A stretch of DNA of 29,738 bases, taken from positions 1-29,738 of the IMG/VR virus record IMGVR_UViG_3300030406_003889. One strand, given 5' to 3'. Shown one piece after another: positions 1 through 29,738 of the stretch. Below the pieces are notes generated by a model. That model saw only the letters and a program-made list of their open reading frames with translations, had not been told where the DNA came from and searched no databases. The position numbers and the translations under genes are program-made. How positions within the stretch are numbered: position 1 is the first letter of the stretch; every line of letters begins with the position of its first letter. The DNA comes from a virus.

Positions 1-3000
1 GCAATTATTGAGTTTGATGTCACGGTTGCAAATGTAAGCGGAAACAAATATCACCTAGACGGCGAAACAACAGCAAGTATTCAATTACTTCCGGGTATCA
101 CTTATAGGTTTGATACTAGTGATAGCTCTAACTCAGGACACCCACTTAAATTTTCTACAACTAAAAATGGTACACACGGATCAGGATCAGAATACACTAC
201 CGGTGTAAGCTACAACGGAACGCCGGGTAGCTCGGGTGCTTATACACAAATAGTTGTTGACGCAGCAACCGCAGACACTCTTTACTATTACTGTCAACAT
301 CACTCAGGTATGGGTGGGGACGCTGTTGTATCAGTACAGGGAACTTCTTTAAGTGCAAGTGATACAGATGATTTAAGCGAGGGAACATCAAATCTTTACT
401 TTACTAACGCTAGAGCTCGTAGTGCTATTTCCGTCACAGATAGCGGTGGCGACGGGTCATTAGCTTACAATTCATCAACGGGTGTCATAACATATACAGG
501 ACCAAGTGCAACAGAAGTAAGGTCACATTTTTCAGCGGGTACAGGTATAACACTATCTGGTGGTCAAATTTCTATACCGCAGGCTGTTTCAACAACTAGC
601 GATGTCACATTTAACGATTTAGTAGTTTCAGGAGATCTAACAGTAAGTGGTACTACTACAACTTTGAATACCGAAACATTGACAGTTGATGACAACATAA
701 TTGTATTAAACAATAATGTCACAGGAACGCCTAGTGAAAATGCAGGTATAGAAGTTGAGCGCGGTAGTTCTACAAATAAAACTTTAATATGGAACGAAAC
801 CGACGATAAGTGGACTGTTGGTAGCGAGAGGTTTGACGCAGGAAGTATTCACTCTACATTTACAGGAAACTTAACAGGTAATGTCACAGGTACAGTTTCC
901 TCAATAGCAAATCACGACACAGATAGTTTGAGTGAAGGATCAAGTAATCTTTATTACACACAAGCTAGATTTGATAGTGCATTTACAGCTAAAGATACAG
1001 ACGATTTAAGTGAGGGTAGCACAAACCTTTATTACACATCAACAAGATTTAACACAGCATTTAGCGGTAAATCTACTAGCGATTTGACAGAGGGTACAAA
1101 TAAATACTTTACAGACGAAAGGGTTGACGATAGAGTAAACGCCTTATTAACAGCAGGGTCAAATATTACACTTACCTATGACGATAATGCTAATACACTT
1201 ACAATCGCCTCAACAGATACAGAAGATGATTTATCTAATAACGATACCGACGATTTAAGTGAAGGTACTACCAACAAATACTTTACCGACGAAAGAGTAG
1301 ATGATCGTGTAAATACTTTACTAACAGCAGGTAGTAATATATCCCTAACTTATGACGACGCAGCAAATACTTTAACTATTGCATCAACAGACACCGAAGA
1401 TGATCTTTCAAATAACACTACAAGCGATTTAGCCGAAGGGTCAAATCTCTACTATACAAATGCAAGAGCTGACGCGAGAATAGCTCTAACAAATTTACAA
1501 GACTTAGCTAATGTAGGTTTTTCCGCACCCGGCTCAAGCGAAAATCAAAAAGTTGTATCGTGGGATAACTCTGCCGGTAGTTTTGCACTTGTTTCCGTAT
1601 CTGGTTTGTCTGGGTCTGGTGAAACTAACACAGCGTCTAACATTGGAACAGCAGGTGTAGGCTTATTTGATGGTAAAGTTGGTGAAGATCTACAGTTTAA
1701 GAAACTTAATGCAGGATCTTCAAAAATAACTATTACGGACGATACTTCTAATAATGAAGTAGATATTGATTTTGGTACAGTTTCTATAAATGATTTAAGT
1801 GATGTTGATACGGCCACATCAGCTCCAAGCTCTGGTCAAGCGTTAAAATGGTCTGGGTCTAATTGGATTCCGGGTGACGCAAGTTCAGCTATATCACAAC
1901 TTAGCGATGTCACACTTACATCTTTAGCTACTAACGAAGTATTAAGATACAACGGTAGTGCTTGGGTAAATGTAGGTCTTACAACTGACAATACAAGTGA
2001 AGGTAGTACAAATCTATATTTCACTAATGCAAGAGCTAGGGGTGCAATATCCGCAGCGTCAGGATCAGGTTTATCATACAATTCAACAACAGGTGAGTTA
2101 AGTACCGCAAGCATACCTAATTCAAAGTTAGCTAATAGTTCTATAACAGTCACCGACGGATCAAACTCAACAGCTACCGCTTTGGGTGGAACTATTACAT
2201 TTTCAGGAACTTCTAATGAAGTAGAGGTTGCTGAAAGTTCAGGAACAATAACTATTGGACTTCCTAGTGATACAACTATTGGAAATGATTTAACAGTCAC
2301 AAATGACATATCAGTTGGCGGAGATGCAACTATTACAGGAAACCTTACCGTATCAGGTACAACTACAACAGTTAACTCTAATACAGTAAACATTGGTGAT
2401 AGCATCATAACTCTTAATAGCGACGAAACAGGATCACCATCACAAGACGGTGGTATAGAAATAGAAAGAGGCTCTGCTACAAATAAAACATTAGTTTGGG
2501 ACGAAACAAATGATAAATGGACAGTAGGTAGTGAAACTTTTGTGGCGGGTACTTTTGAAGGTAATGCTACAGGACTTACAACTACTTTCTTAACAGGTAA
2601 GTCAGCACTAACAAGTGCAAGCGTGGCCGACGACGATGTACTACTTGTATATGATACAAGTACAACTAGTTATAAGAAGATCACAAAGAGTAATCTTGTA
2701 TCAGGATCAGGATCTTCTCTAACAGGTGAAGCACCATTAACACTAGCCGATAGTTCTAGTGACCCTATTGAATTTTTAAATCTTGGTAGCACAGGTACGG
2801 ATATTGATGTCACACTTACAGACGGTACAACCGACCCAATACAAATTACTTCTACAAGTGCTAGTGCAACAGCATTTAGAGATAATGACAACGATACGAA
2901 AATACAAGTAGAAGCAACAACCGACGCTGATGATATAAGAATATCTACCGCAGGTACTGAAAGAGTTAGGATTGAGTCGGATGGTGTATTTGATCTTAAA

Positions 3001-3468
3001 TCTGCAAAGCTAAAGATAAACAGTAGCGCAGGTACTAACGGTCAAGCTCTAGTGACTGACGGATCGGGCAACATATCTTGGGGTACAGTTGCAACCGGTA
3101 GTACAGCAGTAGGTGATTTATCAAATGCAGATACTACAGGACTAGCTACAGGAGATAGCTTAGTTTACAATGGCACAAACTTTGTACCTCAAAGACCTAC
3201 AAATATAGAAGATGCTGACGGTGACACAAGAGTTCATGTAGAGGAAAGCTCCGACGAGGACAAAGTAAGAATAGATACCGCCGGTACAGAAAGAATGATA
3301 ATTGACAATAATGCAACAATGTCAGCAAATGGTGGTTTCTTTATACATAGAACAACTATGGCGTCAGGTGAAACTTTTACAATATCAGCCAACACAGGAA
3401 CAGTAGCAGCAGGACCATTAGATATAGAGGGTACTGTTGATGTAGCCGGAACATTGGTGGTTGTATGA
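1..3468 (+). CDS. Giant repeat tail-fibre protein with N-terminal cupredoxin-like domain (5' end outside window)
   Basis: The reading frame is open from base 1, so the true start lies upstream; 1155 residues are visible. Residues 1-110 read as a cupredoxin-like beta-sandwich: YHLDG, then HPLKFS with His47, and YYCQHHSGMGG with Cys98, His101 and Met104. These are the ligand types of a type 1 copper site. The rest is low-complexity fibre. Seven copies of a D.sEG.(s)N.Y(F/Y)T..R module are followed by two copies of a module running from TVSGTTTT to KWTVGSE and two copies of a module ending in TAGTER. Such modules are typical of marine phage tail fibres. The ATG at 310 is internal (Met104) and should not be taken as the start. 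It ends in an ATGA overlap with the next gene. Fibre identity is secure; copper binding is inferred. Confidence 0.9.
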   Translation, partial: AIIEFDVTVANVSGNKYHLDGETTASIQLLPGITYRFDTSDSSNSGHPLKFSTTKNGTHGSGSEYTTGVSYNGTPGSSGAYTQIVVDAATADTLYYYCQHHSGMGGDAVVSVQGTSLSASDTDDLSEGTSNLYFTNARARSAISVTDSGGDGSLAYNSSTGVITYTGPSATEVRSHFSAGTGITLSGGQISIPQAVSTTSDVTFNDLVVSGDLTVSGTTTTLNTETLTVDDNIIVLNNNVTGTPSENAGIEVERGSSTNKTLIWNETDDKWTVGSERFDAGSIHSTFTGNLTGNVTGTVSSIANHDTDSLSEGSSNLYYTQARFDSAFTAKDTDDLSEGSTNLYYTSTRFNTAFSGKSTSDLTEGTNKYFTDERVDDRVNALLTAGSNITLTYDDNANTLTIASTDTEDDLSNNDTDDLSEGTTNKYFTDERVDDRVNTLLTAGSNISLTYDDAANTLTIASTDTEDDLSNNTTSDLAEGSNLYYTNARADARIALTNLQDLANVGFSAPGSSENQKVVSWDNSAGSFALVSVSGLSGSGETNTASNIGTAGVGLFDGKVGEDLQFKKLNAGSSKITITDDTSNNEVDIDFGTVSINDLSDVDTATSAPSSGQALKWSGSNWIPGDASSAISQLSDVTLTSLATNEVLRYNGSAWVNVGLTTDNTSEGSTNLYFTNARARGAISAASGSGLSYNSTTGELSTASIPNSKLANSSITVTDGSNSTATALGGTITFSGTSNEVEVAESSGTITIGLPSDTTIGNDLTVTNDISVGGDATITGNLTVSGTTTTVNSNTVNIGDSIITLNSDETGSPSQDGGIEIERGSATNKTLVWDETNDKWTVGSETFVAGTFEGNATGLTTTFLTGKSALTSASVADDDVLLVYDTSTTSYKKITKSNLVSGSGSSLTGEAPLTLADSSSDPIEFLNLGSTGTDIDVTLTDGTTDPIQITSTSASATAFRDNDNDTKIQVEATTDADDIRISTAGTERVRIESDGVFDLKSAKLKINSSAGTNGQALVTDGSGNISWGTVATGSTAVGDLSNADTTGLATGDSLVYNGTNFVPQRPTNIEDADGDTRVHVEESSDEDKVRIDTAGTERMIIDNNATMSANGGFFIHRTTMASGETFTISANTGTVAAGPLDIEGTVDVAGTLVVV
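361..2049 (+). repeat. Seven diverged copies of the LYFTNAR fibre module
   Basis: Within the giant fibre, units matching D(T/N).(D/S)L(S/T/A)EG..N(L/K)Y(F/Y)T..R recur seven times. The versions end in LYFTNAR, LYYTQAR, LYYTSTR, KYFTDER (twice), LYYTNAR and LYFTNAR. Two consecutive units around 1112-1415 are almost identical as protein but use different synonymous codons. This is a protein-level structural repeat, not a DNA repeat array. Confidence 0.85.
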
Positions 3469-3710
3469 CAGATCAAATAATTATAATATTAGGCTCTATG
3501 GCTCTTGGCTATGGTCTTGGATTTATAGTCCGTCTTATTATTGACGATAAAAAAGAAAAGATCAACAGGTTGGAAAGGAGCGATTTCGACGATGGCGTAA
3601 AGTATAATAATGTAGGCGGACCTACACTTCAAGAAATGGTGGACTCAAAATACGATCCTGAAAACTATTTTGCAGGTAAAGGAAGGAATTATCATAATGA
3701 GCGAACTTAA
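3465..3710 (+). CDS. Small single-pass membrane protein
   Basis: An 81-residue protein. Residues 4-26 form one strongly hydrophobic segment (IIIILGSMALGYGLGFIVRL), followed by a charged soluble tail. It starts in an ATGA overlap with the giant fibre gene, so translation is probably coupled, and its end overlaps the start of the next gene by 14 bases. I do not recognise the family. The position between structural genes suggests a virion-associated or membrane-associated accessory protein, but no function can be assigned. Confidence 0.7.
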   Translation: MTDQIIIILGSMALGYGLGFIVRLIIDDKKEKINRLERSDFDDGVKYNNVGGPTLQEMVDSKYDPENYFAGKGRNYHNERT

Positions 3711-4251
3711 TGTAGATACAATAAACGAACAAACATCAGCTAATGGTGTGACTATTGACGGTGTTTTAATTAAAGATGGTCAAGTTGATGGTGTAGATGT
3801 ATCAGGTATTACTTCAGGTCCTGCTGTAAGCGAATCAACTTGGTCAAGTACAATAAGTTATTCTACGAATTTAAATGCTACATCAGGGTATTCAACAACT
3901 ACTCTTACAGGGAACTATTACAAAGTTGGTAAACTACTACATTTTTGGCTACCAACAATAAATAGAACAAGTATGTCGCAAAGTGCAGACTTTATTGTTA
4001 ATGATATTTCATTACCTGAAGCGTCTTCTTCAACGAACAATACTGCAAATATGGTTTATGGATATAACTTACAGGGTAGGTATAACGCTACAGATTACAC
4101 AAATGGTTATGCAGTCTGTTCTGTAGGGTCAAGCACAAGCACAGCAGGAACTCAATTTTATGGAACAAATGGTACAGGGCAAGGTAAATTACGATGCTAT
4201 GGAAGTTCAGGCAGTATTGTAATTTCAGGTTGGTACATAACAGCAAGTTAG
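3697..4251 (+). CDS. Short tail-fibre protein
   Basis: A 184-residue protein beginning MSELNVDTINEQTSANGVTI. The N-terminal NVDTI(N/E)E..ANGV.IDGV..KDG pattern is common in marine phage fibre proteins. The rest is Ser/Thr/Gly/Asn-rich and probably beta-structured, with YNLQGRYNA and a GSSGSIVISGWYITAS C-terminus. I chose the ATG at 3697 because GGAAGG lies at 3681-3686; the in-frame ATG at 3670 would lengthen the overlap with the membrane-protein gene and add nine unmatched residues. The stop TAG fuses with the Shine-Dalgarno of the next gene (TTAGGATAAATA). The receptor is unknown. Confidence 0.8.
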   Translation: MSELNVDTINEQTSANGVTIDGVLIKDGQVDGVDVSGITSGPAVSESTWSSTISYSTNLNATSGYSTTTLTGNYYKVGKLLHFWLPTINRTSMSQSADFIVNDISLPEASSSTNNTANMVYGYNLQGRYNATDYTNGYAVCSVGSSTSTAGTQFYGTNGTGQGKLRCYGSSGSIVISGWYITAS

Positions 4252-4259
4252 GATAAATA

Positions 4260-5360
4260 ATGGCTAGCAAAATAAAAGTAGATAATATAGAGGAAAATAC
4301 TTCAAATGGTGGTGTAAATATTGGACACAACCTAAATTTAAAATCTCTTACAACCTCGCAGATTAACGCTCTATCAGGTATGAGTGCAGGTGCCGCAGTA
4401 TATGACTCTGATCTAGGAACTATAAAACTATATAACGGGTCATCTTGGAACGCTATGTCAAGTAGCACTTTTAGTATTGCTTGCGATTACTTAGTAATAG
4501 CAGGTGGTGGAGCGGGCGGACACCAACACGGCGGAGGTGGAGGTGCCGGAGGCTATCGTGCAACTTACAATAATGAAGCGTCAGGTGGCGGAGGATCATC
4601 GGAATCACAATTATCTTTAGTGCCGGGAACATCTTATACGGTGACAGTTGGTGCAGGTGGCGCAGGTGTCGCAGGTGGAGGATCTTCGGAATTTGGTAGT
4701 GACGGTAATGAGGGTAGCGATTCAGTATTTCATACAATAACTTCTATTGGAGGAGGATCTGGCGGACAATGGAGCGGTCATGTCGGGACAGCAGGAGGCT
4801 CAGGCGGGGGCGGAGCTACGCATGGAGCGGCAGGCGGTGCAGGAACAGCTAATCAGGGCTACGCAGGTGGATCAGGATCAAATGTTAGCGATCACTTTGC
4901 CGGCGGAGGCGGAGGAGCAGGATCAGTAGGTGTGAATGGTGTAAATCAAAAAGCAGGTAATGGTGGGGACGGTGTAGCCTCAACTATTACCGACGCTAGT
5001 GTAGAAAGAGCAGGAGGCGGTGGTGGAGGTATCTATAAAGGTACAACAGGTGCTACTCTTTCTTGGCGGGGTTTAGGTCAAGACGGTGGGGGCAACGGTG
5101 CAGGAAACGCCGGTGGACAAAATGAAAATTTCTCAGCAACTTCAGGTACAGCTAATACCGGTGGGGGCGGTGGGGGAACAGGTACTTACCATAGTGGAGC
5201 GACATCAGGCTCAGGTGGTAGTGGTGTTGTAATACTTCGTTATCCTGATAACTTTACTATAACTGCAAGTGCAGGTTTGACTGCTAGTACATCAAATGGA
5301 TCAGGAAATACAAAAATAACTACATTTACAGCAGGAACAGGAACAATAACTTTTAGTTAG
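4260..5360 (+). CDS. Glycine-rich tail-tip adhesin
   Basis: A 366-residue protein with three parts. Residues 1-65 form an attachment module with IKVDNIEENTSNGGV and ending in KLYNGSSW, shared with neighbouring fibre genes. Residues 77-320 are a long glycine-rich domain starting YLVIAGGGAGG with many GGGGG and GAGG runs. The C-terminal part has GSGVVILRYP. The YLVIAGGG ... GGSGVVILRY bracket is typical of the Gly_rich_2 family seen in marine phages. T-even gp38-type adhesins use polyglycine helices with hypervariable loops between them, so a receptor-binding role is a reasonable inference. The short Gly-poor segments such as HHFAGG-like and QNENFSAT regions would be the variable loops. The stop TAG overlaps the next gene's TAGGAG. 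Confidence 0.85.
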   Translation: MASKIKVDNIEENTSNGGVNIGHNLNLKSLTTSQINALSGMSAGAAVYDSDLGTIKLYNGSSWNAMSSSTFSIACDYLVIAGGGAGGHQHGGGGGAGGYRATYNNEASGGGGSSESQLSLVPGTSYTVTVGAGGAGVAGGGSSEFGSDGNEGSDSVFHTITSIGGGSGGQWSGHVGTAGGSGGGGATHGAAGGAGTANQGYAGGSGSNVSDHFAGGGGGAGSVGVNGVNQKAGNGGDGVASTITDASVERAGGGGGGIYKGTTGATLSWRGLGQDGGGNGAGNAGGQNENFSATSGTANTGGGGGGTGTYHSGATSGSGGSGVVILRYPDNFTITASAGLTASTSNGSGNTKITTFTAGTGTITFS

Positions 5361-5368
5361 GAGATAAT

Positions 5369-5776
5369 ATGGCTCATTACGCATTTTTAGACAGCAACTC
5401 AATAGTGACAAATGTAATAGTTGGAAAAGACGAAACAGAAGATCTGCCAACAGGTTTTAGTTCTTGGGAAAATTTTTACGCAAATGAAATGGGACAAAAC
5501 TGTAGGAGGACTTCATACAATACTTACGGAAACGAACATAAAGAAGGTGGTACAGCCTTTAGAGGTAATTACGCAGGTAAAGGATTTTACTATGACGCTC
5601 AAAACGATGTATTTATTCAACCGCAACCTTATCCAAGTTGGACACTTAACGAAACAACTTGGTTATGGGAAGCACCTATTGACTACCCAGACGACGATAA
5701 AGGTTATTATTGGAACGAAAATGCACATTTGAGAGATATTACAGCAGGTTGGGAACTGCTTGAAGTACAGGAGTAA
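5369..5776 (+). CDS. Conserved marine phage tail-associated protein
   Basis: A 135-residue protein starting MAHYAFLDSNSIVTNVIVG, with CRRTSYNTYGNEHKEGG, FRGNYAGKGFYYD and QPYPSWTLNETTWLWEAP. I recognise this arrangement as a family widespread in cyanophages and other marine phages next to fibre genes. It has no established function that I know of. The aromatic, compact make-up and its position between fibre genes suggest a fibre-associated cap or assembly protein, but this is inference. A good TAGGAG lies just upstream of the start. Confidence 0.8.
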   Translation: MAHYAFLDSNSIVTNVIVGKDETEDLPTGFSSWENFYANEMGQNCRRTSYNTYGNEHKEGGTAFRGNYAGKGFYYDAQNDVFIQPQPYPSWTLNETTWLWEAPIDYPDDDKGYYWNENAHLRDITAGWELLEVQE

Positions 5777-5779
5777 ATT

Positions 5780-6025
5780 ATGTCAATATTAAAAGTAAAT
5801 GAGATAAGACCAAGATCGACAGGTGCAAGTGTAGATTTTACAGTACCCGTTGGTTTAAAAGCTTACACAACCACGGAAAGAGATGCTTTGTCGTCTTTAT
5901 CAGCCGGGGAAGTGATATGGAATACCACAACTTCAAAAATGGAAGTGTACAATGGTAGCAGTTGGGATTCAGTAGCTACAGGATCAGCAGGTGCAAGTTT
6001 AGGTCTAGTTGTAGCGCTAAGTTAG
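5780..6025 (+). CDS. Minimal fibre module protein (NGSSW type)
   Basis: An 81-residue protein made almost wholly of one module: LKVNEIRPRSTGASVDFTVP, then TTTERDALSSLSAGEVIWN and MEVYNGSSWDSV. The same module opens the glycine-rich adhesin and the 8987-9442 protein, so this gene is a stand-alone copy of a fibre attachment or trimerisation unit. AGGAG before the previous stop gives a ribosome binding site. Its own stop TAG is part of the next Shine-Dalgarno (TTAGGATAATT). Confidence 0.75.
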   Translation: MSILKVNEIRPRSTGASVDFTVPVGLKAYTTTERDALSSLSAGEVIWNTTTSKMEVYNGSSWDSVATGSAGASLGLVVALS

Positions 6026-6032
6026 GATAATT

Positions 6033-6365
6033 ATGGCAGAAACATTTAAAAATGCTTATCAGGATATTACATCGTCCGCCGCTACTATATATACTTGTCC
6101 GGCATCAACAACAGCAATCGTTTTAACACTAAGAATTACAAATATTGACGGTACAAATGACGATACAATTACAGCAGATGTTATTGATAGTGGTGGATCA
6201 GCAAACGCTAGAATAGCTTACACAATAACTGTTCCCGCCGACTCGACACTTGAATTAGCCGGTACTTCTAAAATTGTTTTAGAGGCAGGAGACTACATAC
6301 AATTACAGGGCGGTGCTTCGTCGGGAGATCTTGAAGCCTTTGCGAGTATCTTAGAAATAACATAA
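6033..6365 (+). CDS. Small beta-rich virion protein
   Basis: A 110-residue protein with a regular beta pattern: TIYTCPASTTAIVLTLRITN, then TVPADSTLELAG and KIVLEAGDYIQLQGG. It resembles the 9451-9780 product in length and in having a mid-protein stretch that mentions time-independent hydrophobic strands followed by an NIDGTND or TATDRT turn. Small proteins of this kind sit among tail-fibre genes of marine phages. A decoration or fibre-base role is plausible but unproven. Confidence 0.65.
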   Translation: MAETFKNAYQDITSSAATIYTCPASTTAIVLTLRITNIDGTNDDTITADVIDSGGSANARIAYTITVPADSTLELAGTSKIVLEAGDYIQLQGGASSGDLEAFASILEIT

Positions 6366-6375
6366 AGGTTTTGAT

Positions 6376-7119
6376 ATGCCTAAAAGTATCAACCCTAACT
6401 ACATAGGTAAATCACCTGAGTTTGATGAAATAAAACAACTAGAGGGAAAATTTGATACACAAATGTCTTCTCAACAAATTAACATCAATACTTCAGATGT
6501 TATTCCTGATATTTCAACTAATCCTTTAAACATATATGTACCAAGTACATTTAACGATACTACAAAAGTATGGGAAGACTATATGGGTAATAATAATTCT
6601 AGTAGTTATAGAGGTAGTCCTTCTTATACAACAGGTAGTTCATCTAACAATGCAACAAATATTACGGAATGGGTACAGGGTAATACCTCAGCAGGTTTAA
6701 GGTTTAGTCATACCACTTGTAGTTCTGGATATACAGGATTTACTGTGACAAGATACAATGGAACTGAAGGAAGAATTTGGGAAGGAAAAAGTGGTAATTG
6801 GCTTTCAGGTCATTGGAGCGGTAATTGTCCTGTAGCCTATCACGAAGGTTGGCTTACAGATCAAGGCGACAGAGCAGGTACAAGTTGGATTGTGACAGTT
6901 GATCAATATAACTATTTTAGAGGATATTATAATGGAACAAGCTATGGTGGTACAGGTGGTAGCAATAGCAATAGTAGTTATTGGTGTTTAAACGCAGGCG
7001 ATAGAGCTGAAGATAGCGATTGGGCTTGTTATGGTTTTTGGTATTACAACACTACTTTAGGAACAAGTGATCGTGATCAAGTAGTTTCATATATAAAAAA
7101 CTTAGTGGGTATTTCATAA
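6376..7119 (+). CDS. Candidate spike/adhesin with C-terminal lectin-like domain
   Basis: A 247-residue protein with a short N-terminal anchor (PKSINPNYIGKSPEFDEIKQ) and a long Gly/Ser/Asn/Trp/Tyr-rich C-terminal domain from about residue 65. That domain is beta-rich in appearance, with TEWVQGNTSAGLRFSH, NGTEGRIWEGK, WLSGHWSGN and YWCLNAGDRAEDSDWACYGF. The end, TTLGTSDRDQVVSYIKNLVG, resembles the terminal D...L..YL pattern of concanavalin-like LamG proteins. I assign a carbohydrate-binding spike with moderate confidence. It ends in a TAATG overlap with the next spike gene. Confidence 0.65.
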   Translation: MPKSINPNYIGKSPEFDEIKQLEGKFDTQMSSQQININTSDVIPDISTNPLNIYVPSTFNDTTKVWEDYMGNNNSSSYRGSPSYTTGSSSNNATNITEWVQGNTSAGLRFSHTTCSSGYTGFTVTRYNGTEGRIWEGKSGNWLSGHWSGNCPVAYHEGWLTDQGDRAGTSWIVTVDQYNYFRGYYNGTSYGGTGGSNSNSSYWCLNAGDRAEDSDWACYGFWYYNTTLGTSDRDQVVSYIKNLVGIS

Positions 7120-7880
7120 TGACTAATAGAAGACTGCCCAGAGTATTTGGTTATAGGGGTAAATATCCTAGAACTACCGGAACAGAATCTACAGCAACTG
7201 AAAAATTAGTTGGTAGTCAAAATCACGAAGAAGCATACGCTTTAGCAGTCAATAACTCGGGCAGGGGGTTGTCAGCCGAAAATCCTTTTACTGAATTGTC
7301 ACAACCCGGCGCAGACAATGTAGAGAACGGAACATATTACTTTAACTTATCTAATGGTGCTACTACTGCTTATGTAGATGGAGATGGGACATATACAGAC
7401 GACAGTTCAAATCATTGGGTTTTGTATCAATCATTTGCTAGCGATAATGCTTTTACAACTTCTAATGTTAAAGGTTTGTATGGTAATAGAATATTAATTA
7501 ATCAGGGCGGTTGGCACGATAGTGGTTGGACAAATTGGCACGATGGAAATACTAACTCGGGTTATGGTTATCACAGAGGTACAGGTTTCGTAGCTTTTTT
7601 TGGCTCTAGTGGTAATGTGGCTCATTGGTACAATACAATACCTTTTACAAATGAAGTGACGCAAACAAGAATCCGTTGTGGCTCTGCCGCAGGTACAGAT
7701 ATTCAATACTATTCTAAAAATGGATCAGGTGGCTGGACAACACATCACAATGGAATATCTAACACAGATCAATGGCGTAATTCAGGTAGTCCTAATAATC
7801 ACTTAGAAGGTGGTTATCATATTTGGTTAAGAGAGGGTAGTGGCTCAATATGGCGTATTCAGTCAATGTGGTTTAGATAA
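7119..7880 (+). CDS. Spike protein A with shared N-terminal anchor
   Basis: A 253-residue protein. Residues 1-43 (MTNRRLPRVFGYRGKYPRT, then GTESTATEKL and HEEAYAL) match residues 1-43 of the 8091-8909 protein closely, while the remaining ~200 residues are unrelated to it. The C-terminal domain is rich in Trp, His, Gly and Asn (GGWHDSGWTNWHDGNTNSGY, GGYHIWLREGSGSIWRIQS) and looks like a beta-sandwich binding domain. A conserved anchor with a swapped head is the typical architecture of phage receptor-binding proteins. TAATG overlaps at both ends indicate coupled translation with its neighbours. Confidence 0.75.
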   Translation: MTNRRLPRVFGYRGKYPRTTGTESTATEKLVGSQNHEEAYALAVNNSGRGLSAENPFTELSQPGADNVENGTYYFNLSNGATTAYVDGDGTYTDDSSNHWVLYQSFASDNAFTTSNVKGLYGNRILINQGGWHDSGWTNWHDGNTNSGYGYHRGTGFVAFFGSSGNVAHWYNTIPFTNEVTQTRIRCGSAAGTDIQYYSKNGSGGWTTHHNGISNTDQWRNSGSPNNHLEGGYHIWLREGSGSIWRIQSMWFR

Positions 7881-8101
7881 TGGCATTAGATATAAGCTAT
7901 GGATTTATTTTAAAAGAAGATTTGCAATATATAAATATTATTGAATTGTATCAAAATGTAAGATACACAGATGATGAAAGTATGTTTATGGTTAGTTGGA
8001 TAGGAGACACACCACCTGTTTTACACGGATTATTAGAAATTGTTGTAGATACTGAAGAACAAGTAAACCAAATAATGTCAGGAGAGTGGAATGTCGAATA
8101 G
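7880..8101 (+). CDS. Small acidic protein between the paired spikes
   Basis: A 73-residue acidic protein (ALDISYGFILKEDLQYINII, ending EQVNQIMSGEWNVE) without recognisable family. It overlaps the upstream spike gene by one base (TAATG) and the downstream spike gene by 11 bases. That tight placement suggests a spike-specific chaperone or connector, comparable to small fibre-assembly proteins in other phages. This is inference from context only. Confidence 0.6.
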   Translation: MALDISYGFILKEDLQYINIIELYQNVRYTDDESMFMVSWIGDTPPVLHGLLEIVVDTEEQVNQIMSGEWNVE

Positions 8102-8909
8102 AAGATTACCTAATTGGGGATATAAAGGCAGACCTCCTAGAACTAAAGGTACTGAAGAAACAGCTACTGAAGTACTACAGGGTGTTAAAACTCACGAAGA
8201 AGCATATATGTTAAAAGCAGCAAATCAATTTGATTATCCACAGGAAAACTTACTTCAATATTTGGATAAACAATTTTACACAAGTGGCTCTAGTTGGACA
8301 GATCAAACAGGTAATGGTTATGATGCTACTTTCTATGGGACAATCTCACAAAGCACAACTTATGGTGGAACTGTAGGTAGCTTTTATTTTGCTCATAATC
8401 AAACTTCTAATAGATTAAATATGGGAACAGGGTATAGGAATTTATCTAGTGCAAATGCTTGGTCTATGGTATTTGTTTGCAGAGCGCCATTTGGTAGCAA
8501 TAGATATGGAATTTCTATATCTACTAATAGTACAGACAACAATCATATTATGACAGGTAGTAATAATTGGAAAACTTGGAAAAATGGTATAGATAACACA
8601 ACAAATACTACTTATTATCAAATGTTGGTGTATTCATACAATGGAACTAATGCAAAGCTTTATGAAAGTAGAAATGAGGCAACACAAAATATTGGTGGTA
8701 CGCAAAACGATATAAGAATTTCAGGTGGGCAATTTATATTAAATCAAGAACAAGATGGTAGTGCTTCTTCAGGATTTACTTACGATTCTAATCAATCATC
8801 ACAATGGTATATCAGTGCTTTTATGTTATATGATGAAGTTATATCAGCACAAGATATTGCAGACCTACAGGGATATTTTAAAGGAATATACCCAATAGAA
8901 ACTTTATAA
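8091..8909 (+). CDS. Spike protein B: shared anchor plus LamG-like lectin domain
   Basis: A 272-residue protein. Residues 1-43 (MSNRRLPNWGYKGRPPRTKG, then TEETATEVLQG and THEEAYML) copy the anchor of the 7119-7880 spike. From about residue 57 it reads as a concanavalin-like LamG domain: SWTDQTGNGYDATFYG at the start, aromatic beta strands (WSMVFVCRAP, YYQMLVYSYNGTNAKLYES), and the classic end WYISAFMLYDEVISAQDIAD followed by L..Y. Such domains bind glycans, so a host-surface glycan is the likely target. AGGAGAG lies before the ATG. It is the last gene before a 77-base gap. Confidence 0.8.
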   Translation: MSNRRLPNWGYKGRPPRTKGTEETATEVLQGVKTHEEAYMLKAANQFDYPQENLLQYLDKQFYTSGSSWTDQTGNGYDATFYGTISQSTTYGGTVGSFYFAHNQTSNRLNMGTGYRNLSSANAWSMVFVCRAPFGSNRYGISISTNSTDNNHIMTGSNNWKTWKNGIDNTTNTTYYQMLVYSYNGTNAKLYESRNEATQNIGGTQNDIRISGGQFILNQEQDGSASSGFTYDSNQSSQWYISAFMLYDEVISAQDIADLQGYFKGIYPIETL

Positions 8910-8986
8910 CACTATGCAAACTATTAAAACCCAATAGGAAAGGTATCTAATGCTAAACTATAAAAGAATCTTAATTAAGGGAAATC
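8910..8986 (+). other. 77-base intergenic gap in the fibre region
   Basis: An AT-rich spacer without a convincing gene. It has two very short ORFs, MQTIKTQ from 8914 and a 15-residue one from 8950, which I regard as chance. AATTAAGGGAAATC before 8987 supplies the ribosome binding site of the next gene. ACTATAAAAG near 8957-8966 could be a -10-like element, but I see no matching -35. Confidence 0.4.
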
Positions 8987-9442
8987 ATGGCAAATAGAAA
9001 ACATTTAATTAGAGTAGTCACGACTAGTGGTGATACTACCGGTTTTAGTGAATTTGTCGCCGGATCAACCGATGGCGGACCGTTAATACCTAGTTTTACT
9101 ACAACGCAAAGAAATGCAATAAGTTCGGCTACAACCGGTGAAATTATATACAACAGCACGGATTCAAGACTTCAAGTGTACAATGGCTCAAGTTGGCAGT
9201 CAATAGAAGCAGGAGATGTCACAGGTGTCACAACCGCGGCTACTTCTGGTTTGGACGGTGGTGCTGATAGTGGGGCGGTCACACTTGTTATAGATGCTAC
9301 AAGACTTACCGACGGTACAAGTATTGATGTAGATGAAGATAACGATTTAGTTATGCTTTATGACAACTCTGCAAGTGCAATGGTAAAAGTGAAAGCACAA
9401 CAATTACATACTACTGAAGCTTTACAGTGGTTGGGATTATAG
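8987..9442 (+). CDS. Tail-fibre module protein (NGSSW type)
   Basis: A 151-residue protein. Residues 34-70 carry the fibre module seen twice upstream: FTTTQRNAISSATTGEIIYN and LQVYNGSSWQSI. The C-terminal half (VTLVIDATRLTDGTSIDVDE, then DLVMLYDNSASAMVKVK) resembles the S.AD.D.LLVYD.S....KKIT linker of the giant fibre near residues 865-890. It is therefore a short fibre or fibre-extension subunit. The stop TAG runs into GGAG for the next gene. Confidence 0.75.
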   Translation: MANRKHLIRVVTTSGDTTGFSEFVAGSTDGGPLIPSFTTTQRNAISSATTGEIIYNSTDSRLQVYNGSSWQSIEAGDVTGVTTAATSGLDGGADSGAVTLVIDATRLTDGTSIDVDEDNDLVMLYDNSASAMVKVKAQQLHTTEALQWLGL

Positions 9443-9450
9443 GAGAATAA

Positions 9451-9780
9451 ATGGCAGTATATACAGCAGCAGAACTAAATGCTAGTGAAACGCTTGGTAC
9501 ATCCGAAGCTGAAATATTTACAAACAGCAACAAGATCATTATCAAGCAACTCATACTTGCAAATTACACAGCTACTGATAGAACAGCACAGATAAAAGTT
9601 GTACCTAACGGTGGATCAACAGCAGATAGTCACATTATATTTGGTGATATAACTGTGCAAGCTAACACAACTCAAGTTATTGACTTGGCTATGGTTGTTG
9701 CAGCTAATGCTTCTATTAGAGGTAAGGCAAGCGCAGCTAGTTCTATAAATGTACATGTTTCCGGTGTTGAGGTAAGCTAA
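9451..9780 (+). CDS. Small beta-rich virion protein, relative of the 6033-6365 product
   Basis: A 109-residue protein with alternating beta strands: KIIIKQLILANYTATDRTAQ, IKVVPNGG, IIFGDITVQANTTQVIDLAM and SINVHVSGVEVS. Length, strand pattern and position next to fibre genes match the 6033-6365 protein, suggesting two versions of one small virion subunit. It ends in a TAATG overlap with the following fibre gene. Decoration or fibre-joining function is inferred. Confidence 0.65.
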   Translation: MAVYTAAELNASETLGTSEAEIFTNSNKIIIKQLILANYTATDRTAQIKVVPNGGSTADSHIIFGDITVQANTTQVIDLAMVVAANASIRGKASAASSINVHVSGVEVS

Positions 9781-11108
9781 TGCCTTCCATAGAAATACCC
9801 GAGCCGGTCTTTTTAGACAGACTTGGTGGTGAGGAGGTATATGGTTTTGGACAAGATGGTAATGTCACAATAACCTCAAATACCACACTATCAAGAGATA
9901 TGTACTACAACAATTTAACAATAAATGCTAACTGTACATTAGATAGCAACGGCTATCGTATCTTTGTCAAAGGAACACTTACATTTACAAATAGCACTTC
10001 AAGAATAGGTAGATTTACAAACAAAACTACTGTAGGAACTCTTAAGGGTGGCTTTGCTAAAGGTACAGCAGCAACTGATACATTAGGCGGTAAATCAGGA
10101 TCACAATCAGACTCAGCACATAACGCAAACAAATTTTTTAGTGGGGAAAACGAATTTTTTAATTTAACAGTAGCTATACAGGGGTCAAAGTTTGATCCTG
10201 CGTCTGGCTCTTATAAGTTTATAGGAGGTGGATCTGGTGGGGGTGACGGATCGATTACAGCAAACGCCTCAGCAGGTGCAGACGGTGGTGACTCAAATTG
10301 GAGTGACTATCAAACAGTTGGTGCGCCGGGTGGTAAAGGTGCAACCGGTAATGCAGCAACAGCGGGTACAGGTGCGGTAGGCGGTGGAGTTGTTTTAGTT
10401 ATTGCTAAGACAATAGTAGGTGACGGTACAGTTAGAGCCGACGGTGATGACGCTTCTGCCGGAACGGATGGAACAACAGGCGCTCCTGCACCAGACGCTA
10501 GTACACCGGGAAACACAGTTCCGGGTAATACAAATACACATCCGGGAAATAACTATTCTTATTCAGGAAATAATTATTCATACGGATATAGCTATCCGGG
10601 GAACAACTATTCCTACACATCACCCGGAAACCCATACTCTTACAGCGGATCAAATCCTCACACACATTATCATTGGCACGGCGGTCCAACAATTAATAAC
10701 TATCAATCCGGATATTATCATTATCACTATAACCACTCACATCCATACACAAACTATGGAAGTAATAACCCTACAACAAACTATGGGTCTAACAATACTA
10801 ATTATGGAGCAAACTACGGGTCAAATCCAACTAACTATGGAAGCAACCCTACCAACTACGGTACAAATCCTTCTACCACAAACCCAACAGTTTATCACCC
10901 CGGCGGTGCAGGTGGCGCAGGCGGAACAGCATCAGACGGGTATAACGCGGGGGGCGGAACAGTAATTTTAATTTCAGGAACAAAACCTTTACCTAGCGGT
11001 TTGACATTAGCAGCAGCCGCAGGTACGAGTGGTACAGGAACAGCAGGTGCCGGAACTGTATTAACCGTTTACAATATTGCTGCTAGCGACACAGATCCGG
11101 GAGCGTAA
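9780..11108 (+). CDS. Fibre protein with Tyr/His/Asn-rich inserted tip
   Basis: A 442-residue protein. Residues 20-68 (YGFGQDGNVTITSNTTLSRD, MYYNNLTIN, GYRIFVKGTL) align well with the N-terminus of the 11110-11769 protein. Residues 195-222 (GTGAVGGGVVLVIAKTIVGD, GTVRADG) and 388-408 (YNAGGGTVILISGTKPLP, SGL) match contiguous sequence in that sister. About 165 residues, roughly 224-389, are thus an insertion here. The insertion has PGNNYSYS-type repeats, an alternating-histidine stretch (H294-H300 and H314-H321) and NYGSNPT repeats. Insertion in a beta scaffold, with hypervariable aromatic content, suggests the receptor-contacting tip. Chemistry resembles metal-bound HxH needles of T4 gp37, but that link is inference. 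Confidence 0.8.
   Translation: MPSIEIPEPVFLDRLGGEEVYGFGQDGNVTITSNTTLSRDMYYNNLTINANCTLDSNGYRIFVKGTLTFTNSTSRIGRFTNKTTVGTLKGGFAKGTAATDTLGGKSGSQSDSAHNANKFFSGENEFFNLTVAIQGSKFDPASGSYKFIGGGSGGGDGSITANASAGADGGDSNWSDYQTVGAPGGKGATGNAATAGTGAVGGGVVLVIAKTIVGDGTVRADGDDASAGTDGTTGAPAPDASTPGNTVPGNTNTHPGNNYSYSGNNYSYGYSYPGNNYSYTSPGNPYSYSGSNPHTHYHWHGGPTINNYQSGYYHYHYNHSHPYTNYGSNNPTTNYGSNNTNYGANYGSNPTNYGSNPTNYGTNPSTTNPTVYHPGGAGGAGGTASDGYNAGGGTVILISGTKPLPSGLTLAAAAGTSGTGTAGAGTVLTVYNIAASDTDPGA
10752..10868 (+). repeat. Tandem NYGSN(P)T peptide repeats
   Basis: Residues 325-363 of the 9780-11108 protein contain six to seven imperfect units of (T/A)NYG(S/A/T)N, encoded by varying codons (aactatgg, aattatgg, aactacgg). 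Such short Asn/Tyr/Gly repeats can expand or contract and are plausible length-variable linkers next to the histidine-rich tip. Confidence 0.75.
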
Positions 11109-11109
11109 A

Positions 11110-11769
11110 ATGGCTATAAAAGAAATAGGTGTAGTACCAAGCGACTTTGAAACTTTTGATGTGATACCAGACAGTATTTATGGCTCTGGTAATGACGGTA
11201 ATGTCACAATATCATCTAATACAACATTGACTCGTGATATGCACTACAACAACTTAACTATAAATGACGATATACATTTAAACACAGCAGGATATAGAGT
11301 TTTTGTTAGAAACTCTTTAATGTTATCTAGTACACCAAGCGAACAAGCTACTTGTTCATTAGGTAGAAAAGGCGCAGCTAGTACAGACGGAACATTAAAA
11401 GGCGGTACTACAGGTAATGCAACTAACAGTATTGGTGGTGCGGGAAATGGTACAAGTGCTACAGCGCCTACCGAAGGTATAGAATATTTTAACCACCCAG
11501 ACTTAGCTATAAGCGGAGTTATTGTACACGGTGGTCAAACAACACCCGAAGCTGTAGTTGGCGGATCAGGAGATACAACAAACGCAGGTGGTGGAATTGT
11601 AGTTTTATGTGCAAGAAATATTAGTGGTTATGGAACTGTATATGCTACAGGAGAATCTACTACCGGTGGTGGTGCAATTTTTATAGTTAGTCAAGACATA
11701 CCACTTACAGGACTAGCCACAGATGTCACAGGACACAATGACGGTAATGTAAAAACATTTAAGGTCTAA
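11110..11769 (+). CDS. Fibre protein, sister of the 9780-11108 product without the insertion
   Basis: A 219-residue protein. YGSGNDGNVTISSNTTLTRD, MHYNNLTIN and GYRVFVRNSL align with the upstream fibre. The C-terminus GGGIVVLCARNISGYGTVYA followed directly by TGGGAIFIVSQDIPLTGL corresponds to the two halves that flank the insertion in the sister. I start it at the ATG at 11110, one base after the upstream stop TAA; the in-frame ATG at 11077 lies inside the previous gene and adds unmatched residues. It is a structural fibre subunit. Confidence 0.8.
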   Translation: MAIKEIGVVPSDFETFDVIPDSIYGSGNDGNVTISSNTTLTRDMHYNNLTINDDIHLNTAGYRVFVRNSLMLSSTPSEQATCSLGRKGAASTDGTLKGGTTGNATNSIGGAGNGTSATAPTEGIEYFNHPDLAISGVIVHGGQTTPEAVVGGSGDTTNAGGGIVVLCARNISGYGTVYATGESTTGGGAIFIVSQDIPLTGLATDVTGHNDGNVKTFKV

Positions 11770-11771
11770 TT

Positions 11772-11897
11772 ATGGCTAAAAAATGTACTTGTGGTAGAAG
11801 CCCAATAGGTAATTGTATAGGCGTACATAATGTACCAGAAGAGGAATGGCTAGAAGCTTTAGAAGAAAATAGGCGGTTGATTTATGGCGACAGTTAG
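11772..11897 (+). CDS. 41-residue CDGSH-like iron-sulfur or zinc protein
   Basis: A small gene starting two bases after the fibre stop, encoding MAKKCTCGRSPIGNCIGVHN followed by VPEEEWLEALEENRRLIYGD and a last Ser. The spacing C-x-C-x7-C-x-G-x-H places three Cys and one His as in CDGSH-type [2Fe-2S] domains (CDGSH consensus C-x-C-x8-C-D-G-x-H), one residue shorter and with the Asp replaced by Ile. I have seen similar tiny CxCGRSP.G.C.G.H proteins in marine phages. It could equally bind zinc. The end overlaps the next gene by 14 bases. Confidence 0.65.
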   Translation: MAKKCTCGRSPIGNCIGVHNVPEEEWLEALEENRRLIYGDS

Positions 11898-12807
11898 AGT
11901 TTATTACAAACGAGAAGATCAAGATTATAGTAATTGGGATTTATTTTATTTTCCCGGCACTTTATATCCACAAGACGCACCTAATTTATTTCCTAGTGAT
12001 TTAATCGATAATGTATATCCTTATGGTCCAAGAAAAAAATTAAATTTTGTAGTTGACGGAACACTTGGTTATGTTGATGTTGAGTTAAACAATGCAAAAA
12101 GGTTTTCTTTATATATAAGACGCAAAGATTTTATAACAGATTATAACGGTGAATATGATACACCACTTAAATTGACAGACGATTTGTTAAACGAATATAA
12201 ATATGAAGTAGGTTATGTTTGGGATATTGACACAAATGTAAATCCTAATGTAAATTTTTATATAAAAAATGATAGCCCTTATGTTTATGCAGATAATACC
12301 TATACAGATGTTTTAGCTACCGATATTACTTGTACTACAATAGACAATTTTGATAAAGAACTTGATACAATATCAACAGATGACGGAGATGACGGAACTG
12401 ATCAGGGGTCATATTCGTTTATAAAAATATTTTACAGTAAAGCTCACGCATATTTTGTCGAAATACCTGACGATTGGGTTTGGCCTGTCGAGGGTAGTCC
12501 GGGAATAAAAGATATTCGTGAATATTCAATGCTATACTGTCTAGGAAACACTTACAATATAGGAGAAGATATGGATCTATCAATTAGCGCCGATGCCTTA
12601 GCAACGGAAAAAGCTGATGCCCTACAAGTCTGTGAGAAAGCAGTTGCTAACTGTCTTTACAAACTTGGTGAAGATATAGACGCATTTGACGAAACTGCGT
12701 TCTTGGCCGATGTTGATGCTTATAAAGCTACAAAAGATGTTAGCTTTGGTGCAACAATCGATTACTTAAAGGCACAACTAGATATTCGAGCAACACTCAC
12801 AGCCTAA
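11884..12807 (+). CDS. Unknown structural or glycan-binding protein, 307 residues
   Basis: The N-terminus TVRVYYKREDQDYSNWDLFY resembles the HY.R.DgdY..W.L..W start of pullulanase-associated (PUD/CBM41-like) glycan-binding domains; the likeness is limited to one strand region. The middle is acidic and Asp-rich (TISTDDGDDGTDQG), followed by an alpha-helical C-terminus (LATEKADALQVCEKAVANCL, then FLADVDAYKATKDVSFG). The position directly after fibre genes favours a virion or adhesin role. I do not recognise the family with certainty. It is the last gene before the modification cassette. Confidence 0.6.
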   Translation: MATVRVYYKREDQDYSNWDLFYFPGTLYPQDAPNLFPSDLIDNVYPYGPRKKLNFVVDGTLGYVDVELNNAKRFSLYIRRKDFITDYNGEYDTPLKLTDDLLNEYKYEVGYVWDIDTNVNPNVNFYIKNDSPYVYADNTYTDVLATDITCTTIDNFDKELDTISTDDGDDGTDQGSYSFIKIFYSKAHAYFVEIPDDWVWPVEGSPGIKDIREYSMLYCLGNTYNIGEDMDLSISADALATEKADALQVCEKAVANCLYKLGEDIDAFDETAFLADVDAYKATKDVSFGATIDYLKAQLDIRATLTA

Positions 12808-12824
12808 TAAAAGAAGGGAGGATT

Positions 12825-13295
12825 GTGAGATTAATATACTACATACCCGAAGGTGAATCTATTGATGATTACAAACAAGAATGGGAACAAGTAGTTGCCG
12901 AAGTGCATACAGGGTTATCACCAAACATAGAAGACTTTGTAAAAGACCCTAGTGTCGCACAACTTGTTGAAATACCTGAATATAGAAAAGCTCATGTTCC
13001 TGTTAATGCACCCTCAACAGAATTTGTACAATACATATATATTGACGAATTTATTGACAAAGACAATATGCCTCAATACTCAATGGAGGTCTGGTCAAAA
13101 AATTTAGACAATCCTAGTGAGCAACAAAATAAAATAGATACTCATTTACTACAATACGACAACCATAAAAAATATTTTTATAGTGAACATATTGCTCTTA
13201 AACCCGGATGGTATGACATAATTTTTTATAAAGACAAAAAAGAAGTAGATAAAAAAGAAATCGCTATATACGAAAAAGCAGATGAAGAAGAATAA
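12825..13295 (+). CDS. Unknown 156-residue protein opening the modification cassette
   Basis: Starts at GTG 12825 behind a strong AAGGGAGG. It begins MRLIYYIPEGESIDDYKQEW, has a central beta pattern (FVQYIYIDEFID, YSMEVWSKNL) and ends with HIALKPGWYDIIFYKDKKEV. The terminal G.Y.I.FY.....V tract suggests an Ig-like beta fold. I do not recognise a family. The next gene, a 2-oxoglutarate oxygenase, begins 14 bases before this one ends, which suggests coupled expression and perhaps a shared pathway. Confidence 0.65.
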   Translation: MRLIYYIPEGESIDDYKQEWEQVVAEVHTGLSPNIEDFVKDPSVAQLVEIPEYRKAHVPVNAPSTEFVQYIYIDEFIDKDNMPQYSMEVWSKNLDNPSEQQNKIDTHLLQYDNHKKYFYSEHIALKPGWYDIIFYKDKKEVDKKEIAIYEKADEEE

Positions 13296-13998
13296 TTTAT
13301 GGGTAAGTGGTACACCTAAAGAAGTTATTAGAGGTGTTGTCGCTTGGGAAAATTGCTTAGAAGTACCAGACGGCATAATAGAATCTATGGACGAAGATGT
13401 AGATAATTGGAAAGCCCAACAAACTTTAGAATCTACTAAAACAGACGAAGCAGCAAAATCTTTATATAACGATAACGGACCTATAAGATTTGATCCAGAA
13501 GCTCAATTTACAAAAAAAACACATTATCAATTTTTAAAACAAGTACAAGCAAACGCTTTAAACAAAGCAGCACAATATTTTGAATTGTACCCAGATGTAG
13601 AAAAAGAAGTTAATTGGTTAGAAAAGTACCAATACATAACTTATAGTCCGCCAAAACACATGACATATCATAGTGACAATCACTCAGTTAGAAACCCTAA
13701 AACAAATCAATATTACATTGCACCGTATATGCGTCGAATAACTATATTAACTTATCTCAATGACAACTTTATGGGTGGTAGTTTGAAATTTAGATACTTT
13801 CCGGAGGCTGATCCATACAAACCACCTGCCGGATCGGTTGTAATCATGCCTAGTTCTTTTGTTTATTCACATGCAACAACGCCTTTGTTGAACGGTCGTA
13901 AGTCTGCATTTTTAGTTTCACTTAGTAGTAATTTTGATATGGATAGCTATAATAATGGTAATCCAATAGACCAAATCAAGATGAGGGAGTTTTCGTGA
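13282..13998 (+). CDS. 2-oxoglutarate/Fe(II)-dependent oxygenase (prolyl-4-hydroxylase-like)
   Basis: A 238-residue protein with the core of the 2OG-Fe(II) oxygenase superfamily. The iron site is H130-S-D132 (MTYHSDNHS) with distal H197 (YSHATTP); R206 (NGRKSAF) would bind the 2-oxoglutarate carboxylate. Supporting core pieces are RRITILTYLNDNFMGGSLKF and PPAGSVVIMPSS. Members of this group hydroxylate prolines or other residues and small molecules, using O2 and 2-oxoglutarate. It overlaps the previous gene by 14 bases and the next by four (GTGA). The start at 13282 lacks a strong Shine-Dalgarno, so coupling to upstream translation is likely. Substrate unknown. Confidence 0.85.
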   Translation: MKKNNLWVSGTPKEVIRGVVAWENCLEVPDGIIESMDEDVDNWKAQQTLESTKTDEAAKSLYNDNGPIRFDPEAQFTKKTHYQFLKQVQANALNKAAQYFELYPDVEKEVNWLEKYQYITYSPPKHMTYHSDNHSVRNPKTNQYYIAPYMRRITILTYLNDNFMGGSLKFRYFPEADPYKPPAGSVVIMPSSFVYSHATTPLLNGRKSAFLVSLSSNFDMDSYNNGNPIDQIKMREFS

Positions 13999-14669
13999 AA
14001 AAAATTATGGGTTGTGTTGAAATCTATGAGGATTTCATTACAGAAGATCAAGCTAAAACAATTATAAAAATATGTGAAGATATTGATCAAGACGAAACAT
14101 TTGAATTAGGTTTTAAAGATGCGTCCGTTGGTAAAGGACACAAAGGCGGAGATATTAGGTCAAATAAGACTTTTGGTATTACTGAACATTACTTTTTACC
14201 TAAAGAATCAAGACTATACAGAGAGTCCGTTAAAAATGGTAATGACAAGTATTTTAGAGATATAGCTAACTTACAAGACTTACTCACACAAAAGTTAAGT
14301 GAGTATGTAAATGAATACACTAAAAAGTATGAGTTTCCAATTATGTTTGATGAGGGATATACTTTATTGCGTTATCAGGGCGGTCAAGAATATAAAGCTC
14401 ATTGTGATTATGCACCACACATGCCTAGATATTTAAGTGCGCTAATACTTTTAAATCCTACTGAGTATGAGGGTGGCGGTACATATTTCATACACTTTGA
14501 CGAAAATGTTAAACCCGATAAACCTGCTTTAGTTTTGTTTCCTAGCAATTACGCTTATTCCCATAGGGCTATGCCTATAATTAGTGGTACTAAGTATGCA
14601 ATAGTCACATGGTTAGGTCATCAAATAGACACAGATGGATTACCAGATTTTTATTTACCAAGAGGATGA
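13995..14669 (+). CDS. 2-oxoglutarate/Fe(II)-dependent oxygenase (prolyl-4-hydroxylase-like)
   Basis: A 224-residue protein, second of the tandem pair. The GTG start overlaps the previous TGA, with GAGGGAG six bases upstream. Iron ligands are H136-C-D138 (EYKAHCDYAP) and H190 (AYSHRAMP); K200 (SGTKYAIVTW) stands where 2-oxoglutarate is held, Lys being usual in prolyl-4-hydroxylases. LSALILLNPTEYEGGGTYF is the typical core. The N-terminus IYEDFITEDQAKTIIKICE is the standard entry helix of the family. Target is unknown: tail fibres, host envelope proteins or a metabolite are possible. Confidence 0.88.
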   Translation: MKKIMGCVEIYEDFITEDQAKTIIKICEDIDQDETFELGFKDASVGKGHKGGDIRSNKTFGITEHYFLPKESRLYRESVKNGNDKYFRDIANLQDLLTQKLSEYVNEYTKKYEFPIMFDEGYTLLRYQGGQEYKAHCDYAPHMPRYLSALILLNPTEYEGGGTYFIHFDENVKPDKPALVLFPSNYAYSHRAMPIISGTKYAIVTWLGHQIDTDGLPDFYLPRG

Positions 14670-14671
14670 AA

Positions 14672-15229
14672 ATGGATGCAATAATCATCACAGATTTATT
14701 TAAGGGAAATCAAGTAGAAGAAATGCGACATTGGTTAGACAATGAGTCGCCTTACTATGACGATCAAACTTGGGAAAGACACGAAACAGGTATGATGAAA
14801 AAGACTTGTCCCGAACTCGATATGTACCATATATTTAGTATTGACAAAGCAAGAGAAGTCTTTGATGTTCCCAATTTACTTCCTACCTTTGCTACTTTAA
14901 ATTGGTATGAAACTAATGCAAACTATCCTGTGCATAAAGATACAGATCCTGTTGAGTTTACAATTATGTACAACTACTACAGCGAGAGCGGTTGGAACAT
15001 GAATGTAAATGGTAGAGAAATAGTATTAGCAGACGAAGAGGCTTTAGCTTATGAAGGACAACAAACAGATCACGGTCGATTACAAAATCCGGGAGGAGTG
15101 ACTGTTGCGCTATACTTTAATTATGCACGACCAGACAACTACCACTTTGTTTTAGGTGAATTTAGTGGTGGTGAGCCGGTATTTCCGTCCGGTCGTCACT
15201 ATACAGAAATTAAGAAAGATTGGTACTAA
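14672..15229 (+). CDS. Putative 2OG-Fe(II) oxygenase-like protein (HKD...H type)
   Basis: A 185-residue protein with H88-K-D90 (NYPVHKDTDP) and H134 (TDHGRL) in the order and approximate spacing of the 2OG-Fe(II) oxygenase facial triad; R136 could serve the co-substrate. It resembles the 17563-18069 protein: LLP(T/S)(F/Y)A, VHKD or VKHKD, and EALAYEGQQ versus QALAFYGEEQ just before the H.R motif. I start it at ATG 14672, six bases after AGAGG; the in-frame starts at 14609 and 14666 lie in the upstream gene. Sequence is distant from classical members, so the enzymatic call is moderately confident. Confidence 0.65.
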   Translation: MDAIIITDLFKGNQVEEMRHWLDNESPYYDDQTWERHETGMMKKTCPELDMYHIFSIDKAREVFDVPNLLPTFATLNWYETNANYPVHKDTDPVEFTIMYNYYSESGWNMNVNGREIVLADEEALAYEGQQTDHGRLQNPGGVTVALYFNYARPDNYHFVLGEFSGGEPVFPSGRHYTEIKKDWY

Positions 15230-15943
15230 ATGGTAGAAATAGATTTAAGTGTGGGGGAATCAATAGAATACGACGCAAGTGATAGGGCTGAACAACTATT
15301 AATGAACAACAGGCTTACACTTGATCCGTCTTTAGAATTTTATGTAAATGAAAACATTACAAATATTGACAAAGCATTATTTGTTGGTGCAGGAGTAGGA
15401 GTAGCAAGTAAAGTGCTTACTTCAAATGGTAAAGAAGTAATAAATGTTGAGCCAATAACTTCAAGATTTGCAGATTTAGAAACAAATTGTTCTAGCGCTA
15501 CAAATATAAACAAAGCTTGTGCAAGCACAAGTCGTAGCGGTACAATGTACTACTTTGACAATAACAAATCTGGTGCAAAACTAGATGTTGATTTTGGTGA
15601 GGGTGAACAAGCAGTTGAGGTTATTACAGTAGATAGCTTAGATTTAACAGATCTTGATCTGTTAGTCATAACTACAAATGGTAGCGAACTAGATGTTCTT
15701 GACGGTTGTGTAGATACTATTGCAGACAATCCCGATATGAAAGTTATTATTAGTTGGACACCCGATCTTATGGATAATATAGACGACAAAATTGACGATT
15801 TGAAAGCACAACCTTTTACAACTTATAAAATAATCCATTGGGATAAAGATACAAATGCTATATCTTTAAGAAACCAATATACAGGTGATTTTCCAGACGA
15901 CAATTTAAAAATAGTAGAACAAGCAATGGTGTTGATGGAATAA
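15230..15943 (+). CDS. Degenerate FkbM-like SAM-dependent methyltransferase
   Basis: A 237-residue protein with class I methyltransferase order: LFVGAGVGVASKVL at 50-63 (glycine-rich SAM loop), INVEPITSRFADLETN at 71-86 (acidic E74 of beta-2), VITVDSL at 131-137, and DLLVITTNGSELDVLDG at 143-159. The last matches the FkbM signature D.LKID.EG.E..VL.G, but the Lys and Asp are replaced by Ile-Thr-Thr, so catalysis or substrate choice may be altered. FkbM enzymes O-methylate sugars or other hydroxyls. It starts immediately after the preceding stop (TAAATG) and overlaps the next gene by one base. Confidence 0.7.
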   Translation: MVEIDLSVGESIEYDASDRAEQLLMNNRLTLDPSLEFYVNENITNIDKALFVGAGVGVASKVLTSNGKEVINVEPITSRFADLETNCSSATNINKACASTSRSGTMYYFDNNKSGAKLDVDFGEGEQAVEVITVDSLDLTDLDLLVITTNGSELDVLDGCVDTIADNPDMKVIISWTPDLMDNIDDKIDDLKAQPFTTYKIIHWDKDTNAISLRNQYTGDFPDDNLKIVEQAMVLME

Positions 15944-16761
15944 TGGCTAAATGGTGGGAACGAAAAGAATATAGTAGATTTTTAGAAGTCAAAAAACATA
16001 AAGTTGGCGACGATAAAATCCTATTCCTTACAGGTGATCCTGAATATGTTGATCTAGCTCCACCTCGTCCTGCTAAAGAGTTTATACCTGCTTGGTACAA
16101 ACATTTACAAAGAGAGTGGACAGAGTTAAGAGAAGACGACGATAGTTGGAATACAGTTCCTTACAAAGATAATTCTTTAAAAAAATGTCCTACTGTAAAA
16201 GATATGATGACGGCGGGATATATTATACCTTTATGGCTTGATCTTAAAATTAGTCATAATAAGCAAACAGGATTTAATTGGTACAACAAGCACGCTTACA
16301 ATGAAACTATTACATATCACGATCCCGCGTCCATAGGTAATATGCCTTTTCAACCTACAAGTTTTAACACAGCATTAAAATTTACAAATCCGTGGGATAT
16401 AGTGACACCACCGGGTTGGTCAGTTATCATAACTCAGCCGTGGTATCATCGTATTTGGGAAATAGAAATTATGCCTAGTCTTGTAGAAACTGACTCTTAT
16501 CATCAAATGAATATACCTTTTATATATCACGGAGTTGGTGAAAAAACATTTAGACAGGGTACGCCTCTAATACAAGTAATACCCTACAAGAGAAGTGGTT
16601 TTGATTTAAAAGACTACGAAAGTAGAGATATGGATGATTTAGACAAACTTTATTACTCAAAAAGCAGGTCTGCGGAAAGAACAAGACAAAACGGTTTTTA
16701 CCGTTGGCTTACGCAACAAAATAAAAAGATATGGAAAGAAGAGGGGGTTATAGATGAGTAA
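15943..16761 (+). CDS. Unknown marine phage family protein, copy 1 (TPPGWS/VETD family)
   Basis: A 272-residue protein. Signature pieces are PPRPAKEFIPAWYKHL, KKCPTVKDMMTAGYIIPLW, ALKFTNPWDIVTPPGWSV, PSLVETDSYHQMNIPF and RQGTPLIQVIPYKR. All of these recur in the 18066-18812 protein. The fold is probably beta-rich. I recall related unannotated genes in cyanophages near 2OG oxygenases, and a remote likeness to DUF6065, but no activity is established to my knowledge. Conserved His (YHQ), Asp-Glu (VETD) and Trp residues could form a site. The gene overlaps both neighbours by one and eight bases. Confidence 0.75.
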   Translation: MAKWWERKEYSRFLEVKKHKVGDDKILFLTGDPEYVDLAPPRPAKEFIPAWYKHLQREWTELREDDDSWNTVPYKDNSLKKCPTVKDMMTAGYIIPLWLDLKISHNKQTGFNWYNKHAYNETITYHDPASIGNMPFQPTSFNTALKFTNPWDIVTPPGWSVIITQPWYHRIWEIEIMPSLVETDSYHQMNIPFIYHGVGEKTFRQGTPLIQVIPYKRSGFDLKDYESRDMDDLDKLYYSKSRSAERTRQNGFYRWLTQQNKKIWKEEGVIDE

Positions 16762-17584
16762 ATGTCCAATACCTAGAATTACTGATATATGGTCAAAGCC
16801 TATGAAAGATATAAGCAGAAGCGCACCTAGGGTTGCATACACAGTACCCGTACCTAATTTACAATGGGGTCAATTAGAAAATGAGGAAAGTAATGCTTTA
16901 CCCTCAGTTAATTATGAACTACCTAAAAAGTTTGTAAAAGCCCCTAATGGTTGTGTATCTACACAATTTATGAGAAATAGATTATATGAAGTTAACTTTC
17001 CATATAGTTATGTAAAAATCAAAATGAGAAAAAATGAATTGGCTGACGATGTAGATAGATACGGTGGTTTTGATTTTAACGCACATTTTTACGGTAATGT
17101 AAAACACCACGGACCTTTTAATCAGCTTATTGTTGAAGAAAAAGAAGGTTGGGCTAGACCGGGAGTACCTACTATGCAAATATCTATGCCGGTTATGTTA
17201 TTTTGTGACGATCCGGAAGTATGGATGGATGTACTACCTAGTGATAGAAATGTGGGTAAAGATTTACCTATTAGTACAATACCCGGATTTATGCCTATAC
17301 ACTCTTGGTCTAGAGGTTTATCTTGGGCTTTTGAGTGGGTTGATCTTGATCGTGAAGAGTGTTTATTAAATCACGATGTAATTATGTTTAATTTATTATT
17401 CTCTAAACCGGTAAAACTAGAATATGTACCGTGGAACGAGGAGTTTAGTAAACAATGGAATTTGATTAGTCAATCCTCAGTTAATCGTAGAGATACTAAT
17501 CAATTATATCCCGAAGCTTTGAGTAGAAGACCAAGAAGACTAGTACCAAAGAAACAGAAATTATGGAAAGAAAAGAAATACTAA
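16754..17584 (+). CDS. Unknown protein, diverged relative of the TPPGWS/VETD family
   Basis: A 276-residue protein starting MSKCPIPRITDIWSKPMKDI. It shares gross layout rather than strict motifs with its two neighbours: an N-terminal VPVPNLQWG and Pro-rich entry, a central FNAHFYGNVKHHGPFNQLIV, then PTMQISMPVMLFCDDPEVWM, TIPGFMPIHSW, SWAFEWVDLD and NLLFSKPVKLEYVP. These mirror the order PPGWS ... PG ... FPW ... KRGMPFLHVIPF. I treat relatedness as likely but unproven. It overlaps the flanking genes by eight and 22 bases. No function assigned. Confidence 0.65.
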   Translation: MSKCPIPRITDIWSKPMKDISRSAPRVAYTVPVPNLQWGQLENEESNALPSVNYELPKKFVKAPNGCVSTQFMRNRLYEVNFPYSYVKIKMRKNELADDVDRYGGFDFNAHFYGNVKHHGPFNQLIVEEKEGWARPGVPTMQISMPVMLFCDDPEVWMDVLPSDRNVGKDLPISTIPGFMPIHSWSRGLSWAFEWVDLDREECLLNHDVIMFNLLFSKPVKLEYVPWNEEFSKQWNLISQSSVNRRDTNQLYPEALSRRPRRLVPKKQKLWKEKKY

Positions 17585-18069
17585 TTGAAGAACTATTCCC
17601 ACAAGATATTTTTAATCGTCTTGTTGGACTAGTAAAAAGAAATTACAAAAACTTTGAATACAACGAATTTTTTGGTAGGTATGGGTGTAGTAGTGATTTA
17701 TGGCGTGCGATTATGCCGTACTTTAACAGATCAGTAGCGGTTGCTAGAGATGTGTTCCAATCCCCTACCCTATTACCTAGCTATGCTTTAGCCTGTCATT
17801 ATGAGGGCGAGCTTGCTGAATTAGTAAAACACAAAGACAACAATGCTTGTACATATACAATAGATTTACATTTGTATAGTGATACGGATTGGCCTTTAAT
17901 TGTAGAAGGTCGAGAATATATTTTGAAACCAAATCAAGCCTTAGCATTTTACGGTGAAGAACAAGAACATTGGCGACCGCCTTTTCCAAATGTAGATAAC
18001 AATGGTGTAGGGGCTGCGTTTTTTCATTTTGTTGAGCCGGAACATTGGTTTTTTACAGGTGAAAAATGA
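17563..18069 (+). CDS. Putative 2OG-Fe(II) oxygenase-like protein, paralogue of 14672-15229
   Basis: A 168-residue protein with H90-K-D92 (ELVKHKDNNA) and H136-W-R138 (EEQEHWRPPF), matching the candidate iron and co-substrate positions of the 14672-15229 protein. LLPSYALACHYEG before and NQALAFYGEEQ between them also correspond. WPLIVEGREYILKPNQ is the beta-strand pair just before the distal His. It begins 22 bases inside the upstream gene and ends in ATGA with the next. The shortness suggests a minimal double-stranded beta-helix core. Confidence 0.65.
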   Translation: MERKEILIEELFPQDIFNRLVGLVKRNYKNFEYNEFFGRYGCSSDLWRAIMPYFNRSVAVARDVFQSPTLLPSYALACHYEGELAELVKHKDNNACTYTIDLHLYSDTDWPLIVEGREYILKPNQALAFYGEEQEHWRPPFPNVDNNGVGAAFFHFVEPEHWFFTGEK

Positions 18070-18812
18070 GGTGGGTAAAAAAAAATAATATAGAGTTTGC
18101 AAGTATTATACCTGCATTACCCGACATAGCACCACCTGTACCTGCAAGTCAAATGATACCGGAGTGGTTTAAAAAACTACCTTTAGATCTTCAACAAGAC
18201 AATCACAAACCATTTCCTATTATGAGTTCTCTTATAAAAGATTTGAATTTGCATACAATAAAGAAGTGTCCTGCTGTTGTTGATTACTTCACAGAAGGTT
18301 ATATTATTCCTTTTTGGTGTGATATGTTAATACAAAGAGTAGGTGAAACTTTCCATTTTGAAACTAACTTTAGTGACGACAATGGCATAGGAAGTACTTT
18401 AGAGTTTCATGACGAGCAACAATTCAGCACATATCCTTTTGAAAGAAATGATTATCGTAGAGCTGTAAAGTTTACTAGCCCGTGGTTTTTTTGGACACCA
18501 CCGGGTTGGTCAACACTATTTTTACAACCGCAACTACACCCTAATAAAGATTTTACTTTGTTTCCGGGTGTTGTAGAAACAGACACTTTCCATCAAGTAA
18601 ATTTTCCTAGCGTATGGCATAGTGAGGGTGAAAGATTAATTAAAAGAGGTATGCCGTTTTTACATGTAATACCTTTTAAAAGAGAAAAAAAGAATCTTGT
18701 AGTTAGTAAGTGGGATGAAAAACACGATCACGCTATAAGGGACGAAAGTTTTAAATTAAGAAGTAAAATGACAGGTGGGTACAGACAGATTAACAAGAAT
18801 AGGTTTCAATGA
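18066..18812 (+). CDS. Unknown marine phage family protein, copy 2 (TPPGWS/VETD family)
   Basis: A 248-residue paralogue of the 15943-16761 protein: ASQMIPEWFKKLPLDL, KKCPAVVDYFTEGYIIPFW, AVKFTSPWFFWTPPGWST, PGVVETDTFHQVNFP and IKRGMPFLHVIPFKRE. Conservation is concentrated in these blocks while intervening loops differ, so the copies probably share an active or binding site but differ in partner or substrate. It starts in an ATGA overlap with the oxygenase-like gene and ends in an ATGA overlap with the ferredoxin gene. That placement makes the ferredoxin a candidate redox partner. Confidence 0.75.
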   Translation: MRWVKKNNIEFASIIPALPDIAPPVPASQMIPEWFKKLPLDLQQDNHKPFPIMSSLIKDLNLHTIKKCPAVVDYFTEGYIIPFWCDMLIQRVGETFHFETNFSDDNGIGSTLEFHDEQQFSTYPFERNDYRRAVKFTSPWFFWTPPGWSTLFLQPQLHPNKDFTLFPGVVETDTFHQVNFPSVWHSEGERLIKRGMPFLHVIPFKREKKNLVVSKWDEKHDHAIRDESFKLRSKMTGGYRQINKNRFQ

Positions 18813-19072
18813 AAGTATGGATAGATCAAGATCTTTGCACAGGTGACGGACTTTGCGCTGAAATAGCACCTGATGTTTTTGTTATGCAAAATGACGGTTT
18901 AGCTTATGTTCAAGAAGTAGTTGGTAATTTTGGTGAATTAAAAATTTTTAGCGAAATACACAACAACGATCAGGGCGCAGAGGGGTTAGCACGAGTACCT
19001 AAAGGTCAAGAGGATTTAGTGACCGAAGCAGCAGAGGAATGCCCGGGAGAATGTATTTTTATAGTACCATAG
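18809..19072 (+). CDS. Ferredoxin, [3Fe-4S] or [4Fe-4S] single-cluster type
   Basis: An 87-residue electron carrier. MKVWIDQDLCTGDGLCAEIA gives C10-x2-D13-x2-C16, followed by PDVFVM, and the end EAAEECPGECIFIVP supplies C78. This is the layout of single-cluster ferredoxins that serve cytochromes P450 in actinobacteria and of Pyrococcus ferredoxin, where Asp replaces the second Cys; the third Cys of the 4Fe form is Ala20 here. C82 is an extra Cys. A 25-residue acidic insertion lies between the cluster arms. ATGA overlap with the upstream gene suggests stoichiometric co-expression. Phage-encoded ferredoxins usually tap host reductases; the acceptor here is unknown. Confidence 0.9.
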   Translation: MKVWIDQDLCTGDGLCAEIAPDVFVMQNDGLAYVQEVVGNFGELKIFSEIHNNDQGAEGLARVPKGQEDLVTEAAEECPGECIFIVP

Positions 19073-19078
19073 AGTATT

Positions 19079-19228
19079 ATGGTAAATAACTACAACTTAG
19101 AATATGATTTGCTTAAAAAAAGCAAAATAACGGACAGATCACCAAGAAGTATTGTAGATCAACCCCTTAGTGACCAACCATTTAACGAAATTTACGGTAA
19201 AGAGGAATCTAAAAAAACTTCTTCATAA
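19079..19228 (+). CDS. 49-residue hypothetical protein
   Basis: A short ORF six bases after the ferredoxin stop: MVNNYNLEYDLLKKSKITDR, then SPRSIVDQPLSDQPFNEIYG and KEESKKTSS. It is hydrophilic, without Cys clusters or membrane segments. There is no strong Shine-Dalgarno (AGAGTATT). Composition resembles the neighbouring coding sequence and the reading frame is followed by a non-coding gap, so I think it is real, but no family is recognised. Confidence 0.55.
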   Translation: MVNNYNLEYDLLKKSKITDRSPRSIVDQPLSDQPFNEIYGKEESKKTSS

Positions 19229-19299
19229 ATCAAGAAAATGTCTTCTTGAGTGTATATAATAATGAATATACTGATGTATAAATAGTTGAAAGGTAAGGT
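19229..19299 (+). promoter_or_regulatory. Intergenic break with inverted repeat and TATAAT
   Basis: This is one of the few real gaps between genes. TCAAGAA (19230-19236) pairs with TTCTTGA (19243-19249) around a six-base loop. A perfect TATAAT lies at 19255-19260, followed by GTATAAATAG. I find no convincing -35 at the right distance (AAGAAA only), so a sigma-factor promoter is not demonstrated. The site separates the modification cassette from the 19300-21000 gene group, so it is the most likely place for a transcript boundary. AAAGGTAAGG before 19300 is the ribosome binding site. Confidence 0.4.
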
Positions 19300-19533
19300 A
19301 TGGCTAATCCAGAACAACAACAAGAACTATCCCCTGAACAAACAGCGGACTTAGTTAATCGTTTGTTAGCAGAAAACAAAACATATAAAGAAATAGTGCA
19401 AGATACTGCTAATAAAATAGCTAATCTTGAGTTGAGAAATAGTGAGCTAAAAGTACAAAACAATGCTTTAAATCAAGTGTTAAATGATATTGGCGCACAA
19501 AAAACAGCACCAACTCAAGCAGAAGAGGAATAA
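19300..19533 (+). CDS. Small coiled-coil protein
   Basis: A 77-residue protein with a heptad-like helix from about residue 14 to 65 (DLVNRLLAENKTYKEIVQDT, ANKIANLELRNSELKVQNNA) between a Gln/Glu-rich start and an acidic tail. Probably a homo-oligomeric helix, such as a small scaffold, a morphogenesis factor or a partner of the following DNA-binding protein. No family recognised. It sits right after the putative regulatory gap and two bases before the next gene. Confidence 0.7.
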   Translation: MANPEQQQELSPEQTADLVNRLLAENKTYKEIVQDTANKIANLELRNSELKVQNNALNQVLNDIGAQKTAPTQAEEE

Positions 19534-19535
19534 TT

Positions 19536-19772
19536 TTGTCTTCTTTAGAAGAGTATGCATCATCTCAACCCACAAGAAGATCAACGGCGTGGCGAGAGCA
19601 AAACGAGTCTAACAGGGCTGCGTGGATAGAAGCTTGTGAGGGCGTGAAATTAAAAGGTGTACCCGCACAAACAGCAGCAAAATGGTTAATTGAAGAGAAA
19701 AATTGTCCTTTGTCCATAGACTCTATTAGAACAGCTTTGAGAAATACTATGGAACAATATGTCAAGTCTTGA
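19536..19772 (+). CDS. Small helix-turn-helix-like protein
   Basis: A 78-residue protein starting at TTG 19536, seven bases after GAGG (19525-19528). From residue 27 it is helical with an HTH-like rhythm: RAAWIEACEGVKLKGVPAQT, AAKWLIEEKNCPLSIDSIRT and ALRN. DNA binding is a reasonable guess; a terminase small-subunit-like role is possible but no terminase large subunit is present in the window. It begins MSSLEEY, nearly the same as the MSSLDEY of the phosphoesterase encoded next, which it overlaps by 14 bases. Confidence 0.6.
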   Translation: MSSLEEYASSQPTRRSTAWREQNESNRAAWIEACEGVKLKGVPAQTAAKWLIEEKNCPLSIDSIRTALRNTMEQYVKS

Positions 19773-21000
19773 CGAATATAATAAAAATAAAAGCGATTTA
19801 ACAAACGCTAAAAGAAAATCTAAAAATGTACATCCTAAAGGTTTTGAGCCGGGTTATAGGCTCAAAGGGAGTAAGGGTGAAATAACTTCGCAACCTCAAG
19901 AAGATAGTAATATAAAAGTCTTTGACGATATATTAGAACAACTTGAGCTTGATCCAAAGAAATACGAGGTTATAGAGCCGGTAGAAGTTCGTAGTTGGGA
20001 TTCTATGGTCGATGGTGGGAAACGACTATTTTATTACAAAGCACGAATACAATCTCGTGGGAAAGTAAACCCTAACGATCCTGACTACGACGCTTTGCTA
20101 AAAGAAGTAAAGAAAGCAAAGAAACCTAAAAAGCTACAAACAAGCACCGACGATAGCATTGTCTTTTGTTGGAGTGATTGGCAGTTAGGCAAGCCGGATG
20201 GAGATGGTACAAAAGGTATTGTAGAAAGATTAAATCAAATGATACCTGACTTTGTTGATTATGTAGAAACACAACGCAAAAATGGTAGGAAGATCCAAAA
20301 CTTATACATATTATCTTTAGGTGATATTATCGAAAATTGTAGTGGGCATTACCCGACTCAAGAGTGGGGTGGCGAGCTGAATCTTCGTGATCAAGTTAAG
20401 GTTGCTCGTAGAATAATGGTCAAAGCTTTGACAGAGTGGTCGCCATTATTTAAAAATGTAGTTGTATGTGCAATAGCCGGGAATCACGGGGAAAACAGAA
20501 ACAACGGAAAAACTTACACGGATTTTGCAGACAATCACGATGTTGCAGTTGTTGAGCAAGTACAAGAAATACTTGAACAAAACCCTAAAGCATTTGGTCA
20601 TGTTAAATTTTATATACCAGACGACGAGTTGTCAGCAACAGTAGAAATTTCAGGTAAAATTGTGGGATTTGCTCACGGACACCAATTTCGTTCCGGAGTT
20701 TCAGTAAAATCTGGTAGGTTTGCATTTGATAAAGGTATTAAATGGTTTGCAGGTCAATCTATGGGTAGAACGCCGGTAGGAGACGCAGATCTACTTGTAT
20801 GGGGTCATTTTCATCATTACTTTATGCACCCTAATCGTGGTAGGTGGTTTATACAAGCACCATCTATGGACGGTGGCTCTAAATGGTTTAAGGATATGAC
20901 AGGTGATGATTCGGGACCTGCACAAGTTTGCTTTACTATAAGTGCTAAAAGTGACACTTATTTTGTAAAAGATCAAATATTTTTTCCAAACAACTCTTAA
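19759..21000 (+). CDS. Calcineurin-like metallophosphoesterase
   Basis: A 413-residue protein. After a basic, probably flexible N-terminus and an acidic helical section, the metallophosphoesterase motifs run in order: SD140WQLGK, LG188D189IIENC, AG241N242H243GEN, FAHGH at 304-308 and WGHFHHYF at 348-355. The first motif has Gln where the usual D-x-H has His, a change I associate with a phage-specific branch. Such enzymes include Mre11/SbcD nucleases and phosphodiesterases, so DNA end processing is one possibility. A preceding HTH protein with the same N-terminal peptide suggests a joint DNA-related function. The substrate cannot be read from the sequence. Confidence 0.85.
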   Translation: MSSLDEYNKNKSDLTNAKRKSKNVHPKGFEPGYRLKGSKGEITSQPQEDSNIKVFDDILEQLELDPKKYEVIEPVEVRSWDSMVDGGKRLFYYKARIQSRGKVNPNDPDYDALLKEVKKAKKPKKLQTSTDDSIVFCWSDWQLGKPDGDGTKGIVERLNQMIPDFVDYVETQRKNGRKIQNLYILSLGDIIENCSGHYPTQEWGGELNLRDQVKVARRIMVKALTEWSPLFKNVVVCAIAGNHGENRNNGKTYTDFADNHDVAVVEQVQEILEQNPKAFGHVKFYIPDDELSATVEISGKIVGFAHGHQFRSGVSVKSGRFAFDKGIKWFAGQSMGRTPVGDADLLVWGHFHHYFMHPNRGRWFIQAPSMDGGSKWFKDMTGDDSGPAQVCFTISAKSDTYFVKDQIFFPNNS

Positions 21001-21040
21001 ATACCTGAAACCAACTTCTTGTCATTTAATATAGTCATGT
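21001..21040 (+). other. Short spacer before the endolysin
   Basis: A 40-base AT-rich gap between the phosphoesterase and endolysin genes. TTGTCA and TATAGT are present but too close together to form a promoter, and I see no Shine-Dalgarno close to the endolysin ATG. The lysis module may therefore start with its own leader or a weakly recognised start. Confidence 0.35.
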
Positions 21041-21835
21041 ATGAAATTAGAAGTCCTAAGAATCAGCTCACAAGAAGATTCCACAAGTGGTATTTTATTT
21101 GATGTCACCGACAACAAACGCAAGTTTCTTTGCTACACCGTCGAAGATGAATTTCGAGCCGAAAAAATAAAACATGAAACGCGTATTCCCGCAGGGACAT
21201 ACACATTAACACTTCGTAGCGAAGGTGGCTTTCACTCGCGTTATACCTCCAAGTATGGTGCTGATTGGCATCGTGGCATGATCTATGTCAACAATGTCCC
21301 GGGATTCGAGTATATACTTTGGCACACGGGGAATACAGATGAATCGACCAGCGGTTGTTTAATTTTAGGAAATTCACAAACAAGTAATCTTGTGCAAAGT
21401 GACGGGTTTGTGGGATCTTCCGTAAATGCGTATAAGACCGTTTACCCGCTTATAAGAGATGCAATACTTAGTGGCGAAAAAGTATTAGTAAGATATATAG
21501 ATTTTGACTACATAGAGGGACAAGAATTTAAAACCGTATCAGGAAGTGAGCCTGTAATTTCTTATAGTCCTATTGATCAAAAGAAAAAAACTGAAGTATT
21601 TGATTTTTCTAAAGATTTTCCTAAATGGCCTAATAAATTATACAAAAAACAATCGCCAATGATTTTTGACGAAAAGCTTAAAGATTGGCAAAAGCAAGTT
21701 GGCATAACAGCTGACGGGTGGTTTGGTAATCAGGCTAAAGGAAAAGTTCTGGAAATCCAGAAAGAATTTGGGTTGACAGAAGATGGTGTCTTAGGTAAAC
21801 AAACTTGGGACATTTCTTTTGCAAAAGAAAGTTAG
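21041..21835 (+). CDS. Endolysin: DUF5675-like catalytic domain plus peptidoglycan-binding domain
   Basis: A 264-residue protein. Residues 1-155 match the DUF5675 pattern: TRIPAGTYTLTLRSEGGFHS, then RYTSKYG, HRGMIYVNNVPGFEYILWHT and GNTDESTSGCLILGN. H95 with S104-G105-C106 recalls the H...S.GC site of L,D-transpeptidase-like (YkuD) enzymes. Residues 205-260 form a type 1 peptidoglycan-binding domain (LKDWQKQVGITADGWFGNQA and EIQKEFGLTEDGVLGKQTWD). The protein would cut or remodel host peptidoglycan in the periplasm or from outside. It leads a lysis cluster with a holin 10 bases downstream. The first ~350 bases look richer in G+C codons than neighbours, possibly a transferred domain. Confidence 0.8.
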   Translation: MKLEVLRISSQEDSTSGILFDVTDNKRKFLCYTVEDEFRAEKIKHETRIPAGTYTLTLRSEGGFHSRYTSKYGADWHRGMIYVNNVPGFEYILWHTGNTDESTSGCLILGNSQTSNLVQSDGFVGSSVNAYKTVYPLIRDAILSGEKVLVRYIDFDYIEGQEFKTVSGSEPVISYSPIDQKKKTEVFDFSKDFPKWPNKLYKKQSPMIFDEKLKDWQKQVGITADGWFGNQAKGKVLEIQKEFGLTEDGVLGKQTWDISFAKES

Positions 21836-21844
21836 GAGATTCGT

Positions 21845-22069
21845 ATGAATTGGGAATTAACAGACGCTTTTAAAGTGTCATTAATAAGAGCAGTTAGAAC
21901 AGGACTTCAAGCAGGTTTTGGTGTAATTGTTGCAGCCCAAACCGGATGGTTGGATATGGGTGTACTTGAGGGTGCAGTTGTCGCAGCAGGCGCTGCGTTT
22001 TTCTCAGCATTACAAAATGTTATTGAGGAAGCACCGTTCAAATTTATGTCTAACTTTCCAAAAGGTTAA
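21845..22069 (+). CDS. Holin, r1t-like
   Basis: A 74-residue protein with two membrane segments, TGLQAGFGVIVAAQTGWL (about 19-36) and VLEGAVVAAGAAFFSALQNV (about 40-59). The pattern A.RTG.QA ... W.D.GVLEGA..AA.AA..S.LQN is that of the r1t-type holin family, common in phages of Gram-positive bacteria and especially actinophages. It would form the membrane lesion that triggers lysis. AGGAG, partly formed by the endolysin stop codon, precedes the ATG. Adjacent to the endolysin, as expected. Confidence 0.8.
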   Translation: MNWELTDAFKVSLIRAVRTGLQAGFGVIVAAQTGWLDMGVLEGAVVAAGAAFFSALQNVIEEAPFKFMSNFPKG

Positions 22070-22090
22070 TTTAATTACAAGTGCGTCGAT

Positions 22091-22111
22091 AGGGGGACTA
22101 TATGTCCTCCT
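22091..22111 (+). promoter_or_regulatory. Stable stem-loop pairing a Shine-Dalgarno-like with an anti-Shine-Dalgarno-like strand
   Basis: AGGGGGAC (22091-22098) can pair with GTCCTCCT (22104-22111) around a five-base loop TATAT, giving eight pairs with one G-U. There is no strong T-tract after it, so it is not a classical terminator. It lies 22 bases after the holin stop and 18 bases before the nuclease start. The left arm resembles a ribosome binding site for the ATG at 22102, which sits in the loop, while the nuclease's own AGAGG (22119-22123) stays free. It may be a processing site or partial terminator. Confidence 0.5.
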
Positions 22112-22128
22112 ATTGTTTAGAGGATCAA

Positions 22129-22473
22129 ATGTATTATTATAAAATAGAGTTATTAAGAGTAGTAGATGGAGATACGATCGATGTCAGAATTGATTTGGGT
22201 TTTAATGTGTGGCATAAATGTCGTATTCGACTCGTGGGTATTAATGCTCCTGAATCACGAACAAGAGATAAAGAAGAGAAAAAACGAGGGTTGGCTGCGA
22301 AATCTTGGCTTATAGACAAACTTGAGTCCGCCGAGGACGAATTAGAAATGAAATCTTATGGTGTAGGTAAATATGGCCGTGTCTTGGGGGAGATCTACAT
22401 AAATGAGGTCAATATAAACGAACTAATGGTTAAGGAAGGACACGCAGTAAAATATGATGGCGGGAAGAGGTAG
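22129..22473 (+). CDS. Staphylococcal-nuclease (thermonuclease) homologue
   Basis: A 114-residue protein with the SNase core: LLRVVDGDTIDVRIDLGF, RIRLVGINAPESRTRDKEEK, KRGLAAKSWLIDKL and YGRVLGEIYINEVNINELMV, ending EGHAVKYDGGKR. VDGDT and the R-L-x-G-I-N-A-P-E stretch carry the calcium and active-site acid/arginine positions, so it is probably active on DNA or RNA. No signal peptide is visible. I start at ATG 22129 behind TAGAGGATCAA; an in-frame ATG at 22102 also has a GGGGG upstream but lies in a hairpin. Roles could include host DNA degradation or nucleotide salvage; its place in a lysis region is unusual. Confidence 0.9.
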   Translation: MYYYKIELLRVVDGDTIDVRIDLGFNVWHKCRIRLVGINAPESRTRDKEEKKRGLAAKSWLIDKLESAEDELEMKSYGVGKYGRVLGEIYINEVNINELMVKEGHAVKYDGGKR

Positions 22474-22487
22474 GAAGTGATGAGAGA

Positions 22488-25241
22488 GTGCTTCGTAAGT
22501 TCAATACCTTAGTTCGTTTATTAATTGTTGCTTTACTAATATATCCTTTCCCCTTAGCAGTAGCACAAGAAGTCACCGTCAACGAGGGTTTTAGTGATCA
22601 AGATTGGGATGGCTACTTTACTATTACAAGAGAAAATAGTAATTCACATAATACTGTTTGGACAGAAAGTAGTAATTACGGAACGCAGGGACAATTTCTA
22701 AGTTTATGTCATCAAGTTCATGGTAGTTGTACTCACGAATATACTTTTGAATTTTCAAGTGATATAGATGTATATGAAGTAGGTTTTGAAGTAGGTGCAG
22801 TCAATCAAGCATACTCAGTCACTTTTTATTATTCGGATGATACAACCGAAACAGAAAACAAGTCTGCACAGGCTTATGGAAATAATGGTGCAGATATGTA
22901 TGACACATTTTATAAATCATTTACTGATTACAATGCAGTAGCAGAAAACACAGATAAATTTATAACAAAGTTTGTTATTGACATACACGATTGGTCTAGC
23001 TTTGACGATATGTATTTTCAATACGACGATGCTATATCTACAGGTAGTTTTGCTACAACAACTACGACTTCTAGCACTACGACAACTACAACTACAACTA
23101 CAACTACCACAACGACTACTACTACCACTACTACCACAACTTTACCCCCTGCGCCTAACGGAATATCTAGTTATACAATTAGTGAAAGCTCAAGTGGTAT
23201 AACAGTTGATTGGGAAACACCATCCGATAACGGTGTCACAATAGGTGGGTATAGAATATTAGTAGCAGAAACCTATGATCAAGACTATAACGCTAACACT
23301 TGGTTTGAGGTGTATAGAAGTACAGATACCGATACTACGGAATTTACTTTACCGTGGGTAGATAACAATGACGCAATAGAATATGACACTCTAAACGGCA
23401 CTTACTACTATCGTTTATCAACTTGTGCTACTAATTGGATGTGTAATGATGTTGAGGCGACTTATACAGTAGATAATACTGTTGGACCACCAATGAATCC
23501 TACAGTAGAAAATGTTTACAATAGTGGTGTCAAAGTTGTATGGGATATGCCTAACACAGGAACTAGAATTGCTGAGTCTTATGATTTATATTACAGAATA
23601 GACGCAGAAAACGAAACTGTTGTCTATAACATAACAAATACAGAGTACACTATACCTTATAGTGCAATTACTAACAACACTTACGAATTTTCAATTAGAG
23701 CTTATAGCTCTACTTATAATGTTTATAGTGGTTATTCTACCGAGCCGACGCTAACAGTATTTAATCAAAAAGCACAAGACGATTACGACGCTGAACAAAA
23801 GCGTTTAGCTGAAGAAGAGGCTGAACGCAAAAGACAACAAGCTATACAAAACGAAAAAAATAAAAATTTTAACGAAACAGGTTATTACGAAACAGATCAA
23901 GAGCGTAGAGATCGTGAGCAAAGAGAGTATGAAGAAGAGCAAGCCCGTCTAAAAGCTATTGAAGAGGCTTTAGAGCAAGAAAGACAATCTAACTTTGCCG
24001 AAACAGGATATTATGAAACTAACCAAGAGCGTGCTGACAGGGAATATCAAGAAGAACAAGATAGATTGGCAGAATTACAAAGACAGCGTGACAAAAACGA
24101 AGCTGAAACAGGTTATAGCGAAACAGATGAGGAAAGAGTTGCTAGAGAATTAGCGGAAGAAAAGGCTCGTATTGAGCAAGAAATTAAAGACTCTATTGTA
24201 TTACCTACTACAACTACAGACACAGACGATGATGACCAATCACAATTTGGTGGTGGTGGAGAGCCAATAGACATAATTGAGTTAGTAGAAACTATAATTG
24301 AAATAAAAGAAAATACGGATTTTGATGATTATAAAGTTGACACAACGCCAGAAATTAACTTGGAAGAGATTGTTATTGTCGTACCTCCTACTACGACGAC
24401 TACGACCACGACTACAACCACTACTACAACGACTATCCCAGATAAACCTGAACAAGATGAGGATAACTCATTTTTTGGTACGGAGGGAGATCAAGAGGTA
24501 CAACTCACAGAAGAAGAAGTAGAAGTTTTAGTAGAGGCTGCTGAGGAAGCTATTACAGAAGTAGTAGAAGTAGAGGAGTTGACCGAAGTATTTGAGGATA
24601 ATGAAATAGAAATTATCGAGGAAGAAGAGTTAGAAGATCTGTCGGTTGAAGAGCAAGAAGAGTACATAGAACAGGTAGAAGAGGCGGTAGCGGAAGTTGT
24701 TGCCGAACTTGATACAGAAGAAAAAGTAGAAGTCGTAAAAGAAGTAGCTAAGGTTTCCGTACAAAACTTAGGTAATGCTGATACAACAACTAAAGCTGTT
24801 GTAAAAGCTGTTGTTAAAGAAGTCACAAAGGTAGAAACCGTAGCTGAATTAGACGAAGAAGAAAAACAAGCCGTTGGTGAAGTGTTAGGTTTTGAAGAAG
24901 AAACAGCGGCGGAAGATGTTGAAATTATTGCACAACAAGCAGCCGAAGAAGAAAACATAGCTACAGCTGTTGAGGAATATGTTGAAAGAGCTATTGCTAA
25001 CGAAGATGTTGAAAATTTTACACTTGCAGATGTTGTCACAGAGGTACAAGTAGAGGCGTTTTTGGAAAATCCAATAGGTGAGCTGACAAGTGTTAATATA
25101 GATATTAGAGAGATGGATCTGGGGTCGATAGGCGCTGACATGACAAGCGACCAAAAAGAAAAAGCACAAGAAGTAGTAGTACCGGTTATTATTGCTTCTC
25201 AAATTATCGCTCAAGCGGGTGCTTTAATTAGGAGATTTTAG
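22488..25241 (+). CDS. Large secreted, C-terminally anchored protein with Thr linkers, FnIII and coiled-coil domains
   Basis: A 917-residue protein from GTG 22488. Residues 1-26 are a signal peptide (basic start, LLIVALLIYPF core, AVA cleavage). Next come a beta-rich domain (27-188), a 29-residue Thr/Ser linker (190-218), two fibronectin-III-like domains (about 220-328 and 334-424), and a charged coiled coil (430-570) with three ETGY(Y/S)ET...ER repeats. A Gly-rich hinge leads to a second linker of 15 Thr (635-649), a very acidic helical region to about 860, and a C-terminal hydrophobic helix (VVVPVIIASQIIAQAGALI) ending in RRF. It would be exported and membrane-anchored. Thr linkers are typical of actinobacterial surface proteins. 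Possible roles: receptor masking, adhesion or virion component. Confidence 0.8.
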   Translation: MLRKFNTLVRLLIVALLIYPFPLAVAQEVTVNEGFSDQDWDGYFTITRENSNSHNTVWTESSNYGTQGQFLSLCHQVHGSCTHEYTFEFSSDIDVYEVGFEVGAVNQAYSVTFYYSDDTTETENKSAQAYGNNGADMYDTFYKSFTDYNAVAENTDKFITKFVIDIHDWSSFDDMYFQYDDAISTGSFATTTTTSSTTTTTTTTTTTTTTTTTTTTTTLPPAPNGISSYTISESSSGITVDWETPSDNGVTIGGYRILVAETYDQDYNANTWFEVYRSTDTDTTEFTLPWVDNNDAIEYDTLNGTYYYRLSTCATNWMCNDVEATYTVDNTVGPPMNPTVENVYNSGVKVVWDMPNTGTRIAESYDLYYRIDAENETVVYNITNTEYTIPYSAITNNTYEFSIRAYSSTYNVYSGYSTEPTLTVFNQKAQDDYDAEQKRLAEEEAERKRQQAIQNEKNKNFNETGYYETDQERRDREQREYEEEQARLKAIEEALEQERQSNFAETGYYETNQERADREYQEEQDRLAELQRQRDKNEAETGYSETDEERVARELAEEKARIEQEIKDSIVLPTTTTDTDDDDQSQFGGGGEPIDIIELVETIIEIKENTDFDDYKVDTTPEINLEEIVIVVPPTTTTTTTTTTTTTTTIPDKPEQDEDNSFFGTEGDQEVQLTEEEVEVLVEAAEEAITEVVEVEELTEVFEDNEIEIIEEEELEDLSVEEQEEYIEQVEEAVAEVVAELDTEEKVEVVKEVAKVSVQNLGNADTTTKAVVKAVVKEVTKVETVAELDEEEKQAVGEVLGFEEETAAEDVEIIAQQAAEEENIATAVEEYVERAIANEDVENFTLADVVTEVQVEAFLENPIGELTSVNIDIREMDLGSIGADMTSDQKEKAQEVVVPVIIASQIIAQAGALIRRF
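23055..23141 (+). repeat. Poly-threonine linker 1
   Basis: Twenty-nine codons encode Thr except for two Ser. All four Thr codons (aca, act, acg, acc) are mixed, so the tract is held at protein level instead of arising by simple trinucleotide slippage. It separates the N-terminal domain from the first fibronectin-III-like domain. Confidence 0.9.
24390..24434 (+). repeat. Poly-threonine linker 2
   Basis: Fifteen consecutive Thr codons of mixed type, preceded by VVPP and followed by IPDKPEQDED. It separates the coiled-coil and hinge part from the long acidic region. Such VPPTTTT...(L/I)P linkers are a feature of many actinobacterial extracellular proteins. Confidence 0.9.
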
Positions 25242-25547
25242 ATGATCAAAAAGATTTTTAGATTTTTAAATAATGTATTGGGACTACCTTATCAATTTGT
25301 TAAGTTGTCCATAAAAAGTTTTATAAGTTCTACAAAGTGGACTTGGAAGCAAATAAAGAAAATAAGTATAAAAGGTATAGCAAAGTGGCTATTTGATGTT
25401 GTTAAAGAGTCAATAGCGCAGATCTTCACCTTACTTGGTTTTTTTATTGCTTGGTTTACTTTGACCGGAACGGCACAAGATATTGTAGGTATTGCAATAG
25501 TCGTATCTACAATTATATGGTTAGTGACTATTAGATTGCGAGATTAA
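25242..25547 (+). CDS. Membrane protein with basic amphipathic N-terminus
   Basis: A 101-residue protein. Residues 1-55 are basic and rich in aromatic residues (KKIFRFLNNVLGLPYQFVKL, STKWTWKQIKKISIKGIAKW), suited to lie on the inner face of a membrane. Two membrane segments follow, IAQIFTLLGFFIAWFTLTGT and VGIAIVVSTIIWLVTI. It starts one base after the large secreted protein, behind TTAGGAGATTTTAG. Probably an envelope partner of that protein or a lysis regulator. No family recognised. Confidence 0.7.
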   Translation: MIKKIFRFLNNVLGLPYQFVKLSIKSFISSTKWTWKQIKKISIKGIAKWLFDVVKESIAQIFTLLGFFIAWFTLTGTAQDIVGIAIVVSTIIWLVTIRLRD

Positions 25548-25549
25548 CT

Positions 25550-25588
25550 ATGGAATGTTGCGGAAATGGATGCTGCGGAGGTAAATAG
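25550..25588 (+). CDS. Candidate 12-residue cysteine-rich micropeptide
   Basis: An ORF encoding MECCGNGCCGGK fills the gap between two membrane-protein genes exactly. It starts two bases after the previous stop and ends in TAGTG, overlapping the next start. The CC-x3-CC layout is striking. There is no good Shine-Dalgarno before it, while its own GCGGAGG serves the next gene, so the peptide could be a by-product of that site or a coupling leader. Expression is unproven. Confidence 0.35.
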   Translation: MECCGNGCCGGK

Positions 25589-25845
25589 TGCCTAGCGGTT
25601 TATCCAAATTGCAAAAAATCAAAATGATCATGGCTCGTATGGTCGCTGTATTCGTTGCTAACGGACTAGCAATCATTGGAGCAGGATCAATTATTGGTAT
25701 TGACACCCTTAGCTCCGTGCTTTTGGCCGGGTCTTTGGGTGTCGCCAAAGTCACAGAAGCACTAGCTCGTGGTTTTCTCGATGACGGTAAACTAACTATT
25801 GATGAAATAAATGAAGCATTTGGCGGAAAAAAAGAAGAGTTTTAA
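25588..25845 (+). CDS. Actinophage-type small membrane protein (holin candidate)
   Basis: An 85-residue protein from GTG 25588 behind GGAGG. A basic N-terminus is followed by membrane segments RMVAVFVANGLAIIGAGSII and LSSVLLAGSLGVAKVTEALA, then the polar end RGFLDDGKLTIDEINEAFGG. The order (V/A)FV...L..IGAG...GID...A.LAG..GV..V.E.LAR..LDDGKLT..EIN.AF matches small lysis-region membrane proteins I associate with actinophages. It may be a second holin or antiholin to the r1t-like one. Confidence 0.7.
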   Translation: MPSGLSKLQKIKMIMARMVAVFVANGLAIIGAGSIIGIDTLSSVLLAGSLGVAKVTEALARGFLDDGKLTIDEINEAFGGKKEEF

Positions 25846-26040
25846 ATGAGTGAGCATAAGCATCCTGTTGGTCTTACACAAAAGGAAATGATTATGCTTG
25901 TATTAGATGGGCAGGAAAGAATAAACGACCGTATCGATCAATTACACGAAAAGGTAAATTCAAAAATATCAAGAGCTGAATTAAGCGGGTGGCTAGTAGC
26001 AGTTTCCGCTTTAGTAGTTCTTGTTCAAGCAGTTATGTAA
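25846..26040 (+). CDS. Coiled-coil plus membrane-anchor protein (XhlA-like)
   Basis: A 64-residue protein starting directly after the upstream stop. Residues 12-42 form a helix with heptads (EMIMLVLDGQERINDRIDQL, HEKVNSKISRAEL) followed by one membrane segment, GWLVAVSALVVLVQAVM, at the C-terminus. This helix-then-anchor layout is shared with haemolysin XhlA-type lysis accessory proteins. It probably works with the neighbouring holin-like proteins. Confidence 0.65.
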   Translation: MSEHKHPVGLTQKEMIMLVLDGQERINDRIDQLHEKVNSKISRAELSGWLVAVSALVVLVQAVM

Positions 26041-26063
26041 ATTAGTCCCAGAAGGGAGTTCTA

Positions 26064-26207
26064 ATGACAGAAATAATTTTAGTTTTAACAGTATCTATAA
26101 CTTCTATTGGTCTTTTAGTATGGCTAGCTGTTATGGGTACAAGATTTTTTAAATACTTCGGCGAAGTAGTACAGGAGATTTTAGATGAGCAGAAAAAGAA
26201 TCAATAG
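26064..26207 (+). CDS. 47-residue single-pass membrane protein
   Basis: MTEIILVLTVSITSIGLLVW and LAVMGTRFFK form one membrane helix, followed by YFGEVVQEILDEQKKNQ on the other side. AGAAGGGAG lies upstream at a good distance. It is the last of the run of small membrane proteins and overlaps the first zinc-ribbon gene by 23 bases. A third holin-like or spanin-like component is possible; nothing more specific can be said. Confidence 0.6.
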   Translation: MTEIILVLTVSITSIGLLVWLAVMGTRFFKYFGEVVQEILDEQKKNQ

Positions 26208-26343
26208 ATGTGTTGAGTGCAATGCGCCACTTAAACACATAGCAAATAATAAATGGATGTGTGATCAATCACCGAGTAATTGTAGTATGTCTATAAAAGT
26301 TATATTTTTAGACAATCCGGAAAAAAAAGATGAAGAAGAGTGA
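26185..26343 (+). CDS. 52-residue zinc-ribbon-like protein
   Basis: MSRKRINRCVECNAPLKHIA followed by NNKWMCDQSPSNCSMSIKVI. C9-x2-C12 and C26-x6-C33 make a plausible four-Cys zinc site, with an acidic C-terminal tail (NPEKKDEEE). AGGAG lies seven bases upstream of the ATG. It overlaps the next tiny Cys protein by 14 bases. Zinc ribbons of this size often bind nucleic acid or protein partners. Function unknown. Confidence 0.6.
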   Translation: MSRKRINRCVECNAPLKHIANNKWMCDQSPSNCSMSIKVIFLDNPEKKDEEE

Positions 26344-26467
26344 CCCGCCGTGTCCTGTATGCAACCATACATTAATGGAAAGACACGCGGGATTATATTG
26401 CTATAATTACAAATGTCCGCAATTTAATCAAAAGGTGGTGGCGTGCTGTGAAGGAGGACAATGCTGA
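26330..26467 (+). CDS. 45-residue zinc-ribbon-like protein
   Basis: MKKSDPPCPVCNHTLMERHA then GLYCYNYKCPQFNQKVVACC and EGGQC. C8-x2-C11 and C24-x4-C29 form a probable zinc site; the terminal CCEGGQC adds three more Cys. The first glycosyltransferase starts 20 bases before this gene ends. Two consecutive mini zinc ribbons overlapping a glycosyltransferase operon suggest common expression, though partners are unknown. Confidence 0.6.
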   Translation: MKKSDPPCPVCNHTLMERHAGLYCYNYKCPQFNQKVVACCEGGQC

Positions 26468-27449
26468 AAAGATTTATGTGTATTTCGCCTGTTTTAATGA
26501 CAGCGAAGTATGTCCTACTATATCAAATTGTATTTTAAGTGCTGATCAACCTGAAAATTTAGTGTTTGGAATATATTTTCAATACACCAAAAATTATACA
26601 CGATACGCATTTACAGATTTTATAAGTCAATTTGATAATGAGTTTAGAGTAGATTACGAGCATATTACGGAAGATAATATTGTAGATGTTATTGGTCTAG
26701 CTAAAGGTCGTATAAAATCGTATGCTATGTGTCAAGACGAAGAGTATAAAATGCTTATCGACGGACACATGATGTTTGCTAATGGTTGGGACACTAAAAT
26801 TAAAGAAAAGCACAAAATAGCAGACGATCGAGGAATAACTAAGCCAATTATTAACGGTTATGCAGGATTGTATTATTTTGATGACGAGGGTAATAGAGTC
26901 CCGCATTTTAGAAAAGAATTGACTAATCTACGCTATCAATATTTTGTCGTTGACGACGAAAATGATATACACCAAAAAATGATGAGATTTAATTGGCATG
27001 ATAGATTACCAACTCATGTTATGACAGATCTAAATCCAAATGGCGACGAAATTGTACCTAATGTAAGATTTTCCGGTAATTTTAGTTTTTCTAGGTATAA
27101 CTTAGTAGAACATTTACCTGAGTGGGTTATATTTGAGGACGAGGAGATGCCGTGGACTATAAACTTATTTGACGCAGGTTTTAACTTTGTCTTTCCTTTA
27201 TTTGACGAGCCAACCATTATGCACTTATATATGGGTAGAGAGCCATTTGATGTACAATCTACTAGAGATCAAATAGAGTTTTTGTACCCAGATTATCAAG
27301 CTTTACAACAACAAAAGTATGACAATGTTTCTAATTATTTAGACGATCCAGATAATTATGATAAAATTATAAAATATCAAGAATATGCAAAAGTTAAAAT
27401 TTTATCAGGTGAAACAATAGATAGATATGTCCCAAACAATTTTCGTTAA
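26448..27449 (+). CDS. GT60-like glycosyltransferase (GlcNAc-transferase family), copy 1
   Basis: A 333-residue protein from GTG 26448. The GT-A-type N-terminal part has VYFACFNDSEVCPTISNCIL, LVFGIYFQY, AKGRIKSYAMCQDEEYKMLI and DGH at 105-107 as the metal/nucleotide-sugar motif, then ANGWD. The C-terminal half has VRFSGNFSFSRY, a W.IF.DEE.P motif and HLYMGR. This order resembles the GlcNAc (PF11397, GT60) family, which adds GlcNAc to hydroxyproline in eukaryotic Skp1. The copy at 27427-28260 shares all these blocks. Likely acceptor: a phage or host protein or glycan. Confidence 0.75.
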   Translation: MKEDNAEKIYVYFACFNDSEVCPTISNCILSADQPENLVFGIYFQYTKNYTRYAFTDFISQFDNEFRVDYEHITEDNIVDVIGLAKGRIKSYAMCQDEEYKMLIDGHMMFANGWDTKIKEKHKIADDRGITKPIINGYAGLYYFDDEGNRVPHFRKELTNLRYQYFVVDDENDIHQKMMRFNWHDRLPTHVMTDLNPNGDEIVPNVRFSGNFSFSRYNLVEHLPEWVIFEDEEMPWTINLFDAGFNFVFPLFDEPTIMHLYMGREPFDVQSTRDQIEFLYPDYQALQQQKYDNVSNYLDDPDNYDKIIKYQEYAKVKILSGETIDRYVPNNFR

Positions 27450-28260
27450 AATCTGCTCTTTAGACGACACGGAGCTTGGACCTACAATTATGGATTGTGT
27501 TATAAAAGCAAGAGCGCCACATAAACTTAGATTTGGGATTAGTTTGATGTATAAAGACGAGGACACCCTAAAGGATTTTATGTCCGTTAAAAAGGAAGCT
27601 GAGAGCTTTGGGGCGCAATTTAGAGTCATTACACAACCTTTTAGAAAGTTTAACATAGGTGTTGGTAAAGCTAGAGCTACCGTAGATAGTATGTATAAAA
27701 ATGAGGATTATGTACTACAAATAGATAGCCATAGTTGGTTTCCTCATAATTGGGACTTAACGCTTACAAGTTTAATTATGTATCGTGATCCTAAGACAAT
27801 ATTTACCGGATACGGATCACCTTATACCTATGAAAACGGTAAAAGAGAGCCAAAGGATATAGGTAAATTACTTTACCCCGAACTAACAAATGACAAACTG
27901 TTTTGTGAGTGGCTACCTCAAAATTGGCGTCCGGTATATCCAAATAGTGAAGAAACCTTTATACCTACTAAGTTTTGTGCTAATTTTTCATTTGGTACAA
28001 GTAAGTGGGGCGAATATTCGGGTGTCTTTGAAAAAGCTATATTTTATAGTGAAGAGCCTGTACAAACACAAAAATTAAAAGCAAAAGGTTTTAAATTGCT
28101 TTATCCAAACTTAGACGAGCCAATGATATGTCATTTGTATTACAACGACATAGGACATTATGGTAAAAGAAAAGCATTTACAGATTATGTAAGTGACTTT
28201 GAAAGTAATTACTTAATGAATGTAATGGACAAACATTATTACGAAAATTTTACAGTTTAG
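27427..28260 (+). CDS. GT60-like glycosyltransferase, copy 2
   Basis: A 277-residue protein. VKICSLDDTELGPTIMDCVI, KARAPHKLRFGIS, GKARATVDSMYKNEDYVLQI, D100-S-H102, PHNWD, TKFCANFSFGTS, IFYSEEP, LKAKGFKLLYPNLDEP and HLYYND follow the GT60/GlcNAc-transferase order. DSH in place of DxD is usual in that family. It overlaps copy 1 by 23 bases, so both are made together; divergence suggests different acceptors or sequential action. The C-terminal helical tail is shorter than in copy 1. A non-coding gap of 107 bases follows. Confidence 0.8.
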   Translation: MSQTIFVKICSLDDTELGPTIMDCVIKARAPHKLRFGISLMYKDEDTLKDFMSVKKEAESFGAQFRVITQPFRKFNIGVGKARATVDSMYKNEDYVLQIDSHSWFPHNWDLTLTSLIMYRDPKTIFTGYGSPYTYENGKREPKDIGKLLYPELTNDKLFCEWLPQNWRPVYPNSEETFIPTKFCANFSFGTSKWGEYSGVFEKAIFYSEEPVQTQKLKAKGFKLLYPNLDEPMICHLYYNDIGHYGKRKAFTDYVSDFESNYLMNVMDKHYYENFTV

Positions 28261-28367
28261 TTGTTGCATTAATTAGAAGATCTATTATTCTGTTCCTAAC
28301 TCTATCAATAGATATGAGTTATTAGTTTGACCGAAATAGAGTAGGTCGATTTACAAAAGGAGATAAT
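28261..28367 (+). promoter_or_regulatory. 107-base intergenic region with a stem-loop
   Basis: The longest gap in the window. TAACTCTATC (28297-28306) pairs with GATA-T-GAGTTA (28311-28321), ten pairs with one bulged T around AATA. GACC/GGTC (28329-28332 and 28343-28346) form another short inverted repeat. There is no G+C-rich stem plus T-tract, so a classical terminator is not evident; an operator, attenuator or phage-specific promoter are alternatives. AAAGGAG at 28356-28362 is the ribosome binding site for the next gene. Confidence 0.45.
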
Positions 28368-29606
28368 ATGTCTAGTAAGACAATTAAAGTACGAACAGAT
28401 AACGGTGCAAGAACATACTCAGATACATTTAACAATGTAAAAGTATATTGGGCTTTTGTTTCAGCAGAATCATTAGCACAAAATCCGGAAATACCGTCAA
28501 ATCCAAATCCAAGAACACAAAGAAAGACAATCGATAGTGATCTAGCCGATGATCTTATCTTTATGGATTTAGATACTTTCCATCTAGGTGCTAATGGTAT
28601 CTATATATTTGCGTCAAATGTAAAAATTGACAAAGATATTTTAGAATTTAGTATCGATACCGATAAAAAAGCAAAAGAAGGTATTGCAAATGGTGGACAC
28701 TTGTATAAAGCTATTCGTGATATTTACGATAATGGCGAATTGCAAGAGGGCAAAAAAGTTCCGGTATTCATTTATGAGGGTATATCTATGGTAAGTAGAA
28801 ACTCACAAATGAACAAAAAAGACAGACAACTAGCTCACGAGCAAATTGTCTTTGCTTTGAATAACAACAAGCAAGTTCATGTTGACTCACATACAAACTA
28901 CAGAGGCGATTTTAACTTTATTAAAGACGCTTTAAGAGGTAGTGCTTACCCTGAAAAAGTAGTCACTTATAGTGAGAACGACGATAACCCACAACCTGTT
29001 TTGGGGTTGATACAACTTATGCGTTGCTTTATTCCAAATAAGAATGATTATGCTGAGGGTGATGAACAATTTGCACCATTTCAAGCTTATGGAAATGCAC
29101 AAATTATCCGTAAAGACTTTGCAAACAACACAGATGATTATAAGTTAGTTGCAAAATCTTTGAAAGATATTTTGATCTTGAGAGATACAATACAAAAAGA
29201 AGCAGGTGAAATTGCAAAAAGTATGTTTGCAAAGCGTTTTGACGCACATAACAAAGTAAAACCACTTGCATTTTCTTATAATCGTTTAAGAAAAGAAGAA
29301 ACAAACCCATTTAGAACATTAGCAGTAGGGGAGATCCCTACCGTTATACTCAACAATGCTTGTCTATATCCACTAATTGCAGGATTTAGAAACTTTGTTG
29401 ACCATAATGGCGTTCTTGATTTAGACGCTAGTTTACAATGTTGGGACGAACTTAAAGAGAAGTTTGTTAAAAAACTTGTAAACGATATGGAGCAACACGA
29501 AGAAGTGAGAAAGTATGCTAAAGCAGGTACTTTTATTCAGTTCTTTGATATGGTTTATGATTGGGCTACAAGTAAAAAATATAAATATCTACAAAGAGTA
29601 GCTTAA
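28368..29606 (+). CDS. AIPR-like protein (abortive infection phage resistance family)
   Basis: A 412-residue protein. FHLGANGIYIFASNVKI at 71-87 and EGIANGGHLYKAIRDIY at 104-120 match the paired motifs F..NNGI.I.......NG.QT..AI of AIPR proteins; the Gln-Thr is replaced by His-Leu. HEQIVFALNNNKQVHVDSHT at 157-176 corresponds to the following A.N.Qn.v...D element. AIPR proteins occur in abortive-infection loci and DNA-modification islands, but their biochemistry is poorly known. In a phage it could block rivals or counter a host system. It has its own leader and strong AAAGGAG, and its stop overlaps that of a convergent gene. Confidence 0.65.
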   Translation: MSSKTIKVRTDNGARTYSDTFNNVKVYWAFVSAESLAQNPEIPSNPNPRTQRKTIDSDLADDLIFMDLDTFHLGANGIYIFASNVKIDKDILEFSIDTDKKAKEGIANGGHLYKAIRDIYDNGELQEGKKVPVFIYEGISMVSRNSQMNKKDRQLAHEQIVFALNNNKQVHVDSHTNYRGDFNFIKDALRGSAYPEKVVTYSENDDNPQPVLGLIQLMRCFIPNKNDYAEGDEQFAPFQAYGNAQIIRKDFANNTDDYKLVAKSLKDILILRDTIQKEAGEIAKSMFAKRFDAHNKVKPLAFSYNRLRKEETNPFRTLAVGEIPTVILNNACLYPLIAGFRNFVDHNGVLDLDASLQCWDELKEKFVKKLVNDMEQHEEVRKYAKAGTFIQFFDMVYDWATSKKYKYLQRVA

Positions 29607-29738
29607 TTGTAAAGGGGTAGGTCCGCCGGAAGTCGTTTTCGTGGTTGAAGTGCGACTTCCTCTACCTCTAGTTCATCAAATCCAATATCGTCGTCAATTA
29701 CAACTTCGCTATCGGTTAGATCGGCCACTTCCTTACCG
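29603..29738 (-). CDS. 3' end of a minus-strand gene (partial)
   Basis: On the minus strand the frame is open from the window edge to a TAA at 29605-29603, giving 44 visible residues: GKEVADLTDSEVVIDDDIGF, then DELEVEEVALQPRKRLPADL and PLYN. The acidic stretch ending in a basic, Pro-containing tail reads like genuine protein. It is the only minus-strand gene I can support, and its stop overlaps the AIPR-like gene's stop by two bases, so transcription converges here. The protein family cannot be identified from this fragment. Confidence 0.6.
   Translation of the reverse strand, partial: GKEVADLTDSEVVIDDDIGFDELEVEEVALQPRKRLPADLPLYN

What the first reader, a model, noticed from the sequence alone, without database searches (positions are those of the whole stretch)
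1..29738. ACGT and GTAAC/GTTAC appear to be absent from the whole window
Reading every line, I found no ACGT and no GTAAC or GTTAC, while GTCAC, GTGAC, GTAC, GATC, GCGC and GTTAAC all occur. Assuming about 35% G+C and random order, roughly 95 and 60 occurrences would be expected. Coding choices agree. Val-Thr pairs are written GTC-ACN or GTG-ACN (dozens of cases), although GTA and GTT are the common Val codons elsewhere. Asp-Val and Asn-Val use GAT-GT and AAT-GT. Gly-Tyr is GGT-TAT and Gly-Asn GGT-AAT. This is strong selection against two short words, most simply explained by restriction or another DNA-targeting system in the host.
Basis: partly seen in the sequence, partly recalled or inferred. 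Interest (0 to 1): 0.82.

Follow-up and report, generated by a model that had tools for sequence, protein, structure and literature searches.

The report
Phage genomes missing short DNA words
A family of ocean viruses that probably infect marine actinobacteria has lost a few very short DNA words from its genomes, most likely because bacteria cut DNA at those words, and in some members further words are missing only from the early-gene end of the genome.

Summary
The window has 0 ACGT and 0 GTAAC/GTTAC, against 65 and 58 by Markov model and 62 and 56 after synonymous codon shuffling. More than two words are affected: GAACC 0, CCWGG 0, CASTG 2, CAAGG 2; palindromic hexamers stand at 0.65 of expectation.

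The window matches part of an 85-kb phage contig (99.9% over 27.2 kb). ACGT is absent from 43 of 43 loci found with one window protein and 15 of 15 found with the contig's C5-methyltransferase; two contigs of this clade hold 3 each. GTWAC is missing only in some branches; sister clades lack GATC. On an 86-tip tree ACGT status changes 4 times, GATC status twice.

Best explanation: selection by host restriction. Several of these phages also carry DNA methyltransferases and a SAM synthetase. No phage gene was found to track ACGT loss; no host enzyme was identified.

New here: in 3 of 8 contigs with early genes, further words (GTAC; CCGG; CCAG and others) are absent only from the early-gene end, as expected if restriction acts on DNA entering first.

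The parts
1..29738 (.). whole window: no ACGT and no GTWAC on either strand; also no GAACC/GGTTC, CCWGG, ACTGG/CCAGT
1..27752 (.). stretch held also in IMG/VR contig IMGVR_UViG_3300030116_005269 (G001, 85,160 bases, reversed): two overlapping-order matches, 1-27238 at 99.90% and 27302-27752 at 99.78%
19759..21000 (+). core gene used to find the clade; nearest annotated phage proteins are called exonuclease or Mre11 (about 32% identity); no Pfam match
18809..19072 (+). ferredoxin (Fer4_15, Fer4_13); highest identity among the 80 genome loci kept is Candidatus Actinomarina AG-447-L16 (75%)
22102..22473 (+). SNase-type nuclease gene; belongs to the late-region gene set, no link to the words was tested
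29661..29738 (+). last 78 bases recur, exactly, at G001:62503-62580, near the edge of the word-free early zone of that contig

Best explanation
The phage has removed ACGT, GTWAC and several other short, mostly palindromic words because DNA carrying them is cut on entry by restriction systems of the bacteria it meets. Words for which the phage has no other answer are removed from the whole genome; others appear to be tolerated, perhaps because the phage's own methyltransferases or an early-acting protective function cover them. In some members certain words are removed only from the early-gene end, which would be the part that enters before protection is made. Shown: the absence, its selection signature, its inheritance, its switching between lineages, the methyltransferase genes, the zoned absence. 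Inferred: that the agent is restriction, that it is the host's, the entry order, and what protects the rest of the genome.
For: Zero counts against synonymous-shuffle expectations. ACGT 0 in 43 of 43 loci, 15 of 15, 37 of 37 loci L180-L216, overlapping sets. Orthologous ACGT sites of G074: 0 kept of 31-32 in four ACGT-free relatives, against TGCA 15-21 kept of 46-53 and AGCT 25-32 of 74-81; single changes occur at all four positions. Other lineages lack other words: GATC, CATG, GGCC, CCWGG, GCATC. Palindromic hexamers 0.65 of expectation in the window, other hexamers 1.01. Phage-borne methyltransferases: PF01555 matches 4, 6, 5 and 3 in G001, G016, G023, G015 (4 of 23 records), C5 type, MT-A70 in G001, G023, G016, SAM synthetase. 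GATC is absent in clades B, C and D but present and raised in the methyltransferase-bearing clade. Early-end-only absence: GTAC 0/45 early against 142/190 late in G023; CCGG 0/11 against 142/79 in G001; CCAG 0/38 against 93/96 in G097.
Against: No host is proven: the portal gene has no match in 42 Actinomarinales genomes. No enzyme for ACGT or GTWAC was found or could be assigned. The putative host group looks poor in R-M genes: C5 methylase in 1 of 12 genomes; the usual single PF01555 gene (36 of 42 genomes) had no recognisable restriction partner beside it in the 4 of its loci I read. Clade-wide constancy of ACGT loss is longer-lived than most R-M systems are thought to be. ACGT is not avoided by a single-cell-linked Actinomarina phage. 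G097 lacks methyltransferase matches (PF01555, PF05063; PF00145 not searched there) yet shows zoning, so methylation alone does not explain the zones.
Confidence: 0.78

Rival explanations
1. The phage itself makes an ACGT-specific nuclease that destroys host or rival DNA, and its genome lacks the word to be safe from its own enzyme. This would explain the clade-wide constancy.
For: ACGT loss is inherited for long times (4 changes on an 86-tip tree); candidate host DNA has ACGT at near-expected frequency; the phages carry several nuclease-like genes without family matches.
Against: The best candidate, a 173-aa gene 70-88% conserved between ACGT-free clades, also occurs in 11 of 17 loci with ACGT present. 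No G001 or G097 gene hits all 6 ACGT-free early-region records while missing all 14 ACGT-containing records, though several of the 14 hold only late genes. Early-end-only words cannot be explained by a nuclease that would cut the whole genome.
Confidence: 0.09
2. The words are methylation targets (of the phage's or the host's solitary methyltransferases), and methylated sites harm the phage, for instance through methyl-dependent restriction or by disturbing expression.
For: Several methyltransferase genes and a SAM synthetase in the clade; a conserved solitary methyltransferase in 36 of 42 Actinomarinales genomes.
Against: G097 and G098 have no PF01555 or PF05063 match yet lack GATC (and ACGT in G097) entirely. 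A host-wide solitary methyltransferase would be expected to press on all phages of that host, but the Actinomarina-linked phage keeps ACGT, GATC and GTAC.
Confidence: 0.07
3. The zoned and genome-wide gaps come from mosaicism, mutation bias, or base-calling artefact rather than selection.
For: Several contigs end in an inverted copy of an internal 60-83 base stretch, a sign of assembly artefacts; in G097 that stretch (15892-15961) lies beside the zone edge. C2-to-T is the commonest single change at lost ACGT sites.
Against: Changes at lost sites hit all four positions; neighbouring words of equal composition are normal; many contigs from different metagenomes agree. For mosaicism a donor lineage lacking GTAC, CCAG or TCGA throughout would be needed: among 267 low-GC loci the only low ones are the G023 and G097 early stretches themselves.
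Confidence: 0.05

Closest known systems
Elimination of restriction sites in phage genomes (Rusinov et al. 2018, PMC6286503, passages seen)
   Same: Observed/expected far below 0.1 for short, mostly palindromic words; that study reports site elimination in 7.5% of its phage-site cases.
   Different: Here one word is missing clade-wide, several words are missing at once, and some words are missing from one end only; the host enzymes are unknown, so the pairs cannot be matched as in that study.
Staphylococcus phage Twort, GATC
   Same: Strict zero: GATC 0/114 in the first 50 kb; shows that a strict zero is not unique.
   Different: No end-restricted words of comparable strength in that stretch.
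Phage T5 first-step transfer and its early-encoded protection from restriction (PMC8594841 passages; record note; EcoRI ris mutants recalled, not read)
   Same: Idea that only DNA entering first needs to lack sites; in T5 the first EcoRI site of the first 50 kb lies at 30,220.
   Different: In T5 the scan gave no strong end-restricted 4- or 5-mers; entry order and protection are unknown for the present phages.
Anti-defence genes in plasmid leading regions (PMC11541004 listing only; PMC11602122 passages)
   Same: Functions for the first-entering DNA are decisive for escaping restriction.
   Different: Concerns genes on conjugative plasmids, not word absence along a phage genome.

Membership tests
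Restriction-site avoidance by phages | Word count far below expectation under a composition model and under a synonymous-codon model | tested here: met
   ACGT 0 of 65 and 62; GTWAC 0 of 58 and 56
Restriction-site avoidance by phages | Missing words look like R-M recognition sites (palindromes, short exact words) | tested here: met
   palindromic hexamers 0.65, others 1.01; but GAACC, CAAGG, ACTGG are asymmetric
Restriction-site avoidance by phages | Related phages outside the pressure keep the word | tested here: met
   ACGT present in clades C, D, E and parts of B
Restriction-site avoidance by phages | Host encodes an enzyme of that specificity | tested here: inconclusive
   host not proven; R-M genes surveyed only by PF01555 and PF00145; no specificity assignable
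Phage-encoded sequence-specific nuclease with self-avoidance | A gene present in all word-free phages and absent from word-containing relatives | tested here: not met
   sampling of early regions is incomplete
T5-type protection after first-step transfer | Sites absent from the early-gene end, tolerated elsewhere | tested here: met
   G001, G023, G097; not in G016, G014, G019, G090, and only weakly in G098
T5-type protection after first-step transfer | That end enters the cell first and encodes the protection | not testable with these tools
   needs infection experiments

The most novel reading that the evidence does not exclude
These actinophage genomes record restriction pressure in two tiers: words whose enzymes the phage cannot counter are purged from the whole genome, and words whose enzymes it disables after the first DNA has entered are purged only from the entering segment. 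Word maps alone would then show entry polarity, the timing of protection, and the restriction repertoire met by uncultured hosts.
Probability: 0.35. Interest if true: 0.78.

Novelty: new variant of a known kind. Interest (0 to 1): 0.62.

Why it matters
Site avoidance is known, but a clade-wide strict zero for a 4-base word, with other words switching between sister lineages and a methyltransferase arsenal in part of the group, is an unusually clear natural record of restriction pressure in the open ocean, where hosts are uncultured. The end-restricted absence, if it reflects entry order, would turn sequence alone into evidence about when during infection a phage becomes safe from each enzyme, and it is testable in cultured phages.

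Tried and rejected
The 173-aa early gene (G001 78559-79080) as an ACGT determinant: rejected, 11 of its 17 loci have ACGT. Search for any gene of G001 or G097 tracking ACGT loss: none. GCWGC as an early-end word: rejected, its gap is explained by protein sequence, since synonymous shuffles expect only 1-5 GCNGC early. G016 as a zoned genome: no zone. G098: only weak (CCTGA 1/8 early, 63/74 late). Linking methyltransferase groups to words across 28 records: suggestive only (CCGG 0 in many M00 bearers, raised in M09 bearers), no specificity assigned. Dam-type PF02086: 2 of 27 records, both below cut-off. Anti-restriction ArdC-like gene: peptidase M78 match only just at the cut-off in G001, above it in G097, ArdcN below cut-off. 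The nearest single-cell host link: portal gene absent from 42 genomes. Literature: searches listed no paper that I could recognise, from titles and abstract openings, as describing end-restricted word absence in phages; this is not proof that none exists.

Full report
Counting. The window (29,738 bases, an IMG/VR virus record) holds no ACGT and no GTAAC/GTTAC on either strand, against 65 and 58 expected from overlapping shorter words. A second null, shuffling synonymous codons within genes, gives 62 and 56 (60 shuffles, lowest 51 and 45), so codon usage and protein sequence do not explain it. Val-Thr is written only GTC or GTG (24 and 10) although GTA and GTT are the common Val codons. The window lacks or nearly lacks further words: GAACC, CCWGG, ACTGG 0; CASTG 2, CAAGG 2; and palindromic hexamers as a class stand at 0.65 of expectation while other hexamers stand at 1.01. 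TGCA and AGCT are near expectation.

What it belongs to. A core window gene (19759-21000) found 43 IMG/VR loci. One contig, G001 of 85,160 bases, matches the window at 99.90% over 27,238 bases in reverse. G001 is a siphovirus-like genome with terminase, portal and HK97-type capsid matches and an actinobacterial WhiB gene. The ferredoxin of the window group has its highest identity, among the 80 genome loci kept, in Candidatus Actinomarina (75%). A marine actinobacterial host is therefore likely but not proven: the portal gene has no match in 42 Actinomarinales genomes. No near DNA match exists in the 'phages' collection for window 1-24000.

Distribution. ACGT is 0 in 43 of 43 loci, in 20 of 20 contigs counted as long as fetched, window included, in 15 of 15 phage loci found with the C5 methyltransferase and in 37 of 37 loci L180-L216; these sets overlap. 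Two contigs of the clade, G069 and G094, hold 3 ACGT each against 27 and 21 expected. GTWAC is 0 in window-like and G023-like branches but near expectation in others, including L167, whose terminase is 97% identical to that of G001. Relatives with 61-65% terminase identity behave differently: a clade B lacks GATC and mostly ACGT; clades C and D lack GATC and keep ACGT; a small group E keeps both, while members counted in full or in long stretches lack CATG, GGCC and CCWGG. On a quick tree of 86 terminases ACGT status needs 4 changes and GATC status 2; a few long branches meet, so deep joins are uncertain, and loci with low but non-zero counts were scored as present. Thus the words are inherited traits that switch now and then, ACGT slowly and GTWAC faster.

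Selection rather than chemistry. Between G074 (clade B, ACGT present) and four ACGT-free relatives at 77-80% base identity, 0 of 31-32 aligned ACGT sites are kept, while TGCA keeps 15-21 of 46-53 and AGCT 25-32 of 74-81. Single replacements fall on all four positions, C2-to-T being the commonest; 10-14 of the sites involve an amino-acid change.

Genes that bear on it. G001, G016, G023 and G015 have 4, 6, 5 and 3 PF01555 methyltransferase matches (4 of 23 records). A C5 methyltransferase is found in G001 and in 5 of 16 other records searched; MT-A70 in G001, G023 and G016; a SAM synthetase in G001 with relatives in G023, G096 and L166. Clade B contig G097 and clade C contig G098 have no PF01555 or PF05063 match (PF00145 was not searched there). 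GATC, absent in B, C and D, is present and raised in the methyltransferase-bearing clade, for example 489 against 253 in G023 coding sequence; the rise itself is unexplained.

Two tiers. In G023 all 147 GTAC sites lie in bases 1-56,021 (last start) and none in the remaining 25.9 kb; in G001 the 146 CCGG and 187 CCGC sites stop at 65.5 and 67.4 kb; in G097 the 128 CCAG sites begin only at 16.2 kb. These ends carry early genes. Synonymous shuffles confirm the deficit: G023 early GTAC 0/45, TCGA 4/42, CCGC 0/13, GCGC 0/8, GGCC 0/6, CCWGG 0/6, against late GTAC 142/190, GGCC 62/36, CCWGG 57/56; G001 early CCGG 0/11, CCGC 1/18, GCGC 0/8, against late CCGG 142/79; G097 early CCAG 0/38, TCGA 0/22, CCGC 0/10, GATGC 0/9, GAACC 0/9. 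The GCWGC gap seen by the first scan is not avoidance. Of 8 contigs with early genes, G001, G023 and G097 show zones; G016, G014, G019 and G090 do not, and G098 does so only weakly. Four cultured phages (first 50 kb each of T5, Issmi, HTVC008M, Twort) gave no gap beyond 10^-6.7, and those were not R-M-like; but low-complexity words reach 10^-8.4 in one relative (G115), so the shuffle, not the gap score, is the test. Against mosaic origin: among 267 low-GC loci the only GTAC-poor ones are three stretches of G023 itself, and the CCAG- and TCGA-poor ones are from G097. Against over-reading: G097's contig end is an inverted copy of bases 15892-15961, beside its zone edge, so misassembly there is possible.

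Mechanism. The simplest account is restriction at entry. It explains why words are short and mostly palindromic, why sisters lack different words, why methyltransferases occur in the clade that keeps GATC, and why some words matter only in early DNA. A self-made nuclease would not spare late sites, and no gene tracked ACGT loss. The weak point is the host side: 13 Actinomarinales-type loci show ACGT 177/206, which is what a methylated host would show but also what an irrelevant one would show; a C5 methylase was found in 1 of 12 genomes; the common PF01555 gene (36 of 42) stood without a recognisable restriction gene in the 4 loci read. The 29.7-kb phage contig of single cell AG-919-G14 (described in PMC7771536, passages seen) keeps ACGT (128/156) and GATC (121/103) but nearly lacks TCGA, GCGC, GAATC, CCTGA, GTSAC, GGATG and CASTG, so multi-word avoidance is usual in such phages but ACGT is not a host-wide rule.

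Verdict. The clade-wide constancy and above all the end-restricted second tier are the parts worth following.

Noticed in passing
L045-L048 and L049-L053 (contigs G001 and G023), early-gene end: Words absent only from the early-gene end (GTAC, GGCC, CCWGG in G023; CCGG, CCGC, GCGC in G001).
   Followed up: yes
clade A contigs, for example G023 coding sequence: GATC is over-represented 1.4-1.9 fold against synonymous shuffles in clade A; no explanation.
   Followed up: partly
L518-L520 (G116, 40,218 bases): A WhiB-bearing phage with no protein match to these clades at E 1e-20 in the stretch compared (L487) lacks five palindromic 4-mers: AGCT 0/168, CATG 0/121, GATC 0/111, GGCC 0/66, CCGG 0/33.
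   Followed up: no
window 29661-29738; ends of G023, G016, G097, G098: Contig ends repeat an internal stretch of 60-83 bases in inverted orientation; assembly artefact or a real property of the genome ends.
   Followed up: partly
contigs G096, G070 and locus L166: Several records begin about 0.7 kb before the MT-A70 gene, close to the zone edge in G001 and G023, possibly a packaging site or genome end.
   Followed up: no
G001:58503-59591: Phage-borne S-adenosylmethionine synthetase inside a methyltransferase cluster.
   Followed up: partly
36 of 42 Actinomarinales genomes: A conserved PF01555 methyltransferase of mostly 276-283 aa beside ABC-transporter-like and suf-like genes in the loci read; gene names there are my reading of the sequences, not from a family search.
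   Followed up: partly
L531 (HTVC008M, first 50 kb): TCGA 0/39 and CASTG 2/65: strict zeros also in a pelagiphage.
   Followed up: no

Follow-up and report, generated by a model that had tools for sequence, protein, structure and literature searches.

An overlapping block of oxygenase, methyltransferase and DUF6065-like genes behind tail-fibre-type genes of an HK97-type phage, with a possible role in virion-protein modification

Layout and inheritance of the gene block

The window, by which we mean the whole 29,738-nucleotide stretch of viral DNA analysed here, belongs to a marine HK97-type phage with a tail-tip protein; WhiB suggests that the host is probably actinobacterial. Positions 12825-19228 hold a block of eleven plus-strand ORFs (A to K), rather than the ten genes of the preliminary description, directly downstream of tail-fibre-type genes that include s13. 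Each ORF was confirmed at its listed position. The features discussed are:

s13, 9780..11108, + strand: putative tail-fibre tip or adhesin; candidate substrate
s14, 11077..11769, + strand: structural-type neighbour; paralogue of the s13 N-terminal domain
s15, 11884..12807, + strand: conserved neighbour, 17 bases upstream of the block
A, 12825..13295, + strand: Ig-like beta-sandwich with an acidic EEE tail
B, 13282..13998, + strand: 2OG-Fe(II) oxygenase, P4H type (HxD...H-x9-K)
C, 13995..14669, + strand: 2OG-Fe(II) oxygenase, P4H type
D, 14666..15229, + strand: probable 2OG-Fe(II) oxygenase (HxD...H); paralogue of H; facultative; phrog_2954
E, 15230..15943, + strand: FkbM-family methyltransferase; PF05050
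F, 15943..16761, + strand: DUF6065-like, dUTPase-superfamily-like fold; phrog_7084; aligned with I
G, 16754..17584, + strand: orphan; lineage-specific conserved protein of no family
H, 17563..18069, + strand: probable 2OG-Fe(II) oxygenase; paralogue of D; facultative
I, 18066..18812, + strand: DUF6065-like; paralogue of F (phrog_7084, AF2, Foldseek, hhalign)
J, 18809..19072, + strand: ferredoxin; Fer4_15
K, 19079..19228, + strand: conserved small ORF, 49 aa
t9, 26448..27449, + strand: PF11397 GlcNAc-transferase-like; 45.9 bits (cut-off 21)
t10, 27427..28260, + strand: PF11397 GlcNAc-transferase-like; 59.2 bits (cut-off 21)

Nearly every junction had been described as overlapping. This is correct for eight block junctions, with overlaps of 1-22 bases: 14 bases at A/B, GTGA at B/C, ATGA at C/D (D starts at 14666), TAATG at E/F, 8 bases at F/G, 22 bases at G/H, and ATGA at both H/I and I/J. 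However, D and E abut (TAA, then ATG), and a 6-base gap separates J from K. Direct reading gives a 17-base gap between s15 and A; 71 bases lie between K and the next gene. An Rfam scan gave no match, and promoter and terminator scans gave signal no better than shuffles.

Nine genes (A, B, C, E, F, G, I, J and K) were present in constant order in all 29 distinct complete relatives, with identity among the A proteins as low as 33%. D was found in 20 of these variants (absent from nine) and H in 25 (absent from four), the two being lost individually. Hence, the scattered, independently lost genes that had been named as evidence against a cassette were seen for D and H only. Purifying selection acts on A-J (dN/dS 0.02-0.29 against three relatives); given these ratios and the gene order kept in 29 distinct complete relatives, we conclude that the block is not a product of chance. 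Co-inheritance alone is no proof of joint function, since the block-bearing viruses are one lineage and t3 and t4 are equally syntenic. Synteny of the flanking genes s11-s15 and t3-t4 equals that of the block, as is consistent with unrelated genes held together merely by shared descent in the conserved late operon of one virus lineage. We consider this highly improbable, because each gene is under strong purifying selection, the genes are translationally coupled, each of two enzyme families is present in several copies, and both of these families recur in a parallel cyanophage cluster. The earlier description of a modification cassette whose genes overlap, are inherited together and encode several iron-dependent enzymes is supported.

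Protein families encoded in the block

The AF2 model of A (pLDDT 93) matches Ig-like and phage tail beta-sandwiches in Foldseek, suggesting that A is probably a virion or structural protein. E matches FkbM (PF05050) with an E-value of 2e-7 and 31.7 bits against a cut-off of 22.7; its SAM motif, G-A-G-x-G, and E74 are invariant. J matches Fer4_15 (E 1.5e-18), and K, the last ORF of the block, is conserved in relatives.

B and C both match PF13640 above the cut-off (E 1.5e-7 and 1.9e-13, respectively), and C also matches phrog_61 (E 1.5e-31). Across 40 sequences, H136, D138, H190 and K200 of B/C are invariant, giving an HxD...H iron triad and a lysine about 10 residues past the distal histidine; in P4Hs, the lysine of H-x9-K anchors 2OG. 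Protein hydroxylases matched by the B/C profile in the PDB were PKHD, the P4H 5c5t, bacterial P4Hs and collagen P3H/P4H. These sequence features identify B and C as 2OG oxygenases of the prolyl-4-hydroxylase type. H matches phrog_2954 (E 1.6e-14). Among 30 relatives, H90 and H136 of D/H are invariant and D92 is kept in at least 90%, forming the HxD...H triad of 2OG-Fe(II) oxygenases, the Asp of which is lost from D of relative L041. No Pfam or PDB match was found for D/H, and their relation to B/C was not significant by hhalign; a cyanophage homologue of D/H carries a 2OG oxygenase annotation. D and H are graded as probable 2OG oxygenases. The families assigned earlier by eye were borne out: two 2OG oxygenases (PF13640), an FkbM-like protein (PF05050), a ferredoxin (Fer4_15) and two HKD...H proteins, whose motif is nearly invariant.

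Three further proteins had been described as of unknown family. Two of these, F and I, are one DUF6065-like family (phrog_7084, E 5e-53 and 1.5e-55), to which G is not detectably related; a suggestion by eye that G is a third DUF6065 or dUTPase-fold member received no support from hhalign. F and I match the core region of PF19541 (DUF6065) at 19.3 and 18.5 bits, below the curated cut-off of 26.6; we therefore call them DUF6065-like, and phrog_7084 ties them to the halophage and cyanophage family. All 38 best Foldseek matches of the I model are dUTPases or DCDs (best E 1.8e-3, prob 1.0, with TM-scores of only ~0.2-0.6), and hhalign of the F/I family against dUTPases gave P 1e-4, compared with 0.15-0.4 for controls. 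F and I have the fold and the II-III-IV motif order of the dUTPase/dCTP deaminase superfamily; they lack motifs of functional dUTPases, in that PxxH replaces RSG and the Gly-rich motif V (GGFGSTG) is absent. We find that DUF6065 adopts a dUTPase-like fold but lacks the RSG motif of dUTPases, which offers an initial structural handle on a family that no paper found in the open-access literature names.

In S-RIM4 and in halophages, DUF6065 genes adjoin those for ribonucleotide reductase, which hints at a link to nucleotides; halophages and freshwater phages also have them next to tail-fibre or collagen-like genes, and three bacterial loci share no common cluster. The fold and the ribonucleotide reductase neighbours would fit a block that modifies nucleotides or phage DNA, F and I selecting the nucleotide and the 2OG oxygenases hydroxylating it. 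This we judge very unlikely, since F and I lack the phosphate-binding RSG motif, halophage HRTV-13 encodes its own dCTP deaminase, and no Tet_JBP match was found among the oxygenases.

Candidate substrate and proposed role

In s13, the repeats PGNNYSY, GYSY and NPTNYGS surround HTHYHWH...YHYHYNHSH. This repeat and His-x-His domain is conserved in all relatives, and synonymous codons differ between the repeat units. A search with the HTHYHWH DNA pattern identified 35 contigs with s13; all 33 that are long enough carry the block. The kinship of s14 with s13 comes from comparison by eye, and the position of s14 is kept in relatives; s15 has a weak PUD match. A collagen-like Gly-X-Y substrate within the window was considered and rejected, there being no long GXY runs.

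Both t9 and t10 exceed the PF11397 cut-off for GT60-like GlcNAc transferases, and their relatives score 61-80 bits. PF11397 genes vary in position: those of the window lie 7 kb from the block, and 8 of 29 variants carry them within or next to it, with a t9-type gene inside the block in relatives L027 and L034 and a t10-type gene on the minus strand just past K in six variants. PF11397/GT60 is the family of the Skp1 hydroxyproline-modifying enzyme; it also includes transferases acting on other acceptors.

We propose, with middling confidence, that the block is a virion-protein modification module on the tail-fibre operon, with a putative substrate and products. In favour are the invariant set of nine genes, the likeness of B and C to protein hydroxylases, the fibre-type genes just upstream with the conserved s13 repeats, the PF11397 transferases and the cyanophage parallel; the DUF6065 genes next to ribonucleotide reductase and the variable glycosyltransferase position count against it. 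The module would be expressed late. B and C, aided by the facultative D and H, would hydroxylate exposed repetitive side chains of a tail-fibre protein, consuming host 2-oxoglutarate, O2 and Fe(II); the prime candidate substrate would be the Pro/Asn/Tyr/His-rich repeat domain of s13. The new hydroxyls may subsequently be glycosylated by t9 and t10 and methylated by E. F and I might bind the substrate, hold it in place or serve as an enzyme of a new kind, and J may supply electrons. We infer the order of steps and the roles of the DUF6065-like proteins, G and J. The full scheme, which combines P4H-type hydroxylation of a His/Pro/Asn/Tyr-rich fibre tip, glycosylation, O-methylation and the repurposed dUTPase fold of DUF6065 as substrate handler on a principle shared with cyanophage halogenase/2OG clusters, is offered tentatively and is rather doubtful as a whole. 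Literature searches found no report of phage tail-fibre hydroxylation.

The preliminary description had instead proposed a complete biochemical pathway, unlike morphogenesis genes. This was not supported: A is Ig-like and probably structural, the block runs on directly from tail-fibre-type genes, the families present build no self-contained metabolic pathway, and the linked glycosyltransferases lie outside 12825-19228. FkbM enzymes often methylate sugars, which counts towards a block that builds or alters a small secondary metabolite, or one that decorates a host surface polysaccharide. Iyer et al. predicted such a role for the ten-gene S-SSM6a cluster of halogenase, 2OG and cupin-like enzymes (PMC7824862). 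It is unlikely here, since family scans of the block detected no synthetase, ligase, PKS, NRPS or transporter, B and C resemble protein hydroxylases, and unrelated phages share the location downstream of tail-fibre genes.

Another reading is that the oxygenases modify host proteins, for instance ribosomal proteins or regulators, or that they reduce the 2-oxoglutarate level and so reprogramme host nitrogen control. Cyanophage 2OG modulation was proposed by Sullivan et al. (PMC3037559), and the S-CREM1 cluster includes a ribosomal-oxygenase-like JmjC_2 gene. We regard this as distinctly improbable; it would account neither for the constant association with fibre genes nor for FkbM, DUF6065 or the glycosyltransferases, and the probable host is actinobacterial (WhiB), not an NtcA-bearing cyanobacterium. 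Virion-protein modification fits better than a separate complete pathway, and most likely the block decorates the host-contacting fibre. In marine phages, 2OG oxygenases and halogenases are common unexplained accessory genes, usually filed as metabolic reprogramming; should such enzymes complete the tail fibre chemically, their place would be in host recognition. With s13 or the Gly-rich adhesins named as substrate, the fibre reading can be tested directly.

Comparison with known systems

The Chlorella virus P4H (PDB 5c5t, that of PBCV-1) is a viral P4H-type 2OG oxygenase and ranked second among the PDB matches to the B/C profile; it differs in belonging to a eukaryotic virus and lying outside any tail-fibre operon. 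The eukaryotic Skp1 prolyl hydroxylation/GlcNAc pathway (PhyA P4H and Gnt1) likewise combines a P4H-type oxygenase with a PF11397-family transferase, but acts on a single cytosolic substrate, and the resemblance is one of gene families only. The jumbo cyanophage S-SSM6a cluster shares phage-borne 2OG and cupin-like oxygenases with methyltransferases, and differs in its carbamoyltransferases, halogenase and HemK; its authors read it as secondary metabolite or capsule decoration (PMC7824862).

A parallel cluster is found in cyanomyoviruses, where tryptophan halogenase (PrnA/VirX1), DUF6065 and multiple 2OG genes lie together (syn9 gp41-54, S-CREM1 ORF69-80, S-RIM44 and P-TIM40). There, too, overlapping genes stand directly behind Gly/His-rich tail-fibre adhesin genes, with one DUF6065 protein, PF13640-type 2OG enzymes and, in three of four phages, a terminal gene of the D/H type (phrog_2954). 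A small cyanophage ORF past DUF6065 was rejected as a counterpart of J because it has no cysteine motif. No flavin-dependent halogenase (PF04820) was found among the block or scanned window proteins, whereas S-CREM1 has one. Additional here are the further DUF6065 copies, FkbM, the ferredoxin, orphan G, A and the PF11397 glycosyltransferases, and the setting is an HK97-type phage with a tail-tip protein and a probable actinobacterial host. The block can be regarded as a variant of a known cluster type.

The eleven-gene block and its conservation

The window, a viral fragment 29,738 bases long, corresponds to a complete IMG/VR record. On its + strand, eleven ORFs, named A to K, occupy positions 12825-19228. 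Eight of their junctions have overlaps of 1-22 bases, and the largest separation is six bases. The preliminary description had reported a ten-gene overlapping modification cassette; the observation is borne out with two corrections: there are eleven genes, and F and I belong to a single family.

4260-5360: s4, a glycine-rich protein
9780-11108, + strand: s13, a putative tail-fibre tip or adhesin
12825-19228, + strand: the block, ORFs A to K
14666-15229, + strand: D, in the block
17563-18069, + strand: H, in the block
22488-25241: t6, a protein of 917 aa
26448-27449 and 27427-28260, + strand: t9 and t10, glycosyltransferases

Searches seeded by F, G, E and C all recovered a single group of viruses; the search with the DUF6065 profile extends to other phages as well. 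After removal of duplicates, we counted 29 complete variants. A, B, C, E, F, G, I, J and K are present in constant order in all 29, while D is absent from nine and H from four, and the genes on either side of the loss then stand next to each other. Three variants have I in duplicate. Every gene from A to J has a dN/dS of 0.02-0.29. The carriers form a single lineage with conserved flanks, and shared descent therefore adds to the synteny. We conclude that the block is genuine, conserved and under selection. An 85-kb relative (G001), whose F protein is identical to that of the window, carries HK97-type capsid, S78 protease, portal, terminase and tail-tip genes. It also encodes a WhiB regulator (L066:5544-5834), which presumably points to an actinobacterial host.

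Enzymes of the block and neighbouring fibre-type genes

B and C match PF13640, and their joint profile retrieved PKHD-type hydroxylases, viral and bacterial prolyl 4-hydroxylases and collagen hydroxylases from the PDB. HxD...H and a lysine ten residues past the second histidine are invariant (40 sequences), the arrangement of prolyl 4-hydroxylases. D and H are paralogues, both with HxD...H and both matching phrog_2954; in cyanophage, their homologue carries a 2OG oxygenase annotation. PHROG families 2954 and 3531 are named 'ferrochelatase'; their members here have the 2OG-oxygenase HxD...H motif, and the name looks wrong. E is an FkbM methyltransferase with an intact SAM motif, and J is a single-cluster ferredoxin. 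The predicted fold of A is an Ig-like beta-sandwich (pLDDT 93), with phage tail proteins among its structural resemblances. We found no relatives of G outside this virus group.

Downstream, t9 and t10 are PF11397 GlcNAc-transferases, the family to which the Skp1 hydroxyproline GlcNAc-transferase belongs. A PF11397 gene lies between I and J or directly after K in 8 of the 29 variants. The t6 protein has a signal-like segment at its N-terminus and contains stretches of poly-Thr as well as acidic repeats; a search for a family match found none.

Fibre-type genes stand upstream of A. s13 has a conserved domain in which PGNNYSY, GYSY and NPTNYGS units surround HTHYHWH...YHYHYxHxHP. Synonymous codons vary between the repeat units, indicating that conservation acts on the protein. 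Scanning 2.9 million viral contigs for the HTHYHWH codon pattern gave 41 matches (35 s13 and six unrelated); 33 of the s13 matches are on contigs with the block, and the other two are cut short by a contig or locus edge. The domain is of strikingly low complexity (PGNNYSY, GYSYGYSY, NPTNYGS) beside hairpin-like HTHYHWH and YHYHYNHSH segments, which resemble His-x-His iron-binding fibre needles. In the tip of T4 gp37, iron is bound by His-x-His segments, which also occur repeatedly among the fibres of marine phages (PMC11705849). Glycine makes up 28% of s4, and its long stretches rich in this residue are similar to the polyglycine adhesins of T-even phages.

Our preferred reading is that the block modifies a tail-fibre protein post-translationally. 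Gene content, motifs, conservation and linkage are observed, whereas we infer the substrate and the chemistry: B and C would hydroxylate the fibre protein, with D and H facultative; E may methylate it, and t9 and t10 could glycosylate it.

DUF6065-like proteins

F and I match phrog_7084 strongly and PF19541 (DUF6065) weakly, below threshold. With an AF2 model of I (pLDDT 79.5), the 38 best Foldseek matches were dUTPases and dCTP deaminases (best E 1.8e-3, probability 1.0, modest TM-scores). Independently of Foldseek, a profile of 21 diverse DUF6065-like members aligned with genuine dUTPases (P = 1e-4; controls, P 0.15-0.4), pairing PPGWS...GVVETD...GMPFLHVI with PEGWEGQ...GTIDWD...GDRIAQLV. 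The alternative that the block modifies nucleotides or phage DNA gains something from this fold, and from the RNR neighbours of DUF6065 in S-RIM4 and halophages, but the catalytic motifs are absent. F and I lack the RSG motif and motif V of dUTPases and so are unlikely to act as ordinary dUTPases. Besides a DUF6065 gene, halophage HRTV-13 carries a dCTP deaminase of its own.

The DUF6065 gene adjoins ribonucleotide reductase genes in HRTV-13 and cyanophage S-RIM4 (L055 and L075); elsewhere it is fibre-linked. In G001, a further DUF6065 gene (L065:11615-12379; G001:31615-32379), ~4.7 kb upstream of the point where the equivalent of the window begins, adjoins the tail-tip fibre gene; this further gene is present in other relatives too. 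In freshwater-type phages with an actinophage-type GP88 gene (L203-L210), one to three DUF6065 genes adjoin collagen-like tail fibres, with sulfotransferase genes near this region in L203 and L208.

Parallel clusters in cyanophages

In cyanophages syn9, S-RIM44, S-CREM1 and P-TIM40, the genes directly behind Gly- and His-rich fibre proteins comprise one or two for tryptophan halogenases, a single one for a DUF6065 protein and a series of others, which in S-CREM1 are annotated as 2OG or JmjC enzymes. Block profiles match the DUF6065 gene of every one of these four phages and a D/H-type gene in three of them. Both the block and these clusters lie behind fibre-type genes; thus, the placement is common to two phage groups, with different enzyme sets. 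The cyanophage relatives have been read earlier in terms of 2OG/nitrogen modulation (PMC3037559), host reprogramming (PMC9602691; PMC9964418) and secondary metabolite or capsule decoration (PMC7824862), and each of these readings may also apply to the block. We conclude that the block is a new form of a phage cluster type that is already known yet unexplained.
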